Below, one piece after another: positions 1-64,000 of a stretch of 64,000 nt of DNA. The translations under genes were made by a program, and so were the position numbers. The stretch is from Burkholderia sp. NRF60-BP8 (lineage in GTDB: Bacteria; Pseudomonadota; Gammaproteobacteria; Burkholderiales; Burkholderiaceae), in NCBI RefSeq assembly GCF_001522585.2, contig NZ_CP013372.1, positions 1-64,000 on the forward strand, given 5' to 3'. Under the pieces are notes generated by a model, which was given only the letters and a program-made list of their open reading frames with translations, did not search any database and had not been told where the DNA came from. Every line of letters starts with the position of its first letter. Position 1 is the first letter of the stretch.

Positions 1-1368
1 TCAAGCGGCCCGCGACTGGTTCAGCGTGAACGACAGCAGATCGCCATCCGTCGGCTCGCCCCAGGTCTTCTGCGCCAGCCAGTCGAAAAAGGCCGTCTCG
101 GCCAGCTTGGAATCGAGGCCGCGCTTGCGCCAGTCGTCGCGCAGATGCGAGCCCATCGTCGGCAATGCCTCCGACTCGAACGACTCGCGCGCCACTTCAC
201 GCTCCGCGTCGCCCTGCTCTTCGTACAGCACCTTCGCTTCCTTGCGACGGAACGCCGCGAACTCGCTCAGCAAGCGGGCCTTCAGATCGTCCGGTTGCGC
301 CGCCGCGACCTTCGCGGACGGCATGCCGGCCGGCAGCGCGTCGACCGACTCGACCGGCGGCGCATACCCCTTCTTCAGCGCATCCTTGAACAGCGCCGGC
401 GCGCTGCGTACCGGCGGCAGCGTCGTGCTGCGCATCCGCTGCTCGGTCATCTGCAGTGCGGCGCGAATCCGGTTTTCCTCGCTGTCCGCATAGAGCGTCT
501 GCGCTTCCTTCAGCGGAATCCCGAGCTTCACCATCCGGTCGACCAGCGTGCTGTCGAACACGTTCGGGTGTTCGTCGAGCGCGAGCATCGGCTGCTTGCG
601 CTCGGTCACGCGGAACTGGATCTCGGCAACCCGACGCCCTTCGCGATGCTCGATCAGCTCGACGAAGATGTTGGTGACCGCGTTGACTTCCGCGATCGCG
701 GGCCGCAGGTAGTCGCGCTTGAAGTACTTGTACTCGCGCTTCGCTTCGTCGCCGGCTTCCGTGTCGGGCGTGCCCGACAGGATCGGCCGCCACCATTCCC
801 ACGGCTCGCGCATCGTCAGGTGGCTCGGGTTCGTCAGGTAGCGCACGCAGATCTCGTACAGCGCGAGACCGGCGCTGCTGCGCAGCTGGCTCTGGAACTG
901 CAGGCTCAGGCGCGCATACTGGACCGGGTCGAGCAGTTTCTTCTTGATCTTCGGTGCGAACGAAAATTCGACCCACACGCGGCGGGTCGTCGGATCCTCG
1001 AGAATTTCCGCATCGGCGATCAGCGTGGAGATCCCCCACTTGCGGCCCGGCTTCTGGCTCGAGGTGCCTGTGCTCCATTCGACCTGCACCGACACCATGC
1101 GGCGCAGGTGTTCCTTCACCAACGCGGTGTCGTTCGAATCGAAAGCGGAGTTGGCGACGATGTCCGACAGCAGCGCGCGATACGTGTCGCCCGAGTCGTC
1201 GGCCTGCTGCGCGACGGCCAGCAGGACATTGAACAACTTGCGAGTGAGGAGCGTGATCTTGCCGCTCTTCGGCTGAATGGCGATCGCCTCGACGGCCTTT
1301 CGCAATTCGGCTGAACTGGCACTCACCACATCCACATCGGTTTTCTTGGCGCGCTTCGTCGTGGCCAT
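1..1368 (-). CDS. repA: Rep_3-family replication initiator (RepA/RepB type)
   Basis: Replication initiator of a secondary replicon, 455 aa, complete: the stop codon is bases 1-3 and the ATG is at 1366-1368. The central part (about residues 30-260) has the look of the paired winged-helix Rep_3 domain of iteron plasmids: ITLLTRKLFNVLLAVAQ near the N-terminus, the SAGLALYEICVRYL helix, and a later REYKYFKRDYLRPAIAEVN recognition-type helix. The C-terminal 150 residues are charged and not recognised. It reads away from a field of iterons that begins about 120 bp upstream, the standard arrangement in which the initiator binds its own upstream repeats. parA/parB would be expected beyond the left edge. 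Family call is firm; the exact replicon is inferred. Confidence 0.9.
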   Translation of the reverse strand: MATTKRAKKTDVDVVSASSAELRKAVEAIAIQPKSGKITLLTRKLFNVLLAVAQQADDSGDTYRALLSDIVANSAFDSNDTALVKEHLRRMVSVQVEWSTGTSSQKPGRKWGISTLIADAEILEDPTTRRVWVEFSFAPKIKKKLLDPVQYARLSLQFQSQLRSSAGLALYEICVRYLTNPSHLTMREPWEWWRPILSGTPDTEAGDEAKREYKYFKRDYLRPAIAEVNAVTNIFVELIEHREGRRVAEIQFRVTERKQPMLALDEHPNVFDSTLVDRMVKLGIPLKEAQTLYADSEENRIRAALQMTEQRMRSTTLPPVRSAPALFKDALKKGYAPPVESVDALPAGMPSAKVAAAQPDDLKARLLSEFAAFRRKEAKVLYEEQGDAEREVARESFESEALPTMGSHLRDDWRKRGLDSKLAETAFFDWLAQKTWGEPTDGDLLSFTLNQSRAA

Positions 1369-1488
1369 ACGTCGGGTCGGAGGAGAAGTTTCCCGGAAGG
1401 ATAGCGCCTGCGGTGATGTGCGTCCAGAACGACATGCTCACCATAGCCGGTGAAGCGCGCCGGCAAAACGGCGCTCACCCGAAGCGCT

Positions 1489-2814
1489 CCCGAAAAGGCT
1501 CACCGGTCCGCCAGTGCGGCGTTCCGGACTCTTCCAGACGTGCCGCGGCATGCGCCGATTCACAGAATTTCACCTGTGCGCGACACGTGCGAAATTGGCT
1601 CCCGTATCGGCTCACCTTTCGATTTGTCGTAATTTTGCGACTTCACAGCCGTGAGTCCGACACGGGGTCGCAATTGCACAGCCGTTCCTCGCCTCGCGTC
1701 GCACATCGGCCTGTATGCATGTACAGGCGCGGCTCCCCGGAAGACCGGTTCGGCTTCGACACGCGCAAAACCGCCGGCGAAACCGGCACGTGCGGTCCGA
1801 TCGGCGGGCGCTCGGCCGGTCCGGGCGCGCATTGTACAGTGCCGAATCGTGTCCGGTCCCGAAAATGCTCACCTCAGGCACAGTCTGTTGATTCGACCGG
1901 ATGCCGACGAAGGCCCGACACACGCGGGACTGGCTGCCAACCGCTCCCGAAAACGCTCACCTTTCGGAGAAAATGCGGCACAGCAGCGGGCACGGAAATG
2001 GCTCCCGAAAAACCTCACCGTAACCGGCGCGGTATCAAAAACCCCAATCGGTTCCGATACTTATGCATGGAAGGCATTTGGCTGTGCAGCGCAGGGTTCC
2101 CCCGAAAAGCCTCACCTTTCGACCAAGATCCTTCATACGACAACCGTATGTCGGCCCCCGAAAAATCTCACCTGTGCCAAAAGGTGGCGCAGCAAAAACG
2201 GGATTTCTTCCAGTCCTGGCGGGCTTTTCGGCGAATTCGGCCGGTCACGGCTCCCGAAAAGCCTCACCTTTGACCATTTTTTCAGCAAATCCGGCTCCTG
2301 AAAAATCTCACCTGTGAGTCGAGTCGCAGCCTGTGGTCCATGCCCCGAAAAAGCTCACCTTAAGGAGATCGGAGCAGGAAAACCCGCATTTCCCTCCCGA
2401 AAAACCTCACCTTTGGGGCATCACAGGCTCTGGAGCGCACTTTTGCTGTGCAAAATGGCGTTCGCGTCCCGGAAATCCTCACAGCAAATTCCCGTGGAGT
2501 CCCGTGAAACCTCACCTTTCGCCAAATCTGCCCAAAAGATGGGCAGAATCGGGGCGCGAAGCAGGTCCTGCAAATTCTCACCTATGTCTGCACAGGCAGA
2601 AAACTGTGCCGACAGACGCCGCGCGGGTTTCGTGGCTGTGTGGCCCCGAAAACCCTCACCTGTGGGAAAACTCGTGTTTTACTGTGATCCCGAATCCGCT
2701 CACGATCTTTCCTGCAACGCCTCACGCAGCTCCCTGAACCCCATCACGTCAGCTCCCGCAGAAGATCACCTTGGCTCCCGTAAAACTTCACCTTGTCGGC
2801 CGGAAAGCCTTGCC
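1489..2814 (+). repeat. Iteron array of the replication origin (about 20 copies, one orientation)
   Basis: Direct repeats with core CCCGAAAANNCTCACC, often followed by TTTCG or TGTG. Copies begin at 1489, 1601, 1858, 1946, 2004, 2101, 2157, 2253, 2297, 2344, 2396, 2468, 2501, 2567, 2645, 2689, 2711, 2733, 2755, 2777 and a weak one at 2799. All read on the + strand. Those from 2689 to 2799 are spaced exactly 22 bp apart; the earlier ones are irregular (33-112 bp, with two larger gaps), though several gaps are 44 or 66. They lie upstream of the initiator gene and are the presumed Rep binding sites. No protein-coding gene was found in 1369-3186; long open frames here are by-products of the repeats. 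Confidence 0.92.
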
Positions 2815-2901
2815 CCATAAGGCTGTGCCGTGGCGTTAACGTTTTTAACTAAGGGTTCAAGGGTGTTTACTTCTAATACTCTCAAGACATCGGCCGACGA
2901 G

Positions 2902-2910
2902 TTTTCCACA
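2902..2910 (+). other. DnaA-box-like 9-mer
   Basis: TTTTCCACA fits the relaxed DnaA box TTWTNCACA. It lies about 90 bp beyond the last iteron, where iteron origins usually keep DnaA boxes and the melting region. A single 9-mer match in 64 kb is not rare, so position is the main support. Confidence 0.45.
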
Positions 2911-2957
2911 GACACCCCAACCCCTGAACACCCACGGGCAACCGGATCCGTCGTCAT

Positions 2958-3040
2958 GTGAAACAAATGCCCAAATTGGGGGCCCGCCGGAAATTGCTTG
3001 TAGAACAAGGGGTTGGCCGACTTTCTTCGCTTTGTTTCAC
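2958..3040. repeat. Outward-facing pair of parS-like half-sites
   Basis: GTGAAACAAA (2958-2967) and TTTGTTTCAC (3031-3040) form a perfect 10-bp inverted repeat 63 bp apart. Each arm contains one half of the near-universal chromosomal parS (TGTTTCAC and GTGAAACA), but the halves are separated rather than abutted. Partition or initiator-related binding is a guess; the inverted repeat itself is plain. Confidence 0.4.
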
Positions 3041-3135
3041 GGAATCCCGGCCTCCTTCAGCAAGATGGGCTCGCAAACCCGATTTCTGTGCAAAGCGACG
3101 TAAATTCACAACGGACCCTCGAAACAAGTATCAAT

Positions 3136-3156
3136 AAATACGTATTTCGTTATGAT
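3136..3156 (+). promoter_or_regulatory. Palindrome and -10 element upstream of kfrA
   Basis: AAATACGTATTT (3136-3147) is a perfect 12-bp palindrome in a short AT-rich stretch, followed by a TATGAT -10-like hexamer at 3151-3156, about 30 bp before the kfrA start. KfrA proteins of broad-host-range plasmids repress their own promoters at inverted repeats, so this is a likely autoregulatory operator. The -35 element is weak. Confidence 0.5.
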
Positions 3157-3186
3157 TGCCACATTTCATTGTCTGTGAGTGTGACC

Positions 3187-4368
3187 ATGACCTTGGACGA
3201 AATGCGTCAAGTCATTCGGCAAGAACTGGAATCGCTGCGCGCCAGCGGTGCACGGCGCCAGGAATTGTCGCTGCACGCGTGCAAGCGCTTGTTCTTCGAT
3301 CTTGGTATCCGGCCGTCGGCCGCGAACGTCCGCGATCTCACCCAGACCGGCAGCGCCAGCGATATCCCGAAAGACATCGATCACTTCTGGGAACGCATCC
3401 GTTCCGCGTCCAAAATCAGGCTCGACGGCGCGGCGATTCCTAAAGCCGTCGAGGAAAAAGCCGGCGCGTTGCTCGGCGCACTCTACGAAGAGGCATTGAA
3501 AGCCGCGCGCGACAGCCTGGATGGAGATCGGGAACAGGTTCGCGCCGACATGGCGGACGCCGAGCAGCGATTGCGGGACGCAACCGTCCGCCAGGAAACG
3601 CTCGAGGGAGCGCTCGCGCGCGGTGAAGCGAGAAACGAGCAATTGCAGGCGCGGGTGACCGAACTCGAGGTGCAGCTCGCGTCGCAAACCACCCACGGTT
3701 CGGCAAGCGAAGCCACGTTGCTCACCACAGTCGCCCGACTGGAAAAGGAACTGGCCGCGGCTGCCAGCCGGATCGATGCCGAACAGGCACAGAACGCCGC
3801 GCTGCGCGACCGCATCGATGCGCTGCAAGCCGAATTGCAGCAGCGCACCGAGCACTACGCGCAACAAATCAAGGATGCGGTGGCCGAAGCCGAACGCCGT
3901 GTCAAGCCGATGCTGGTCGAACTGGACTCGTTGCGCAGCATGGCGTCGACCTACCAGAGCGGGTTGCGCGACGTTCAGCGCAAGGAGTTCGATTTCCTGC
4001 AGCAATTGAGCTCGGCGAAGGCGCGTGCCGACCGGCTCGAAGAACAGTTGCGCGCCCAGAGCGACGAACTGGACCGCGCAACGCGCGACATGAGCTCGTT
4101 GCGTGCGAACCGCGGAATGAATCCGGAAATCGCCGGGTTGCTGCGGCGCCTGGCCGACGCCGGACAACTGGATGCGGATGCGTATGCCGCGATCGGCACC
4201 TCGCTGGATCACGAGATTCCGGCGCCGACCCGGTGCCCGCATTGCGATGGCGAGCCGGAACTGTCACATGGCGACGAGGGTTTCGAAGTCACGTGCCCCG
4301 AGTGCGAGCACGCGTCGGGCGCATGGCCGTCCCGCTTCGAAGCCGCCGCGCGTTTCGCGCATACCTGA
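3187..4368 (+). CDS. kfrA: KfrA-like DNA-binding coiled-coil protein with C-terminal zinc ribbon
   Basis: 393 aa from the ATG at 3187 (an in-frame GTG lies two codons earlier at 3181). Residues 1-110 match the KfrA N-terminal DNA-binding domain (LSLHACKRLFFDLG, then ANVRDLT and DIDHFWERIR). Residues about 115-320 are a long alanine/glutamate/arginine-rich coiled coil. The C-terminus carries CPHC at 350-353 and CPEC at 370-373, a zinc-ribbon pattern I do not associate with plasmid KfrA proteins. KfrA proteins are nucleoid-like, autoregulated factors that stabilise plasmids; here it lies next to a replication origin and runs convergently into the recombinase-like gene. A palindrome lies just upstream. 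DNA binding is well supported; a role in origin organisation or segregation is inferred. Confidence 0.85.
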   Translation: MTLDEMRQVIRQELESLRASGARRQELSLHACKRLFFDLGIRPSAANVRDLTQTGSASDIPKDIDHFWERIRSASKIRLDGAAIPKAVEEKAGALLGALYEEALKAARDSLDGDREQVRADMADAEQRLRDATVRQETLEGALARGEARNEQLQARVTELEVQLASQTTHGSASEATLLTTVARLEKELAAAASRIDAEQAQNAALRDRIDALQAELQQRTEHYAQQIKDAVAEAERRVKPMLVELDSLRSMASTYQSGLRDVQRKEFDFLQQLSSAKARADRLEEQLRAQSDELDRATRDMSSLRANRGMNPEIAGLLRRLADAGQLDADAYAAIGTSLDHEIPAPTRCPHCDGEPELSHGDEGFEVTCPECEHASGAWPSRFEAAARFAHT

Positions 4369-4392
4369 CCCGAAGGCCGGCAACGCTGCACA

Positions 4393-4435
4393 GGTGAGAG
4401 GATCCGGGAAGCCAGCGGTGAGGATTTTCGGGAGC
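4393..4435 (-). repeat. Two inverted satellite iterons
   Basis: GGTGAGGATTTTCGGGAGC at 4417-4435 is the reverse complement of the origin iteron; GGTGAGAGGATCCGGGAA at 4393-4410 is a weaker copy. Both lie in the gap between the convergent kfrA and recombinase-like genes, 1.6 kb from the main array and in the opposite orientation. Confidence 0.75.
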
Positions 4436-4463
4436 TGTGAAAGGGTGAGGCTGCGCCACGCAA

Positions 4464-4495
4464 GGCTGCTCACGGATCGATCCGCGTGAGCAGCC
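4464..4495. terminator. Stem-loop between convergent kfrA and recombinase-like gene
   Basis: GGCTGCTCACG (4464-4474) pairs perfectly with CGTGAGCAGCC (4485-4495) around a 10-nt loop, followed by GTTTCC. Position between two convergent genes fits a bidirectional rho-independent terminator, although the T-run is short. Confidence 0.65.
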
Positions 4496-4503
4496 GTTTC
4501 CGA

Positions 4504-5523
4504 TCAGTGAGTTTCGTCGCGGTCGGACGCATCACCGCTGCTATCGGCCAGCCCGTCGCGCCAGTTTTTCCAGGCGCGATGCAGGCGATTCGACGAGATC
4601 GGCCGCATGAAGCCCAGCCATTTGCCTACGCGCTCGGGCGGCACGTCGTGCTCGAACAGTTCGGCCGCGTAGGTGTTGCGCAAGGTTTGCGGGCTTGCAC
4701 GCGCGGTGCGTGACGACGTGAGCCCGGCCGATTCGACGATCGCGTCGATCGCGCGCAGCATCGTCGCCTTGTGCATCGGCCGCCCGGCATGCGATGCGGG
4801 GAACACGAGCTCTCCCGGAATCTGCTGGCGTTTGCGTTCGGTGAGCCAGGCTTCGAGCAACGCGATCGCGAACGAGGCCAGATGGGTGTCGCGCGCGTAA
4901 TCCGGATGCGTCGACTCGATCCGCAGCGACGTCGTGCTCGTATTGATGCAACTAATCGTAAGTGCGCGCGCTTCTCCGGTTTTGATGCCGGCACCGAGAA
5001 ATGCGGCGACGAGCGCCCGGTCGCGACGTTCCTTCCAGTACGCGGAACCCGATACGCCGATTGGCGAAAACAGATACGCGAGCAACGTCGCGCGCTCCGC
5101 CGGCGTGAGGAAACCGGTCGGTTCGTTGTCGCGGGCCTTGCGCCAGTTCGCTTCGCCATCCTGAGCAATGAAGCGGGCCGGGTTGGTCGATGCGTACTCG
5201 GTGCGGCGGACATGATCGAGCACACGCTCGATCAGCCGAAGATAGCGCATCCGCTGCGTTTTCTTGATCGGCAACTCGCCGACGAAGTTCGCGATGGTCG
5301 GCGTATCGACCGTCGCCAGGTTCTTTTGATGTGCACGCATCCACGCGAGAAACGCGCCCCATTGTGCGCGATAGACATCGGCCGACGAGCGGCGATAGTC
5401 CTGCATGGCCAGCCACGCGTCGAACGCGGCTTCGGGCGAGACGACCCAGTCGGACGCATCGCGGTCGAACAGATCCTTTTCTTCCGGCGGGGCAGTGGTG
5501 TCGGGAGAGGCGGGAAGGGACAT
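4504..5523 (-). CDS. Tyrosine-recombinase-fold protein with degenerate active site
   Basis: 339 aa. Residues about 30-120 resemble the SAM-like core-binding domain of XerC/D and phage integrases; about 135-325 align with the catalytic domain. Aligning by motif to XerD, the first catalytic Arg (usual GLRxSE) is Lys181 in GIKTGEA; the HxxR His is Gln279 in SPQTLRNTY with Arg282 kept; the following His is Asn283; the LGH His is Phe305 in LGFMR; and the nucleophilic Tyr position is Leu314. Only one of the usual catalytic residues survives, so strand cleavage looks impossible by the known mechanism, yet the frame is full-length and uninterrupted. It reads towards the origin. A structural or DNA-binding role at the origin is possible. 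No strong Shine-Dalgarno precedes the ATG. Confidence 0.8.
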   Translation of the reverse strand: MSLPASPDTTAPPEEKDLFDRDASDWVVSPEAAFDAWLAMQDYRRSSADVYRAQWGAFLAWMRAHQKNLATVDTPTIANFVGELPIKKTQRMRYLRLIERVLDHVRRTEYASTNPARFIAQDGEANWRKARDNEPTGFLTPAERATLLAYLFSPIGVSGSAYWKERRDRALVAAFLGAGIKTGEARALTISCINTSTTSLRIESTHPDYARDTHLASFAIALLEAWLTERKRQQIPGELVFPASHAGRPMHKATMLRAIDAIVESAGLTSSRTARASPQTLRNTYAAELFEHDVPPERVGKWLGFMRPISSNRLHRAWKNWRDGLADSSGDASDRDETH

Positions 5524-5591
5524 GGTGTTAATTCCGTTAGTTGCGTATATGGTAGCCCTTTCCGCAACGTATCGGGCAGCAAGCGGGTGAG

Positions 5592-5615
5592 CCGGCCGCG
5601 GTGCGCCGCGGCCGG
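5592..5615 (-). terminator. Stem-loop after the SOS-box gene
   Basis: CCGGCCGCGG (5592-5601) pairs perfectly with CCGCGGCCGG (5606-5615) around a 4-nt loop, just downstream (on the minus strand) of the orphan gene ending at 5626. It probably separates that gene from the recombinase-like gene. No T-run, so confidence is moderate. Confidence 0.5.
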
Positions 5616-5625
5616 GGCTGGGCCA

Positions 5626-6003
5626 TCAGTCGCCCCACGCCTTGGTTTGGCGGTGAGCGCGCGCGGGACGCGCGGTATCGTGCGTCGTTGCCGCGGCTTC
5701 GTACGCGAGAACGGCGAACGAAAAGACCGCGGGCAACGCATTCGAGCGCCCGAAGTCGATCGGATCGTCCGTTTCGGGAAACGTCATGTCCGACGGCCGT
5801 TCGAACAGTTGACGCATGCCGGCGTCGTGCCGGCTGGCGAAGCCGAGATCGGCGAGCGCTTCGGCTTCGATCGCGTGCAGCAGGCGCCACGTCAGCGGCA
5901 CGCGCTGGCGGATGTAGCGCCCGGCGATATGGCGAACGATCAATTCGAGGTCGTGCGCGGCAGCCTTGAAGCTGAGCGCGGCCAAGTCTTGTTCTTCTGT
6001 CAT
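5626..6003 (-). CDS. Orphan small protein under a LexA box
   Basis: 125 aa; the ATG at 6003 is preceded by AGGAG. I do not recognise the family. The N-terminal half is helical with a basic patch (IVRHIAGRYIRQRVPLTWRL), followed by a middle section with SDMTFPETDD; the last 20 residues are Ala/Arg/Thr-rich and probably disordered. No signal peptide or transmembrane segment is seen. It lies alone between the recombinase-like gene and the XRE-cupin gene. Its promoter (TTGCGG, 17 bp, TACAGT) is overlapped by a consensus SOS box, so it should be repressed by LexA and induced by DNA damage. Function unknown; origin proximity suggests, but does not show, a replication or damage-response role. Confidence 0.75.
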   Translation of the reverse strand: MTEEQDLAALSFKAAAHDLELIVRHIAGRYIRQRVPLTWRLLHAIEAEALADLGFASRHDAGMRQLFERPSDMTFPETDDPIDFGRSNALPAVFSFAVLAYEAAATTHDTARPARAHRQTKAWGD

Positions 6004-6075
6004 TGCAGGCTCCTGTCGACCGGGGCGGGCGCCTCGGTGCGCCCGCCCCGGCCCTTGCATGGCGGAATGTCCGTT

Positions 6076-6105
6076 TACTGTACAAACATACAGTACTTTC
6101 CGCAA
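6076..6105 (-). promoter_or_regulatory. LexA (SOS) box overlapping a promoter
   Basis: TACTGTACAAACATACAGTA at 6076-6095 has the full CTGT-N8-ACAG core plus the flanking TA pairs of the enterobacterial SOS consensus. On the minus strand a TTGCGG -35 (6100-6105) and TACAGT -10 (6077-6082) are 17 bp apart, so the box overlaps the -10. The gene starting at 6003 is the only one correctly placed to be controlled. Confidence 0.85.
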
Positions 6106-6144
6106 CTGGCCTGCGATTGACCTTTTGGCTATCTATACGCGCCG

Positions 6145-6756
6145 TCAGCGATGTATCACGATCAACAAGGCCCGCGCTTCGGTCTTGCCGGGATTGCGGA
6201 TCGCATGCGGCTCGTCGGCCGGGTAGCGCGCGGTGTCGCCCGCCTTCAGGCGCCGGCTGGCCGCGGCGGCTTCGATTTCCATCGCGCCCTGCAGCACGGT
6301 GAGGTGCTCGCGCGTGCCGGGTTCGTGCGCGTTCGATACCAGTGCGCCGCCGCCCGGCAGCGTCAGTTCGTACCACTCGAACTTGCCGGCGAGGTCGATC
6401 GGGCCCCATACGCGCAACTGGTACCGGCCGTCGTGGCCCGCGAGCGTCGGAATGTCGTGCGGGCCGTCCACGCGGATCGTCTCGGGCGCCTTCGGTTGCG
6501 AGAACAGTTCGTCGAGCGTGATGCCGAGCGCGTTCGTCAGCCGCCACGCGACGGCGATCGTCGGGTTGGCCTTGTCGCGTTCGATCTCGGAGAGCATCGA
6601 TTTCGATACGCCGGCTGCGCGCGACAGGTCGTCGAGCGTCAGCTTGCGCTCGTTGCGCAGCCGCTGGATCTGCTCGCCCACGCGCGGCGGGGTCGCGGCC
6701 GGCGGCTGCGGGGCGGCGTCGGCGCGCGTGCGCCGCGATCCGGAGGAACTTGCCAT
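6145..6756 (-). CDS. XRE-family regulator with C-terminal cupin domain
   Basis: 203 aa. Residues about 28-85 are a Cro/CI-type helix-turn-helix (LTLDDLSRAAGVSKSMLSEI, then KANPTIAVAWRL); about 125-200 form a small cupin beta barrel that in this family binds an effector. The first 25 residues are a low-complexity Ala/Pro/Arg tail. It is divergent from kbl-tdh, and the shared upstream region holds a near-perfect 12-bp inverted repeat, so it probably controls threonine catabolism, itself, or both. The effector is unknown. Confidence 0.88.
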   Translation of the reverse strand: MASSSGSRRTRADAAPQPPAATPPRVGEQIQRLRNERKLTLDDLSRAAGVSKSMLSEIERDKANPTIAVAWRLTNALGITLDELFSQPKAPETIRVDGPHDIPTLAGHDGRYQLRVWGPIDLAGKFEWYELTLPGGGALVSNAHEPGTREHLTVLQGAMEIEAAAASRRLKAGDTARYPADEPHAIRNPGKTEARALLIVIHR

Positions 6757-6782
6757 TTGGATTCCGTTCGCTTAGAGTTGTT

Positions 6783-6812
6783 CGATATTTCGAATTCTCG
6801 TTCGGAATATCG
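6783..6812. promoter_or_regulatory. Inverted repeat between XRE-cupin gene and kbl
   Basis: CGATATTTCGAA (6783-6794) and TTCGGAATATCG (6801-6812) are inverted copies with one mismatch, 6 bp apart, immediately upstream of the XRE-cupin start at 6756 and about 100 bp before kbl. Likely operator of the XRE-cupin regulator. Confidence 0.55.
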
Positions 6813-6914
6813 GATAAATGCGGTCAACCGAACGACCGACTATAACAGTAGCAGGCCGCAGCGCCGCCACGAGCCGTGCGCTGCGGAATGCGAATCCCTG
6901 TCAGGAGCTTTGCG

Positions 6915-8114
6915 ATGCGTGATGCCTTTCTCGCCCAGGTGCGCGGGACGCTCGACCAGATCCGCGCGGACGGTTTTTACAAGACCGAGCGCGAGATCGC
7001 GAGTCCCCAGGCGGCAGCCGTGCGGCTCGCCGGCGGCGCCGGCGTGCTCAATTTCTGCGCGAACAACTATCTGGGTCTGGCGAACGATCCGCGCCTGATC
7101 GATGCGGCGAAAGCCGGCCTCGACCAGGACGGCTTCGGCATGGCATCGGTGCGCTTCATCTGCGGCACGCAAACCGTCCACAAGCAACTGGAAAGCGCGC
7201 TGGCCGCGTTTCTCGGCACCGAGGACAGCATCCTCTATTCGAGCTGCTTCGACGCGAACGGCGGGCTGTTCGAGACGCTGCTCGACGAGAACGACGCCGT
7301 GATCAGCGACGAGCTGAATCACGCGAGCATCATCGACGGCATTCGCCTGTGCAAGGCGAAGCGTCTGCGCTACAAGAACAACGATCTTTCCGACCTCGAG
7401 GCGAAGCTCAAGGAAGCCGACGCCGCGGGCGCGCGCCACAAGCTGATCGCGACCGACGGCGTGTTCTCGATGGACGGCATCATCGCCGATCTCAAAGGCA
7501 TCTGCGATCTCGCCGATCGCTACGGCGCGCTCGTGATGGTCGACGATTCGCACGCGGTCGGCTTCATCGGCACGCACGGCCGCGGCACGCCCGAGCACTG
7601 CGGCGTCGAAGGCCGCGTCGACATCGTCACGGGCACGCTCGGCAAGGCGCTCGGCGGTGCCTCGGGCGGCTATGTCGCCGCGCGTCGCGAGGTGATCGAG
7701 CTGCTGCGCCAGCGCTCGCGTCCCTATCTGTTCTCGAACACGCTCACGCCGAGCATCGCCGCGGCGTCGCTGAAGGTGCTGGAGCTGCTCGGCAGCGACG
7801 AGGGCGCGACGCTGCGCGAGCGTGTGCGCGAGAACGGCGCGCGGTTCCGCAAGCAGATGACCGAAGCCGGCTTCACGCTCGTGCCCGGCGCGCATCCGAT
7901 CATCCCGGTGATGCTCGGCGATGCCCAGCTCGCGACGAACATGGCCGACAAGCTGCTCGGCGAGGGCGTCTACGTGATCGGCTTCTCGTTCCCCGTCGTG
8001 CCGCGCGGCCGCGCGCGCATTCGCACGCAGATGAGCGCTGCGCATACGCCCGAACAGATTGACCAGGCGGTTGCCGCGTTCGTGCGCGTCGGCCAGTCGC
8101 TCGGCATCGTCTGA
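6915..8114 (+). CDS. kbl: 2-amino-3-ketobutyrate CoA ligase (glycine C-acetyltransferase)
   Basis: 399 aa, the usual length. PLP-dependent alpha-oxoamine synthase that converts 2-amino-3-ketobutyrate plus CoA to glycine and acetyl-CoA, the second step of threonine degradation. Visible family features: [11 protein letters not shown] near residue 50, [11 protein letters not shown] with the cofactor-ring Asp/His, and GTLGKALGG with the Schiff-base Lys. The ATG at 6915 is chosen over an upstream in-frame one at 6876 because it follows AGGAGCTTTGCG and matches the family N-terminus. tdh starts 13 bp after the stop, so the two form an operon. Confidence 0.97.
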
Positions 8115-8127
8115 CGGAGGCGCGACC

Positions 8128-9156
8128 ATGAAAGCACTGGCAAAGCTCGAACGCGGCCCCGGCCTCACGCTCACGCGCGTGAAGCGCCCCGAAGTCGGCC
8201 ACAACGACGTGCTGATCAAGATCCGCCGCACGGCGATCTGCGGCACCGATATCCATATCTGGAAGTGGGACGACTGGGCGCAGAAGACGATTCCGGTGCC
8301 GATGCACGTCGGCCACGAATACGTCGGCGAGATCGTCGAGATGGGGCAGGAAGTGCGCGGTTTCGCGATCGGCGATCGCGTGTCCGGCGAAGGTCACATC
8401 ACGTGCGGTTTTTGCCGCAACTGTCGCGCCGGGCGCCGGCATCTGTGCCGCAACACGGTGGGCGTCGGCGTGAACCGCGAAGGCGCGTTCGCCGAATACC
8501 TGGCGATTCCGGCGTTCAACGCGTTCAAGATTCCGCCGGAGATCTCCGACGATCTCGCGTCGATCTTCGATCCGTTCGGCAACGCGACGCATACGGCGCT
8601 GTCGTTCAATCTGGTCGGCGAAGACGTGCTGATCACCGGCGCGGGCCCGATCGGCATCATGGCCGTCGCGATCGCGAAGCACGTCGGCGCGCGCAACGTC
8701 GTCATCACCGACATCAACGACTATCGGCTTTCGCTCGCGCGCAAGATGGGCGCGACGCGCGCGGTCAACGTCGCGCGCGAGTCGCTGCGCGACGTCATGG
8801 CCGACCTGCACATGACCGAAGGCTTCGACGTCGGTCTCGAGATGTCCGGCGTGCCGAGCGCGTTCACGAGCCTGCTCGAGGCGATGAATCACGGCGGCAA
8901 GGTCGCGCTGCTCGGCATCCCGCCCGCGCAGACGGCGATCGACTGGAATCAGGTGATCTTCAAGGGGCTCGAGATCAAGGGCATCTACGGCCGCGAAATG
9001 TTCGAGACCTGGTACAAGATGGTCGCGATGCTGCAAAGCGGCCTCGACCTGTCGCCGATCATCACGCATCGCTTCGCGGCCGACGACTACGAGCAAGGCT
9101 TCGCCGCGATGCTGTCCGGCGAAAGCGGCAAGGTGATTCTCGACTGGACGGTCTGA
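8128..9156 (+). CDS. tdh: L-threonine 3-dehydrogenase
   Basis: 342 aa zinc-dependent medium-chain dehydrogenase oxidising L-threonine to 2-amino-3-ketobutyrate with NAD+, feeding Kbl. The catalytic zinc ligand motif [13 protein letters not shown], the GHEYVGE motif, the structural-zinc cysteines in [15 protein letters not shown], and the GAGPIGIMA nucleotide-binding loop are all present. The ATG at 8128 follows GGAGG and gives the standard N-terminus MKALAKLE. Second gene of the kbl-tdh operon, followed by a strong stem-loop. Confidence 0.97.
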
Positions 9157-9169
9157 GCCGCGTGTCGAG

Positions 9170-9204
9170 ACGGGGCAGCGCGGCGCATTCGCCGCCTGCC
9201 CCGT
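9170..9204 (+). terminator. Terminator stem-loop after tdh
   Basis: ACGGGGCAG (9170-9178) pairs with CTGCCCCGT (9196-9204), and inside it GCGGCG with CGCCGC around CATT, with a single bulged C: about 15 bp of stem just 13 bp after the tdh stop, followed by GTTCGTTCG. Confidence 0.7.
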
Positions 9205-9683
9205 GTTCGTTCGTACGCGCACCGTCGAACCTCGGAAGCGCGATTCGACGCTTGAGGTGAGAATATTCGGGAGCCGTGTCTGCGCGCCGAATCGCCAGAC
9301 GATCCCACGTCGGTGACGGGTAATGGCACGTTCGCTTCACCTGTCGACACGCGCGCCGCTCGTTTCCGTCACGCCATTCGGCGCCCGTTTCTCCTCTTCC
9401 GCACCCTCCCCCGCTTCGCTTGGCGTGCGAGCGCTCGCATGCCACCGTGTGCGATATCGTGCCGATCCGGCACATCGACCGTGAGTCGCACGCAGCGTCG
9501 CGACTCACTGATGCACGATGCGATCGACATCGGTCGATCTCGATCGGTGCGTAGACCGCTACCTGGTCCGTTCACCCTTCGCTCCGCAGTGTCGGGCCGA
9601 GGGCTCGACTTGACGCGCCGGCGCGTCGGCCACGATTCGCCCCTCCCACCGGCAGGGCCATTTCATCCGGGTATTGACGACGG
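9205..9683. other. Non-coding gap holding one satellite iteron
   Basis: About 480 bp between the tdh terminator and the TetR operator. It contains one iteron-like site (9256-9275). The open frames crossing it show no recognisable protein features. Nothing else was identified. Confidence 0.5.
9256..9275 (-). repeat. Inverted satellite iteron
   Basis: GGTGAGAATATTCGGGAGCC is the reverse complement of the origin iteron (core CCCGAATATTCTCACC), 6.5 kb from the array and inverted relative to it. Confidence 0.7.
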
Positions 9684-9702
9684 AGAACGATCGTTCTACC
9701 GT
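9674..9702 (+). promoter_or_regulatory. Promoter with TetR-type palindrome
   Basis: AGAACGATCGTTCT (9684-9697) is a perfect 14-bp palindrome 11 bp before the TetR start. A TTGACG -35 (9674-9679) lies 17 bp from a weak -10 (TACCGT, 9697-9702), so a bound repressor would cover the promoter. Likely autoregulation. Confidence 0.6.
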
Positions 9703-9708
9703 AAACCC

Positions 9709-10314
9709 ATGAACACATCTCCCGACACCTCCGGCGAACCCAGCGTTCGCGACCGGCTGCTCGACGCGGCCGAAGCGCTGATCTATTCGGGCGGCATCCA
9801 TGCGACGGGCGTCGATGCGATCGTCAAGCGATCCGGTGCGGCACGAAAGAGCTTTTATTCGCATTTCGAATCGAAAGAGGCGTTGGTGGTCGCCGCGCTC
9901 GAACGTCGCGACGAGCGCTGGATGCGCTGGTTCGTCGACGCCACGCTGGCGCGCGGCAAGGCGCCGCGCGCGCAGCTGCTCGGCATGTTCGACGTGCTGC
10001 GCGACTGGTTCGGGCAGCCCGACTTTCACGGCTGCGCGTTCCTGAATGCGTCAGGCGAGATACCCGACGCCGACGATCCCGTGCGCGTCGTCGCCCGCAT
10101 GCACAAGGCGCGCCTGCTGGCGTTCGTGCGCGAGCGCTTCGACGCCCTTGCCGATGAAACCGGCATCGAGCGCCGCGGGCTCGCACGCATCGCGCGTCAG
10201 TGGCTCGTGTTGATCGACGGCGCGATCGGCGTGGCGCTCGTCAGTGGCGATGCAAACGCCGCGCGCGATGCGCGCGCGACGGCTGAACTGCTGCTCGATA
10301 CCGTATCGCGGTAG
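9709..10314 (+). CDS. TetR/AcrR-family transcriptional regulator
   Basis: 201 aa from the ATG at 9709, chosen because it begins the canonical N-terminal helix (VRDRLLDAAEALIYSGG) right after an operator-like palindrome; upstream frame extension is non-coding. The helix-turn-helix is GVDAIVKRSGAARKSFYSHF with the trailing KEALV. The C-terminal ligand domain is not diagnostic. The DUF1348 gene follows 63 bp downstream on the same strand and is the likely target along with the gene itself. Confidence 0.88.
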   Translation: MNTSPDTSGEPSVRDRLLDAAEALIYSGGIHATGVDAIVKRSGAARKSFYSHFESKEALVVAALERRDERWMRWFVDATLARGKAPRAQLLGMFDVLRDWFGQPDFHGCAFLNASGEIPDADDPVRVVARMHKARLLAFVRERFDALADETGIERRGLARIARQWLVLIDGAIGVALVSGDANAARDARATAELLLDTVSR

Positions 10315-10377
10315 CCGACGCAGCGAATCCACCCGGCTGCGTGCATGCGCAGCCCGAACCCTGAACAGGAGCAACCC

Positions 10378-10857
10378 ATGTCCGCTTCCCCCGAAGTTCG
10401 TCCGCCCGTTCCGCCGTTCACGCTCGAAACGGCGCGCCAGAAGGTGCGCGCCGCCGAGGACGCATGGAACACGCGCGACCCGCAACGCGTGTCGCTCGCC
10501 TATACGCCGCAAAGCCGCTGGCGCAATCGCGCGGAGTTCGTGACGGGCCGCGACGAGATCGTCGGGCTGCTGCAGCGGAAGTGGACGCGCGAACTCGACT
10601 ACCGCCTGATCAAGGAGCTGTGGGCGTTCGGCGGCAACCGCATCGCGGTGCGCTTTGCGTACGAGTGGCATGACGATGCGGGCAACTGGTTCCGTTCGTA
10701 CGGCAACGAGAACTGGGAGTTCGATGAAAACGGCCTGATGGCGCATCGTCACGCGAGCATCAACGATCTGCCGATTCGCGAGGCGGACCGTCTTTATCGC
10801 TGGCCGCTCGGCCGTCGTCCGGACGATCATCCGGGACTGTCCGACCTCGGGCTGTGA
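10378..10857 (+). CDS. DUF1348 (NTF2-like) protein
   Basis: 159 aa, full length for the family. SnoaL/NTF2-like alpha+beta fold with the DUF1348 hallmarks [26 protein letters not shown] and [23 protein letters not shown]. The ATG at 10378 follows AGGAGCAACCC. Function of the family is unknown; TetR-DUF1348 pairs are common in proteobacteria, suggesting substrate-controlled expression. It converges on dmlA across a gap with two iteron-like sites. Confidence 0.85.
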
Positions 10858-10905
10858 TGCGCGTCTGCGTTCGACGGATCGACGAACGCATCGGCCGGAT
10901 TCAAT

Positions 10906-10953
10906 GGTGAGGAAATTCGGGAGCCGGCCGCCGAAGGTGAGATTTTTCGGGAC
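10906..10953 (-). repeat. Two inverted satellite iterons
   Basis: GGTGAGGAAATTCGGGAGCC (10906-10925) and AAGGTGAGATTTTTCGGGAC (10934-10953), 29-30 bp apart, both reverse complements of the origin iteron. The second core, CCCGAAAAATCTCACC, is identical to the origin copy at 2157-2172. Confidence 0.85.
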
Positions 10954-11335
10954 GAGGTGAAATGTCGCGTCGAGCTGTGTGCGTTGAACAGATCGACGCG
11001 ACATCGCACGAGTCAAGCGATGCATGCGTCGGAGTGTTGCGGTGTGCTTCCCTGCGCGATGCATCTCACCGATCGCGCCGAAGCGATCGTGCATCGACGA
11101 TCGGTGTGGGCGAGCGCGCCGTGCAACTCACCGATCGGATCGTCCTTCGACTTTCAAGGAACAACCTCACGAGCCGTGCGCGTTGCGATGTGCCGTTGCT
11201 CACCGTTGGATATCACCGCCGACGCATCGGCGGCATCCGCACAAGTGCGTAACCGCATCGCGTGTCGCTCACCGCAGACGGGTTCTCGAGCGCCGTGCAG
11301 CGCTGCCCCGCGCGAACGCCGGGCGCGCCCCTCAC
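10954..11335. other. Non-coding gap with spaced CTCACC words
   Basis: About 380 bp between DUF1348 and dmlA ends with no supportable gene. It holds GCATCTCACCGATCG (11061-11075) and GCAACTCACCGATCG (11123-11137), 14/15 identical and 62 bp apart, and further CTCAC words near 11165, 11198 and 11268. They lack the CCCG half of the iteron. Confidence 0.4.
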
Positions 11336-12421
11336 TCACCCCGCAATCCGCGCGGCGATCGCCTCGCCCACTTCCTGCGTGCCCGCGTGGCCGCCGAGAT
11401 CGCGCGTCCGCGGCCCCGTGCGCAGCACGTCCTCGATCGCGGCGACGATCGCATCGTGCGCGTCGCGCTCGCGGCCCGTACCGTTACCGAGGAAGTCGAG
11501 CATCATCGCGGCCGACCAGATCATCGCGATCGGGTTCGCGATGTACTGCCCCGCGATGTCGGGCGCCGAACCGTGCACGGGTTCGAACAGCGACGGGAAC
11601 GTACGGTCGGGGTTCAGGTTCGCCGACGGCGCGATGCCGATCGTGCCCGTACAGGCCGGCCCGAGATCCGACAGGATGTCGCCGAACAGATTCGATGCGA
11701 CGACGACGTCGAAGCGATCCGGCTGCAGGACGAATCGCGCACACAGGATGTCGATGTGCTGCTTGTCGACCGCGATCTCCGGATAGCGTTCGGCCATCTC
11801 GGCCGCGCGCGCATCCCACCACGGCATGCTGATCGCGATGCCGTTGCTTTTCGTCGCGACGGTGACGCGCTTCGCGCGCCGCTGCGCGAGCTCGAACGCG
11901 AATTTCAGCACGCGCTCGGTGCCGTGCCGCGTGAAGATCGACTGCTGCATCACGACTTCGCGCTCGGTGCCTTCGAACATCGTGCCGCCGACCGACGAAT
12001 ATTCGCCCTCGGTGTTCTCCCGCACGATCATGAAATCGATGTCGCCCGCGCGGCGGCCGGCGAGCGGTGACGGTACGCCGTCGAACAGGCGCGCGGGCCG
12101 CAGGTTGATGTACTGGTCGAATTCGCGGCGGAATTTCAGCAGCGAGCCCCACAGCGAAATGTGATCGGGCACCGTCGCCGGCCAGCCGACCGCGCCGAAC
12201 AGGATCGCATCCATGCCCGACAGTTGCGCTTTCCAGTCGTCCGGCATCATCGTGCCGTGCTGCGCGTAGTAGTCGCAGCTCGCCCAGTCGATCTCGACGA
12301 AGTCGAAACGCACGCCGAAGCGCGCGGTCACGGCGTCGAGCACGCGCAGGCCCTCGGGCATCACTTCGCGGCCGATGCCGTCGCCGGGGATCACGGCAAT
12401 CCTGTAAGTCCTGTCGGTCAT
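11336..12421 (-). CDS. dmlA: D-malate/tartrate dehydrogenase (decarboxylating)
   Basis: 361 aa, the same length as E. coli DmlA. Member of the isocitrate/isopropylmalate dehydrogenase family that oxidatively decarboxylates D-malate (also tartrate or isopropylmalate in relatives) to pyruvate with NAD+. Seen: AVIPGDGIGREVMPEGLRVL at the N-terminus, the VRENTEGEYSSVGG segment, and the metal-binding SNLFGDILSDLG. AAGGAG precedes the ATG. It is divergent from a DmlR-like LysR gene, which supports D-malate as substrate. TtuC-type tartrate dehydrogenase is the alternative name. Confidence 0.9.
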   Translation of the reverse strand: MTDRTYRIAVIPGDGIGREVMPEGLRVLDAVTARFGVRFDFVEIDWASCDYYAQHGTMMPDDWKAQLSGMDAILFGAVGWPATVPDHISLWGSLLKFRREFDQYINLRPARLFDGVPSPLAGRRAGDIDFMIVRENTEGEYSSVGGTMFEGTEREVVMQQSIFTRHGTERVLKFAFELAQRRAKRVTVATKSNGIAISMPWWDARAAEMAERYPEIAVDKQHIDILCARFVLQPDRFDVVVASNLFGDILSDLGPACTGTIGIAPSANLNPDRTFPSLFEPVHGSAPDIAGQYIANPIAMIWSAAMMLDFLGNGTGRERDAHDAIVAAIEDVLRTGPRTRDLGGHAGTQEVGEAIAARIAG

Positions 12422-12536
12422 GCAAATCTCCTTGGCTGTTCGGCCGGCTGTCGGGAAGGCAGCGGCCCGTCACGCCATTCTATTTATTTCCATATGGATT
12501 AAAATCGCGCAAAAGTTAATCGACTTTCCACGAATC

Positions 12537-13460
12537 GTGAATAAATCGCCGAACCTCGACGATCTGCGCGTGTTCAGCGTGGTCGTCCGCCTCGCGAGCT
12601 TCAGCGCGGCCGCCGAGCAGCTCGCGGTGTCGCCCGCGTACGTCAGCAAGCGCGTCGCGATGCTCGAGGCGCAGCTCGGCACGCGCCTGCTGCATCGATC
12701 GACACGCCGCATGACGGTCACCGAAGCCGGCGAACGCGTGCTCGCGCGCGCCGAAAAGATTCTCGACGACGTCGATCATCTCGTCGAGGACGTGTCGACC
12801 ACGCGCACGGTGCCGCGCGGCACGCTGCGCATGTCGAGCAGCTTCGGCTTCGGCCGGCACGTCGTCGCGCCGGCGCTGCTCGACTTCAGCGCGCGCTATC
12901 CGCAACTGAACGTGCGGCTCGATCTGTTCGACCGGCTCGTCGATGTTGCCGGCGAAGGCTACGACCTCGACGTGCGCATCGGCGACGAGATCGCCGATCA
13001 TCTGATCGCGCGCCGCCTTGCGGCGAACCATCGCGTGCTGTGTGCGTCGCCCGACTATCTCGCCCGCCGCGGGACGCCGCGCTCGCTCGCGGATCTGGCC
13101 TCGCACGACTGTCTCGCGATCAAGGAGCGCGATCATCCGTTCGGCGTATGGCGACTGAACGTGCGCGGCGAAACGGCGACGGTGAAGGTCGGCGGCGCGC
13201 TGTCGACGAACCATGGCGAGGTGGCCGTGCAATGGGCGCTGGCCGGGCGCGGCATCGTGCTGCGCTCGATCTGGGAGGCCCGGCCGCTGATCGAGGGCGG
13301 CGCATTGTGCCGCGTGCTGCCGGATGCGATCCAGCCCGCGAACATCTGGGCCGTGTATCCGGAACGCGTCGCGGCGTCGGCGAAGGTGCGTGTGTGCGTG
13401 GATTTTCTGGTGGAGGCGCTGGCCGGCCTGGATGCCGCCGCGGGTGACGATACGGCCTGA
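12537..13460 (+). CDS. dmlR: LysR-family activator, DmlR-like
   Basis: 307 aa from the GTG at 12537, equal to the length of E. coli DmlR. The DNA-binding helix-turn-helix (SFSAAAEQLAVSPAYVSKRV, followed by LHRSTRRMTVTEAGE) is very close to my memory of DmlR. The C-terminal two thirds form the periplasmic-binding-protein-like effector domain. Earlier ATG starts would add 39 residues lacking family similarity. Divergent from dmlA; expected to activate dmlA in response to D-malate. Confidence 0.88.
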   Translation: MNKSPNLDDLRVFSVVVRLASFSAAAEQLAVSPAYVSKRVAMLEAQLGTRLLHRSTRRMTVTEAGERVLARAEKILDDVDHLVEDVSTTRTVPRGTLRMSSSFGFGRHVVAPALLDFSARYPQLNVRLDLFDRLVDVAGEGYDLDVRIGDEIADHLIARRLAANHRVLCASPDYLARRGTPRSLADLASHDCLAIKERDHPFGVWRLNVRGETATVKVGGALSTNHGEVAVQWALAGRGIVLRSIWEARPLIEGGALCRVLPDAIQPANIWAVYPERVAASAKVRVCVDFLVEALAGLDAAAGDDTA

Positions 13461-13468
13461 AATCGGCT

Positions 13469-13490
13469 AAAGGTGAGCTTTTACGGGGGC
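13469..13490 (-). repeat. Inverted satellite iteron
   Basis: AAAGGTGAGCTTTTACGG followed by GGGC; reverse-complement core CCCGTAAAAGCTCACC with the TTT tail of the origin repeats. It lies between the dmlR stop and the terminator palindrome, 10.7 kb from the main array. Confidence 0.75.
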
Positions 13491-13493
13491 GTG

Positions 13494-13519
13494 CGCAGGC
13501 ACCGTCGACGGTGCCTGCG
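13494..13519. terminator. Bidirectional terminator palindrome between dmlR and argC
   Basis: CGCAGGCACCGTC (13494-13506) and GACGGTGCCTGCG (13507-13519) form a perfect 26-bp palindrome between the convergent dmlR and argC genes, 6 bp from the argC stop. Confidence 0.7.
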
Positions 13520-13525
13520 GGCGCA

Positions 13526-14467
13526 TCACGCCGCGTGTCGCGCGCCGAGCATCAAGTCGAGATTCTGCACGGCGGCGCCGGATGCCCCTTTGCCGAGATT
13601 GTCGAACACGGCGGACAGCAGCACCTGGGTGCCGTCTGCGTTGACGAACACGCCGAGCCGCAGATCATTGGTGCCGTTCAACGCTTGCGGATCGAGATGC
13701 GTTGCCGCGCGTGCGTCCGCGAGCGGCATCACGTCGACGTGACGCGCATCCGCGTAGTGATGCGCGAGACAGGCATGCAACCGCTCGCCCGTCACCCCGG
13801 CCGGCAGCAGGCGCAGCTCGATCGGGATGGTGAGCACGATGCCTTGCCGATAGGCACCGTAGGCCGGCACGAAGAACGGGCGGTGCGCGAGCCCCGCGTG
13901 CTGCCGGATCTCGGGCACGTGCTTGTGCTCGAGAGCGAGGCCGTAGACCTGCAGCGGCAACGCGCGTGCGGCGGCGTCGCCCGCTTCGAATGCATCGACG
14001 GCGGCCCGCCCGCCGCCCGAATAACCGGACACCGCATGGATGCTCACCGGGTAGTCGCGCGGCAGCAGCCCTGCCTGCAGGAGCGGGCGAAGCAGGCCGA
14101 TCGCGCCCGTCGGATAGCAGCCCGGATTGGTCACGCGCTTCGCCTGCGCAATGTGTCGCGCCTGTCCGTCGGCCATCTCGGGGAAGCCGTAGACCCATTC
14201 GGGTTGCGTGCGGTGAGCTGAACTGGCGTCGATCACGCGTACTGCCGGATTCCGGATGAAGCCGACCGCTTCGCGCGCGGCCGCGTCGGGCAGGCACAGG
14301 ATCGCGATATCGCACGCGTTGAGTGCGTCGGCGCGCCGCGCGGGGTCCTTGCGTTCGGCGGCGGGAAGCGTGAGCAGCCGCACGTCGGTGCGCTCGCGCA
14401 GACGCGCGTGAATCTGCAACCCGGTCGTGCCCTGGTCGCCGTCGATGAAGATGGTGGGGAAGCGCAT
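13526..14467 (-). CDS. argC: N-acetyl-gamma-glutamyl-phosphate reductase, type 2
   Basis: 313 aa, the short type-2 AGPR form. NADPH-dependent reduction of N-acetylglutamyl phosphate in arginine synthesis. Visible: [13 protein letters not shown] nucleotide loop, the catalytic-cysteine motif [18 protein letters not shown], and the [11 protein letters not shown] segment. No other arginine genes are nearby; a LysR gene is divergent from it. It may be a second argC, with the housekeeping copy elsewhere. Confidence 0.93.
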
Positions 14468-14533
14468 GATGGTCGTGTTCGTCGCGTTCGGTCGTCGGGG
14501 GAAACCGTATCGTCCACCGAACGCCTAGAATAG

Positions 14534-14571
14534 GAAAAGTTGAATTTGCTGATCGTCCGATTCAGCTTTTC
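14534..14571. promoter_or_regulatory. Inverted repeat in argC/LysR intergenic region
   Basis: GAAAAGTTGAAT (14534-14545) and ATTCAGCTTTTC (14560-14571) are inverted copies with one mismatch, 14 bp apart, between the divergent argC and LysR starts. The spacing suits a LysR-type dimer-of-dimers site. Confidence 0.5.
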
Positions 14572-14588
14572 TGAACGAGAGGTGTGTG

Positions 14589-15473
14589 ATGCGCGAGATC
14601 AGTCTGGACCGCCTGCGTACGCTGGTCGCGATCGCGGACCAGGGCTCCTTCGTGGCGGCGGCGCAATGGCTTCATCTCGCCCCGCCGACCGTCAGCCTGC
14701 ATGTCGCCGAGCTGGAAAGCCGCGTCGGCGCGCCGCTGCTGTCGCGTACCCGCGGCAACGTGCGCCCGTCCGTGATCGGCGAAGTGCTGGTGGAGCGGGC
14801 GCGGCGTCTGCTGGCGGAAGTCGAATCCACGCTGGACGACGTGCAGCGACAGGTGCAGGGATTGACCGGGCGCGTACGCCTCGGCGCATCGACCGGGGCG
14901 ATCGCGCATCTGTTGCCGCAGGCGGTGGCCGGATTGCGCGCACAGCATCCGGATATCGATGTGCAGATCGCGGTGCTCACGTCGCACGACACGCTGTCGC
15001 GGATTGCACAAGGCACGCTCGATGTCGGGTTGGTCGCGCTGCCGCAAGCGCCGGTCGCGGGGCTGACGATCCGCCCGTGGCGCCGCGATCCGGTGATGGC
15101 TTTCCTGCCCGCGGACTGGCCGCTTCCGGCCCGGGTGACGCCCGCGTATCTGGCCGCGCGGCCGCTGATTCTCAACGATGCGACGACGCGCCTGTCGCGG
15201 CTCACGACCGAATGGTTCGCGCTCGGCGGCCACCGGCCCGAGCCGCGGATCGCGCTCAACTACAACGATGCGATCAAGAGCCTGGTCGCCGCAGGTTACG
15301 GCGCGACGCTGCTGCCGCACGAGGCAGGCGCCCCGTTGCCGGATGCGCGCATCGTCATGCGGCCGCTACGCCCGGCGTTGTGGCGCGAGTTGGGGATTGC
15401 CCATCGAGCAGGCCCGGTCGAACGGGCGACGCAGCACGTGCTCGATGCGCTGCGGGCGCTCGGCGCGCGATAG
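14589..15473 (+). CDS. LysR-family transcriptional regulator
   Basis: 294 aa from the ATG at 14589 (a GTG one codon earlier is also possible); GAGAGG lies 7-12 bp upstream. N-terminal winged helix-turn-helix (SFVAAAQWLHLAPPTVSLHV, then PLLSRTRGNVRPS), central coiled linker, and a C-terminal effector domain. Divergent from argC with an inverted repeat between them, so argC is the likely target. Effector unknown. Confidence 0.88.
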   Translation: MREISLDRLRTLVAIADQGSFVAAAQWLHLAPPTVSLHVAELESRVGAPLLSRTRGNVRPSVIGEVLVERARRLLAEVESTLDDVQRQVQGLTGRVRLGASTGAIAHLLPQAVAGLRAQHPDIDVQIAVLTSHDTLSRIAQGTLDVGLVALPQAPVAGLTIRPWRRDPVMAFLPADWPLPARVTPAYLAARPLILNDATTRLSRLTTEWFALGGHRPEPRIALNYNDAIKSLVAAGYGATLLPHEAGAPLPDARIVMRPLRPALWRELGIAHRAGPVERATQHVLDALRALGAR

Positions 15474-15514
15474 CGGGTCGTCGCGCGGCTGGGCCGTGCG
15501 GCCCGCACGCGCGT

Positions 15515-15979
15515 TCAGAGCCGGTTGTCCTTCGCGAGCATCAGCACGCGCGCCCAGCGCTGCGCATCGCGCTTGTCCATCATCGGCAGCTTCCATTCGC
15601 CGCGCACGGCGTCGCGCACGCGCACGACGAGATGCCAGCGGCCGTCGATCGGCGCGGCCTCGCAACCGTCGAGCTGCGACAGCGTATAGCGGCCGTCCGC
15701 GCCGTCATGCGACAGCCACAGCAGCCCTTGCGTCGCGGACACGCGCAACTCGCCCCATGCGCGATGCACGATATGCGTCCAGCCTTGTTCCTTCGTGTTC
15801 GGTGCGATGTCGCGGCGGCGCTTGAGCCACCATGCGATCAGTGCGATCAGGAGCGCGGCGGCCAGCACGGCGGCCGCGATCGCGACCGGCTGGCCGAACT
15901 GCGCGGCGATGACGTGAAACAGGTGAACGGCGCCCCATCCCAGGGCGATGAGCGCGAATAGCGCAATGAAAATCGGCAT
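15515..15979 (-). CDS. Membrane-anchored hypothetical protein
   Basis: 154 aa from the ATG at 15979, which is preceded by AGGAGG too far upstream to be ideal. Two hydrophobic segments (about residues 1-20 and 27-50) are followed by a basic WLKRRRD stop-transfer and a soluble domain of about 100 residues rich in Trp, with DGRYTLSQLDGCEAAP and GRWHLVVRVRD. The soluble part resembles PH-like or DUF-type membrane-associated domains, but I cannot name it. It lies downstream of the patatin gene beyond a strong stem-loop. Confidence 0.65.
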   Translation of the reverse strand: MPIFIALFALIALGWGAVHLFHVIAAQFGQPVAIAAAVLAAALLIALIAWWLKRRRDIAPNTKEQGWTHIVHRAWGELRVSATQGLLWLSHDGADGRYTLSQLDGCEAAPIDGRWHLVVRVRDAVRGEWKLPMMDKRDAQRWARVLMLAKDNRL

Positions 15980-15997
15980 GTCGAATCGGAAAGGAGG

Positions 15998-16028
15998 ACG
16001 GGCCGGCGCATGCAGCGCGCCGGCCCGT
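15998..16028 (-). terminator. Terminator stem-loop after patatin gene
   Basis: ACGGGCCGGCGC (15998-16009) pairs perfectly with GCGCCGGCCCGT (16017-16028) around a 7-nt loop, 12 bp after the patatin stop. Confidence 0.65.
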
Positions 16029-16039
16029 TGCACACGGCA

Positions 16040-17257
16040 TTACCGGCGGCGGTGAATGTCGTGCGTGACGAAGCCCGCGTCGTTGACGGGCAGCGCGAGG
16101 CCGTCCTTCACCGCGAGCGTCTTGCGGATGTCGTCGAGACCCGCGGACCAGTGGTCGCGCATCGTCGACAGACCGAACTGATAGTCCTTGTAGTGATGCT
16201 CGTACGCTTTCTGCTGATAGATCAGATGCTGGATGTTGTACTTCTTCCCGCTCGACATCTCTTCGGCCTCGACGCACCACGGGTCGTTCTTGCGCTGCTC
16301 TTCCGGCACCTGGTCGAGCACGTGGCGCAGCACGTTGCGGTAGCGCTGTTCGCGCTGCAGCGTATCGGTGACGAAACGCGTGCGGCTCGAATACTGCACG
16401 TCCTTCGTGCGCTCGGCGACGTCGGCCATCGTGCGCGGCAGCGGCCCGCGCGCGCTCCACAGATCGACCTGGAACGCGAGCGTGTCGCGGCGCGGCCGGG
16501 CGCGGAGTACTTCCATCAGCGGCGTGTTCGACACGACGCCGCCGTCCCAGTAGTACTCGCCGTCGATCTCGACGGGCGGGAACGCGGGCGGCAACGCACC
16601 GGACGCCATGAAATGCTCGGGCGCGAGACGGATGCGCGAGTTGTCGAAGTACACGAAGTTGCCGGTGCCGACGTTGACCGCGCCGACCGACACGCGCGTC
16701 TCGCCCGAATTGATCCGGTCGAAGTCGCACAGTTTCAGCAGCGTCGTGCGCAGCGCCGACGTGTCGTACCAGCTGATTTTTTCCGGATGGTCGGACACGC
16801 CGGGCAGCGGCGGCGGAAAGCGCGGCACGAAGAAGCCCTGCTGGCCCTGCATCATCGCGCTGGCGGCCTGCGACGCGGTGAAGAACGTGCGGATTTGATC
16901 GATGCTGTTGAACAGCGCGAATTCGAACGCGGCCGGAATCGCCGGAAAGAACGCCGGCTGGCAGATCGTTTCCCAGAATTCGCGCAGGCGCTCGACGCGA
17001 TGCTCGGGCGCGTTGCCGGCGATCAGCGCGGTATTGAGCGCGCCGATCGAGATGCCCGCGATCCAGTCGAGCGGAATGCCTGCTTCATGCAGCCCTTCGA
17101 ATACGCCGGCCTGATACGCGCCGAGCGCGCCGCCGCCTTGCAGGACGAGCGCGATCGTTTCGTACGGCAGCGACCGCGCAGCGGCCGGCGCACCGGCTTC
17201 GTGGTGCAGGTCCGCCGCATCGACGGCCTGCTTTTCTGTACGCGCGTGCGGTTTCAT
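16040..17257 (-). CDS. Patatin-like phospholipase with DUF3734-type C-terminus
   Basis: 405 aa. Serine hydrolase with a Ser-Asp dyad: oxyanion loop LVLQGGGALGAYQAGVFEGL, nucleophile elbow GISIG, and the Asp motif DGGVVSN. The last 70 residues (YEHHYKDYQFGLSTMRDHW) match the C-terminal domain often fused in Burkholderia/Ralstonia patatins. GGAG precedes the ATG. It follows bdhA and adc on the same strand; this trio occurs in polyhydroxybutyrate-producing betaproteobacteria, so a role in PHB-granule or lipid turnover is plausible but unproven. Confidence 0.88.
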   Translation of the reverse strand: MKPHARTEKQAVDAADLHHEAGAPAAARSLPYETIALVLQGGGALGAYQAGVFEGLHEAGIPLDWIAGISIGALNTALIAGNAPEHRVERLREFWETICQPAFFPAIPAAFEFALFNSIDQIRTFFTASQAASAMMQGQQGFFVPRFPPPLPGVSDHPEKISWYDTSALRTTLLKLCDFDRINSGETRVSVGAVNVGTGNFVYFDNSRIRLAPEHFMASGALPPAFPPVEIDGEYYWDGGVVSNTPLMEVLRARPRRDTLAFQVDLWSARGPLPRTMADVAERTKDVQYSSRTRFVTDTLQREQRYRNVLRHVLDQVPEEQRKNDPWCVEAEEMSSGKKYNIQHLIYQQKAYEHHYKDYQFGLSTMRDHWSAGLDDIRKTLAVKDGLALPVNDAGFVTHDIHRRR

Positions 17258-17339
17258 CAGTTGCTCCGAGAAATCCCGCCGTGGACGGCGGTGATGGAGG
17301 GCGTGGCGTCGATCGCCGACGGCACGCCATCGCAGGAAT

Positions 17340-17368
17340 GACGGCGGCGCGGAAAAGCGCCTGCCGTC
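17340..17368 (-). terminator. Imperfect stem-loop between bdhA and patatin gene
   Basis: GACGGC near 17340 pairs with GCCGTC near 17368, with an inner GCGC/GCGC pairing around GGAAAA, in the 126-bp gap after bdhA. It may attenuate rather than stop transcription into the patatin gene. Confidence 0.4.
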
Positions 17369-17383
17369 GGGGAAGCGTCGGCG

Positions 17384-18169
17384 TTACTGCATGAACCAGC
17401 CGTGGCTGACGATGAACGACTGGCCCGTGAGCGCGGCGCTCGGGAATGCCGACAGGAACAGCACCGTCTGCGCGACGTCCTGCACCGTCGTGAACACGCC
17501 GTCGACCGTGTTGCCGAGCATCACCTTCTTGATCACTTCCTCTTCGCTGATGCCGAGCTCCTTCGCCTGCTCCGGAATCTGCTTGTCGACCAGCGGCGTG
17601 CGCACGAAGCCCGGACACACGACGTGCGAGCGCACGTTGTGCTTCGCGCCTTCCTTCGCCAGCACGCGCGCCAAGCCGAGCAGCCCGTGCTTGGCCGTCA
17701 CGTACGCCGACTTCAGCGGCGACGCTTCGTGCGAGTGCACCGAGCCCATGTAGATCACGACGCCGCCGCGATCGTCCTTGTACATGTGCTTGAGCGCGGC
17801 CTTCGTCGTCAGGAACGCGCCGTCCACGTGGATCGCCTGCATCTTCTTCCAGTCGGAGAACGAATAGTTCTCGATCGGGTTGACGATCTGGATACCGGCG
17901 TTCGACACGAGGATGTCGATCGAGCCGAACGCTTCGGCCACCTTGTCGATGCCGGTGTTCACGGCTTCCTCGCTGGTCACGTCCATCGCGACGCCGATCG
18001 CCTTGCCGCCTGCCTTGTTGATCTCGTCGGCGACCGCGTTCGCGCCGTCCTGGTTCAGGTCGGCGATCGCGACGGCCGCGCCTGCCTTGGCCAGCTCCAG
18101 CGCGATTTCCTTGCCGATGCCGCTCGCGGCGCCCGTGACGACGGCGGTCTTGCCATTCAGGTTGCTCAT
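17384..18169 (-). CDS. bdhA: 3-hydroxybutyrate dehydrogenase (SDR)
   Basis: 261 aa short-chain dehydrogenase interconverting (R)-3-hydroxybutyrate and acetoacetate with NAD+. Seen: [15 protein letters not shown] cofactor loop, NAGIQ, and the catalytic YVTAK with the preceding Ser. The [13 protein letters not shown] and C-terminal SHGWFMQ segments are typical of bacterial 3-HBDH. The product acetoacetate is the substrate of adc, whose gene ends 51 bp upstream, so the two form an operon. Confidence 0.93.
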
Positions 18170-18220
18170 GTTCGAATTCCCGTGGTGAAAGGATTGACAG
18201 GGAGAAGGACTACGGACGTG

Positions 18221-18961
18221 TTACTGGGCCAGGTAATCGTAGACGACTTCGCCGAGGCCCAGCGTCAAATCCGCGACGAGGTGGCGCGCTTCGACGATCT
18301 CGAGCACGGGCAGATCGGCCACCGGCGCGAGCGCGTGCGGCGCCAGCTCGAGCGATGCGGGGCCCGTCCACGCGCCCTTCATCTTGATGTCCTGCATGTA
18401 ATAGCGCACCAGTTCGCAGACGCGTGCGGTGCCGTCGACGTGCGGGATGATCTTCAGCAGGAAATTGGGGCCGGCGAGCCGCTTCGTCTGCTCGTCGATG
18501 TCGAGCTCCTTGTGCTTGTAGCCCATCGTGCCGGTCGCGACGCGCACCTTGCCGTAGTCGAGCGTGCCCAGGATGTGATCGGTGTTCACGTGCAGCGTGG
18601 GCGACGCGAGCTTCTTCGGGAAGCCCCACAGCTCGCGGCCGCCGGCGATCGGCGGGTGATCGTCGAGATACATCGCCAGCGTATAGCCGCCCGCCTGGCC
18701 GTTGTATTCGACGGGGATCACCTGGCCGCTTTCGGTGTAATCGCCGAAGCCGGTCGAATCGGCCATGCGGATGAATTCGTAATGCACGAGCGGCTCGGTG
18801 ACCTGCAGCGGCTCGGGGACGATTTCGCGGAGGCGGTCCGGATCGGTGCGGTACGTGATGATCAGAAACTCACGATCGACGAAACGGTACGGGCCCATCG
18901 GGAACGCAGGGCTGGTCAACGGCATCGCAAACGCTTTCGATCGGACATCGCTGGGTTTCAT
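18221..18961 (-). CDS. adc: Acetoacetate decarboxylase
   Basis: 246 aa. Cytoplasmic enzyme that decarboxylates acetoacetate to acetone and CO2 through a Schiff base. The catalytic region ELWGFPKK has adjacent lysines 116/117, matching the Lys115/116 pair of the clostridial enzyme. The ATG at 18961 is chosen because AAGGAG lies 6 bp before it and the upstream extension is low-complexity. First gene of the adc-bdhA-patatin operon. Confidence 0.94.
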
Positions 18962-19394
18962 GCGGACTCCTTGTTGTTGATCGCTTCGTGGATGAGTGGT
19001 CGTAATCGTATGCCTGTGCGTTGCCGTTGTGCGATGCCGCATCTGGAATTAATTGTTGCCGATTTCGAATAATTCGACGCGTAAATATTGAGATGAACGA
19101 TGCAAACGGCCTGACGGCACGCCGGCCGGGCGATGGTGGCACGTGTCGATGACGCCATCATGTGAAAAAGGTGAGCCTTTACGGGAGGCGTGGTGAGCTT
19201 TTACGGGGACGTTCGCGCGGCAATATGACAATTGTGTGAACTTGTGTTGCAGTGCAGGCTCTAAGTGCGTTCACCGCTCGGCCTTGGTTCGAGCGGCTGC
19301 CGCGTTAAGCATCGCTTAAGCGGCCACGCCCTAGCATTCGTTCGCCTCCGGCCGGGCAACCGGCCGATCTTTTACGCGCCACGCAACCGGATTC
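18962..19394. other. Gap between adc and PAP2 gene
   Basis: About 430 bp upstream of two divergent genes. It holds AT-rich promoter-like sequence near 19040-19100 and two inverted satellite iterons (19167-19210). No supportable gene. Confidence 0.5.
19167..19210 (-). repeat. Two inverted satellite iterons, the most distant seen
   Basis: AAAGGTGAGCCTTTACGGGA (from 19167) and GGTGAGCTTTTACGGGGAC (19192-19210), about 23 bp apart. Reverse-complement cores are CCCGTAAAGGCTCACC and CCCGTAAAAGCTCACC; the latter equals the core at 13.47 kb. They lie 16.4 kb from the origin array; I found none further right. Confidence 0.78.
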
Positions 19395-19976
19395 ATGCAG
19401 AACCTCAATCTCGCCCTCTTTTCCGCCATCAATGCCGGGGGTGCACCGCACCCGGGCGTCGCCCGCCTCGCGATCTTTGCCGCCGACTGGCTCGTCTATG
19501 CGCTGCCCGCGATGCTGCTGCTGACCTGGATCGTCGGCGCGCGTCCCGCGCGGCGCCAGGCGATCGAAGCCGGCGTGGGCGTGTGCGTGGCGCTCGCGCT
19601 CGCGCAGCTGCTCGGGCATGTGTGGTTCTCGCCGCGCCCGTTCATGGCCGGCGTCGGCACGCAGCTGATTCCGCACGCGCCGGACAGCTCGTTTCCGAGC
19701 GATCACATGACGTTCGCGTGGAGCATGGCGGTCGGGCTGCTGCTCGGCGGCACGACGCGGGTCACCGGTTTCGTGATGGCCGCGATGGCCGTCGCGATCG
19801 CATGGGGGCGTATCTATGCGGGCGTGCACTGGCCGTTCGACATGGCGGGTGGCGTGCTGGTCGGCACGGCGGGCGCGCTGGCCGCGCACCTGTACGGGCA
19901 ACGCGTGACCGCGCTGCTCGAACGGCTTGGCGATTTGGTGTACGCGGCCGTGATGGGGCGCCGGCAGGCGCCGTAA
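19395..19976 (+). CDS. PAP2-family undecaprenyl-diphosphatase-like protein
   Basis: 193 aa integral membrane phosphatase with about five to six hydrophobic helices. The three PAP2 motifs are present: a short SPRPF variant of KxxxxxxRP, SSFPSDHMTFAW (PSGH variant), and GRIYAGVHWPFDM (SRxxxxxHxxxD variant). This BcrC/YbjG type recycles undecaprenyl pyrophosphate for cell-wall synthesis; broader lipid phosphatase activity cannot be excluded. Monocistronic. Confidence 0.87.
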   Translation: MQNLNLALFSAINAGGAPHPGVARLAIFAADWLVYALPAMLLLTWIVGARPARRQAIEAGVGVCVALALAQLLGHVWFSPRPFMAGVGTQLIPHAPDSSFPSDHMTFAWSMAVGLLLGGTTRVTGFVMAAMAVAIAWGRIYAGVHWPFDMAGGVLVGTAGALAAHLYGQRVTALLERLGDLVYAAVMGRRQAP

Positions 19977-20000
19977 GCGAAAGAAAGCGGCAGGACGCGG

Positions 20001-20234
20001 TCAGCCGGACGAGCCGGCTGTGCGGGCCGATTCGGCCGAGGCGGACGGGCCGCCGCCCGCGTCGTGCAGTTCGGGCGTATCGGCCGGATGCCGCGCGGCA
20101 TCGCGGTCGCGGGCGCTTTCCGTCAGGATCGCGCACATCGCGACGAACAGCGCGAGAACGACTGCGGCGAGGCCGCAATAACCGGCGATCTTCAGGTGGC
20201 GAAGGAAAGGCGAAGCGTGGCTTTCTTTTGTCAT
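20001..20234 (-). CDS. Small single-pass membrane protein
   Basis: 77 aa from an ATG at 20234 preceded by CAGGAGCGCCCGGTC. One hydrophobic helix (AGYCGLAAVVLALFVAMC) follows a basic N-terminal segment; the C-terminal 35 residues are Ala/Ser/Asp-rich and likely periplasmic. No family recognised. It sits convergent to the PAP2 gene, so a partnership is not implied. Confidence 0.5.
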   Translation of the reverse strand: MTKESHASPFLRHLKIAGYCGLAAVVLALFVAMCAILTESARDRDAARHPADTPELHDAGGGPSASAESARTAGSSG

Positions 20235-20388
20235 GACCGGGCGCTCCTGGGCGGGCTGCGGCGGCTGTCGCCCGACAGCGGCGTCGCAGACGTAGATATA
20301 TACCAGCCGCGATGCCGATGCCAAGCCCGCCGCTGCGCCGGCGCCACGATTGTTTCAGCCGCCCGGCAAGCGGGCGCCCATTCTCCGG

Positions 20389-21210
20389 TCAGTCTTCCAG
20401 CGTTTCGTGCACGGCCGCCGCGCCGCGTTTCCAGTAGGCCGACGCGCGGATACGCGACTTGTCGACACCGCGTTCGCCGGTCAGGTGCTGACGCACCGCG
20501 CGCATCGACAGCGCTTCGCCGGCCGCCCAGACGTAGCCGTCGCCGGACGACGGCAGCGGCAGGTCGCGCACGGCATCGAGCAGCGCGTCGCCGTTCGCCG
20601 TGTCGGCTTCGGCGCGAAAGCGCCAGATTTCATGCACGTCGGCGCGCGTATCGAACGAGATCTGCGCGGTGCGATCCGCGACTTCCAGCACGACTGCCGC
20701 CCGCGCACCGGCCGGCAATTCCTCGAGACGCCGCGCGACGGCCGGCAGCGCCGTATCGTCGCCGATCAGCAGATGCCAGTCGAAATCGGTCGGGACGACG
20801 AACGAACCGCGCGGGCCGCCGATGCCGAGCCATTGGCCGACGCGCGCCTGTGCGGCCCATTGCGAGGCAGGGCCCGGATGGTTCAACACGAATTCCAGAT
20901 CGAGTTCGCAGGCGGCGCGGTCGAAGCGGCGCGGCGTGAAGTCGCGCGCGACCGGTTTGGGTTCGCCTTCCGGAAACTCGGGGCCGTTCGCGCCGAGCGT
21001 CGGCAGCGCGGGCCGCTGCGCGCCCGGTGGCGGGAAAAAGACCTTCACGTGATCGTCGAACGACGCGGATTCGAAATCGGCGAGGTCGGGGCCGCCGAGC
21101 GTGACGCGCAGCAGATGCGGCGTCACGGTATGCACGCGCAGCACCTGCAGCAGGCGGAACTTGAGGGGGTGGCGCACGCGGGTGACGGTGCGCTCGGACG
21201 TGTTCTGCAT
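20389..21210 (-). CDS. yqjH: NADPH-dependent ferric-siderophore reductase (SIP family)
   Basis: 273 aa flavoprotein that reduces Fe(III)-siderophore in the cytoplasm to release iron. FAD-binding motif RDFTPRRF, the LGIGGPRGSFVVP loop, LLIGDDTALPAVARRL and the C-terminal YWKRGAAAV are characteristic of ViuB/YqjH proteins. The ATG at 21210 follows AAGGAGAACGG. It is 38 bp downstream of the PadR-type regulator gene on the same strand, unlike the divergent E. coli arrangement. Confidence 0.92.
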   Translation of the reverse strand: MQNTSERTVTRVRHPLKFRLLQVLRVHTVTPHLLRVTLGGPDLADFESASFDDHVKVFFPPPGAQRPALPTLGANGPEFPEGEPKPVARDFTPRRFDRAACELDLEFVLNHPGPASQWAAQARVGQWLGIGGPRGSFVVPTDFDWHLLIGDDTALPAVARRLEELPAGARAAVVLEVADRTAQISFDTRADVHEIWRFRAEADTANGDALLDAVRDLPLPSSGDGYVWAAGEALSMRAVRQHLTGERGVDKSRIRASAYWKRGAAAVHETLED

Positions 21211-21248
21211 CGATCCGTTCTCCTTGAGTGGTGGGGCGGCGGCGCGGA

Positions 21249-21959
21249 TCACGCGCCGGTGCCGCCCTCGATTTCGGCCGTCGCGCGGCGCATGATGGCC
21301 GCGATGCGGCGCTGTTCGTCGGCATCGGCGGCGCTCTTGTGCAGCAGCGCGCGCTTGAGGGCGAGACGCGCCTCGACGAATTCCGGCAGCCAGCCGGCCT
21401 GCGACTCGTCCTGCGCTTCGCTGCCCGCCGATTCGCCGGCGAACGCGCGGCGCATGAATTCCATCTTGCGAGCGAGGTGCGTGAGGCGCGCGAACAGCGT
21501 GTCGACGCGCTCGCGCTGCGCGTCGAGATGTGCGCGGCCTGCGTCGGTCAGCGCATAGCGCTTGCGGTTGCCTTCCGCTTGCGACGCGACGAAGCCGACT
21601 TCCTCGAGATACGTGAGCGCCGGATACACCATGCCGGGGCTCGGGCTGTAAAAACCGTTCGAGCGCGTGTCGAGCGCCTTGATCAGTTCGTAGCCGTGGC
21701 TCGGCTGTTCGGCCAGCAGCGCGAGCAGCAGCAGCTGGAGATCGTCGGAGCTGAACTGGCGGCCGCGCGGCATGCCGTCGTCGCCGAAATCGCCAAAGCC
21801 GCCGCGCCCGCCCCGGCCGCCGAACGGGCCGCCACCGAACCCATCGTGACCGCGACGGTGGCGGCCGATCGCGTACCAGAGACCGGCGAACCAGTCGGGG
21901 CGGGCATGCGCACCATGACCGTCGCATCGGGCATGGCCGCGGAAGTGGTTGTGTCGCAT
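21249..21959 (-). CDS. PadR-family regulator, YqjI-like
   Basis: 236 aa. The first 65 residues are rich in His, Gly and Arg (MRHNHFRGHARCDGHGAHAR, then repeated GG/RGG), a likely nickel/iron-binding tail as in E. coli YqjI. The PadR winged helix follows (LLLALLAEQPSHGYELIKAL, SPSPGMVYPALTYLEE), then a helical dimerisation region. YqjI represses the ferric reductase gene and itself and is relieved by excess nickel; the neighbouring yqjH-like gene fits this. Direct and inverted repeats upstream are the presumed operator. Confidence 0.85.
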   Translation of the reverse strand: MRHNHFRGHARCDGHGAHARPDWFAGLWYAIGRHRRGHDGFGGGPFGGRGGRGGFGDFGDDGMPRGRQFSSDDLQLLLLALLAEQPSHGYELIKALDTRSNGFYSPSPGMVYPALTYLEEVGFVASQAEGNRKRYALTDAGRAHLDAQRERVDTLFARLTHLARKMEFMRRAFAGESAGSEAQDESQAGWLPEFVEARLALKRALLHKSAADADEQRRIAAIMRRATAEIEGGTGA

Positions 21960-21971
21960 GATCGTGTCCTA

Positions 21972-22010
21972 TATGTCGTAAAACATATCTAAAGATATAT
22001 ATCGAAAGAT
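21972..22010 (-). promoter_or_regulatory. Operator repeats upstream of the YqjI-like gene
   Basis: ATATCTAAAGAT (21985-21996) and ATATCGAAAGAT (21999-22010) are direct repeats with a 14-bp period; TATGT/ACATA (21972-21987) is an inverted repeat nearer the start. The AT-rich block is distinctive in this GC-rich region and is probably bound by the PadR-type protein. Confidence 0.55.
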
Positions 22011-22020
22011 AGGGCGTCAA

Positions 22021-22342
22021 GGGGAATTATTGGGGTGGGATGGGAGTGCGGGGCGGTGCCGATTGGCGCGTTGTCGGGTCTCAATACCCAAAACGGTGTC
22101 CGAAGTCGATTTGAAGCCGGTTACGGCCACGCGCTATACCGCGATGCAGGCGCATGGGTAAGAAGGAGCCGGCGAGCTGCCCAACGCGCCGGGCTTGGCG
22201 ACGTAGCGGTAGCACCGAGGTGCGCCTCGAACGCTTGAAAACGCACGACAGGGGGTCGATGCGATTGTCATGTGCGTGGTACTGGGCGATCCGCGGCTTC
22301 GCGTGGATGCTGCTCCCACGTGCCGGCAGCGTGCTTGCGGAT
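22021..22342. other. Gap with no identified feature
   Basis: About 320 bp between the YqjI-like promoter and the end of the LysR gene. No gene, repeat or convincing hairpin was seen. Confidence 0.4.
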
Positions 22343-23299
22343 TCAACCGCCCCTTTCCACGAACAGCGGGTCGATATTCGCGTTCAGGCGCTCGGCCCCG
22401 CGCCAGGTTCGGCTGTCGACGATTTCGTCGACTATCCCGACGATCATCCGTTTCCCCTCGAGCACCGCTTGCGAATGCGAGCGCGCCGTATTTTCACAGA
22501 GCGCCCAGGTGATGTACGCGCCCCGGATCGGACTCCACGAGATCGAATCTTCCCAGAACGCATTGCCGCTGACCGCGCAACATGGCGTGACGGTGTCGGC
22601 GATACCTCGCCGGGCGAGTTCCATCGAGAGATGCATCGCGTCGAGTTCGAACAGGATGTCGAGCTCGAAGTTGCGACGGACCATCGCGTGCTCGATGGTC
22701 GAGCGGATGACGTTCTGTTTTCCCGCCAGCGCGAGTTTGCGATCGCCGAGACGCGCCAACGGCACCGCCTTGTCGGGCCTCAAGCCGGCGTCCCTGGCGC
22801 TCACGAGAACGAGGGGCTCCCGAACGAGGGGTGTATGGACATAGCCCTGCGGCGGCGACGCTTCGAACGGGACGATAGCGAGATCCAGCATGCCGGAATG
22901 CATGACGTCGCGCAGCTCGTGGCTCACGCCCTCGTGAACACGAAGCCTCACGCGCGGATAGTCGGCGACCAACCGCGCCACGAAATTCGTTGTGAAGAGA
23001 TTGCGCCAGGACGGTGCGACGCCTATCGCCAACTGGCCCGCGGCGCGGTCGCCGACCTGCTCGACCAGGGAGGTCAACTGACGAAGAATGGGTCTTGCTC
23101 GCTCCGCCAGCAGCATGCCGGCCTCGGTCGGCTGAACGCCGCCGCGCGTTCGCGTAAAGAGCTTCGCGCGAAGTTGATGCTCGAGCAGCGCGATGTGGCG
23201 CGACAGCGCCGGCTGGGAGAGCCTCAAGTCGATGGCGGCCTTGTTGATACTGCCGAGTTCGGCCACACGCAAGAAGTACTCGATAAGACGGGAGTCCAC
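22343..23299 (-). CDS. LysR-family transcriptional regulator
   Basis: 318 aa from the GTG at 23299, preferred because ACGGAGG lies 7-13 bp upstream; a TTG at 23365 would add 22 residues without support. Helix-turn-helix SINKAAIDLRLSQPALSRHI, then LFTRTRGGVQPTEAG; C-terminal effector-binding domain. Divergent from the EamA transporter gene, which it may control. Confidence 0.85.
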   Translation of the reverse strand: MDSRLIEYFLRVAELGSINKAAIDLRLSQPALSRHIALLEHQLRAKLFTRTRGGVQPTEAGMLLAERARPILRQLTSLVEQVGDRAAGQLAIGVAPSWRNLFTTNFVARLVADYPRVRLRVHEGVSHELRDVMHSGMLDLAIVPFEASPPQGYVHTPLVREPLVLVSARDAGLRPDKAVPLARLGDRKLALAGKQNVIRSTIEHAMVRRNFELDILFELDAMHLSMELARRGIADTVTPCCAVSGNAFWEDSISWSPIRGAYITWALCENTARSHSQAVLEGKRMIVGIVDEIVDSRTWRGAERLNANIDPLFVERGG

Positions 23300-23557
23300 T
23301 GGCGCCTCCGTGAGTTCCGGCTCGATCCATTGCAGAAGTAAAGCTGGCGTAACGCGGTTATTCAATAAGCGGATAACGGCGATAGAAACTCCACATTATC
23401 GGGATAACGAAGTGCTCGCTAGCATTGAAGCAATCGCATACGAGGTCATCGACAGAAACAGCCCCATGGCAGCCCCTTATATCGAGCATTTCAGGAGCCT
23501 GTGCCTCCGCAGCAAGGAGGTGACGATCGCCGCACTCGGCGGGCGGAAGGGTAGCCC

Positions 23558-24469
23558 GTGACGGCGGCAACCACGACCCATGTCAGTTGGAGCGCCCGCC
23601 GCGGCTGGGTCGCGCTCGCCGTCGGCTATCAATGGTTTTACAACGGCGCCAATTTCCTGGCTTTCAAGGTCGCCGGGAACGCGTTGCATCCGCTGATGGT
23701 GGCGACATTGCGCTTCTCGCTTGCGGCGCTGGTCGTTGCGCCTTTCGCGCTGGCTCGCTGGCGCCGTTCGCCTGCGTCGGTCCGCGAGTCGGGTGGGGCG
23801 GCGTCGATCGGCGTCATCATGCTGGTGGCCAGCCAGGCGCTCGCGATCTGGGGCACGCATTTTCTGCCGGCAGGGGTGGCCGCGGTATTCGGTTCGTCTT
23901 CGCCGCTCTTTCTGGCGTTGTTCGCATGGGCGGTGTTTCATCGGCCGCTGAGAGGCCGTCAGGTCGCCGGGGTCGCCATCGGCTTTGCCGGTCTCGCGCT
24001 GATGGGCTGGACCTCTGCCACCGGCGGCGACTTCCGCCCGATGGGCGCCGCACTTGCGCTTGCCGGGACGGCCGCGTGGGCAGCCGGATCGCTGCTCGCG
24101 CCGCGACTGGCGTTGCCTCGCGATCCCGTCATCGGCTTGGCGATACAGCTGATATCGGCCGGTGCGGTGCTCGGCGCGATCGTCGCCGTGTCGGGGATCG
24201 CTGCGACGACGCATCTTGCGCGCGTATCGCCGGCGGCATGGGCTGCACTCGCGTTTCTCGTCGTGGCGAGCACGCTGATCGGTTACGCCGTGTTCCTGAC
24301 GCTCAACGCCCGGGTCTCGACGACGCTCGCCAACACCTTCAACTATGCGGCGCCGGTGATCGCGCTGGGTCTCTCGGCGCTTTTGCTGCACGAGCCGTTG
24401 ACGCGCGTGAAGCTGATGGCCGGCGGCATCGCGTTGGTGGGTGTGGCGCTGATGATCGAACGCAAGTAG
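23558..24469 (+). CDS. EamA/DMT-superfamily permease
   Basis: 303 aa, ten predicted hydrophobic helices in two EamA repeats (about residues 15-145 and 160-300). Inner-membrane metabolite exporter of the drug/metabolite transporter superfamily; substrate not predictable. AAGGAGG lies about 40 bp upstream of the annotated GTG, so an alternative start is possible. The hydrolase gene follows 62 bp downstream. Confidence 0.85.
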   Translation: MTAATTTHVSWSARRGWVALAVGYQWFYNGANFLAFKVAGNALHPLMVATLRFSLAALVVAPFALARWRRSPASVRESGGAASIGVIMLVASQALAIWGTHFLPAGVAAVFGSSSPLFLALFAWAVFHRPLRGRQVAGVAIGFAGLALMGWTSATGGDFRPMGAALALAGTAAWAAGSLLAPRLALPRDPVIGLAIQLISAGAVLGAIVAVSGIAATTHLARVSPAAWAALAFLVVASTLIGYAVFLTLNARVSTTLANTFNYAAPVIALGLSALLLHEPLTRVKLMAGGIALVGVALMIERK

Positions 24470-24531
24470 CCCGGCGAACGGCAGCCCTTTCGCCTTCGGC
24501 AAACCTCTGAAATCAACCGGAGCTTCGGATC

Positions 24532-25557
24532 ATGACGGAGACATCTCGACACTCGCTGGTATCGCGCACGCTCGACGTGACGGGTCGGCCGACGCACTAT
24601 CTCGAGAGCGGGCCGGCCGAGGGACCGCCGATATTTTTTCTGCATGGCTGGCCGAGCTTGAGCTTGATGTGGCGCGCCCAGATGGAGGCCTTTGCCGCCG
24701 ACGGCTGGCACTGCGTTGCGCCGGATCTGCGCGGCTACGGCGGCTCTTTTGCGCCTGAAGCCCACGACGCCTATACCATCGAGGCCGTTGTGAAGGACAT
24801 GACCGAACTCCACGATCATCTCGGCGGCGAGCCTGCGATCTGGGTGGGGCACGATTGGGGTAGCGTCGTGGCCGCCGAGTTGTCCGCACATGAGCGCGAG
24901 CGCAGCCGTGGCGTCGTGCTGACGTCGCTGGCCTATCAACCCGACGGGCACGCGCTGAGCACGGTCGTTCCGCTGATCGACCGGACGATTTATCCTGCCG
25001 ACGCGTATCCCGATGGCCAGTGGGACTACTACCGCTACTACACGACGCATTTCGACGCGGCGGTAGCCGACCTGGATGCGGACCGGACAGCATCGCTGGC
25101 GTCGATTTTTCGACCGGGCGACCCTGACGGGATCGGCAAGGTGTCGTCGAATGCGGTCGTCACGCGCAACGGAGGGCGGTTCGGTGCCGCGCATCGTGCG
25201 CCGCCGACTCGCCCCGATCCGGCTCTGTGGCCGCCGGCGGACTTTGACGCGCTGGTAGCGTCGTTCGATACGCATGGCTTCCGTCCCGCCTGCGCGTGGT
25301 ATCTGAACGATGAGGCCAACATCGCTTACGCACGCAGCGCGCCGGATGGCGGCCGTCTGTCGCAGCCGGTACTGTTCGTCAACGGCGAATTCGATCAGAT
25401 TTGCAGCATCACCGGAAATCGCCAGGGCGACCCCATGCGTGCGGCATGCGCGGACCTGACCGTGACGACGATGCCGGCGGGACACTGGTTGCCGCTGGAA
25501 TGCAAGGCCCGGCACATCGAAGCGCTCCGTGCGTGGCTTCGGAGCAAGAACCTTTGA
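24532..25557 (+). CDS. Alpha/beta hydrolase, epoxide-hydrolase-like
   Basis: 341 aa. Oxyanion loop HGWP, nucleophile elbow WVGHDWGS with an Asp nucleophile as in epoxide hydrolases and haloalkane dehalogenases, lid domain with WDYYRYY, and the C-terminal catalytic His in PAGHWLPLE. No signal peptide. Downstream of the EamA permease on the same strand, perhaps co-transcribed. Substrate unknown. Confidence 0.88.
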   Translation: MTETSRHSLVSRTLDVTGRPTHYLESGPAEGPPIFFLHGWPSLSLMWRAQMEAFAADGWHCVAPDLRGYGGSFAPEAHDAYTIEAVVKDMTELHDHLGGEPAIWVGHDWGSVVAAELSAHERERSRGVVLTSLAYQPDGHALSTVVPLIDRTIYPADAYPDGQWDYYRYYTTHFDAAVADLDADRTASLASIFRPGDPDGIGKVSSNAVVTRNGGRFGAAHRAPPTRPDPALWPPADFDALVASFDTHGFRPACAWYLNDEANIAYARSAPDGGRLSQPVLFVNGEFDQICSITGNRQGDPMRAACADLTVTTMPAGHWLPLECKARHIEALRAWLRSKNL

Positions 25558-25657
25558 TGCGGCGAGACATCGCTCGGACCGCGAACCGTAAAATGCCGGA
25601 ATCAGCGCCGGCCGCGACGGCGGCGTCAGGTATCGTCAGCGACATGTGGATCCGCAG

Positions 25658-26020
25658 ATGGGCTGGATTGATCGCATCAACGCACGATTGACCCGCTTCG
25701 CCCGCCGCCATGAGCCAGCGAGGTACATCGAGACCGATGGTGTGCGGCTGGTTTTCCCGAACGGCACGGAAAAGCGGCTGCCCTTCACTGTGCTCGTCGG
25801 CGCGCGGGCCGAACTGCGCGACATCTTCGTAGGCGACATCGTTGTCCTGATGCTGCGCTTCGACGACGGCACGCGCGTCGAGTTCGGGCAGGACGATCCG
25901 AACTGGTGGGCGCTGATGGAGGGGCTCGACCGCTCAGGCCGCATCGCCAGGCCCTCCGCCGAATGGCAGCCCGAGGTGATCGCCGCCTCGGGCGATTCTG
26001 CCGCCATCGACTTGATGTAG
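25658..26020 (+). CDS. Hypothetical protein
   Basis: 120 aa from the ATG at 25658 (a GTG at 25646 would add four residues). Predicted mostly beta: VRLVFPNGTEKRLPFTVLVG then LRDIFVGDIVVLMLRFDDGT and DDPNWWALMEGLD. The pattern resembles small proteins that compare a ligand value with a coding threshold, but I do not recognise a named family. No clear ribosome binding site. It lies about 100 bp downstream of the hydrolase gene. Confidence 0.55.
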   Translation: MGWIDRINARLTRFARRHEPARYIETDGVRLVFPNGTEKRLPFTVLVGARAELRDIFVGDIVVLMLRFDDGTRVEFGQDDPNWWALMEGLDRSGRIARPSAEWQPEVIAASGDSAAIDLM

Positions 26021-26125
26021 CGGACCTGGCGATATCGACATGCTCTGCGCCCACCTGGCGGCGAGCGGGCGTGCGATGATCCGGTGGATCCGGTGGAAAC
26101 GGATCGCGATGCCTCGTCTTCGCCG

Positions 26126-26647
26126 CTATCGGCCGGGCCATCCGAGCTTCTGTGCCTGGTCGAGCGAGGCTCGCACGACGAGGCGATGGAAAGGCGCGAT
26201 CACGCCGAGATAGGCGCGGCCCAGCAGACGATTGTAGAAGACGAGCGTAGTGAGTATCAGTTGCCGGGGCCGATCCTCGGCGGCAGGCTGCACGAGAACC
26301 GACACGCGGAAATCGAGATGGGCGTCGTCCTCGCCCAGAATGATCTCGTCTTCGTGCCGTTCGAACACGCGGAAAATACTGAGCCGGTCGTCCTTCGCGG
26401 CTTTCAGGTCGATCGTCGTTTTAAGGCCGAAGGGCCGGACGGCAATGTCGCGAACTCCCTGCAGCATGGCGATCCATTGGGGTTGTCCTGCGAAGACGTA
26501 TCGCGCGAGAGATTCTGCGTCGTTGCAGGCCGTCGCCGGCAACTCCACCGAAAACGCGTCGACAAAATCGGCGGTGCCGTACGACCGGCTCAGCCTCGAG
26601 GTCGCCGGCGGGCCGACCTGCTCGGCCTTTTTCGGTTGCTTCTGCAT
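26126..26647 (-). CDS. DUF2867-family protein
   Basis: 173 aa; ATG at 26647 preceded by GGAGAG. Matches the DUF2867 pattern: YGTADFVDAFSVELP, then FGLKTTIDLK and the C-terminal NRLLGRAYLGVIAPFHRLVV. This family has a START/polyketide-cyclase-like look; its function is unknown. The TetR gene lies upstream on the same strand (141 bp gap) and may control it. Confidence 0.75.
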   Translation of the reverse strand: MQKQPKKAEQVGPPATSRLSRSYGTADFVDAFSVELPATACNDAESLARYVFAGQPQWIAMLQGVRDIAVRPFGLKTTIDLKAAKDDRLSIFRVFERHEDEIILGEDDAHLDFRVSVLVQPAAEDRPRQLILTTLVFYNRLLGRAYLGVIAPFHRLVVRASLDQAQKLGWPGR

Positions 26648-26787
26648 GCCCACTCTCCATGCACTCAAGTTGTCCGGCTGCCTCGGCGCGCCCCGAATGG
26701 ACGCAGTCGGGAGAATAAGCGCGACGTGCTCCTGCTCGAGCCGAAGCAAACCCAACGTAGTGGTCCGGCAACGAGCATCGGGCCGGA

Positions 26788-27369
26788 TCACCCCTCCGGC
26801 GCGGCCCACCTTTGGCCGCTGACCTCTGCCAGCGCTTCGAATACAGCCGGCGTGCGTTCCAGGCGGGCGATCGTTCGTGCGCCTTCGAGGGCGGCCACCA
26901 ATGCGGCTGCGGCAGAGGACGCGCGCGCGGGAGCGAAACCGCACCCCCTGAAATGCGCCGCAATAATCGCGGTCGATTCGGCAAATCCGCGCGCCACGCG
27001 TTGGGTCAGCTCGGCGTCGAGCGCGGGCAGCTCATTCGCGAGATTCTGCATCAGACATCCATACTGGAAATCGGAATCGACCATTTCGGCCGCGAACGCG
27101 CTGAAAAGTCGATGAACGAAATCCAGCGCATCGCCCGCCGTACTCCCCGAGATATCCCGTAAGACAGCCATTCGCTTCGCAACATAGTTGTCGATGGCTT
27201 CTTCCGCGAGTTGCGCCTTGCCCCGTGGGAAATGAAAGTAGAACGACCCTTTAGGCGCGCCGCTTTCTTCGAGTATCTGGGTCAAGCCGGTCGCGGTGTA
27301 GCCCTGGATGCGGAATAGTCGCTCGGCCGTGGCAATGGCGCGAGCGCGCGCGTCAGTCTTGCGTGTCAT
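26788..27369 (-). CDS. TetR/AcrR-family repressor
   Basis: 193 aa. Helix-turn-helix GLTQILEESGAPKGSFYFHF after ATAERLFRIQGYTA; C-terminal TetR_C-type region with DFQYGCLMQNLANELP, typical of the YxiS/AcuR-like group that responds to small reactive molecules. Divergent from the Tat-exported hydrolase with two palindromic operators in between. Confidence 0.9.
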   Translation of the reverse strand: MTRKTDARARAIATAERLFRIQGYTATGLTQILEESGAPKGSFYFHFPRGKAQLAEEAIDNYVAKRMAVLRDISGSTAGDALDFVHRLFSAFAAEMVDSDFQYGCLMQNLANELPALDAELTQRVARGFAESTAIIAAHFRGCGFAPARASSAAAALVAALEGARTIARLERTPAVFEALAEVSGQRWAAPEG

Positions 27370-27392
27370 GCCGACAACCTACCACGTTCCGC

Positions 27393-27436
27393 TTGACGTG
27401 GCTATGGTGATCGCCATAGTATGGTGATCACCATAG
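27393..27436 (+). promoter_or_regulatory. Promoter with tandem TetR operators
   Basis: CTATGGTGATCGCCATAG (27402-27419, one mismatch) is followed directly by TATGGTGATCACCATA (27420-27435, perfect palindrome): two operator copies 18 bp apart. A TTGACG -35 (27393-27398) and CATAGT -10 (27415-27420), 16 bp apart, are embedded in them, so repressor binding would block the hydrolase promoter. Confidence 0.8.
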
Positions 27437-27450
27437 ATCGGAGATGAGCG

Positions 27451-28755
27451 ATGTCCCGTTATGCAATCCAGCCATCGGCATCCCGACGAGCGGTGCTGGC
27501 GATGGGCGCGGCCGGCCTGGTTGCGGCGTTACTTCGACCGGCCCGCGCAACCCCTCAGGGAGGAACTGATTTGGGCACGTCGACATATGGCGAAGGAACG
27601 CTTCCCGGCGGGGTTCGCTCACGCATGATCCACGGGGTCAACGGCCTCGATGTCCATATTCTCGAGGCCGGCTACGAAAGTCCCGGCCGGCCGCTCGCGT
27701 TGCTTCTGCACGGCTTTCCGGATCTGGCTTACGGTTGGCGGCACCTTCTCCCGATCCTGGCTGACGCCGGGTATCACGTCGTTGCGCCCGACCAGCGGGG
27801 TTTCGGGCGCACCACCGGCTGGGTGAACGACTATGATGCCCCTCTGGAGCCATTCGGTCTCCTGAATATGCCGCGCGATGCCCTCGGACTGGTTTCGGCG
27901 TTGGGATATCGGCGCACGACGATGCTCGTCGGGCACGACCTCGGCTCGCCGGTCGCGGCCTATTGCGCGCTGGCGCGACCGGACGTCTTTCCGTCGGTCG
28001 TGCTGATGAGCGCACCGTTTCCCGGGCCGCCGGCCTTTCCGTTCGACACCGCGCAAAGCGACGCACCGTCGGCTCATCCGAACACCGAGAACCAGAAGTT
28101 GGCGGCCGCGCTGGCATCGCTCGACCCGCCGAGGGAGTATTACCAGCAATACTTGAGCACACGGCAGGCGAACGACGACATGTGGCACCCGCCTCAAGGC
28201 TTGCACGCCTTTCTTCGTGCGTTCTTCCATGTCAAGAGTGCGGACTGGCCGGGAAACAAGCCGTATCCGCTGAAGGCGCGGACCGCCACGGAGCTTGCAC
28301 GGATGCCCACCTATTACGTGATGGATCTCGGCAAGACGATGCCCCAGACCGTCGCGCCATTCCAGCCGTCCGCCGCCGAGGTCCGGGCCTGCAAGTGGCT
28401 CACCGAGCCGGAACTCGCGGTGTACACGGCGGAGTACGGCCGCACGGGATTTCAAGGCGCCCTGCAGGCTTATCGGGTCTTTTCCGATCCTGATCTGAAC
28501 GCCGAGTTGCGCCTGTTTTCGGGCAAGACCATCGATGTCCCGTCGCTCTTCATTGGCGGAAAGAGCGATTGGGGTACCTATTCGGCGCCGGGCGCGCTCG
28601 ACCTGATGAGGACGAAGGCGACGACGAGAATGAGCCGCATCGAGCTGATCGACGGCGCCGGGCACTGGATTCAGCAGGAGCAACCGGATCGGCTCGGCGA
28701 GCTGCTGCTCGCCTTCGCCAAGGAGGTCGGTGCGGCGGAGCGTGCCGGCGATTAG
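27451..28755 (+). CDS. Tat-exported alpha/beta hydrolase (epoxide-hydrolase-like)
   Basis: 434 aa. The N-terminus SRRAVLAMGAAGLVAALL is a twin-arginine signal, so the enzyme is likely periplasmic. Mature domain: HGFPD oxyanion loop, VGHDLGSPVAAY nucleophile elbow, long lid, and GAGHWIQQEQPDRLGE with the catalytic His. The ATG at 27451 follows GGAG. Divergent TetR gene and tandem operators indicate substrate-induced expression. It may act on an epoxide, halide or ester; the substrate is not deducible. Confidence 0.88.
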   Translation: MSRYAIQPSASRRAVLAMGAAGLVAALLRPARATPQGGTDLGTSTYGEGTLPGGVRSRMIHGVNGLDVHILEAGYESPGRPLALLLHGFPDLAYGWRHLLPILADAGYHVVAPDQRGFGRTTGWVNDYDAPLEPFGLLNMPRDALGLVSALGYRRTTMLVGHDLGSPVAAYCALARPDVFPSVVLMSAPFPGPPAFPFDTAQSDAPSAHPNTENQKLAAALASLDPPREYYQQYLSTRQANDDMWHPPQGLHAFLRAFFHVKSADWPGNKPYPLKARTATELARMPTYYVMDLGKTMPQTVAPFQPSAAEVRACKWLTEPELAVYTAEYGRTGFQGALQAYRVFSDPDLNAELRLFSGKTIDVPSLFIGGKSDWGTYSAPGALDLMRTKATTRMSRIELIDGAGHWIQQEQPDRLGELLLAFAKEVGAAERAGD

Positions 28756-28825
28756 TTCGGGAGCGGCGGCCGTCATGGCATCGGCTTCCGGCCCCGCGGC
28801 CTTCGAACGCCGAGTGAAACGTGAA

Positions 28826-28875
28826 GGACGACGGACGAACGCAGCGGCCGAACCGGCGGCGCGCGTTCGTCGTCT
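28826..28875. terminator. Possible terminator between hydrolase and porin ends
   Basis: GACGAACGC near 28834 pairs with GCGTTCGTC near 28863 in the gap between two convergent genes. The loop is long and GC-rich, so this is tentative. Confidence 0.35.
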
Positions 28876-28913
28876 GCCGCGCGGAGGCCGGAACGCCGGC
28901 GGCCCGCGCCGGA

Positions 28914-30005
28914 TCAGAACCGCGTACTGAATCCGATCCGCGCGATCGACTGCAACGCGCCGCTCGACGCGCCGTCCGCGTCCATCACGCCGTTGATCTG
29001 CGCGTGGCTGCCGCGGCTTGCGCGTTGATGCACGCCCGCGACGTACACCATCGTGCGCTTGGACAGCCAGTACTGCACGGCAGCGAGCAACTGATGCGCG
29101 TGCGCGTTGTCGAGCGTATCGTTGCCTTTCATGTACGTGTAGCTCGCGCCGATCACCCATACCGGCGATGGCCGCCAGGTGGCGCCGGCTTCCGCCGACC
29201 ACGCGCCCGCGCCGTTCTGCGCGTTGCGCACGGTCGTGAAGAGCGCCTTCCCCGTGACCGTGCCGACCGTGTAGTGCACACCCGCGCCCCAGTTGCGCAC
29301 GCTGGTGGGCGGCAGGCCGTCGGCCGCGCCGTATTTCTGGTTCGTATAGGCAGCGCCCGCGCCGAACGGGCCGTTGTCGTAGCTGACGCCCGCACTGACC
29401 GTGTTGTTCGCGCCGATCGATCCCGCGACGTTGCCGAAGCCGTACAGCGCGCCGAAGGTCAGGCCCGACAGCGACGGGCTCGTGTACTTGACCGAATTCG
29501 CGACGCGATTGCTGCCGGCGACGCGGTCCCAGTCGAATGCGCCGGTCGGGTTGTTCGGCAGCGCGAGCCGGTCGAACGGCCCGTTGCGAAAGCCGTACAG
29601 ACCGACGAGATCCTGCGCGATCTCGTTGCCGCCGGCAGCCAGCGAATCGACCATGAACTCGTACTGGTTGCCGAGTGTCAGCGTGCCGTAACGGTCGTTC
29701 TGCAATCCTACATAAGCCGTGCGCGCGAACAGCCCGCCGCCGATGATCGAGCCGTTGCCGAGCGAATACTGATTGACGAGCCGGAAGATCGCACGCGTGC
29801 CCGCGCCGAGATCCTCCTTGCCTTCGAAGCCGAGCAGGTTCGGAAAGAAGATGTTGTCGTCGAATTTCGCGCTGCCGTGGCCGCCTTGATTGCCGACGTA
29901 GCTGATGCCGGCATCCATCAGCCCGAACATCGTCACACTGCTCTGGGCGAGCGCGGCGGCCGGAAGCGTGCAGGCCGCGAGTGCCAGAAAGGTCTTTTTC
30001 GTCAT
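28914..30005 (-). CDS. Gram-negative general porin (OmpC/Omp38 type)
   Basis: 363 aa. Signal peptide MTKKTFLALAACTLPAAALA with cleavage before QSSVTMFGLMDAGISY, the classic first strand of betaproteobacterial porins. The rest alternates short beta strands and ends in RIGFSTRF with the C-terminal Phe needed for outer-membrane assembly. ATG at 30005 chosen because it starts the signal peptide. Located just downstream of the cupin/MFS/dehydrogenase operon but separated by a terminator, so uptake of that operon's substrate is only a possibility. Confidence 0.94.
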   Translation of the reverse strand: MTKKTFLALAACTLPAAALAQSSVTMFGLMDAGISYVGNQGGHGSAKFDDNIFFPNLLGFEGKEDLGAGTRAIFRLVNQYSLGNGSIIGGGLFARTAYVGLQNDRYGTLTLGNQYEFMVDSLAAGGNEIAQDLVGLYGFRNGPFDRLALPNNPTGAFDWDRVAGSNRVANSVKYTSPSLSGLTFGALYGFGNVAGSIGANNTVSAGVSYDNGPFGAGAAYTNQKYGAADGLPPTSVRNWGAGVHYTVGTVTGKALFTTVRNAQNGAGAWSAEAGATWRPSPVWVIGASYTYMKGNDTLDNAHAHQLLAAVQYWLSKRTMVYVAGVHQRASRGSHAQINGVMDADGASSGALQSIARIGFSTRF

Positions 30006-30079
30006 CTCCAAAGTGCTCCTCACAGGGTCCGATCGAGTCGGATATTTTTAGTCGGACTACTGATTGATATGAAGAAACC

Positions 30080-30100
30080 CGAGCCGGGCGACCCGGCTCG
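30080..30100 (-). terminator. Rho-independent terminator after SDR gene
   Basis: CGAGCCGGG (30080-30088) pairs perfectly with CCCGGCTCG (30092-30100) around a 3-nt loop; reading leftwards it is followed by GTTTCTTC. It ends the operon whose last gene stops at 30167. Confidence 0.72.
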
Positions 30101-30166
30101 TCGACAGTCGAAGAGCGCCGCGCAATGCGCATCGGCAGGTCGCGTCGATCCGCCGTGCTCGGCGTG

Positions 30167-30889
30167 CTAGACCGTCGAATACCCGCCGTCCACCGGTACG
30201 ATCGCGCCGGTGACGAACGACGCGCCGGGCGAGCACAGGAACAGGATGACTTCCGCGACTTCGTCGGCCGTGCCCCAGCGCCCGAGCGGCGTGCGCTCGA
30301 GGATGCGGCGCGACGCCTGCGTGTCGGCCATCAGCCCGCTGCTGAGCGGCGTGTCGATCCAGCCCGGTGCGACCGCGTTCACGCGGATGCCGCGATCGGC
30401 CCACGCTTGCGCGAGCGAGCGCGTGAGTTGCGCGATGCCGCCCTTGCTCGCGCTGTACGCGGGCCTGTCCTTGCTGCCGAAGTACGTGTACATCGACGCG
30501 ACATTGACGATGCTGCCGCCGTTCGCCGCCAGCGCGGGCCGCGCGGCGTCGGATGCGCGCATGACCGACGTCAGGTTCACGTTCAGCACGTGCTCGAACT
30601 GGTCCATCCGGTACTCGTCCGCGTGGCGGCTGATGCCGACGCCGTTGACGAGCACGTCGAGCAGCGGCAGCGCGGCGATCGTGCGCGTCAGGGCGGCGCC
30701 GTCGGCCACGTCGAGTTCGACGCAGCGGATGCCCGCATGCACGGGCGCATGCGGGCCGGCCGCGTCGAGCCCCAGCGCGACGACCGATGCGCCGGCCTGG
30801 GCGAAGCGCAGCGCGGTGCGCGCGCCGATGCCCGAGGTGCCGCCCGTCACGACGACCGACTGCCCGTCAAACGCCCACTGACGATTCAT
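30167..30889 (-). CDS. SDR-family oxidoreductase
   Basis: 240 aa classical short-chain dehydrogenase: [15 protein letters not shown] cofactor loop, NGVGIS, catalytic Ser in IVNVASMY and YSASK, C-terminal [10 protein letters not shown]. The ATG at 30889 lies inside the upstream dehydrogenase gene (23-bp overlap), showing co-transcription and probable translational coupling. Substrate unknown; context suggests a hydroxy or keto intermediate of the same pathway. Confidence 0.9.
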
Positions 30890-31988
30890 GCTCGACACTC
30901 CCGGTGGTGGAGGCGCGACGGGCCGGCCGCTGCGCGAGTGAAACGAGAATCTTGATCTGCGTGCGGTCGGCGAGCAGTGCGTCGAAGCCGTCGGCGACGG
31001 CATTCTCGAGCGAGACGGTGCGGGTGACGATCGACGTGAGATCGAGCGCGCCCGACGCGACGATGCGCAGGAGGTCTTCGTACGCATGCCGATAGCCGAC
31101 GCTCGCGGTGAAGGTCAGCTCGTCGTTGACCGCGCGAAACGCGTCGAAACCCGCGTGCGGCATCAGGCCGACCATCACGACGCGGCCGCCCTTGCGCAGT
31201 GCCCGCATCGCCGATTCGAACGTGGCCTGCAATCCGGCCGCTTCGAAACTCGTATCGACGCCGAGCCCGCCCGTGGCCGCGCGAATCGCGTCCTGCAACG
31301 CGGACGCATCGAGCCCGCGCGCGTCGAACGCATGCGTCGCACCGAAGCGCGTGGCGGCCGCGAGCCGTTCGGGCGACACGTCGACGGCGACGATCGTCGT
31401 CGCGCCCTGCAGCTTCGCGAGCATGATCAGCAGCAGGCCGATCGGCCCGAGCCCGAACACCGCGCAGGTCTCGCCGAGGCGCAGCTCGCCGCGCCGCAGC
31501 GCGTGCAGCGCCACGGCGGCCGGTTCCATCACCGCGGCCTGTTCGAGGCTCACGCCATCGGGCAGGCGATGCAGCATGTAGGCCGGCACGACCGCGAAGT
31601 CGGCCATCCCGCCGTCGCCCATCAGCCCGGCGAAGCCCATCGACTCGCACAGGTTGTACGACCCCGAGCGGCAGTACGCGCACTGGCTGCAGCGATACTC
31701 GGGCTCGACCGCGACGCGGTCGCCCGTGCGCAGCGTCGTTACGCCTTCGCCGATCTCGACGACGGTGCCGCAGAACTCGTGGCCGAGCGTCAGCGGCGCG
31801 GTGCGGCGCGACAGAGGATGCGGCGCGTCGACCGGAATCGCGTGCGGGCCGTCCGCATATTCGTGCAGGTCGCTGCCGCAGATGCCGCAATACGCGACCG
31901 CGATGCGCACGTCGCCGGGGCCGACATGCGGCGTGTCGATTTCCACGAGACGGACGTCGCGCGGGCCATGCCATTGAAGTGCGCGCAT
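30867..31988 (-). CDS. Zinc-dependent alcohol dehydrogenase (butanediol/sorbitol DH type)
   Basis: 373 aa medium-chain dehydrogenase. Catalytic zinc ligands in [12 protein letters not shown] and LGHEFCG; structural zinc cysteines in [15 protein letters not shown]; cofactor loop [10 protein letters not shown]. Closest in layout to 2,3-butanediol or polyol dehydrogenases. Starts one base after the MFS gene stop region with GGAGGA upstream, and overlaps the following SDR gene. Third gene of a four-gene operon. Confidence 0.92.
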
Positions 31989-31989
31989 G

Positions 31990-33294
31990 TCAGCGTCCTC
32001 CGAGGTTCCGCGCATCGAGGCGGCCGGCGGCGGCGCCTGCGAGCGCGCGTTTGCGCAGGACGGCCGGCGCGGTTTCGACGAGGCCGAACGACAGCACGCA
32101 CGCGAGGACCGCGCCGGCGGTCGACGTCCACATCGCGAACTGCAGGCCGTACCGGTCGGCCGCGAAGCCGGCGACGGTCGGCGCGACGAAGCCGCCGATC
32201 AGCTCGCCGGCGCCCATGATCAGCCCGAGCGCGCTCGCGATCGCGTGCGGCGGCACGGTTTCGGCGGGGATCGTCGCCATGAACAGCGTGAAGCAGCCGA
32301 GGCCCGTGTACGTGACGAACACGAGCGCGCCGAGCGCCCAGACCGAGCCGACGTGGATCAGCACGACCGGGCACGCGGCCGCGATCAGCGCGAACACGAT
32401 CATCGTAGGCTTGCGGCCGATCCGGTCGGAGATCGCCGGCACCGCGAAGCCCCAGAACACCCACGCGGCGCCGAGGCAGGTCATCACGACGCCCATGTCG
32501 GACGGCGACAGGTGGCGGCTTTCCACGAGGAACACCGGCGCGAACGAGATGATCACGACGAACCACGTGAGGAAGAAGCAACTGATCAGCACGCACAGCA
32601 GGATGTTGCGTTCCTTCAGCAGCGCCCAGCGGCTGACCGTCGCGCCGGCGGCGGCCGGTGCCGCGGCGATATCGGCCTGCGCGTGGCGCACGCCGCCGGG
32701 CGGTACTTCGCGCACCCAGCGCCAGATGCAGAACGCGATCAGGAAGCCGGGAATGCACGACACGTAGAACGCCTCGCGCCAGCCGTATGCGGTGGCGATG
32801 CCGATCACGACCGGCGGGCCGATCATCGCGCCGAGCAGGCCGGCGGCCGAGCCTTGCAGCAGGCCCATGTTCAGCCCCCGGCGGCTCGGCGTCGAACTCT
32901 CGACCATCAGCGATTGCGACAGCGGCAGCACGGGGCCTTCGGCGATACCCATCAGCGCGCGAAACGCGATCAGGCTCGCGAAGCCGCCGACGAGGCCCGA
33001 CAGCGCCGAGCACACGGAAAAGCCGAGCACGGCCGCGATCAGCAGCGGCTTGCGCGTGCCGCGCGCGTCGGACCATGCGCCGGTGACGGCGCCCGACAGC
33101 GCCCACGTGAGCGCCAGCGCGGAAGACACCATGCCGAGCTGCGTGTTCGTCAGGTGCAGCTCGGCCGACATGAACGGAAACAGGAACGACAGCGCGAGGC
33201 GGTCGAAGAACACGAAGCCGAACGTCATGAACAGGATCAGCAGCAGCCTGTTCTCGTACGTCCATGCGGGGCGGGAGGAGGACGGGGAAATCAT
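31990..33294 (-). CDS. MFS transporter, anion:cation symporter type
   Basis: 434 aa, twelve hydrophobic helices. MFS motif A appears as GAWSDARGTRKP in the first half and SDRIGRKPTM in the second. Belongs by look to the ACS family that imports organic acids. Preceded by GAGG; 18 bp after the cupin gene and directly followed by the dehydrogenase gene. Likely importer of the operon's substrate. Confidence 0.88.
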   Translation of the reverse strand: MISPSSSRPAWTYENRLLLILFMTFGFVFFDRLALSFLFPFMSAELHLTNTQLGMVSSALALTWALSGAVTGAWSDARGTRKPLLIAAVLGFSVCSALSGLVGGFASLIAFRALMGIAEGPVLPLSQSLMVESSTPSRRGLNMGLLQGSAAGLLGAMIGPPVVIGIATAYGWREAFYVSCIPGFLIAFCIWRWVREVPPGGVRHAQADIAAAPAAAGATVSRWALLKERNILLCVLISCFFLTWFVVIISFAPVFLVESRHLSPSDMGVVMTCLGAAWVFWGFAVPAISDRIGRKPTMIVFALIAAACPVVLIHVGSVWALGALVFVTYTGLGCFTLFMATIPAETVPPHAIASALGLIMGAGELIGGFVAPTVAGFAADRYGLQFAMWTSTAGAVLACVLSFGLVETAPAVLRKRALAGAAAGRLDARNLGGR

Positions 33295-33312
33295 CGCGAG
33301 CCTCGCTGCGCG

Positions 33313-33846
33313 TCAGCGGAACAGCTTCTCGATCGCTTGCGCGCCGAGGCCGACCTTCTCGTAATGCGCCTTGCACATCGCGATGTACGAATGCACGTCG
33401 AAGTAGCCGTCGGGATTGCCGGCGTCGTCGAGCCAGATCAGCGGGCCCTTGACGATGAAGAACGCGCGCATCGGCTCGGGGTGATCGAACGCGACGAGCG
33501 TGTGGCCTTCGCCCGGCGTCTCGTACACGAAATCGCCGCGCGTCGCGGTCCATTCGTGTTCGAGGTAGCCCCATTTCCCCGACAGCGTGTACGCGAACAC
33601 CTCGTGCGGGTGATAGTGCCGGTTCACGAGCCCGGCTTCCTTCGCCATCAGGATGTCGCACCATTTGTTCTGCGACGGCGAGATCCACAGCGGCCGCGAC
33701 GAAACCGTTTCGGTGAACGGAACGTAATAGCGTTCGTCGTCGGTGGCCGCGTTCGGGATGTAGGCTTCGGGCAGCGCATCGGGCTTGAACGGATTGGCAA
33801 TCGCCGGGATGTTTTGCCAGAATTCGGATACGGCTTTGTCGACCAC
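33313..33846 (-). CDS. Cupin dioxygenase-like protein (2,4'-dihydroxyacetophenone dioxygenase family)
   Basis: 177 aa from the GTG at 33846, which follows CAGGAGACACACC. Single cupin with metal-binding NRHYHPHEVFAYTLSGKWGY (two His and a Glu) and the second-motif His in GEGHTLVAFDHPEP. Similar to the acetylacetone/2,4'-dihydroxyacetophenone dioxygenase-like family that cleaves C-C bonds with Fe(II). First gene of the operon, divergent from an AraC gene. Confidence 0.78.
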   Translation of the reverse strand: MVDKAVSEFWQNIPAIANPFKPDALPEAYIPNAATDDERYYVPFTETVSSRPLWISPSQNKWCDILMAKEAGLVNRHYHPHEVFAYTLSGKWGYLEHEWTATRGDFVYETPGEGHTLVAFDHPEPMRAFFIVKGPLIWLDDAGNPDGYFDVHSYIAMCKAHYEKVGLGAQAIEKLFR

Positions 33847-34023
33847 GGTGTGTCTCCTGGTGTATGGGTGTCGTGGGCTCGACTTTAGCCAGCCGGTGCG
33901 CGCCGCTCTTGACTGGGCCGGACGAATTGCTTGACCGCGCCGGACATTGCATCGCACCAAAAACCAGACGGACCATCCCCCAATCCGTGCCGCCGCGCAC
34001 GACAGGCGCCAGCAGGAGGCGAC

Positions 34024-35004
34024 GTGACGAATTCGACCGTTTTTTCACGCACGCGAGGCTCGACCGCCGACGTGCCGGCGCGCGACAGGATGGCGTACTG
34101 GGATGCGTTCAACGCGGCGACGCTGGTCGGCCTGCGCTGCTCGTCGCTGTCGCCGGCCGGGCTCGACGTCGAGAAGACCGACATCGCGCTGCCGGGCCTC
34201 GGCATCGCCGACATCAGCGGGCAGGATCACGTGATCGAGCGCAGCCCCGCGCTGGTGCGCCAGTTACCGAAGGAGTCGCTGTTCGCGTGCCAGATCGTGA
34301 GCGGGCGCGCATATTTCATCCAGCGCGATCGATGCCTGCTCGCGGAAGCCGGCGATGTCGTCGTCTACGACACGCGCGTGCCGTATCTGTTCGGATTCCT
34401 GACGCCGATGCGGCAACTGCTGATCGACATCCCGATCGCGACATTCGACGACCGGCTCGATGCGGAACTCGCCGCGCTGCCGCTGCGGATCGCGCCGAAG
34501 CCGGGCGCGGGCGCGATGCTCGGCGCGACGTTGCGCGCGAGCGTCGAGCGATTCATGAAGACGCCGGTCGAGCGCGACGCCGAGCGGTTCGCCGAGCACA
34601 CGCGCACGCTGATCGCGGAGCTCATCGACGCCGAAGTGAACGGTGCGGGTGCGTCGCGCGCGTCGCTGTCGTATCTGCTGACCGCGAAGCAGTACATCGC
34701 GACGCATCTCGGCGAACCGGGACTTGCGCCGCAGGCCGTCGCCGATGCGGTCGGGCTGTCGCTGCGGCATCTGGGCCGCCTCTTCGCGGCCGAAGGCGAG
34801 TCGATCACGCAGCACATCTGGTCGGAGCGGCTGTCGCACGCGCATCGCGAGCTGACGGATGCGCGGCTGCGCAAGACGAGCATCGGCGAGATCGCGTTTC
34901 GCTGGGGGTTTTCGAGCCAGGCGCATTTCAGCCGCGCGATCCGCGAGCGCTACGGCGCGTCGCCGATGGCGCTGCGCGACGCGGTGCGCGCGGCCGCGGA
35001 GTGA
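34024..35004 (+). CDS. AraC-family regulator with AraC-binding-like N-terminal domain
   Basis: 326 aa from the GTG at 34024, chosen because AGGAGG lies 5-10 bp upstream. N-terminal region is the FeaR-like domain (YWDAFNAATLVGL, DTRVPYLFGF); C-terminal region has the two AraC helix-turn-helices (LAPQAVADAVGLSLRHLGRL and TSIGEIAFRWGFSSQAHFSR). Divergent from the cupin-MFS-ADH-SDR operon, so it is the probable activator. Confidence 0.9.
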   Translation: MTNSTVFSRTRGSTADVPARDRMAYWDAFNAATLVGLRCSSLSPAGLDVEKTDIALPGLGIADISGQDHVIERSPALVRQLPKESLFACQIVSGRAYFIQRDRCLLAEAGDVVVYDTRVPYLFGFLTPMRQLLIDIPIATFDDRLDAELAALPLRIAPKPGAGAMLGATLRASVERFMKTPVERDAERFAEHTRTLIAELIDAEVNGAGASRASLSYLLTAKQYIATHLGEPGLAPQAVADAVGLSLRHLGRLFAAEGESITQHIWSERLSHAHRELTDARLRKTSIGEIAFRWGFSSQAHFSRAIRERYGASPMALRDAVRAAAE

Positions 35005-35142
35005 TGCCGGTTTTCCGACGGTTCGGCGGCGCGGTCGACGCAAGCGGCCGTGCGAGTCAAGACATCCGTGCGGCGGTGGAGTCGGCGCTGCCGGTTCACT
35101 TCGACGAAGACGACGGCAGCGTGCCCACCGTCGTCACCGGCT

Positions 35143-36090
35143 TCAGGGCGCGCTGGCTTCGTCGATTCGGCGGATGTCGTCCTGATCGAGCGTGACGCGG
35201 ATCGCGTCGCCGAGCACGGCGAGCTGCGCGAGCGACGTCGCGCTGGCGATCGGCGCGGTGATCGTCGGCCGCGCGATCTGCCACGCGAGCGCGATCGCGG
35301 CCGGCTGCGTGCCGTGCTTCGCCGACACCGCGTCGAGCGCGGCGAGGATGCGCAGGCCGCGTTCGTTCAGATAGCCGGCGACGCGATCGCCGCGCACGCT
35401 CTTCTTCAGGTCGGCCTCGCTGCGGTACTTGCCCGACAGGAAGCCGCTCGCGAGCGCGTAGTAGTTGACGACGCCGAGCTTCAGGTCGCGCACGACCGGC
35501 TCGAGATCGCGTTCGTAGTCGGCGCGGTCGAGCAGGTTGTATTCGGGCTGGATGACCTGATAGGCGGGCAGCCCGTCGCGCGCGCTGATCGCGGCGGCTT
35601 CGCGCAGGCGCGCGCCGCTGTAATTCGACGCGCCGATGATGCGCACCTTGCCCGCGTCGATCAGCGTTTGATAGGCGCCGAGCGTTTCTTCGAGCGGGGC
35701 CGTGTCGGCCAGATCGCGGTGCGAGAAATACAGGTCGATGTAGTCGGTCTGCAGGCGGCGCAGCGAATCGTCGACGGCTTTCAGGATGTTGTCTTTCGAC
35801 AGCCCCGCGCGGGCGCCGAGCAGGCCGACCTTGGTCGCGATCACGACCTGCTCGCGCTTGCCCGAGCGCTTCAGCCACTTGCCGATGATCGTTTCCGATT
35901 CGCCGCCGTGATTGCCGGGAACCCACGCCGAATAGACGTCGGCCGTGTCGATGAAATTGATGCCGGTGTCGGCGAGCGCGTCGAGCAACGCGAACGATGC
36001 GTTTTCGTCGACGGTCCAGCCGAAGACGTTGCCGCCGAACGCGAGCGGCGAAACCTGGATGCTGGAGGTACCGAGGGTGCGATGTGCCAT
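35143..36090 (-). CDS. Aldo/keto reductase
   Basis: 315 aa TIM-barrel NADPH-dependent reductase. Catalytic residues in DTADVYSAW (Asp, Tyr), VIATKVG (Lys) and YFSHRDL (His in place after the dyad). ATG at 36090 follows GGAGCAGAAC. Resembles YajO/general AKR5-13 type enzymes; substrate broad or unknown. Stand-alone gene, convergent with the AraC gene. Confidence 0.92.
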   Translation of the reverse strand: MAHRTLGTSSIQVSPLAFGGNVFGWTVDENASFALLDALADTGINFIDTADVYSAWVPGNHGGESETIIGKWLKRSGKREQVVIATKVGLLGARAGLSKDNILKAVDDSLRRLQTDYIDLYFSHRDLADTAPLEETLGAYQTLIDAGKVRIIGASNYSGARLREAAAISARDGLPAYQVIQPEYNLLDRADYERDLEPVVRDLKLGVVNYYALASGFLSGKYRSEADLKKSVRGDRVAGYLNERGLRILAALDAVSAKHGTQPAAIALAWQIARPTITAPIASATSLAQLAVLGDAIRVTLDQDDIRRIDEASAP

Positions 36091-36903
36091 GTTCTGCTCC
36101 GATATCTGCAGGGTGACGGGAGGGGACTGCGCGACTGAAGCCGGTCGCGTTGAGACGGCGCAGCGCGTGGCGAGGTTCCGCTGGCGCTGCACCGACCTGC
36201 AGGTTTCGTGCTCGCGTGCCGGCATGGCGGACGACGCGACGGGATCGCGGCGGTGCGATCCGTTCGAGCGCCGGTCCGGCACGCACGAAATGTTGTAGTT
36301 ATTACTGATTTTCGTGAAGGACGAGAGGAAGGCGATGGCCGCCGTGTTCGACGAGGTGGCGCAGGGGCAGGCATTCCGGAGGCGCTGGCGCTGGGGCCGG
36401 CGGAGGATTGGCGGCGGATGCAGGAAGCGACTCGAATGAAATCGCCCCGGGATGGCATGGTGCGAGGCGAGATCACGATTGCGCGCCCGCCCGTCAAGGG
36501 CAAGAGCGGCGGCATCGTGCTGGACTTTTTCCCCGACGGCGCGGTGGAAGGCGACAGGGATTCCGGAGTCGACGGCCCGGCCCCGAAGGTGACCCTTTCG
36601 AAGCGCGACGCGCGGCGCAAGCTGACCGATCGCGCGTGCCTGAAGGAAATTCCCAGTCCGTTCCATGGGCGCAAGAAGCCGCCCCGGTGGAATTGACGCT
36701 GGACGCCTGGCCGGAATCTCTCCCATTCGACGCATCGCGCGATTTCGCGCCGGTCAAGGATTCGATCCGCAGCGGGCACACTCGATCCGCTGCGGGGCGG
36801 GCAATGAAAGGAGGGACCGAAGCCTGGCGGTTCACGGCCGGCTTAGATGGCACAGGCAACGACTACGACCCGAACGACGGAATCGGCCGCGACACTTCCC
36901 TCC
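36091..36903. other. Gene-poor stretch with one doubtful reading frame
   Basis: About 810 bp between the aldo/keto reductase and argO. A + strand frame from ATG 36436 to 36696 gives an 86-aa basic peptide with EITIARPPVKGKSGGIVLDF and LSKRDARRKLTDRA; it has no recognised family and no clear ribosome binding site, and could be a gene remnant. Nothing else identified. Confidence 0.4.
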
Positions 36904-37524
36904 CTACCGCAACTGCACGGCCGCGAGAAACAGCACCATGCTGCCGATCGCGCCATCCAGCACGCGCCACGCGACGGCCTTGCGGAACCACGGGGCCAGC
37001 AATCGCGCGCCATAGCCGAGCCCGACGAACCACACGACGCTGGCCGTCATCGCGCCGATCGCGAACGCGAGCCGCCCGCCTTCCGGCTCGCGCGCGCCGG
37101 CCGTGCCGATCAGCAGGAACGTGTCGAGATACACGTGCGGGTTGAGCCACGTGAACGCGAGCGTCATCAGCACGATCGCGAGCGCGCTCTGCGGCGGCGG
37201 CGCGACCGCGTCCCCGCGCACGTCGAGCGTGTCGTGGCCCGGCTTGAACGCGCGGCGCAGCGCGTTGATGCCGAACCACGCGAGATACGCGAGGCCGACG
37301 TACAGCACCGCATGGACGAAGGTCGGATAGCGTTCGACGAGCACCGATGCGCCGCCGACGCCCGCGCCGATCAGGATCATGTCGGACAGCGCGCACAGCA
37401 GCACGATCTTGCCGACGTGCGAGCGCATGATGCCCTGGCGCAGCACGAACGCATTCTGCGCGCCGATGGTGACGATGAGCGACGCGCACAGTGCGGCGCC
37501 GTGGGAAAAAGCGAGCCAGTTCAT
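36904..37524 (-). CDS. argO: LysE/ArgO-family amino-acid exporter
   Basis: 206 aa with six hydrophobic helices. Family signature GAQNAFVLRQGIMRSHVGKI near residue 22 and FTWLNPHVYLDTFLLIG in the middle. Exports L-arginine and/or L-lysine across the inner membrane. Divergent from an ArgP-type LysR gene, exactly the regulator-exporter pair known from E. coli argO/argP and Corynebacterium lysE/lysG. Confidence 0.92.
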   Translation of the reverse strand: MNWLAFSHGAALCASLIVTIGAQNAFVLRQGIMRSHVGKIVLLCALSDMILIGAGVGGASVLVERYPTFVHAVLYVGLAYLAWFGINALRRAFKPGHDTLDVRGDAVAPPPQSALAIVLMTLAFTWLNPHVYLDTFLLIGTAGAREPEGGRLAFAIGAMTASVVWFVGLGYGARLLAPWFRKAVAWRVLDGAIGSMVLFLAAVQLR

Positions 37525-37635
37525 GATGAGGGGACAGCCGTGGAAGCGGTAGACGAATGAATCGGGTAGCGCTAGTCTGCGAGCAGCACGGAAATAAGAG
37601 AAGCTAAATCACCTAATGCAGATTAAGGAAATCTA

Positions 37636-38529
37636 ATGCTCGACTACGCGTTGCTCGATGCGCTCGCGGCCGTGATCCGCCACGGTTCGTTCGAGCGGGC
37701 GGCCAAGGAGCTGAATATCACGCCGTCGGCGGTGTCGCAGCGCGTGAAGCTGCTGGAGGAGCGGGTCGGCAGCGTGCTCGTCAAGCGCGGGCAGCCGTGC
37801 GTCGCGACCACGTCGGGCGCGCTGCTGTGCCGGCATACCGAACGCGTGCAGTTGCTGGAAGCCGAACTGGGCGGCCGGATGCCGGCGCTGCCGGGCCAGA
37901 TCGCGAGCGCGTGGCCGACGTTGCGCGTGGCCGTCAACGACGACAGCGTCGCGACGTGGTTCATCGACGCGGTCGGACCGTTCTGCACGGAACGCGAGAC
38001 GCTGCTCGACCTCGTGATCGACGATCAGGATTACACGGCCTCGCGCATCCGCGACGGCAGCGTGCAGGGGGCCGTGACCGCGCAGGCGGAGCCGATCCAG
38101 GGATGCCGGTCGGAGCGGCTCGGGCGGATTCGCTATCGCGCGGTGTGCGCGCCGGCGTTTTACGCACGTTATTTCGACGCGGGGATCACGCGCGATGCGC
38201 TGCGCCGCGCGCCGTGCGTGATGTTCAATCCGAAGGACGGGTTGCAGGCGCGCTTCATCCGGCGCGTGACGCGTGCGGATCTCGATCCGCCGCAGCACTG
38301 GATACCGCACGTCGCGGGCTATTTGCGCGCATGCGAAACGGGATTGGGATGGGGGATGTGCCCGGACCGGATGGTCGACCGCCAACTGGCGGCGGGTGAA
38401 TTGATCGACATGTCGCGCGGGCGAACCATCGACATCGATCTGTACTGGCAGAGCTGGCGTCTGTCGATCGGCTGGCTCGACGATTTCAGCGCGGCGCTGA
38501 AGGCGCGTGCCGCGCTGTTTCTCGATTGA
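37636..38529 (+). CDS. argP: LysR-family regulator ArgP (LysG)
   Basis: 297 aa, the family length. Helix-turn-helix SFERAAKELNITPSAVSQRV and the C-terminal LYWQSWRL typical of ArgP. In relatives it binds arginine or lysine and activates the divergent exporter gene. The 111-bp intergenic region is AT-rich just before the start (AGATTAAGGAAATCTAATG), a plausible site. Confidence 0.92.
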   Translation: MLDYALLDALAAVIRHGSFERAAKELNITPSAVSQRVKLLEERVGSVLVKRGQPCVATTSGALLCRHTERVQLLEAELGGRMPALPGQIASAWPTLRVAVNDDSVATWFIDAVGPFCTERETLLDLVIDDQDYTASRIRDGSVQGAVTAQAEPIQGCRSERLGRIRYRAVCAPAFYARYFDAGITRDALRRAPCVMFNPKDGLQARFIRRVTRADLDPPQHWIPHVAGYLRACETGLGWGMCPDRMVDRQLAAGELIDMSRGRTIDIDLYWQSWRLSIGWLDDFSAALKARAALFLD

Positions 38530-38566
38530 CCGGCGACGTGACGCAAGCGGCGCGCGCCGTGCGGTG

Positions 38567-39313
38567 TCAGAGGTGCTGCAGGCCGTCGAAGTCGACGATC
38601 TGCACGTGGCGACCCTGCATTTCGATCAGGCCGCGCTTCTGGAACTTCGACAGCGTGCGGCTGACCGTTTCGAGCGTCATCCCGAGATAGCTGCCGATGT
38701 CTTCACGCGTCATCCGCAGGTTGAATTCCGACGGCGAGTAGCCGCGCTTCAGGTAGCGCGACGAGACGTCGAGCAGGAAAGCGGCGACGCGCTCTTCGGC
38801 GTTCAGCGAACCGAGCAGCATCGTCTGCGACGTTTCGCGCACGATCTGTTCGCTCATCAGCTTGTGCATGCGCAACTGCATCGAGCCGGCTTCCGAGCAC
38901 AGCGCCTTGAGCGCGCTGTACGGAATCACGCAGACCGAGCTGTCTTCCAGCGCGACCGCGGTGCGCGGGTGCGTGTCGTCGCAGATGCCGTCGAGGCCGA
39001 GCGCTTCGCCGGCGAGGTGCAGGCCCGTGACCTGTTCGCGGCCGTCGTGGCGTGTCGCGACGGTTTTCAGCGAACCGGAGCGCACCGCGTACAGGTTGTC
39101 GAATGCGTCGCCTTCGCGGAACAGCGCTTCGCCGCGCTTGACCGGGCGTGCCGCGCAGATGACCGACTCGAGGCGGCTGAGCGCTTCGGGCGCCAGGCCC
39201 TGCGGCATGCACAGGTGCCGCATCGCGCACGACGAGCAGTGCGGGGCCTGGCGGGGAGCCCAGCTACCGGCATGGGGCGTGGCGGCGGGGCGGGTGGCGA
39301 CGGGCGTCAGCAT
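38567..39313 (-). CDS. fnr: Fnr/Anr-type oxygen-sensing regulator
   Basis: 248 aa CRP/FNR protein. Cysteines 26, 29 and 35 (HCSSCAMRHLC) and a fourth in DSSVCVIPY match the [4Fe-4S] ligands of E. coli FNR, so the protein should sense oxygen. Cyclic-nucleotide-like beta roll in the middle; C-terminal helix-turn-helix TREDIGSYLGMTLETVSRTL with the E-SR residues that read TTGAT half-sites. Followed downstream/upstream by a universal stress protein gene on the same strand, a typical Anr target. Confidence 0.94.
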   Translation of the reverse strand: MLTPVATRPAATPHAGSWAPRQAPHCSSCAMRHLCMPQGLAPEALSRLESVICAARPVKRGEALFREGDAFDNLYAVRSGSLKTVATRHDGREQVTGLHLAGEALGLDGICDDTHPRTAVALEDSSVCVIPYSALKALCSEAGSMQLRMHKLMSEQIVRETSQTMLLGSLNAEERVAAFLLDVSSRYLKRGYSPSEFNLRMTREDIGSYLGMTLETVSRTLSKFQKRGLIEMQGRHVQIVDFDGLQHL

Positions 39314-39416
39314 GATCGTTTACTCCGGCGTTGAATCGACGAAATCATTGTCCCACCGCAAGTTGCCGCTGTCGGGTGACAAAACGTCGCGACCGGCCAC
39401 GCCCGCCGAACGCCGC

Positions 39417-39884
39417 TCAGGCGGCCGGCTCGTCCGCGTTGGCGGCCGCCGGAATCAGCAATACCGGCAGCGTCGCGTGGCGCACGCATTGTTCGGCGAT
39501 GCTGCCGAGCACGAGGCGGCGAAAGCCGCGGCGGCCGTGCGTGCCGAGCACGAGCAGATCGGCGCCGAACGTCTTCGCGCCGTCGAGGATCAGCGACGAT
39601 ACGTCGTTGAGGGACGTCGCTTCGTTCAGCCGCGTTTCGCCTTTCACGCCGGCGGCCTGCATCAGCTTCGCGAAATCCTGCGCGAGCGCGTTGCCTTGCG
39701 CGACGAGTTGATCGCGCAGCACCGACGGATCGTAGCCGGGCACGTTGTAGTAGATCGCGGCGTTCTCGACGACGTAGAACGGCTGCAGCTCCGCGTCGTG
39801 CGCTTTCGCGAGCGCCAGCGCGGCATCGAACGCATGGCGGGACGTGTCGCTGCCGTCGACGGCAACCAGAATACGCTTGTACAT
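39417..39884 (-). CDS. Universal stress protein (UspA family)
   Basis: 155 aa. ILVAVDGSDTSRHAFDAAL at the N-terminus and the ATP-binding GTHGRRGFRRLVLGSIAE near the C-terminus. Cytoplasmic; members help survival under oxygen limitation and stasis. It ends about 100 bp from the fnr start on the same strand, so may be co-regulated with it. Confidence 0.93.
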   Translation of the reverse strand: MYKRILVAVDGSDTSRHAFDAALALAKAHDAELQPFYVVENAAIYYNVPGYDPSVLRDQLVAQGNALAQDFAKLMQAAGVKGETRLNEATSLNDVSSLILDGAKTFGADLLVLGTHGRRGFRRLVLGSIAEQCVRHATLPVLLIPAAANADEPAA

Positions 39885-40386
39885 AGTGTCTCCGAGTGGC
39901 GGGTTGAAACGCAGTCGGCCGGATGGCCGATCGGGCCGGGCAATGCTGCGAGGCAGAGTAAACCAACGGGCACGATCGTGCAGCGAGATGCCCGCCGTGC
40001 CGCGCGGCCTCGCCGTTCCTGTCGCCGTCGCGCATGGCCATGCGCGCGACGCATGCCGCACCGCGCGACGCGGGTCGTGTGTTCGGCCGCATCGTCGGCG
40101 ACAACGCATGCGCACGCATCGATCCGGCACGGCGACCATGCCGATGCGCCGCACGCATCGCCATTCAATCGCATTCGCGCCGGGGCGAGCCATGACTTCG
40201 GTCAATGCATGTGCGTCGATACGATGCGCGACATGCATGACGCCGAATGCCGATGCCCATGCGCGGAATCGTTCGCGCCCGCACCATTCGAGCGCGTATC
40301 GGCGCGCGGTCGACTCGCACGCGCCGATTCACGCCATCGATCGACGGCGGCTCGCGAACGAACGATCGATTCAAACGCCGTACCGG
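39885..40386. other. Gap with no supportable gene
   Basis: About 500 bp upstream of the universal stress protein gene. It is rich in short GCATCG/CGCACG words and open in several frames, none with recognisable protein features. No clear FNR box (TTGAT-N4-ATCAA) was found by eye. Confidence 0.4.
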
Positions 40387-40794
40387 TTATCCCGGCGCGA
40401 CCGTCAACTCGATGACGCGCTCCGGCCGGCGGCCGTGGCCGGGCCAGTACGCGCTGCCGTGCATCCGGTGAACGGGACCGTACGGCGCGTCGACCGCGGG
40501 CGGCGTGTCGAAGCCTTTCTCGATCACCCTGTAGCCGGCGCGCAACGCGAACGCCGGATGATTGCCGTCGGCTCGGCTGTCGAAACCGGCGAAGCCGTCG
40601 CCGGCTTCCGGCATCGCGTTGACGAGCGACGCGTTGCTGCGCGTGACCTGGTCGGGCGAGATCGGCCCGGCTCCGGCGAGGCGCGACGCTTCGCGGTTCT
40701 TGCCGTCGGTGTCGACCGTGCTGTCGTGCGTGTCGTCGTTGTCGAGTTCGATGCTGCGCGGACGCGCGTGCGCTGTTCGAGCGGATGATTCCAT
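40387..40794 (-). CDS. DUF3005-like small protein
   Basis: 135 aa; ATG at 40794 preceded by AGGAGAG. Hydrophilic, with DDTHDSTVDTDGKNREASRL, GFDSRADGNHPAFALRAGY and a C-terminal YGPVHRMHGSAYWPGHGRRP. I recall this pattern from Burkholderia DUF3005 proteins; function unknown. No signal peptide or membrane segment. Confidence 0.65.
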   Translation of the reverse strand: MESSARTAHARPRSIELDNDDTHDSTVDTDGKNREASRLAGAGPISPDQVTRSNASLVNAMPEAGDGFAGFDSRADGNHPAFALRAGYRVIEKGFDTPPAVDAPYGPVHRMHGSAYWPGHGRRPERVIELTVAPG

Positions 40795-41072
40795 CGCGGC
40801 TCTCCTGGCGGCGATACGCTCCGGATCAAAGCAAATCCCGTTCCGGGCGCGACGGGAAAAGGCGCGCGGGCGATCGCCGCGGTCGCGCGACGCGCACTGA
40901 TTTGTCATGATTTATTTCAGCTAGAAGACGCGTTTTCTACAGAGTATGATTCTTTTCCTGCGAAGCGGCGACAGGGGATGAAGTCTCGCCGCCTCTGCCC
41001 GCGCCGGGGCGCCGCAGCACCCTTACAGACGGGTAGCGAACAACAAAGCAAGGGACTAGAGGTGGCGGACTC

Positions 41073-41306
41073 ATGCAAGCGACTACTGCCTTCACGCACC
41101 GCGGTTATCTGTTGAATTGCGCGCCCGCGCGCGCCAGTGACGGTTCGTTCAAGCCCTACGTCGTGATCTCCCGATCGAGCGACGGGGAGCTCGTCGCGAA
41201 CCGTTTTTTTCCGATCGAGCTCCAGTTCAACGACGAAGGCGACGCGATCGCGCACGCGCGCGACTGGGCCGTACGCTGGATCGACGCGAGCAGCATCTCG
41301 ATGTGA
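41073..41306 (+). CDS. Small conserved-looking protein (possibly DUF6566)
   Basis: 77 aa; AGAGG 11 bp before the ATG. Begins with HRGYLLNCAPARASDGSFKP and ends with DEGDAIAHARDWAVRWIDA, a short alpha/beta pattern shared by many small Burkholderia proteins. Function unknown. The gap 40795-41072 upstream holds an AT-rich patch near 40905-40945 that could be its promoter. Confidence 0.65.
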   Translation: MQATTAFTHRGYLLNCAPARASDGSFKPYVVISRSSDGELVANRFFPIELQFNDEGDAIAHARDWAVRWIDASSISM

Positions 41307-41443
41307 CGCCGTCGCGCCGATGCGGCGTCGGCCGTCCGGCCGATCCCCGGGGTGCCGCCCCCGGACAAGAAACGCGGTAATCTTGCGGAACCCGTCACTT
41401 TATTAGCGGCCGTGCAACCGAGCGCGGCTGCCCGCATTGGCCT

Positions 41444-42364
41444 ATGTCGACATCACCCGCCCGTCAGTGGGGCCTCGAAGAAATCGTCGCCGGCTTGCGC
41501 GAATCGCGCGAGGAACTCCATCGCACGCGCCATCCGCGCGGCATCCGCGAACTGCCGTCACGCGATGCGATCTGCAAGATCGTGACCGGCCTGCGCGCGT
41601 CGATGTTTCCGACGCACTACGGCGCGCCCGACCTGACCGACGAAAGCGTCGACTACTACGTCGGCCACACGCTCGAAAGCACGCTGCGCGTCCTGTCCGA
41701 GCAGATCCGCCGCGCGTTGCCGTTCCTGCCGGAGCATGTCGATACGCCGTTCGCCGAGCTCGACGAACGCGCGTTCGAGATCGCGCGCGAATTCGGCCGG
41801 CAGTTGCCGGCGATCCGCGCGCTGCTCGTCAGCGACATCCAGGCCGCGTACGCGGGCGATCCGGCCGCGCAGCACATCACCGAGATCCTGCTGTGCTATC
41901 CCGGTGTGCTCGCGATGATGCACCATCGGCTCGCGCACGCGCTGCACCGGCTCGGCGTGCCGCTGCTCGCGCGGTTCATCAATGAAATCGCCCATTCGGC
42001 GACCGGCATCGACATTCACCCGGGCGCGCAGATCGGCCCGAGCTTCTTCATCGACCACGGCACCGGTGTCGTGATCGGCGAAACCGCGATCATCGGCGAG
42101 CGCGTGCGCGTGTATCAGGCCGTCACGCTCGGCGCGAAGAGTTTCCCGGCCGATGGCGACGGCGCGCTGGTGAAGGGCAATGCCCGGCACCCGATCGTCG
42201 AGGACGACGTGGTGATCTACGCGGGCGCGACGATTCTCGGCCGCGTGACGATCGGGCGCGGCTCGGTGATCGGCGGCAACGTGTGGCTCACGCACAGCGT
42301 GCCGCCCGGCACGAGCGTCGCGCAGGGCAAGGTCCGCGAAGGCGGCAGCGCCGAGAAGCCGTAA
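41444..42364 (+). CDS. cysE: Serine O-acetyltransferase
   Basis: 306 aa, EpsC/CysE type with an all-helical N-terminal domain of about 190 residues and a C-terminal left-handed beta helix. Active-site and substrate motifs: INEIAHSATGIDIHPGAQIG, FFIDHGTGVVIGETA, and GNARHPIVEDDVVIYAGATI. Makes O-acetylserine for cysteine synthesis. It may be a second copy, since no cysteine genes flank it. Convergent with folM. Confidence 0.92.
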   Translation: MSTSPARQWGLEEIVAGLRESREELHRTRHPRGIRELPSRDAICKIVTGLRASMFPTHYGAPDLTDESVDYYVGHTLESTLRVLSEQIRRALPFLPEHVDTPFAELDERAFEIAREFGRQLPAIRALLVSDIQAAYAGDPAAQHITEILLCYPGVLAMMHHRLAHALHRLGVPLLARFINEIAHSATGIDIHPGAQIGPSFFIDHGTGVVIGETAIIGERVRVYQAVTLGAKSFPADGDGALVKGNARHPIVEDDVVIYAGATILGRVTIGRGSVIGGNVWLTHSVPPGTSVAQGKVREGGSAEKP

Positions 42365-42375
42365 CACGGCGGGAG

Positions 42376-42406
42376 GCGGCGCGCTCGGTTCGAGCGGGCG
42401 CGCCGC
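42376..42406. terminator. Possible bidirectional terminator between cysE and folM
   Basis: GCGGCGCG near 42376 and CGCGCCGC near 42399 can pair across about 15 nt in the 49-bp gap between two convergent genes. No T-run. Confidence 0.4.
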
Positions 42407-42413
42407 GCGTGCG

Positions 42414-43217
42414 TTAGTGCTTGCCGTCCGGCGAGCGGTGCTTGTACAGCACGTCCTGGTCCACGCGGATCAGGTTCTGGCCCGCATCGACGACGAAATC
42501 CACGCCGTTGTACGCATTGCCCGTCAGCAGCAGGATCGCGCTCGCGACGTCGTCGGGGCCCGCGATGCGCGCGAGCGGCGTCGATGCGCGGCTCGCGTGT
42601 TCGAAGTCGGCCTGCGTCTGATCGTCGCTCGGCAGCATCAGCCCCGGGAACACCGCATTCACGCGCAGCACCGGCGCGGACGACAGCGCGAGCATCTGCG
42701 TGAGGTTGCCGAGCGCGGCCTTCGCGACCGTGTAGCTGAAATGGTCGCGATGGAAGTTTTCCTTGATCTTCTGGTCGACCACGTTCACGACGACACCCTG
42801 CGTGCCGGCCGCGCGGGCCCGCTCGTAGAACGCACGCGTGAGCAGGATCGGCGCGCGGCAGTTGACGGCCCATGCCTGGTCGAACGCCGCGAGATCGAAG
42901 CTCGGGAAATGGTCCTGCCAGAACACCGACGCGTTGTTGACCAGCACGTCGAGGCGCCCGAAGCGCGCATAGACCCGATCGATCAGCGCGGCGATCTGCG
43001 CGGCATCGGACAGGTCGGCCTGCAGCGCGGCCGAATCGTGCCCGCGTTCGGCCATCGCGCGGGCGGCGGCCTGCGCGGCATCGGCCGAACGGTCGTAGTG
43101 CACCGCGGTGCGATAGCCGTGCGCGGCGAAATACTCGGCGAACGCGCGCCCGGCCCGGCGCGCGGCGCCGGTCACGAGCACGACGGGCGCGTGCGCCGTT
43201 TGCTTCGTCTGCTCCAT
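42414..43217 (-). CDS. folM: Pteridine reductase-like SDR (dihydromonapterin reductase)
   Basis: 267 aa. The cofactor loop is TGAARRAGRAFAEYF, the TGxxRR form specific to PTR1/FolM pteridine reductases rather than the usual TGxxxGIG. NNASVFW, and YTVAK catalytic motif. Reduces dihydromonapterin or dihydrobiopterin with NADPH. Its ATG overlaps the folE stop by one base (TGATG), giving translational coupling with GTP cyclohydrolase I, which supplies the pterin. Confidence 0.85.
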   Translation of the reverse strand: MEQTKQTAHAPVVLVTGAARRAGRAFAEYFAAHGYRTAVHYDRSADAAQAAARAMAERGHDSAALQADLSDAAQIAALIDRVYARFGRLDVLVNNASVFWQDHFPSFDLAAFDQAWAVNCRAPILLTRAFYERARAAGTQGVVVNVVDQKIKENFHRDHFSYTVAKAALGNLTQMLALSSAPVLRVNAVFPGLMLPSDDQTQADFEHASRASTPLARIAGPDDVASAILLLTGNAYNGVDFVVDAGQNLIRVDQDVLYKHRSPDGKH

Positions 43218-43852
43218 CAGGTATTCGTCAGGTTGACCGAGGAAGGATTCGCGACGATCGACAGGAATTCGCGACGCGTCGACGGATCGGTGCGGAACGT
43301 GCCGAGCATGCGCGACGTGACCATCTCGACGCCCGGCTTGTGCACGCCGCGCGTCGAGATGCACTGGTGCGCGGCTTCGAGGATCACGCCGACGCCCTTC
43401 GGCTGCAGCACGTCGAACAGCGTGTCGGCGATCTGCACGGTCATCTTTTCCTGGATCTGCAGGCGCTTCGCGAACGCGTCGACGAGGCGCGCGAGCTTCG
43501 AGATGCCGACGACGCGATGGTTCGGCAGATACGCGACGTGCGCGCGGCCGATGATCGGCACCATGTGGTGCTCGCAGTAGCTCTCGAAGCGGATGTCCTT
43601 CAGCACGATCATTTCGTCGTAGCCGTCGACTTCGCTGAACGTGCGCGCGAGGATGTCGCGCGGCTCCAGCGCGTAGCCGGCGAAGAACTGCTCGTAGGCG
43701 CGCACGACGCGTGCGGGCGTGTCGAGCAGGCCTTCGCGCGCGGGATCGTCGCCGGCCCAGCGCAACAGTACGCGCACGGCGTCTTCCGCTTCTTCACGGC
43801 TCGGCCGCGAGGCGACCGGCTGGGCCTGTGCGGTTTTCTTTCCCTTACCCAT
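43217..43852 (-). CDS. folE: GTP cyclohydrolase I
   Basis: 211 aa. Converts GTP to 7,8-dihydroneopterin triphosphate. Zinc/active-site motif [30 protein letters not shown], and CISTRGV with the third zinc Cys. GGAG precedes the ATG. First gene of a two-gene operon with folM; with a pteridine reductase partner it may serve tetrahydromonapterin/biopterin supply for an aromatic amino-acid hydroxylase rather than folate. That is inference. Confidence 0.95.
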
Positions 43853-43947
43853 GTAGTGGCTCCATCGAAGGCCGCCTGCGGCGGCCGATATCCGGGCATT
43901 GTTTCATGCTTTCGCCGCGCGTGCGTGCGGCCGCCGCGCCCGCTTCC

Positions 43948-44874
43948 TCACTTCGGCCATTCGTCCTGCTCGTCGTTGAACAGCGACGCGACGACGCCGC
44001 GCAGCCACGCGGTGCGCGGGTCGTTGTGATACTTGCGATGCCAGTGCTGCTTCAGGTCGAAGCGCGGCAGCGCGAGCGGCGGCTCGACGGGCACGATGAA
44101 CGCGTGCTCGGCCGCATACGCATAGCCGATCGCGTGCGGCACCGTCGCGATCAGGTCGGTGCGGCTCAGGATGAACGGCAGGCTCATGAAGTGTGGTGTT
44201 TCGAGTACCGCGCGGCGCTGCATGCGCTGCTTCGCCAGATATTTCTCGAGTACTTCCTGGCTGCGCCCTTCGGCGCGCACCACCGCGTGCCCGCACGCGA
44301 GGAACTGCTCGACCGTGAACGGCGGCGCCTGCTCGAACGGATGGCCGCGCCGCATCAGGCAGACGAACCGGTGCGTGAACAGCCGCTGCTGGAAGAAGTT
44401 GTTGCCGTCGAGATCGGGGAAGTAGCCGACTGCGAGATCGATCGACCCGGCTTCGAGGCCGCGGCCGACTTCGTCGTGCGCGAGCGAGACCGAACGCAGG
44501 TTCGCGCGCGGCGCGAGCGTCGCGAACGCCTGCAGCAGCTTCGGCAGGAACACGATCTCGCCGACGTCAGACAGCGCGATCGAGAACGTGTGCGTGCTCG
44601 CGGCCGGATCGAAATCGTGCGGCGCGACGAGGCCGCGCTCGATCTGCGCGAGCGCGTCGCGGGCGGCCGGCAGCAGCGCGAGCGCGCGCGGCGTCGGCTC
44701 CATCCCGCGCGACGTGCGCACGAACAGCGGATCGCCGAAGTACTCGCGCAGCCGGCCGAGCGCCGTGCTCACGCGCGGCTGGCTCACGCCGAGCAAGTCG
44801 CCCGCGCGGCTCACGTTGCGCGTGTCGTCGAGCGCGACGAGGTAGGGAATCAGGTTCAGATCGAGCGCATCCAT
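43948..44874 (-). CDS. LysR-family regulator next to pobA
   Basis: 308 aa from the ATG at 44874. NodD/LinR-like N-terminus: DLNLIPYLVALDDTRNVSRA, then SQPRVSTALGRLREYFGDPL. Effector domain follows. Divergent from pobA with a 163-bp intergenic region, so it is the probable 4-hydroxybenzoate-responsive activator (role of PobR, which is of other families in Pseudomonas and Acinetobacter). Confidence 0.88.
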   Translation of the reverse strand: MDALDLNLIPYLVALDDTRNVSRAGDLLGVSQPRVSTALGRLREYFGDPLFVRTSRGMEPTPRALALLPAARDALAQIERGLVAPHDFDPAASTHTFSIALSDVGEIVFLPKLLQAFATLAPRANLRSVSLAHDEVGRGLEAGSIDLAVGYFPDLDGNNFFQQRLFTHRFVCLMRRGHPFEQAPPFTVEQFLACGHAVVRAEGRSQEVLEKYLAKQRMQRRAVLETPHFMSLPFILSRTDLIATVPHAIGYAYAAEHAFIVPVEPPLALPRFDLKQHWHRKYHNDPRTAWLRGVVASLFNDEQDEWPK

Positions 44875-45037
44875 CGTCGGACCAGTATCGCGGAAACGTA
44901 TACAACTTATCTCGGTAATCGCGTTGCCGCATAGTCGGGAAAGCGCTGAAATGCGTTCACTACTCGAACCAATGTTCAATTTCGCATAGGCCCGAAGCGT
45001 GCGCGCAAGCGCCGATCGCGGCCGTCAGGAGACAAAC

Positions 45038-46270
45038 ATGCGCACCCAGGTCGCCATCGTCGGCGCCGGCCCGTCCGGCCTTCTGCTGTCCCATCTGCTG
45101 CGCCTGCAAGGCGTCGATTCCATCCTCGTCGAAGCGCGTTCGCGCGAATACTGCGAGAACCGCATCCGCGCCGGCGTGCTGGAGCAAGGCACGGTCGACA
45201 CGCTGAACGAAGCCGGCCTCGGCGAGCGGATGCGCCGCGAAGGGCTCGAACATCACGGCATCGAGCTGCTGTTCGACGGCCAGCGTCATCGCATCGACCT
45301 GTCCGGGCTGACCGGCGGGCGCGCGATCACCGTCTACAGCCAGCACGAAGTCGTGCGCGACCTGATCGCGGCCGGCGTCGAACACGGCCATCAAATGCAT
45401 TTCGAAGTCAGCGACGTCGCGCTGCACGACGTCGAAAGCGAGCGTCCGTTCGTCACGTTCAAGCACGCGGACGGGCGGGCCGATCGCATCGACTGCGACT
45501 ACATCGCCGGCTGCGACGGCTTCCACGGCATCGCGCGCCAGACGATTCCGGCCGAGCGGCTGAAGACGTTCGAGCGCGTCTACCCGTTCGCGTGGCTCGG
45601 CATCCTCGCCGACGCTGCGCCGTCGCTCGACGAGCTCGTGTACGCGCACCACGACAACGGCTTCGCGCTGTTCTCGATGCGCTCGCCCACGGTCACGCGC
45701 CTGTACCTGCAGTGCAAGCCGGATGAAGACCTCGCCCAGTGGTCCGACGCACGGATCTGGGACGAACTGCACACGCGCTTCTCGAACGACACCGGCTGGA
45801 CGCCGACCGAGGGCCGGATCACGCAGAAGAGCGTGACGCCGATGCGCAGCTTCGTGTCGGAGACGATGCAGCACGGGCGCTTGTTCCTCGCCGGCGACGC
45901 TGCGCACATCGTGCCGCCGACCGGCGCGAAGGGCATGAACCTCGCGGTGGCCGACGTTCGCGCGCTGTCCCGCGCGCTCGGCGCGCGCTACCGGACGGGC
46001 GACGCGACGCCGCTCGACGCCTATTCGGCGACCTGTCTCGAACGCGTATGGCGCGCCGAGCACTTCTCGTACTTCATGACGAACATGCTGCATGCGTCGC
46101 CGGACGATTCGCCGTTCGTCAATCGCCTGAAGTTTGCCGAGCTGAAATACGTGACGCGTTCGCGGGCGGCCGCGCAATCGCTCGCCGAAAACTACGTCGG
46201 CCTGCCGTTCGACGACGCGACGGCCCCCGAGGCAACCCGCCTTGACAACGCGCTGTGCGCGCCTCTATGA
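45038..46270 (+). CDS. pobA: 4-hydroxybenzoate 3-monooxygenase
   Basis: 410 aa, slightly longer than the 394-aa Pseudomonas enzyme. NADPH- and FAD-dependent hydroxylation of 4-hydroxybenzoate to protocatechuate. FAD motif AIVGAGPSGLLLSHLLRLQG, ENRIRAGVLEQGTV with the substrate-binding region, and GDAAHIVPPTGAKGMNLA. The ATG at 45038 follows GGAG and starts the FAD domain. Its 3' end contains the promoter for pcaIJ. Confidence 0.96.
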   Translation: MRTQVAIVGAGPSGLLLSHLLRLQGVDSILVEARSREYCENRIRAGVLEQGTVDTLNEAGLGERMRREGLEHHGIELLFDGQRHRIDLSGLTGGRAITVYSQHEVVRDLIAAGVEHGHQMHFEVSDVALHDVESERPFVTFKHADGRADRIDCDYIAGCDGFHGIARQTIPAERLKTFERVYPFAWLGILADAAPSLDELVYAHHDNGFALFSMRSPTVTRLYLQCKPDEDLAQWSDARIWDELHTRFSNDTGWTPTEGRITQKSVTPMRSFVSETMQHGRLFLAGDAAHIVPPTGAKGMNLAVADVRALSRALGARYRTGDATPLDAYSATCLERVWRAEHFSYFMTNMLHASPDDSPFVNRLKFAELKYVTRSRAAAQSLAENYVGLPFDDATAPEATRLDNALCAPL

Positions 46271-46314
46271 TCGGCCCATCGTTCGCTAATCGAATCTAGG
46301 TTCGAATAGCGAAC
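46242..46314 (+). promoter_or_regulatory. pcaIJ promoter with IclR/PcaR-type operator
   Basis: TTGACA (46242-46247) and TATGAT (46266-46271), 18 bp apart, form a near-consensus promoter inside the end of pobA. Just downstream, GTTCGCTAATCGAA (46281-46294) and TTCGAATAGCGAAC (46301-46314) are inverted 14-bp arms with one mismatch, 6 bp apart. The arm resembles the published P. putida PcaR site as I remember it (GTTCGATAATCGCAC). No IclR gene lies in the window. Confidence 0.7.
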
Positions 46315-46414
46315 AAAAGCCGGGAGTCGACGAGGGCCTCCGGCGCGGCACGCGGCACGCGCGTGTCCCCTCGACAGGCCGCGCACGAGCCGCGGGTTCG
46401 CATCAGGAAGAGAC

Positions 46415-47131
46415 ATGGTCAACAAGATTTTCGAATCGCTTCAGTCGGCGGTTGCCGACGTCCACGATGGCGCGACGATCATGATCGGCGGCTTCGGCAC
46501 GGCCGGCATGCCGTCCGAGCTGATCGACGCGTTGATCGAACAGGGCGCGCGCGACCTGACGATCGTCAACAACAACGCGGGCAACGGCGAGACGGGTCTC
46601 GCGGCGCTCCTGAAGGCGAAAAAGGTGCGCAAGATCATCTGTTCGTTCCCGCGCCAGAGCGATTCGCAGGTGTTCGACGCGCTGTACCGCGCGGGCGAGA
46701 TCGAGCTGGAACTCGTGCCGCAGGGCAACCTCGCGGAGCGCATCCGCGCGGCGGGCGCCGGCATCGGCGGTTTCTTCACGCCGACGGGCTACGGCACCAA
46801 GCTCGCGGAAGGCAAGGAAACGCGTGTGATCGACGGCAAGCCGTATGTGTTCGAAACGCCGATCCACGCCGATTTCGCGCTCGTGAAGGCGTACAAGGGC
46901 GATCGCTGGGGCAATCTCGTGTACCGCAAGACCGCGCGCAACTTCGGGCCGATCATGGCCAGCGCCGCGAAGGTCGCGATCGTCCAGGTGTCAGAAGTCG
47001 TGCCGCTCGGCGCGCTGAACCCGGAGCACATCGTGACGCCGGGCATTTTCGTCCAGCGTGTCGTCGAGGTGCCGCAGGCCGCGCACGCGGCCGAATTGGC
47101 CGCCGAACACGCTGCATCGCAAGCCGCCTGA
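46415..47131 (+). CDS. pcaI: 3-oxoadipate CoA-transferase subunit A
   Basis: 238 aa. Alpha subunit of succinyl-CoA:3-oxoadipate CoA-transferase: IMIGGFGTAGMPSELIDALI CoA-binding segment and GIGGFFTPTGYGT. The Ala-rich C-terminal tail is not unusual. Acts with pcaJ, 20 bp downstream, to activate 3-oxoadipate. SCO-type acetoacetate transferases are close relatives, but flanking pob/pca genes decide the assignment. Confidence 0.93.
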   Translation: MVNKIFESLQSAVADVHDGATIMIGGFGTAGMPSELIDALIEQGARDLTIVNNNAGNGETGLAALLKAKKVRKIICSFPRQSDSQVFDALYRAGEIELELVPQGNLAERIRAAGAGIGGFFTPTGYGTKLAEGKETRVIDGKPYVFETPIHADFALVKAYKGDRWGNLVYRKTARNFGPIMASAAKVAIVQVSEVVPLGALNPEHIVTPGIFVQRVVEVPQAAHAAELAAEHAASQAA

Positions 47132-47150
47132 TCGCCTTGAGGAAACCGAC

Positions 47151-47807
47151 ATGAAACGACTGACCCGCGATGAAATGGCCAAGCGCGTCGCCCAGGACAT
47201 CCCCGAAGGCGCGTACGTGAATCTCGGCATCGGCGTGCCGACGCTGGTGGCGAACCACCTCGATCCGGCCAAGGAAATCTTCCTGCACAGCGAGAACGGC
47301 CTGCTCGGCATGGGCCCGGCGCCCGCGCCCGGCGAGGAAGACGACGAACTGATCAACGCCGGCAAGCAGCACGTGACGCTGCTCACCGGCGGCGCCTATT
47401 TCCACCACTCGGATTCGTTCGCGATGATGCGCGGCGGCCACCTCGACTACTGCGTGCTCGGCGCGTTCCAGGTGTCGGCTGGCGGCGACCTCGCGAACTG
47501 GCACACGGGCGCGCCCGATGCGATTCCGGCCGTCGGCGGCGCGATGGACCTCGCGATCGGCGCGAAGCAGGTGTTCGTGATGATGGAGCACCTGACGAAG
47601 CAGGGCGAGAGCAAGATCGTCGCGCAGTGCTCGTATCCGGTCACCGGCGTGCAATGCGTGAGCCGCATCTACACCGATCTCGCGGTGCTCGACGTGACGG
47701 CCGACGGCCTCGCGGTGAACGAGATCTTCACCGACCTGTCGTTCGACGAGCTGCAGAAGCTGACCGGCGTGCCGCTGATCGACGCGACGCAGAAGGCCGC
47801 CGCCTGA
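47151..47807 (+). CDS. pcaJ: 3-oxoadipate CoA-transferase subunit B
   Basis: 218 aa. Beta subunit with the catalytic Glu in LHSENGLLGMGP, and VNLGIGVPTLVANHL at the N-terminus. The ATG at 47151 follows TTGAGGAAACCGAC. Forms the heteromeric enzyme with PcaI. A hairpin and an 88-bp gap separate it from pcaB. Confidence 0.95.
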   Translation: MKRLTRDEMAKRVAQDIPEGAYVNLGIGVPTLVANHLDPAKEIFLHSENGLLGMGPAPAPGEEDDELINAGKQHVTLLTGGAYFHHSDSFAMMRGGHLDYCVLGAFQVSAGGDLANWHTGAPDAIPAVGGAMDLAIGAKQVFVMMEHLTKQGESKIVAQCSYPVTGVQCVSRIYTDLAVLDVTADGLAVNEIFTDLSFDELQKLTGVPLIDATQKAAA

Positions 47808-47895
47808 ACGGCAAGCATGCCGGTGCGCGCTTTCGAGCGCACGCCGGCGCGCTTGGGTAGACAATAGGCGCACGCCGTTTCCCCATTCCGATGCC

Positions 47896-49269
47896 ATGCT
47901 CGAAGACAGCGCCCGCCTGACCTCCCTGATCTGCGGCACCGAGCCGCTCAACCGGATCTGGTCGCCCCGCGCGACGATCCAGCGAATGCTCGACGTCGAG
48001 GCCGCGCTCGCCCGCGCGCTCGCCGCGCAGCAGGTGATTCCCGCCGCCGCGGTCGCGCCGATCGAACGCGCGTGCGACGCCGGCCGGCTCGACGCCGACG
48101 CGCTCGCGCACGGCGCGGCGCTCGGCGGCAATCTCGCGATTCCGCTCGTCAAGCAACTCACCGCGCAAGTAAAGGCCGACGACCCCGAGGCCGCGAAGTT
48201 CGTCCACTGGGGCGCGACGAGCCAGGACATCATCGATACCGCGACCGTGCTGCAGTTGCGCGACACGCTCGACGTGTTCGAACCGATGCTCGACGAAGCC
48301 TGTGCGTCGCTCGCGGCGCTCGCGCGCGCCCATCGCGCGACGCCGATGATCGGCCGCACGTGGCTGCAGCAGGCGCTGCCCATTACGCTCGGCCTCAAAT
48401 TCGCTCAATGGCTCGATGCGCTGCTGCGCCATCGCGCACGTTTTGCCGAGTTGCGCGAACGTGTGCTCGTGCTGCAGTTCGGCGGCGCCGCCGGCACGCT
48501 CGCGAGCCTGCGCGAACACGCAGCCGGCGTGAGCGCCGCGCTCGCGGCCGACCTGAAGCTCGCGGTGCCGGCCGTGCCGTGGCATACGCAGCGCGACCGC
48601 ATCGCGGAAGCCGCGTCGTGCTTCGGGATGCTGATCGGTACGCTCGGCAAGATCGCGCGCGACGTGTCGCTACAGATGCAGACCGAAGTCGGCGAGCTCG
48701 GCGAACCGGCCGCCGCCGGCAAGGGCGGTTCGTCGACGATGCCGCACAAGCGCAACCCGGTCGGCTGCGCGGCCGTGCTGACGGCCGCGGTGCGTGCGCC
48801 GGGCCTCGTTGCGACCGTGTTCGCGGGGATGGTGCAGGAGCACGAGCGCGCACTCGGCGGCTGGCAGGCCGAATGGGATGCGTTGCCCGATCTCGCACGC
48901 CTGACGGGCGGCGCGCTCGCGCAGATCGCGCAGATCGTCGCGGGCCTCGACGTGAATACGGAGCGCCTCGCCGCGAACCTCGAGCTCACGCACGGGCTGA
49001 TCCTCGGCGAAGCCGTGATGCTCGCGCTCGGCGACCGCATCGGCCGGCTCGATGCGCACCACGTCGTCGAGCACGCGTCGAAGGAAGCCGTGCGCACCGG
49101 GGCGACGCTGTTCGACGTGCTCGCCGCCGATACGACCGTGTCGGCCCACCTGTCGCGCGACGCGCTCGCGCGGCTGCTCGATCCCGCACATTACGTCGGC
49201 GAAGCGCAGGCCTATGTCGACGCCGTGCTCGCGCTGCATGCGGGTGCGAAACAACCAGGAGAACATTGA
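47896..49269 (+). CDS. pcaB: 3-carboxy-cis,cis-muconate cycloisomerase
   Basis: 457 aa member of the fumarase/aspartase superfamily. Signature GGSSTMPHKRNPVGCA, and KFVHWGATSQDIIDTATVLQ in the active site. Converts 3-carboxymuconate to 4-carboxymuconolactone. Its TGA overlaps the pcaD ATG (TGATG), so translation is coupled. Confidence 0.95.
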   Translation: MLEDSARLTSLICGTEPLNRIWSPRATIQRMLDVEAALARALAAQQVIPAAAVAPIERACDAGRLDADALAHGAALGGNLAIPLVKQLTAQVKADDPEAAKFVHWGATSQDIIDTATVLQLRDTLDVFEPMLDEACASLAALARAHRATPMIGRTWLQQALPITLGLKFAQWLDALLRHRARFAELRERVLVLQFGGAAGTLASLREHAAGVSAALAADLKLAVPAVPWHTQRDRIAEAASCFGMLIGTLGKIARDVSLQMQTEVGELGEPAAAGKGGSSTMPHKRNPVGCAAVLTAAVRAPGLVATVFAGMVQEHERALGGWQAEWDALPDLARLTGGALAQIAQIVAGLDVNTERLAANLELTHGLILGEAVMLALGDRIGRLDAHHVVEHASKEAVRTGATLFDVLAADTTVSAHLSRDALARLLDPAHYVGEAQAYVDAVLALHAGAKQPGEH

Positions 49270-50054
49270 TGCCTTTCGCCACTGTCAACGGCGTGACACT
49301 GCATTACCGGATCGACCGTGCCGCACGCGACGACGCGCCGTGGCTCGTCTTCTCGAATTCGCTCGGCGCCGACCTGCAGATGTGGGCGCCGCAGATCCGC
49401 CCGCTTGCCCAGCACTTCAACATCCTGCGCTACGACACTCGCGGTCACGGCCACTCCGACGCGCCGGCCGGTTCGTACACGATCGAGCAACTGGCGGGCG
49501 ACGTAATCGGCCTGCTCGACCACGTCGGCATCGAGTGCGCGCATTTCTGCGGCATCTCGATGGGCGGGCTGACCGGCGCCGCGCTGGCCGCACGCTACCC
49601 GTCGCGCATCGTGCGCGCGGTCCTGTCGAATACCGCCGCGAAGATCGGCTCGCCGGAAGTGTGGGCGCCGCGTGCGCAGAAGGCGCGCGCCGAAGGCATG
49701 GCCGCGCTCGCCGACGCCGTGCTGCCGCGCTGGTTCACCGACGCATTCGTCGAACGCGAGCCGCGCCTGTTCGATGCGATTCGCGACACCTTCGTACATA
49801 CCGACAAGGACGGCTACGCGGCCAACTGCGACGCGCTGAACGCGGCCGATCTGCGCGCGGAAGTGAAGGGCATCGCGTTGCCGGTGCTCGTCGTGACCGG
49901 CGCGAAGGACATGTCGACGCCGCCCGACCAGGGCCGCGCGCTTGCCGCCGCGATTCCCGGTGCGCTGCACGTCGAATTCGACGCTGCGCACATTTCGAAC
50001 ATCGAATGCACCGCCGGCTTCAACCGCGCGCTGCTCGATTTCCTGATTGCGTGA
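49269..50054 (+). CDS. pcaD: 3-oxoadipate enol-lactonase
   Basis: 261 aa alpha/beta hydrolase. Nucleophile elbow FCGISMGGLTG, Asp in TGAKDMSTPP, His in DAAHISNIE. Hydrolyses 3-oxoadipate enol-lactone. Overlaps pcaB by one base; pcaC starts 10 bp after its stop. Not fused to pcaC as in some actinobacteria. Confidence 0.96.
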   Translation: MPFATVNGVTLHYRIDRAARDDAPWLVFSNSLGADLQMWAPQIRPLAQHFNILRYDTRGHGHSDAPAGSYTIEQLAGDVIGLLDHVGIECAHFCGISMGGLTGAALAARYPSRIVRAVLSNTAAKIGSPEVWAPRAQKARAEGMAALADAVLPRWFTDAFVEREPRLFDAIRDTFVHTDKDGYAANCDALNAADLRAEVKGIALPVLVVTGAKDMSTPPDQGRALAAAIPGALHVEFDAAHISNIECTAGFNRALLDFLIA

Positions 50055-50064
50055 GGTGCCGGCG

Positions 50065-50451
50065 ATGGACGACCAGGAACGTTATGAAGCAGGGATGAAG
50101 GTGCGTCGCGCCGTGCTCGGCGACGCGCACGTCGACCGTTCGATCGAGAACCGCACCGAGGTGACCGACGAATTCCAGAACCTGATCACGCGTTATGCGT
50201 GGGGCGAGATCTGGACCCGCGACGGGCTGCCGCGCCATACGCGTAGCCTGCTGACCATCGCGATGATGGTGGCGTTGAACCGCGGCGAGGAACTGGCGCT
50301 GCACCTGCGCGCCGCGCGCAACAACGGCGTGACGCGCGACGAGATCAAGGAAGTGCTGCTGCAGACCGCGATCTATTGCGGCGTGCCGGCCGCGAATTCT
50401 GCGTTCCATCTCGCGGACAAGATCTTCAAGGAGCAGGATGCAGCCGGTTAA
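50065..50451 (+). CDS. pcaC: 4-carboxymuconolactone decarboxylase
   Basis: 128 aa CMD-family protein: NLITRYAWGEIWTRDGLPRH, and EELALHLRAARNNGVTRDEI with the AhpD-like helix. Removes CO2 from 4-carboxymuconolactone to give the enol-lactone used by PcaD. Last gene of pcaBDC, followed by two stem-loops. Confidence 0.96.
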   Translation: MDDQERYEAGMKVRRAVLGDAHVDRSIENRTEVTDEFQNLITRYAWGEIWTRDGLPRHTRSLLTIAMMVALNRGEELALHLRAARNNGVTRDEIKEVLLQTAIYCGVPAANSAFHLADKIFKEQDAAG

Positions 50452-50474
50452 AGGCCGGCGGTGATCCGATCGGG

Positions 50475-50569
50475 CGGCCCGCCGAGGTTGGCGGGCCGTC
50501 GTCGATGAAGAACGCACCGGCAGCGAATCGGTGCGTGAACGAAGGAAAGGCGCGGCCACGAGGCCGCGC
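50475..50569 (+). terminator. Two stem-loops between pcaC and pcaK
   Basis: CGGCCCGCC/GGCGGGCCG (50475-50498, 6-nt loop) and GCGCGGCC/GGCCGCGC (50550-50569, 4-nt loop, followed by TTGTTG). Together they should end the pcaBDC transcript and give pcaK its own promoter. Confidence 0.65.
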
Positions 50570-50643
50570 TTGTTGCATATATCAACGTTGCATGGGACCG
50601 GCAGGCGCCGACGCGCGCGTTTCGGCCGACAAGGAGACAAGCG

Positions 50644-52002
50644 ATGAATCGCGCACCCGTGGTCGATGTCCAGACCTTCATCAACGAGCAGCCGTTCGGC
50701 GGCTTTCAATGGCTCGTTTTCCTCATGTGTTTCGTGATCGTGCTGCTCGACGGCTTCGATACGGCCGCGATCGGCTTCATCGCGCCGTCGCTGCTCGGCG
50801 AATGGAACCTGACCAAGCCCGATCTCGCGCCCGTGCTCAGCGCCGCGCTGTTCGGCCTCGCGTGCGGTGCGCTCGTGTCCGGCCCGCTGTCCGACCGGCT
50901 CGGCCGCCGCTCGCTGCTGCTCGGCTCGGTGTTCCTGTTCGGCGCCGCGTGCCTGATGTCCGCGTTCTCGAACACGATCGGACACCTGACGATCCTGCGT
51001 TTCGTCACCGGCGTCGGGCTTGGCGCCGCGATGCCGAACGCGGTCACGATGATGGGCGAATTCTGCCCGGACAAGCGCCGCGCGACCGTGATCAACCTGA
51101 TGTTCTGCGGCTTTCCGCTCGGCGCCGCGTTCGGCGGTTTCCTCGCCGCGTGGATGATTCCGCATTTCGGCTGGCGCAGCGTGCTGGTGCTCGGCGGCGT
51201 GACGCCGCTGCTGCTCGCCGTGCTGTTGCTGCTGAAGATGCCGGAGTCGGTGCGCTTCATGGTCGCGAACGGCCAGGGCATCGACAGGATCCGCGCGACG
51301 CTCGCGCGCATCTCGCGCGACGCGCTGAACGCCGGTTCGTTCGCGTTGACCGAAGCCGCGCCGCAGACCGGCGGCAAGGGCCTCGGCGTCGTGCTGTCGC
51401 GCTCGTACATCGTCGGCTCGGTGATGCTGTGGCTCGCATACTTCATGGGGCTCGTGATCTTCTACGCGTCGATCAACTGGATGCCGATCTTGCTGAAGGA
51501 TGCGGGCCTGACGCCGAAGAGCGCGACGCTGATCTCGGCGCTGTTCCCGCTCGGCGGGGTGGGCGCCGTGCTGTGCGGCGTGCTGATGGACCGCTTCAAC
51601 GCGAATCGCGTGATCGCCGTGTGCTACGCGCTGACGGCGGTGAGCGTGTATGCGATCGGGCAGGCGGCCGGCAACGTCGGGCTGCTGGTGCTGGTCGTGT
51701 TCGTGGCCGGCGTGCTGATGAACACCGCGCAGTCGTCGATGCCGGCGCTGGCCGCCGCGTTCTATCCGACCGAAGGGCGCGGCACGGGTGTCGCATGGAT
51801 GCTCGGCGTCGGCCGGTTCGGCGGGATCGCCGGGTCGTTCCTCGTCGCCGAACTGACGCGCCGGCACTTCTCGTTCGCAGGGGTGTTCGCGACGATTGCC
51901 GTCGCGGGCGTACTCGCGTGCGTCGCGCTGCTGATCAAGCAGATGGCGCGGCCGCACGGCGTTGTGCAGCCGGCAGGCAAGATCGAGTCGCTCGGGCATT
52001 GA
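50644..52002 (+). CDS. pcaK: Aromatic-acid:H+ symporter, PcaK type
   Basis: 452 aa MFS transporter with twelve helices. The first helix holds LLDGFDTAAIGFIAPSL, the DGxD motif required in PcaK, and the 2-3 loop GPLSDRLGRRSL. Probable importer of 4-hydroxybenzoate/protocatechuate. AAGGAG precedes the ATG. Downstream of pcaBDC on the same strand. Confidence 0.92.
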   Translation: MNRAPVVDVQTFINEQPFGGFQWLVFLMCFVIVLLDGFDTAAIGFIAPSLLGEWNLTKPDLAPVLSAALFGLACGALVSGPLSDRLGRRSLLLGSVFLFGAACLMSAFSNTIGHLTILRFVTGVGLGAAMPNAVTMMGEFCPDKRRATVINLMFCGFPLGAAFGGFLAAWMIPHFGWRSVLVLGGVTPLLLAVLLLLKMPESVRFMVANGQGIDRIRATLARISRDALNAGSFALTEAAPQTGGKGLGVVLSRSYIVGSVMLWLAYFMGLVIFYASINWMPILLKDAGLTPKSATLISALFPLGGVGAVLCGVLMDRFNANRVIAVCYALTAVSVYAIGQAAGNVGLLVLVVFVAGVLMNTAQSSMPALAAAFYPTEGRGTGVAWMLGVGRFGGIAGSFLVAELTRRHFSFAGVFATIAVAGVLACVALLIKQMARPHGVVQPAGKIESLGH

Positions 52003-52090
52003 GCGGCGTTCGGGCCGGGCGATGCACCGGCCCCGAGCCTGATCGATTCAGGCCGGTCGCACGCCGACCGACCGGCGCGCGACGACAGAC

Positions 52091-52110
52091 CGGGCCGCGT
52101 TCGCGGCCCG
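52091..52110. terminator. Stem-loop between pcaK and the small protein gene
   Basis: CGGGCCGCGTTCGCGGCCCG is a perfect hairpin (8-bp stem, GTTC loop) between two convergent genes. Confidence 0.6.
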
Positions 52111-52133
52111 TCGACATTCCGGCCGTCGCACCG

Positions 52134-52382
52134 TTACTCCTCCGCGTCGTGCTCCTTGACGAAGTTGCGCAGGTACGCGCGCAACGCGGCTTCCCGGCCG
52201 CGATGATCGTCGTGGTTCGCGGCGCCCATTTCTTCCTCGTCGCCGAACAGCGTCGGCGGCGCGCAGTACGTGCCGACTTCGATGTTCTCGCGCAGCACGC
52301 GGATATCGTGCGTGAGCGGGTGATACTCGGCGATCCAGTGCATTCCTTCGATGTACTCGCCCGTTCTCAGCATTGGCTTCAT
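52134..52382 (-). CDS. Small hypothetical protein
   Basis: 82 aa; ATG at 52382 preceded by GGAGATT. Contains GEYIEGMHWIAEYHPLTHDI, LRENIEVGTYCAPPTLFGDE and an acidic C-terminus. Family not recognised; compact, soluble, no signal. Convergent with pcaK. Confidence 0.6.
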   Translation of the reverse strand: MKPMLRTGEYIEGMHWIAEYHPLTHDIRVLRENIEVGTYCAPPTLFGDEEEMGAANHDDHRGREAALRAYLRNFVKEHDAEE

Positions 52383-52492
52383 CGGCAATCTCCATGCAGA
52401 GCGGCGGTGCAACCGCCGAAGCGGTTGCATGCGCCCGTACCGAAAGGGTACGCCTGCCTCACGTGAAGCTCAACGGGCGGGCTTACGAGGGT

Positions 52493-53110
52493 TCAGCGTG
52501 GCAGCAGGTGCGCGACGAGCGGGTACAGCGACAGGATCAGCAGCACGGCCATCGTCACGTTGAAGATGCGCAGCGCGCGGGGATTGGACAGGAAGCGCCG
52601 CAGGCCGAGGCCGAACGCGGCCCACAGGCAGATGCACGGGAAGCCGATCAGGATGAACACGACGGACATCCACGCGGCGTTCATTCCGTAGTCGGCGGAC
52701 AGGCGGATCGTCGTCGCGGCGGTCAGCACCATCATCCATGCCTTCGGGTTGACCCACTGGAACGCGGCGGCTTCGATGAACGTCATCGGCCGGGGCTTGG
52801 CGCCGTGCGCCTTCACTTCGCCGGACGTACCGATCCGCCAGGCGAGGTACAACAGGTACGCGACGCTCGCGGCTTCGAGGATCGTGTACAGCAGCGGCAG
52901 GCGCTTGAACGCTTCGCCGAGGCCGAAGCCGACGCAGAGCATCAGGATCGCGACGCCGATGCTGATGCCGAACAGGTGCGGCATCGTGCGGCGGAAACCG
53001 AAGTTGACGCCCGACGCGAGCAGCATCGTGTTGTTGGGGCCGGGCGTGATCGACGTGACGAGTGCGAACAGCATGCCGGCGGGCAACGCGCTGAGGGTGA
53101 GGAATTCCAT
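52493..53110 (-). CDS. LysE-family translocator (RhtB type)
   Basis: 205 aa, six hydrophobic helices. Family motif SITPGPNNTMLLASGVNFGF near residue 18 and NPKAWMMVLTAAT. Exporter of amino acids or homoserine lactone; substrate unknown. An imperfect GTAC-rich inverted repeat lies 60 bp upstream, perhaps a regulator site. Confidence 0.88.
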   Translation of the reverse strand: MEFLTLSALPAGMLFALVTSITPGPNNTMLLASGVNFGFRRTMPHLFGISIGVAILMLCVGFGLGEAFKRLPLLYTILEAASVAYLLYLAWRIGTSGEVKAHGAKPRPMTFIEAAAFQWVNPKAWMMVLTAATTIRLSADYGMNAAWMSVVFILIGFPCICLWAAFGLGLRRFLSNPRALRIFNVTMAVLLILSLYPLVAHLLPR

Positions 53111-53166
53111 CGCGGATTCTCCATTCGGTTCGAGGCTGGGATGGAGATCAGTTTAGCGACGGTTTT

Positions 53167-53187
53167 CTGTACAGTACCGGTACAGTT
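53167..53187. promoter_or_regulatory. GTAC-rich inverted repeat upstream of the LysE gene
   Basis: CTGTACAGTACCGGTACAG carries the palindrome GTACCGGTAC within overlapping TGTAC/GTACA words. It is not a LexA box (the CTGT/ACAG spacing is 11, not 8). Possibly a GntR/MocR-type operator; no such gene is adjacent. Confidence 0.35.
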
Positions 53188-53274
53188 GGCTTGACGAATG
53201 CCGGTACGGGGGACGTGCGAGTGCTACGCGGGTACCCGGCAGGGTTCTGCCTATCACAGGCGAACGATAGGCCG

Positions 53275-54057
53275 CTAACGTTCTTGCGATTCGTTGGGCC
53301 CAGACGTCCCAGCGGGCGGCAATGGGCGATTCGCAATCTCTATCGCTTCAGTTTGCGGCACACCCAAGGTCTGCAACAGGGATGAAGCTGCGCGCTCGGC
53401 AAAGCCGTTCTGACTGTACCCGATCATGTTCAACATGTCGGTAACCGGCTTCTCGTCCGCATCGAATCGGAGCTCGATCGCAATGGCGGTCAGTACCGCA
53501 CCCCCGACCGTGATCACGCTCATCAGCGGGTCGCTTGCCGAGAATCTCCCCGCGAGGATGCCTTTCTGAATATCCCTCAACAACCTGGGTGCGAGGCCGC
53601 GGCTGAGCGCTCGCATGGACAACCCTTCGCGGAGGAGAAATTGTCCCCAAACCGGCTCACTTCTGGCTCGCAGCAACGTATGGCGCAGCGATACAGAAAT
53701 GATCTCGGCGGGGTCGGTGAGGTTGCCTGCAATGCGGTCCAGGGTATCCGCGAACTCCTCGAACACGATTTCCAAAACCGCGGCATGAATCGCTTCTTTC
53801 GATTCGAAGTGGTTGTAGAACGACCCGAACCCCACGTCCGCGGCTTCCGTAATTTCATTGATCGCGACGCCTTCCATCCCCTTTTGCGCCATGAGTACAA
53901 AGGCGGCATCCAGCAGGCGCGCCCGCGTCTCGCGCTTTCGGCGCGCGCCTCGAGGCTCGCGAACCTCAGGGCTCGACGGCGCTTGCCCGTTCGAGAAGAC
54001 GGCCGGCGACGGTGTTCTGGTGCGACGGGAAGAAGTGTTGGGCATCGGCGTGCGCAT
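53275..54057 (-). CDS. TetR/AcrR-family regulator of the meta-cleavage operon
   Basis: 260 aa, long for the family because of a 40-residue Ser/Pro/Arg N-terminal extension and a 20-residue C-terminal tail. Helix-turn-helix AINEITEAADVGFGSFYNHF; ligand domain with FLLREGLSMRALSRG. Divergent from the hydroxylase operon; palindrome ACGTTCGAACGT (54077-54088) and the 32-bp element 54095-54126 lie between. Likely repressor relieved by an aromatic or acyl-CoA ligand. Confidence 0.88.
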   Translation of the reverse strand: MRTPMPNTSSRRTRTPSPAVFSNGQAPSSPEVREPRGARRKRETRARLLDAAFVLMAQKGMEGVAINEITEAADVGFGSFYNHFESKEAIHAAVLEIVFEEFADTLDRIAGNLTDPAEIISVSLRHTLLRARSEPVWGQFLLREGLSMRALSRGLAPRLLRDIQKGILAGRFSASDPLMSVITVGGAVLTAIAIELRFDADEKPVTDMLNMIGYSQNGFAERAASSLLQTLGVPQTEAIEIANRPLPPAGTSGPNESQER

Positions 54058-54094
54058 GGATTCGGTGTTTGAGTATACGTTCGAACGTCAAAAT

Positions 54095-54126
54095 TGACAA
54101 AATCATCAATTATGATTTCAATGTCA
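54095..54126 (+). promoter_or_regulatory. 32-bp regulatory element, copy 1
   Basis: Begins TGACAAAATCATCAATTATG and ends CAATGTCA: TGACA and TGTCA arms bound an inner AAATCAT/ATGATTT inverted repeat (54100-54106 and 54112-54118). It is 26/32 identical to 61068-61099. Sits between the TetR gene and the hydroxylase gene, 47 bp before the latter. Confidence 0.65.
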
Positions 54127-54172
54127 TAAAGGCGGCCGGCAGTGGCCAGTCTCAAGAACTGGAGATGGAACG

Positions 54173-55870
54173 GTGGTGGAGACAAACCTGACGTGCGAGC
54201 CGGGCGTCCATGAAGGCAACGACGGCATGAGCTCTTCGGGCGGCCGCGACTTGCCGTCGGATGTAGACGTGCTCGTGGTGGGCTGCGGTCCCGTCGGCGC
54301 GGCGATCGGTGCGCTTCTTGGCCGGGACGGCGTGCGCGTGCTTGTCGTCGACAGGGCGGCGGAGATCTTCATGGCGCCACGTGCGATCGCGCTCGACAAC
54401 GACGCGCTTCGCATCCTGCAGTACATCGGGGTGAACGAAGCCGACCTCGATACAGTGGCGATCCCGTACGTCCGGATGCGCTCTCCCTGGTTCGGAGAGT
54501 TCGGGCGCATCAATACGCTGGGGAGCATCGATGGCCATCCGAAGCTCGTGACGTTCTATCAACCGGACCTGGAGCGATGCTTGCGTTCGCGACTAGCCGC
54601 GCACCGCACGGCCCGAATGGCGCTCGGTGTGACGCTCGTCTCGCTCGACGAGCACGCCGATTACGTCGCCGCCACGCTCGACAGCGGGCCGGGCGCACGG
54701 CACGTCGTGCGCGCCCGCTACGTCGTCGGTGCCGACGGCGCCAGCTCGATCGTGCGCCAGCTGATCGGACAGGATTTCAAGGGCAAGACGTTCGCGGAGG
54801 ACTGGTTGATCGTTGACGCGCGAAACGTGCGCCGACCCATCGACCATGTCGAGTTCATCTGTGATCACCGGCGGCCAACGCCTCATATGACCGCCCCCGG
54901 GGGGCGCGAGCGTTGGGAGTTCATGCTCCATCCCGACGAGACGCGAGAAGAAATGGAATCCGACGAACGCATTCGCGAACTGCTCGCGCCGTGGGGCGGC
55001 ATCGAGGACATGGTGATCGAACGCAAGGCCGTGTACCGTTTTCATGCCCGAACCGTCACGACGTTCAGCAAAGGGCGCGTTTTTCTCGCGGGTGACGCCG
55101 CCCATATCACTCCGCCGTTCGTTGGCCAGGGGCTCGTCGCCGGCCTGCGCGATGCCGCGAATCTCGGCTGGAAACTGGCGTGGGTCGTCAAAGGCCACGC
55201 AATCCCGAAAATCCTGGATTCCTACGATCAGGAACGACGACCGCACGCCAAGGCGATGATCGGCGTCGCGAAATTCATGGGCAAGCTCGTGATGCCGCGA
55301 AACGCCGGGATCGCGTTGTTCACGCATGGTCTGATGCGATTGACGCGGCTCGTTCCGCCGCTGCGGAATCACTTCGACGAACTCGGGATCAAGCCGAAGA
55401 ATGCGTTCCGGAGCGGTCTGTTCGTCCCCGGCCATTCGTCCACGCGGCTCGTGCGCGGCGCAGCCCTGCCGCAGGGATGGCTGCGCAGGCACGATGGGAC
55501 GATCTGCCTGAGCGACGACGTGTTCGGTAGTGGTCTCGCGCTGATCGGATTCGGACGGGATCCAGGCGTCGAACTCGACGCCGGCGCGCGAGCCGCGTTG
55601 ATCGCGGCGGGCGGTGTCGTGGTGCAGGTCGTGCACCGCGGGCAGCGCCTTCATCGCATCGAGGACGACGGATGGGAGGACCTGGACGGTACGTTCATGC
55701 CGGGTGTCGTGCGGTTTGGCTGGGCGGCCGTGATTCGGCCGGACAAAACGGTCCTGCACGAAGGCCCGGTGGCCGACTCGACCCGTCTGGTTCTCGAATC
55801 CCTGCGATTGCTTGGTGCTCGCACCTCGTTGTCGTCGCTGTCCGATCACATTGCCCAGCCGATTTCCTGA
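54173..55870 (+). CDS. FAD-dependent aromatic hydroxylase (MhpA type)
   Basis: 565 aa. FAD domain VDVLVVGCGPVGAAIGALLG, DG-type motif VGADGASSIVRQLIGQDF, and FLAGDAAHITPPFVGQGL; C-terminal thioredoxin-like domain as in phenol hydroxylase/MhpA. Adds an ortho hydroxyl to a phenolic substrate to make a catechol. GGAG at 54161 supports the GTG start at 54173 (54176 GTG equally possible). First gene of the operon; substrate unknown. Confidence 0.9.
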   Translation: MVETNLTCEPGVHEGNDGMSSSGGRDLPSDVDVLVVGCGPVGAAIGALLGRDGVRVLVVDRAAEIFMAPRAIALDNDALRILQYIGVNEADLDTVAIPYVRMRSPWFGEFGRINTLGSIDGHPKLVTFYQPDLERCLRSRLAAHRTARMALGVTLVSLDEHADYVAATLDSGPGARHVVRARYVVGADGASSIVRQLIGQDFKGKTFAEDWLIVDARNVRRPIDHVEFICDHRRPTPHMTAPGGRERWEFMLHPDETREEMESDERIRELLAPWGGIEDMVIERKAVYRFHARTVTTFSKGRVFLAGDAAHITPPFVGQGLVAGLRDAANLGWKLAWVVKGHAIPKILDSYDQERRPHAKAMIGVAKFMGKLVMPRNAGIALFTHGLMRLTRLVPPLRNHFDELGIKPKNAFRSGLFVPGHSSTRLVRGAALPQGWLRRHDGTICLSDDVFGSGLALIGFGRDPGVELDAGARAALIAAGGVVVQVVHRGQRLHRIEDDGWEDLDGTFMPGVVRFGWAAVIRPDKTVLHEGPVADSTRLVLESLRLLGARTSLSSLSDHIAQPIS

Positions 55871-55877
55871 GGCCCCC

Positions 55878-56948
55878 ATGAAGCTCACGACTGCACAACC
55901 CGCACGGAGTCCCCAGCCGACGACGAAGGCTCGGGCGCTTTCCTATTTGATGTTCGAGCGTCCCGATCTCGAACGGGCCGAACGATTTCTCAACGATTTC
56001 GGCCTGCGAACGGTATCCCGTGACGGCGAATATCTGTTTCTCCGAGGCACGGCCGCCACACCGTTCTGCTATGTCGTCCGGCAGGCTGAAAAAAATCGTT
56101 TCGTCGGCTTCGGGCTTGAAGTTGACGGTATCGACGCACTGCGAAAGCTTGCCGACGTGCCGGGCGCGTCGGATGTGGAGCCGTCGCCGTGGCCCGGAGG
56201 CGGCCATCGCGTCACGCTCGTCGATCCGTCGGGTTTTCGTGTCGACGCGGTCGCGGGACAAGCGCGGGCCGGCGCCCTGCCGCACCGGTCGGCGTTAGCG
56301 TTCAACTCGCCCGATTCCATCGTTCGCGTGAACGATACCCAGCGTGCGCCGCTGGCGGCGCCGGAAGTGATTCGCCTCGGTCATGTCGTGCTCGAACTCG
56401 CCGATTTCCAGGCGACTTGCGCGTGGTACACGTCTCACTTCGGTTTCATCCCGAGCGACGTTCAGGTGTTGCCGGATGGATCGCCCGCCGTCGCGTTCTT
56501 GCGGCTCGATCGCGGGGCGACCCCCACGGATCACCATACGCTGGCATTGGCACAGGGATTCGCAGCGCTTTACAGCCACTCGGCATTCGAGCTGGTGGAC
56601 GCGGACGCCGTCGGGATCGGGCAGCGTGTGTTGAGCGAAAAAGGATGGACGCACGCATGGGGGATGGGTCGTCACATTCTCGGCAGCCAGGTCTTCGACT
56701 ATTGGCAGGACCCTTGGGGCGACAAGCACGAACACTATTGCGATGGGGACATGTTCACGGCGGACGTGGCGACGGGCATCCACGAAGTCAGCCGTGAAGC
56801 GATGTCGCAGTGGGGCCCCCGGATGCCGCGCAGCTTCACCAAACCGAAGATCACCGCCGCAAGCATCGCATCGCTGATCCGAAACCTCCGGGCCAGTCCG
56901 GACGTCACGTTTGCGAAGCTGCGCACGCTCGCGAAGCTGTTTGCGTGA
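55878..56948 (+). CDS. Extradiol ring-cleavage dioxygenase (VOC family)
   Basis: 356 aa type-I extradiol dioxygenase with two vicinal-oxygen-chelate domains. Metal ligands probably His in RLGHVVLELAD, His in DHHTLALAQG, and Glu in GDKHEHYCDGD. C-terminal 60 residues are an extra helical extension. Starts 7 bp after the hydroxylase stop. Expected to cleave the catechol made by the hydroxylase (meta cleavage). Confidence 0.85.
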   Translation: MKLTTAQPARSPQPTTKARALSYLMFERPDLERAERFLNDFGLRTVSRDGEYLFLRGTAATPFCYVVRQAEKNRFVGFGLEVDGIDALRKLADVPGASDVEPSPWPGGGHRVTLVDPSGFRVDAVAGQARAGALPHRSALAFNSPDSIVRVNDTQRAPLAAPEVIRLGHVVLELADFQATCAWYTSHFGFIPSDVQVLPDGSPAVAFLRLDRGATPTDHHTLALAQGFAALYSHSAFELVDADAVGIGQRVLSEKGWTHAWGMGRHILGSQVFDYWQDPWGDKHEHYCDGDMFTADVATGIHEVSREAMSQWGPRMPRSFTKPKITAASIASLIRNLRASPDVTFAKLRTLAKLFA

Positions 56949-56984
56949 CCTTCATCTTCACTCAGACCTGTTCGAGGCATCTTC

Positions 56985-57941
56985 ATGGCATTGCACGTCT
57001 TGCACTACCGGCATCAGGGGCGCGCCCAATGGGGCGTGGTGAGGCACCACCGGATCACGCCGATACCGGGCGACTACCCGACGACCGGCGAATTCGTGCG
57101 AGCACATCGGATCGATGACCTCGCCGCGCTCGACGGAGAAACGATTCGCGAATCGGACGTCGAGTGGCTGTCGCCGGTCACGCGCAATCAACGGTTCGTT
57201 TGCCAGGGCGCCAACTATCGCCAGCACATGATCGAGTCCGGCATGAATCCGGATGCGAAGTCATTCAACATGATCTTCACGAAGGCGACGAGCTGCATCG
57301 TCGCCGCCGATTCCGACGTCATCCGGCCGCAACATGTGCGGTTTCTGGACTACGAGATCGAACTGGGGCTCGTGCTTCGCCGCGATATCACGTCCCGGCA
57401 AGCCATCACGGACACGAACCTGCACGAGTACGTGGCGGGCCTCGTGATCGTCAACGACTATTCCGCACGCGATATCCAGATTCCTCAAATGCAGTTTTAC
57501 AAGGGAAAAAGCTATCGGACGTTCGGGCCCGTGGGGCCGTATCTGTGCCTGCTGGATTCAAGCGATATCGCGCGGCTGCGCGCGCTGACACTGACGCTGA
57601 CCGTGAACGGGGAAGTGCGCCAGAGCGATTCGACCGCGAACCTCGTGTATGGTCCGGCCGAAACGCTCACGGAGCTTTCGGGGGTTCAGGATCTGAACGC
57701 CGGTGACTTGCTTGCAACGGGCACGCCGTCCGGATGCGCGCTCAGCATTCCGTCGCCGGCGAAGCAACGGGTTGCCGCGTTGCTGCCGGAGCACATGAAG
57801 TGGCGGATCTTCGCGAAGGTTCAGGCTGCGCGCCCGCAGTACCTGAAGGCCGGGGATCTGGTCGAGTCGCGGATCCGGAGCAGGGACGGGGCAATCGACC
57901 TCGGTGTGCAACGCAACCGAATCGTGGACGAGCTCGCATGA
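56985..57941 (+). CDS. Fumarylacetoacetate hydrolase family protein
   Basis: 318 aa. Metal-binding FLDYEIELGLVLRRD (Glu, Glu) and VNDYSARDIQIPQMQFYKGK (Asp); C-terminal GDLLATGTPSGCA. Hydrolase/decarboxylase of 2-hydroxy-dienoate or acylpyruvate products of meta cleavage. Its TGA overlaps the ATG of the ligase gene (ATGA). Confidence 0.9.
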   Translation: MALHVLHYRHQGRAQWGVVRHHRITPIPGDYPTTGEFVRAHRIDDLAALDGETIRESDVEWLSPVTRNQRFVCQGANYRQHMIESGMNPDAKSFNMIFTKATSCIVAADSDVIRPQHVRFLDYEIELGLVLRRDITSRQAITDTNLHEYVAGLVIVNDYSARDIQIPQMQFYKGKSYRTFGPVGPYLCLLDSSDIARLRALTLTLTVNGEVRQSDSTANLVYGPAETLTELSGVQDLNAGDLLATGTPSGCALSIPSPAKQRVAALLPEHMKWRIFAKVQAARPQYLKAGDLVESRIRSRDGAIDLGVQRNRIVDELA

Positions 57942-59899
57942 ACGCCATCGCAACCGAAGCGGACGTGCTTCGGATCGAAAACCAGGGGCCGCCCGCCGAC
58001 CTCCCGGCCAGCACTTACGAGATGATCGGCCGTGGTGCGGCGATCGACCCGACCGCGCCGGCCTTGTCATTTTTCCTGCGCGCCGACGATCATCGCAAGC
58101 CATTGCGCTGGAACTATGCGGCGCTTCTGCGGGATATCACCCGCGCCGCGAACATGTTTTCACGCCTCGGTATCGATCGCCACTCGGTGGTCGCCTACGT
58201 GCTGCCGAATTTGCCGGAAACGCATTTCGTCATCTGGGGAGGCGAAGCGGCCGGGATCGTGTGCGCGATCAATCCGTTGCTGGAGGGGCCGGCGATCGCA
58301 TCGCTGCTCAAGGCCGCAAACGCAAAGGTGCTGGTGACGCTGGCGCCTTTTCCGGGAACGGATATCTGGTCGAAGATCCAGCCCATCCTGAGCGAGGTGC
58401 CATCGCTGCAAAGCCTCGTCCTGATCGATCTGGCCGAGCGTGTGCAGGGGTGGCGCCGAATTGCCGCCCGCGCGATGCAGCGTCGAGAATGCAAACGGTT
58501 GCACGGGCGCGCGGGCGTGCGCGGTGCCGTTCCGCGCCACGTCGAGATCCATGACTTCGACAGTGCGATGTCGCGTGAATCCGGCGATTCGCTGCTGAGC
58601 CCACGGCGTTTTGAAGCCGACGACATATCGTCTTACTTCTGTACGGGCGGCACGACGGGATTGCCGAAAATCGCGATTCGCCGGCACGGCAACGAGGTGG
58701 CCAATGCCTGGAGCGTCGGGCAGGTCGTCGGCGCCGGGATGGGCCCGGGGAAGACCGTGTTCTGCGGACTGCCGCTGTTCCATGTCAATGCCGTGCTGGC
58801 AACCGGCCTGGTGCCGTTCTCGCGCGGCGCACATGTGGTGCTGGGTACGCCACAGGGCTATCGCGGCGACGGCGTCGTCAAACGATTCTGGGAAATCGTC
58901 GAGCACCACAGGATCAATTTCTTCAGCGCGGTGCCGACCTTGTATTCGGCGTTGCTCGACGTGCCCGTCGACGGCCGGAACATCGACTCGCTGGAATATG
59001 GACTTTGCGGTGCCGCGCCGATGCCCGTGGAAGTATTTCGCCTGTTCCAGGATCGCACCGGGGTCCGGATCCTCGAAGGCTACGGGCTCACCGAGGGCGC
59101 ATGCGTAAGCAGCGTCAATCCGCCAGGCGGCGAACGGCGTCTCGGTTCGATCGGCTTGCGCATCCCCGGCCAAATGATGAAGGCGGTGATACTCGACGAC
59201 GCCGGCCGCTACGTGCGCGATTGCGTCGAGAACGAAGTCGGTGTGCTGACGATTTCCGGGCCGAACGTGTTCGCGGGCTATCTTCAGGAAGATCAGAACA
59301 AGAGCCTGTGGCTCGATCTCGGCGACGGCCGGCAGTGGCTCAACACCGGGGATCTCGCGCGACGCGATGCCCAAGGCTACTTCTGGCTCACGGGCCGCCG
59401 CAAGGAGCTCATCATCCGGGGAGGTCACAATATCGATCCGGCGACGATCGAAGAACCGCTGCACCGCCACCCGGCAGTGCAAATCGCTGCGGCAATCGGA
59501 CGTCCCGACGTGCATGCTGGCGAGCTGCCAGTCGCATACGTGCAGTTGAAAGCCGGCGCAACGGCAACCGAGACGGAGCTCGACACGTTCATACGCAGCA
59601 TGATCGGCGAGCGCGCCGCGATACCGAAGCGGATTCATATCGTCGATGCGATGCCGCTTACGGCGGTCGGCAAGATCTTCAAGCCCGAACTCAAACGATG
59701 GGAGACGTTCGACGCGCTGGTCTCCGCGCTGAAGGATGCCGGCGTCGAGGGTGCGCGGGTGAGCATGGTGGACGACCCGTCGCGCGGGCTCACCCTGCAT
59801 GTGGCGCTGAGCGATCACGCGCAGATTGCGAAGGCCAATACGGTGATGGGCCGCTTCCCGTTTGCCTTTTCGACTTCTGTCGAACCCGAACATCACTGA
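57938..59899 (+). CDS. AMP-forming acyl-CoA ligase
   Basis: 653 aa ANL-superfamily enzyme. P-loop YFCTGGTTGLPK, YGLTEGACVSS, hinge GDLARRDAQGYFWLTGRRKE, and the catalytic Lys in TAVGKIFKPEL. Activates a carboxylic acid with CoA. In this operon it may activate an aromatic or side-chain carboxylate before ring cleavage or the released acid after it. Longer than most (about 100 residues extra at the C-terminus). Overlaps the FAH gene by 4 bp. Confidence 0.9.
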   Translation: MNAIATEADVLRIENQGPPADLPASTYEMIGRGAAIDPTAPALSFFLRADDHRKPLRWNYAALLRDITRAANMFSRLGIDRHSVVAYVLPNLPETHFVIWGGEAAGIVCAINPLLEGPAIASLLKAANAKVLVTLAPFPGTDIWSKIQPILSEVPSLQSLVLIDLAERVQGWRRIAARAMQRRECKRLHGRAGVRGAVPRHVEIHDFDSAMSRESGDSLLSPRRFEADDISSYFCTGGTTGLPKIAIRRHGNEVANAWSVGQVVGAGMGPGKTVFCGLPLFHVNAVLATGLVPFSRGAHVVLGTPQGYRGDGVVKRFWEIVEHHRINFFSAVPTLYSALLDVPVDGRNIDSLEYGLCGAAPMPVEVFRLFQDRTGVRILEGYGLTEGACVSSVNPPGGERRLGSIGLRIPGQMMKAVILDDAGRYVRDCVENEVGVLTISGPNVFAGYLQEDQNKSLWLDLGDGRQWLNTGDLARRDAQGYFWLTGRRKELIIRGGHNIDPATIEEPLHRHPAVQIAAAIGRPDVHAGELPVAYVQLKAGATATETELDTFIRSMIGERAAIPKRIHIVDAMPLTAVGKIFKPELKRWETFDALVSALKDAGVEGARVSMVDDPSRGLTLHVALSDHAQIAKANTVMGRFPFAFSTSVEPEHH

Positions 59900-60114
59900 T
59901 TGTCGATTCTCGGAACGTTTGGGGTTGAAGTAAGCAAATAAATTAGGAATTCGAAGTTAAGGAAGAAAGGGATTTTTCTTGACGAAGCAGCCCCCGATGC
60001 TTTTGGCCTCGTGTGTCATAAGCGCAGGACCAGCCCGAAAGTCATGCCTGGCGCACGAGGATGAAGACAGGTTTCACGATTCTTGAACACCAACACCAAA
60101 ATCTGGAGACAAAC

Positions 60115-60840
60115 ATGAAACGGATCAGCGCAGGAACCGTCGTACTGGTCGCGGCCATCTCTGGCGCGCATGCCCAATCAGCCGGTCAGTGGGTGGTCAA
60201 TGCCGGCTGGTCCCATTTTGCGCCGCAGGGGGCGGCGGATCCGCTGACCGTCAATGCGCTTGGCCAGTCACAAGTGATGACCGGCAGCGGTGGGGAGATC
60301 GCAAGCGGCGATACGTTCGGAGTGACCGCAACGTACTTCCTGACCGACCATATCGCGGCGACGACAGTCATGGGTTTTCCGCCGACATGGCACTTGAACG
60401 GCGCAGGTACGCTCAGCGGTTTCGGCGAGCTGGGGACCGCGCGGGCCTGGAGTCCGGCGATCATCTTCAACTACTACTTCGGCCAACCGAATGCACGGTT
60501 CAGGCCGTATCTGGGCGCCGGCGTCACCTACACGTGGTTCAGCAACATCAAGCTCAGCAATCCCGTTTCCACCGGCCAGATCTATTTCTCGCCGACCGTC
60601 GGGACCGCGCTCGAGGGACCGACATCCGTGTCGCTCAGTCATTCCTTTGCGCCCGTCGTCAACGGCGGCCTGACCTACAACATCGATTCTCACTGGTCGA
60701 TCAATGCGTCGGTGGCGTATTCGTGGGTATCGACACGCGCCACGCTCACTACCCGGTCATCCGTCGGCACGGTCACGAGCACCAGCAAATTCCGGGTCAA
60801 TCCGATCGTGACGTTCCTGTCGGTCGGATACCGCTTCTGA
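60115..60840 (+). CDS. OmpW-family outer-membrane channel
   Basis: 241 aa. Signal peptide MKRISAGTVVLVAAISGAHA then QSAGQWVVNAGW; eight-stranded barrel pattern, ending in FLSVGYRF with the C-terminal Phe. GFPPTWHL and YYFGQPNARFRPYLGAGV are OmpW hallmarks. Small hydrophobic channel, often in aromatic operons (like AlkL, XylN/TodX-type uptake). The 215-bp gap after the ligase holds an AT-rich stretch, so a separate promoter is possible. Confidence 0.9.
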   Translation: MKRISAGTVVLVAAISGAHAQSAGQWVVNAGWSHFAPQGAADPLTVNALGQSQVMTGSGGEIASGDTFGVTATYFLTDHIAATTVMGFPPTWHLNGAGTLSGFGELGTARAWSPAIIFNYYFGQPNARFRPYLGAGVTYTWFSNIKLSNPVSTGQIYFSPTVGTALEGPTSVSLSHSFAPVVNGGLTYNIDSHWSINASVAYSWVSTRATLTTRSSVGTVTSTSKFRVNPIVTFLSVGYRF

Positions 60841-61243
60841 ACCGCATTAGCCAGGACACGTCGCACGCATGTTGCAGTCGCCGCCCAGCGCGGCGACGTG
60901 ACGATCGCCGTCGAGTTTCAGCGGCGCATGGCCCGACCGCGGACGTTTCGTGATCCTTGCTCGCGACATGCGTCGAGTGCGATCGGAATGTTGAGGATTG
61001 CTAACCCGAAAGATGAATATGACACCGACGTTAGGAAACGTTGGAGCACGCGCTCTATCGACATAAATGACAAAAGTATCAATATTGAGTTTAATGTCAA
61101 TAAATGTTGTGGCCGGCCCCTGTGGGGCGCCTGGTTACCGATCGCGGCGACCAAGGCGTCGAGGGTTACTTGATTCCAAGGGAGCGCACTCGCAGCGGAG
61201 GCGTCCCGAACCGTCATACGCGGGTGTTGCTTGGGAGGGAAAT
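60841..61243. other. Gap between OmpW and DUF2844 genes
   Basis: About 400 bp. It holds the second 32-bp element (61068-61099) in an AT-rich patch, and the ribosome binding site of the DUF2844 gene. No gene identified. Confidence 0.5.
61068..61099 (+). promoter_or_regulatory. 32-bp regulatory element, copy 2
   Basis: Begins TGACAAAAGTATCAATATTG and ends TTAATGTCA. Same TGACA/TGTCA arms at the same spacing as copy 1 and 26/32 identical, including conserved AAA and ATCAAT words. 145 bp before the DUF2844 start. Confidence 0.65.
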
Positions 61244-61735
61244 GTGAAGTCGATTAGCTATGCTTACGCCGCTGCGCTCATCGCGGGATTGGCAACGCCA
61301 CATGCGCATGCCGAACTGGGCGGCGCACCGATATCGCTGCCCGCCGCCGATCAGGCCGCGAAAGTGCGTGTGATGCGGCCTGCGAATCGAGCGGCCGATG
61401 GCCTGACGGCGAATCCAGCCGTTTACATCGTCCGTGAAACTACGCTCGGATCGGGAACCGTGATTCGCGAATACACATCGGGCGACGGAATCGTCTTCGG
61501 CATAGCGTGGCAAGGGCCGACGATTCCCGATCTCGCGTCGTTGCTCGGCGGTTATCTTCGCGATTACAGCGCGGGCGTGGAAGCCGCGCATGCACTTCGT
61601 GGCTGGCGTACGCCGGTATCTGTTTCGGCGCGCAATCTCGTGATCAAGACAGGAGGGCACATGGGGGCATTTTCCGGGCAAGCCTGGTTGCCGCCCGCGC
61701 TTCCGCCCGGCCTGACCGGCAACGATATCCTGTAA
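61244..61735 (+). CDS. DUF2844-family exported protein
   Basis: 163 aa from the GTG at 61244, chosen for GGGAGGG 5-11 bp upstream. Signal peptide (YAYAAALIAGLATPHAHA). Mature part: YIVRETTLGSGTVIREYTSG, FGIAWQGPTIPDLASLLGGY, and a C-terminal GQAWLPPALPPGLTGNDIL. Matches my memory of DUF2844; function unknown. Starts a two-gene unit with the DUF3443 gene 5 bp downstream. Confidence 0.78.
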   Translation: MKSISYAYAAALIAGLATPHAHAELGGAPISLPAADQAAKVRVMRPANRAADGLTANPAVYIVRETTLGSGTVIREYTSGDGIVFGIAWQGPTIPDLASLLGGYLRDYSAGVEAAHALRGWRTPVSVSARNLVIKTGGHMGAFSGQAWLPPALPPGLTGNDIL

Positions 61736-61740
61736 CTCCC

Positions 61741-62988
61741 ATGAAAATGATCATGAGCATTTTTCGTACGGTCGTCCGGTGGTTCAGCATATTCAGCTTG
61801 ATGACCGTCTCGGCAGCTTTCCTCGTTGCGTGCGGCGGCGGCGATTCAGGTTCCGACGAAACGGGCGCCAGTAGTTCTGGCGCATCGGACGGCAACACCG
61901 GAAATACCGCAATCGTTACGGTTGCGCGAGGCGTTGCACGCGTCGTCAACATTCCGACCGTCAACATCAAGATTTGTGCGCCCGGAACGTCACGCTGCCA
62001 GGTGGTGTCCAATGTGCTCGTTGACACCGCATCGTATGGCTTGCGGATCGTACGTAATGCAATTCCAAGCGTTATCGACAGCCTGCCTAAAACGACTACA
62101 AACGACGGATCGACGCTTTCCGAATGCGGCAAGTTCGTTTCGAGTTATACGTGGGGCACGGTTCGAACGATTGACCTTTCCATTGGCGATGAACGTGCGA
62201 GTTCCTTGCCGGTGCAGATCATCGGCGATCTTGCCACGGACAACGTGCCAAGTTCGTGTACAAACGGGAATGAAGCTGCGAACTCGGCCACGGCTCTTGG
62301 TGCAAACGGCATTCTTGGAATTGGTCCGGCGCCCTATGATTGTGGTGCACCCTGTGTGAAGGTCGCGTCGTTGAGCAACTACTACTCGTGCGCGGACGGA
62401 AACTCGAGCTGCGTACAAGTCACCGTGCCGCTATCGCAACAGATCAGCAATCCTGTCGGTCAGTTCGCCGCAGACAACAACGGCGTGATTGTAAAAATGC
62501 CGCAGATTTCGGAAGACGGTCGGGAAAGCGTGACGGGCTCGTTGATTTTTGGCATCGGCACTCAAGGCAACAATGCATTCGGCGCCACCACGAAGCTGAT
62601 GTCAACGACGACGGGTGATGTGCCAGGAGCGTTCCTTTCCAGAAAGGTCACCGCGTTCTTCGATACTGGATCAAATGCGAATTTCTTCGATGACTCGGCG
62701 CAGATTGCGTGTGCCAAGAACACGCAATTCTACTGCCCGTCAACGACGACCACCTATGCTGCGACTCTGGTTGGGCTCGACGGCACAGTGAGCATGATTT
62801 CCCTGTCCGTTGCTAACGCAGATACGTTGTTCTCGAGGAGTTCAACATATGCATTCAATGACGTCGCAGGTCACTTCGGCTCGTCCTCTTGGCTAGATCT
62901 CGGGCTGCCATATTTTTACGGTCGAACGATCTATTTTGGCCTGGATCGTTCGGCGGAAGGCGGCTCTGCGCCTTACGTCGCATACTGA
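61741..62988 (+). CDS. DUF3443-family lipoprotein with aspartic-protease-like motifs
   Basis: 415 aa. Lipoprotein signal with lipobox FLVAC; acidic Ser/Gly-rich linker to about residue 55. Two DT(A/G)S motifs in the same reading frame: VLVDTASYGLRIV near residue 97 and AFFDTGSNANFF near residue 305, each followed by a hydrophobic-Gly pattern, and GANGILGIGPAP between them. That spacing is the layout of a bilobed pepsin-type aspartic protease; the first motif has Ala for Gly. Base composition is noticeably less GC-rich than neighbours. Function unknown; protease activity is a hypothesis. Confidence 0.8.
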   Translation: MKMIMSIFRTVVRWFSIFSLMTVSAAFLVACGGGDSGSDETGASSSGASDGNTGNTAIVTVARGVARVVNIPTVNIKICAPGTSRCQVVSNVLVDTASYGLRIVRNAIPSVIDSLPKTTTNDGSTLSECGKFVSSYTWGTVRTIDLSIGDERASSLPVQIIGDLATDNVPSSCTNGNEAANSATALGANGILGIGPAPYDCGAPCVKVASLSNYYSCADGNSSCVQVTVPLSQQISNPVGQFAADNNGVIVKMPQISEDGRESVTGSLIFGIGTQGNNAFGATTKLMSTTTGDVPGAFLSRKVTAFFDTGSNANFFDDSAQIACAKNTQFYCPSTTTTYAATLVGLDGTVSMISLSVANADTLFSRSSTYAFNDVAGHFGSSSWLDLGLPYFYGRTIYFGLDRSAEGGSAPYVAY

Positions 62989-63108
62989 TGCCTTGAGGCG
63001 GGCCGGCAACCCATCAAGATACTTGTCATTGATCTGCAATCGGTTGGAAATTGAGTCGCCGAAGGAGATGGGTATTGGATCGGGGTGACACCGGCTCGTC
63101 CAGTCGAT

Positions 63109-63849
63109 CTACTCAAGCGCGCACCCTGTTATTCGCCCCTTCATGCACTTGAACCACAGCCTCACAGCCCCGACCCCGCCCGCCACCGGAATCCGCGGCA
63201 ACAGAAACGGATCGTCGGCCGCGCCTGCGCATCCGCGCCGGGTCGTCGTCGCATTGTCGTAGCCGGCAGCGATGACCTGATCGCGCACGCGTGCGTCGAG
63301 ATCGCCGTACGGATAACAGAACGATTCGACGCATTGGCCGCTCAGCATTTCGAGCTGCCGCTTCGATTCGGTCAACTGAAACGCAGAGACAGGTGCAGAC
63401 ACATGCGACAGCGCGACGTGATCGAGCGTGTGCGAGCCGATTTCGTGGCCGTGATCGCGCCACGCGAGCATGTCCGCGCACGTCATCAGCGGCGAGCGCG
63501 CGGTCGGGGCGCCCGCGTCCCAGTCGTTCGCGCCGCCGAACCGGCCGGCGACGAAGTAGCAGGTCGCGGTGAAGCCGAGCGCGTCCAGCACGGGCATCGC
63601 ATGCGTCAGCACGTTGAGAAAGCCGTCGTCGAACGAAATGCCGAAGACCTTGCCCTGCCGCTCCCCGCGCAGGTACGGCTGCAGTTCGCGCACGCTCAGG
63701 CCGCGGTAGCCGAGCCGCTTGAACAGCGTCATCTGGCGGCGGAATGCGTCGGGCGCGACGCTCAGGCTGCGCAGCCGGTCGCTCGGCGGCGGCAGCGGGC
63801 GGATCTGGTGATACATCAGGATCGGATAGCGTGGGGTGTGCGCAAGCAT
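63109..63849 (-). CDS. Polysaccharide deacetylase (NodB homology)
   Basis: 246 aa. ISFDDGFLN with the catalytic Asp pair, SHTLDHVALSH with the metal-binding His residues, and FCYPYGDLDARV. Metal-dependent removal of acetyl or N-acetyl groups from a surface polysaccharide. No signal peptide visible. Followed upstream by another gene on the same strand, 24 bp away, suggesting a surface-glycan operon continuing rightwards. Confidence 0.92.
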   Translation of the reverse strand: MLAHTPRYPILMYHQIRPLPPPSDRLRSLSVAPDAFRRQMTLFKRLGYRGLSVRELQPYLRGERQGKVFGISFDDGFLNVLTHAMPVLDALGFTATCYFVAGRFGGANDWDAGAPTARSPLMTCADMLAWRDHGHEIGSHTLDHVALSHVSAPVSAFQLTESKRQLEMLSGQCVESFCYPYGDLDARVRDQVIAAGYDNATTTRRGCAGAADDPFLLPRIPVAGGVGAVRLWFKCMKGRITGCALE

Positions 63850-63873
63850 CGGGCGGATCGCAGGAAAGCGGGG

Positions 63874-64000
63874 TTACGCGGCCTTGCGGAAAATCCGCAG
63901 GGACTTGAAGTCGCCGACCTCGGCGAAATCGGCACGAGCGGCCCATTGCGCGATGATCGGCTCGGCCTTTCGGTAGGCCGACGAGCCCTTGTAGAACAGC
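63874..64000 (-). CDS. Partial gene, C-terminal 41 residues only
   Basis: The frame ending with TAA at 63874-63876 runs off the right edge. The visible peptide contains FYKGSSAYRKAEPIIAQWAA and ends in SLRIFRKAA. The look is like the tail of an FemAB/GNAT-type or glycosylation protein, but too little is visible to name it. Same strand as the deacetylase, 24 bp away, so probably one operon. Confidence 0.6.
   Translation of the reverse strand, partial: LFYKGSSAYRKAEPIIAQWAARADFAEVGDFKSLRIFRKAA

Follow-up and report, generated by a model that had tools for sequence, protein, structure and literature searches.

Why should the repeats of a replication origin also occur well outside it, dispersed among chromosomal genes? 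The window analysed here, a 64-kb stretch of DNA taken as a whole, raises this question for Burkholderia chromosome 2 (chr2). It opens with rep (1..1368, minus strand), the gene for the chr2 replication initiator, a 455-aa protein that Pfam places in the Rep3 winged-helix family (Rep3_N, 3.6e-12; Rep3_C, 7.7e-10) and whose single match in the PDB, the PI protein 2nra, is weak (E 0.0073). The gene was detected in all 61 Burkholderia genomes searched. Next to it, at 1487..2796, lie the origin iterons, direct copies on the plus strand that are picked out by both a core pattern and a weight matrix, at irregular start-to-start spacings of 22–257 bp. Individual copies fall at 1489–2793; their number is 18, rather than about 20 as the initial annotation had it. 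A Rep3 initiator gene beside iterons, and clustered direct repeats of ~17–22 bp at the origin, characterize this as an iteron-type Rep3 replicon. Adjoining the origin is a kfrA-like gene (3187..4368, plus strand); its Pfam match, KfrA_N at 6.1e-20, was obtained on a longer frame, 3013–4368, and the start at 3187 is the ATG that we chose.

Satellite iterons in the window

The window was searched with the core CCCGAAAANNCTCACCT, allowing up to four mismatches, and with a 22-bp weight matrix built from the 18 origin copies. Both searches find eight further copies outside the origin, between 4392 and 19207, all on the minus strand and scoring 16.5–30.8 bits. These eight ‘satellites’ make only five clusters, inherited together. 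Pair A (cores 4392–4408 and 4416–4432, spaced 24 bp) lies between the convergent kfrA-like and integrase genes. Satellite B, a single site (9255..9271), lies between an alcohol dehydrogenase gene that ends at 9156 and a TetR gene, the two arranged in tandem. Pair C (cores 10905–10921 and 10935–10951, spaced 30 bp) separates convergent DUF1348 and Iso_dh genes, and satellite D, again single (13471..13487), sits between convergent LysR and semialdehyde-dehydrogenase-like genes, which end at 13460 and 13526, respectively. Pair E (cores 19169–19185 and 19191–19207, spaced 22 bp) is upstream of the acetoacetate decarboxylase gene (18221–19042, minus strand). The initial annotation had listed the same eight sites, with starts one or two bases off, and much of what it said of them holds: none is inside a Pfam-supported gene, three of the five clusters (pairs A and C and satellite D) are between convergent genes, and the rest of the window, including everything from 19.3 to 64 kb, contains nothing above 13 bits. 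The stretch to the right of pair E shows broad similarity in most relatives.

Chance had been thought an unlikely source of these sites, and by two kinds of control neither chance nor composition accounts for them. First-order Markov simulation yields 0.48 matches above 13 bits per 64 kb, and 60 column-permuted matrices, run over positions 4301–64000, give a mean of 0.48 as well, with a maximum of four, against eight real sites.

The satellites have also been conserved. Minus-strand satellites are present in all 46 of the Burkholderia right flanks fetched; conservation among relatives was one of the checks that the initial annotation had proposed. When columns are counted as conserved at 95% identity or more, with 32–37 loci aligned per cluster, 97 of 128 core columns qualify across all clusters compared with 114 of 910 flanking columns. 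The disparity recurs in each cluster: 22/32 core versus 38/182 flanking columns for pair A, 12/16 versus 11/180 for satellite B (32 loci), 26/32 versus 9/188 for pair C, 13/16 versus 11/180 for satellite D (37 loci) and 24/32 versus 45/180 for pair E. Spacing within the pairs is kept, too. Among 40 loci with the canonical layout, both pair A sites exceed 12 bits in 37, always 24 bp apart, and one site does so in the other three; pair C is found in 37, spaced 27–33 bp; and pair E in 34, spaced 22 bp in every one. Distances between clusters differ among relatives, while the sites themselves persist.

Orientation is a subtler matter. The initial annotation held that all extra sites are inverted relative to those of the origin, and this is so for the eight in the window. 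Beyond pair A, Burkholderia right flanks carry 241 minus-strand sites and two plus-strand sites. Other genera are mixed, however, with 49 minus and 26 plus, and an array of iterons farther out on chr2, described below, has the orientation of the origin. Permuted matrices themselves give a background of 57% minus in Burkholderia flanks and 55% in other genera, and sub-threshold matches are skewed as well: 170 minus versus 69 plus in the simulation analysis and, in the permuted-matrix analysis, 79 versus 22 in Burkholderia and 27 versus 20 in other genera. Because of these skews, and because the eight sites amount to five co-inherited clusters, orientation alone is weaker evidence than was first supposed. 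A general mechanical need for inversion is improbable, since the tendency is weak outside Burkholderia and the array does without it.

In those other genera, a minus-strand site occupies the pair A position in 19 of 22 fetched flanks, and positions beyond pair A differ from genus to genus. In several genomes from other genera, Rep is about 90% identical. Two other genera, represented by G076 and G095, have a Rep that is 39% identical and an origin iteron of their own, TCCCTGNNNNNNCTCACC; no clear set of inverted satellites appears within the 20 kb scanned in either. Three genome-reduced relatives, in which the Rep replicon measures only 61–72 kb, keep origin iterons, all on one strand, and have no site above 13.3 bits outside the origin on that replicon; eight are present in a sister whose replicon is 790 kb long. 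Such genomes lose many sequences, and so the loss is weak evidence of purpose.

A distant array and the distribution among replicons

The window satellites are part of a system, not the whole of it. Outside the window, ~141 kb to the left of rep, chr2 carries an iteron array with a 23-bp period, accompanied by three inverted sites. The array comprises 12 units in the orientation of the origin, one of them degenerate and counted by eye. Extra-origin sites on chr2 thus number ~23 (8 + 12 + 3), against 18 at the origin, and are spread over a region that reaches about 142 kb to the left of it and 19 kb to the right. The array is present in 19 of 20 loci fetched, and in the 20th a contig end interrupts it; all 20 carry its three inverted sites, one of which had served as the criterion by which loci were selected. 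In the mean of the 19 arrays, the two end units score high (28.0 and 28.9 bits) and the inner units low (16.3). The array apparently lies between convergent reading frames, and an H-NS-family gene adjoins one of the array sites. Another left-arm match, ~12 kb from rep (C1:2789273), was rejected as a satellite because it lies within a reading frame, squalene/phytoene-synthase-like by our reading of the motif SVRIFGMP; each of 14 relatives examined has it, and the present genome has a weaker version.

A device of this kind on a Burkholderia secondary chromosome had seemed new. In part it is not: Du et al. (2016; PMC4948915) gave a c2 consensus, ctCCCGAAAAacCTCACCTtt, noted c2 iterons elsewhere in the genome, and marked reversed ones in their S1 Table, the legend of which places a second c2 iteron cluster 140 kb anticlockwise of the B. 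cenocepacia origin. That cluster, in strain J2315, is very probably the same array as ours. It is mentioned in a supplementary legend, in passages that give no function or conservation and do not refer to a chr3 pair (see below). The legend also speaks of other iterons throughout the genome, whereas the genome analysed here has exact matches at only a few places on chr2.

These matches come from a scan of all three contigs (7.08 Mb), a check that the initial annotation had suggested. There are 19 exact matches to CCCGWAAANNCTCACC, all on chr2—10 at the origin, five window satellites, three in the array and one array satellite—and none on the other two replicons. With up to two mismatches, there are 84 matches, versus 28 for the pattern read backwards. 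Four relatives with complete match listings behave similarly: exact matches fall on the Rep-bearing replicon in 17/17 cases in G011, 17/17 in G001 (where one lies a long way from the origin), 18/21 in G025 and 21/23 in G023. The three and two exceptions in the last two genomes mean that stray copies on other replicons do exist. With up to one mismatch, the counts on the Rep-bearing replicon are 23/23 in G102, 18/18 in G104, 27/27 in G006, 31/34 in G108 and 29/35 in G034. Origin-type sites outside the origin of the same replicon are one feature of titration loci of the Vibrio chromosome II type, and such sites are what we find.

A putative reservoir for the initiator

Judged by analogy, the most likely reading is a system of initiator sites beyond the origin, comparable to the one on Vibrio chromosome II. 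In Vibrio cholerae, sites outside that chromosome's origin are described as binding and titrating the initiator, RctB, and inhibiting replication (PMC3937223). In both systems, as described, a secondary chromosome depends on a plasmid-type initiator and carries origin-type sites outside its origin but near it; they differ in the kinds of initiator and iteron. They differ in layout, too, for here there are eight satellites within 17 kb, a dense array of 12 units on the opposite arm, and a pair at the origin of a third replicon. E. coli datA, where initiator sites cluster at a distance from the origin, likewise restrains initiation, and is described as promoting hydrolysis of DnaA-ATP (PMC3937223). 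The likeness lies in the cluster off the origin; the initiator, DnaA, is different. We know of no counterpart of this hydrolysis among Rep3 initiators. Plasmid P1 and related iteron plasmids have incA-type control iterons that lie outside the origin, close to it, and restrain replication by titration and handcuffing. Unlike these, the chr2 sites reach as far as ~140 kb from the origin, interspersed with chromosomal genes.

Motif identity and footprint lead us to infer that Rep binds the satellites. It is likely, we think, that the chr2 Rep3 protein binds satellites, array and the three inverted array sites outside the origin, and that they act as a reservoir for negative control; the satellites probably help to limit how often chr2 is copied. 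With the fork rate of 33 kb/min that has been published for B. cenocepacia, satellites would be replicated within about half a minute of initiation and the array about 4 minutes after it, all of them within minutes. Once doubled, they would soak up free Rep (titration), and Rep might also tie them to the iterons of the origin (handcuffing), so that a second firing of the origin in that cycle would be prevented. Our literature search found no experiment with extra copies of these sites.

Rep might, instead, bridge satellites, array and origin for structural reasons, folding the origin region as a loop anchor or origin domain and affecting copy number only indirectly. The spread of the sites on both sides of the origin would suit this, as would the loops that RctB is described as forming between sites within ori2 (Niault et al., PMC11711613), and the fixed pair spacings of 22, 24 and ~30 bp may reflect assemblies of fixed geometry. 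A loop anchor has no obvious need of 12 tandem units, though, and we rate this role as unlikely; it and handcuffing look the same in sequence. Regulation of the neighboring genes, with Rep as transcription factor or roadblock, is more doubtful again: pair E is upstream of a gene, but convergent frames flank three of the five clusters and, apparently, the array too, which places these away from promoters, and the sites persist while the distances between clusters vary.

That the motif is recognized by some other protein active at the origin too, such as KfrA or a nucleoid protein, we consider very improbable. A kfrA-like gene adjoins the origin and an H-NS-family gene adjoins an array site, but 18 copies beside rep is the usual layout for iterons and their Rep, and the motif tracks the initiator, as the origins of chr3, G076 and G095 carry different iterons. 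The array and some satellites could, lastly, derive from copied origin iterons, as decayed remnants of earlier duplications or rearrangements kept by chance, and the degenerate inner array units would fit. This explanation is disfavored, and the least probable of all, given cores conserved far above their flanks and exact pair spacing. A reservoir of Rep-binding sites remains our preferred reading.

Possible connections with chromosomes 3 and 1

In 13 of 20 relatives, the gene for the chr3 initiator has a pair of chr2-type sites ~1.7 kb away, and the present genome, too, carries a pair on chr3. The chr3 Rep is only 35% identical to that of chr2, and the chr3 origin iteron, assessed with a weight matrix, differs. 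Perhaps, and we offer this tentatively, the chr2 Rep also controls chr3, sensing or gating its replication through this spaced pair. If so, the pair would link two plasmid-derived chromosomes across replicons, in addition to the satellites and array through which chr2 would control itself. How multi-chromosome bacteria copy each replicon once per cycle is described as understood mechanistically mainly for V. cholerae (PMC11711613). The eight satellites, the array and its three sites, and the chr3 pair provide exact, conserved DNA targets for direct tests of titration, handcuffing and cross-replicon control in another large multi-chromosome group.

Vibrio has, in addition, crtS on chromosome I, and we found no convincing chr1 counterpart. 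The one candidate, the block CCCGTAAAATCTCATC, is exact in 26 of 61 genomes of the genus, and scores only 10.9 bits against the chr2 matrix. It is invariant in all 26 aligned loci, a set selected because each locus matches a portion of the block exactly. Among 80 genomes of the family, it occurs, at up to three mismatches, in all six Burkholderia and none of 74 from other genera, and it lies 130–180 bp upstream of the small RNA ncS54 (RF02871). Given its restriction to Burkholderia and its position, it is more likely the control region of the ncS54 gene, though we retain it as a lead for a crtS analogue.

Inverted sites beside the chromosome 2 origin

The genome of Burkholderia sp. NRF60-BP8 comprises three contigs, C1 (2,801,147 bp), C2 (3,427,375 bp) and C3 (851,421 bp), which we take, from replicon size, Rep genes and agreement with the c2 and c3 consensus sequences in the literature, to be chromosomes 2, 1 and 3, respectively. 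The rep gene of chromosome 2 occupies positions 1–1368 (minus strand; Rep3 domains by Pfam), and rightward from it come 18 direct iterons (1489–2793, plus strand) and a kfrA-like gene, followed by the satellites: pair A (4392/4416), B (9255), pair C (10905/10935), D (13471) and pair E (19169/19191). The initial annotation had proposed these eight sites from the sequence, and all were recovered by core pattern and by a 22-bp weight matrix built from the 18 origin iterons (hereafter the source of scores in bits). As it described, every one is inverted relative to the origin copies in the window (8/8 in the minus strand), none lies inside a Pfam-supported gene, and three of the five clusters sit between convergent genes. 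Above 13 bits, the 64 kb contain the 18 origin copies and eight satellites only, in keeping with its failure to see others; chance is indeed unlikely, for simulated sequence yields 0.48 such matches per 64 kb.

In this genome all 19 exact matches to the core are on C1; relatives are similar, but with strays. The exact-match scan of relatives took in 26 genomes, and in the four for which per-replicon counts are complete, the Rep-bearing replicon holds 17/17, 17/17, 18/21 and 21/23. In five more (three of other genera and two Burkholderia) it has all or most of the sites at up to one mismatch: 23/23, 18/18, 31/34, 27/27 and 29/35. Allowing one mismatch, NRF60-BP8 has 30 matches: 13 in the origin, six among the window satellites, four in a second cluster that begins at C1:2659486, three inverted beside it (C1:2662660–2662998), and four others, namely one match within coding sequence 12 kb to the left of rep, one chromosome 1 site and two adjacent C3 sites. 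With up to two mismatches, the true pattern gives 84 matches versus 28 for its reversed control.

Conservation and orientation

Right flanks were fetched for 46 of the 60 other Burkholderia genomes, wherever the contig allowed, and minus-strand satellites are present in all 46. These flanks hold 331 such sites above 13 bits, and 62 plus-strand sites, 60 of which form part of a longer origin found in seven genomes, so that two remain; the origins themselves have 723 plus versus five minus iteron matches. Forty loci, counting the window, have the canonical layout. Pair A occurs in 37 of them, always with 24-bp spacing, the other three retaining one site; pair C in 37, spaced 27–33 bp; and pair E in 34, always spaced 22 bp. 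Pair E is missing from six loci: in L072, L085 and L107 a contig end truncates the sequence, and in L084, L094 and L100 no such pair lies in the 20 kb fetched. Among the three loci that lack pair C, L107 is again contig-cut and L084 has a 29-bp pair farther out than the search range. Distances between clusters vary among relatives while the sites persist, and columns conserved at 95% or more make up 97/128 of the cores versus 114/910 of the flanks (32–37 loci per cluster, kinship ignored).

Rep is found at E < 1e-60 in 34 of 80 family genomes. Right flanks were scanned in 22 of the 23 other-genus genomes whose Rep is 78–92% identical, and 19 have at least one minus-strand site ~2.9–3.5 kb from the rep start, the position of pair A in the window; in 11 of these it is a 24-bp pair. 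These flanks carry more sites, elsewhere, and in genus g10 a plus site follows ~90 bp past the minus site. The claim of consistent inversion stands for Burkholderia, where sites beyond the pair A position are 241 minus and two plus, but not for other genera, where they are 49 and 26 (permuted-matrix background across both groups: 55–57% minus), nor for the second cluster on C1, which has the origin orientation. Because DNA kilobases long is flexible, and because other genera and this cluster break the rule, inversion is probably not essential.

The three flanks without a site at the pair A position belong to genome-reduced members of genus g8, which includes members with 1.1–1.2 Mb genomes and Rep-bearing contigs of 61–72 kb. 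In three of them (G087, G126 and G067) contig C2, scanned in full, retains origin iterons, all on one strand, and has no site above 13.3 bits away from the origin; in a fourth (G117), the 20 of 67 kb scanned hold five sites, all on the origin side. Eight satellites are present in a sister genome whose contig measures 790 kb. The contrast would suit a function linked to the size of the replicon, but genome reduction removes a great deal besides.

A distant array and a possible initiator reservoir

The second cluster, ~141 kb left of rep, is a tandem array of 12 iteron-type units in 23-bp steps (G000:C1:2659486–2659760), flanked on one side by a reading frame that matches no family and on the other by a convergent gene of acetyltransferase type. 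Eleven units exceed 9 bits and are spaced 23 bp except for one 45-bp step, within which the printed sequence reveals the twelfth, degenerate. By eye, the inner units have mostly lost the A-tract and keep CCCG and CTCACC in phase. One inverted site nearby is identical over 16 bases in 40 of 61 genus genomes, from which 20 loci were drawn. The array is present in 19 (a contig end truncates the 20th), and all three inverted sites in 20/20, one of the three being the selection criterion. Averaged over 19 arrays, the two end units score high (28.0 and 28.9 bits) and the inner units low (16.3), a pattern clear in most individual arrays too. When the genome collection, from which records close to the window's own genome may be missing, was searched for a pair of units in 23-bp phase, 53 stretches came back. 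Of these, 33 are from 32 Burkholderia contigs, each of which has at least three matches; five, of one match each, are from Caballeronia (four by name) or 'Burkholderia sp. Leaf177'; one is from a Janthinobacterium bin; and the remaining 14 are scattered (13 of one match, one of two).

Of the other 21 genomes, those examined were G006 and G034. Both have apparent counterparts of the locus (G006:C2:250321–254743, in the opposite arm and mirrored; G034:C2:1893256–1897602) with the same 22 and ~301 bp spacing, few strong units, and a distance of ~250–275 kb from the origin. At the array locus, an H-NS-family gene (L004:979–1306; gene 1001–1306, minus) ends adjoining one of the inverted sites.

That a conserved system of putative initiator sites exists outside the origin is clear; judged from sequence, it is probably functional. 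Satellites and array could form an initiator reservoir that doubles early after initiation: at the fork speed of 33 kb/min given for B. cenocepacia (PMC4948915), forks would pass the satellites within roughly half a minute of initiation and the array at about four minutes, and ~23 extra sites versus 18 in the origin would make a large sink for Rep. Titration by the extra sites, or titration plus bridging, would be equally compatible with the sequence. The functional precedent is Vibrio (PMC3937223, PMC6090056, PMC11711613). One published hint exists: Du et al. 2016 (PMC4948915) name the c2 and c3 iterons and have a supplementary table with some marked reversed, which may already include some of the satellites; its legend gives an iteron cluster 140 kb from the origin; and the main text is without the terms 'titrat' and 'handcuff'. 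A literature search covering few subscription journals turned up no further account of sites for the initiator beyond the chromosome 2 origin of Burkholderia. A Burkholderia study reports that the chromosome 2 origin of B. cepacia contacts a large part of chromosome 1 by Hi-C, and that third replicons of Burkholderia finish before the chromosome (PMC13342612).

Chromosome 2-type sites on chromosome 3

The chromosome 3 Rep is 35% identical to that of chromosome 2 and adjoins a different iteron, of the TCCCATAA type; the published c3 consensus is tCCCATAAacggntACCtnt (Du et al. 2016, PMC4948915). Yet 1.7 kb from the chromosome 3 initiator gene lie two sites of chromosome 2 type, 32 bp apart (G000:C3:673499–673546; L006:9499–9546), which the chromosome 2 matrix rates at 28.1 and 24.9 bits and a chromosome 3 matrix at 8.1 and 4.7. 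Among 20 selected chromosome 3 origins of relatives, 13 have the pair (33–34 bp), one a single site and six none. When 14 sequences are aligned, conservation falls mainly on the two cores, with CTCACC recurring a third time, more weakly, and a short ACGTGA-like stretch lying upstream; the remainder drifts. The pair may let the chromosome 2 Rep touch chromosome 3 control, a connection we did not find in print and our boldest lead. Scanned with the chromosome 3 matrix, the window has no site of that type above 12.2 bits.

The iteron type native to chromosome 3 likewise occurs inverted, at L006:9002, 9043 and 9942, in or beyond its origin; in each of 20 relatives, one or more minus-strand copies score above 11 bits. 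On chromosome 1, a highly conserved block with a weak iteron match (G000:C2:1232697; L008:6693–6740) lies upstream of the sRNA ncS54 and, among 80 family genomes, was found only in Burkholderia.
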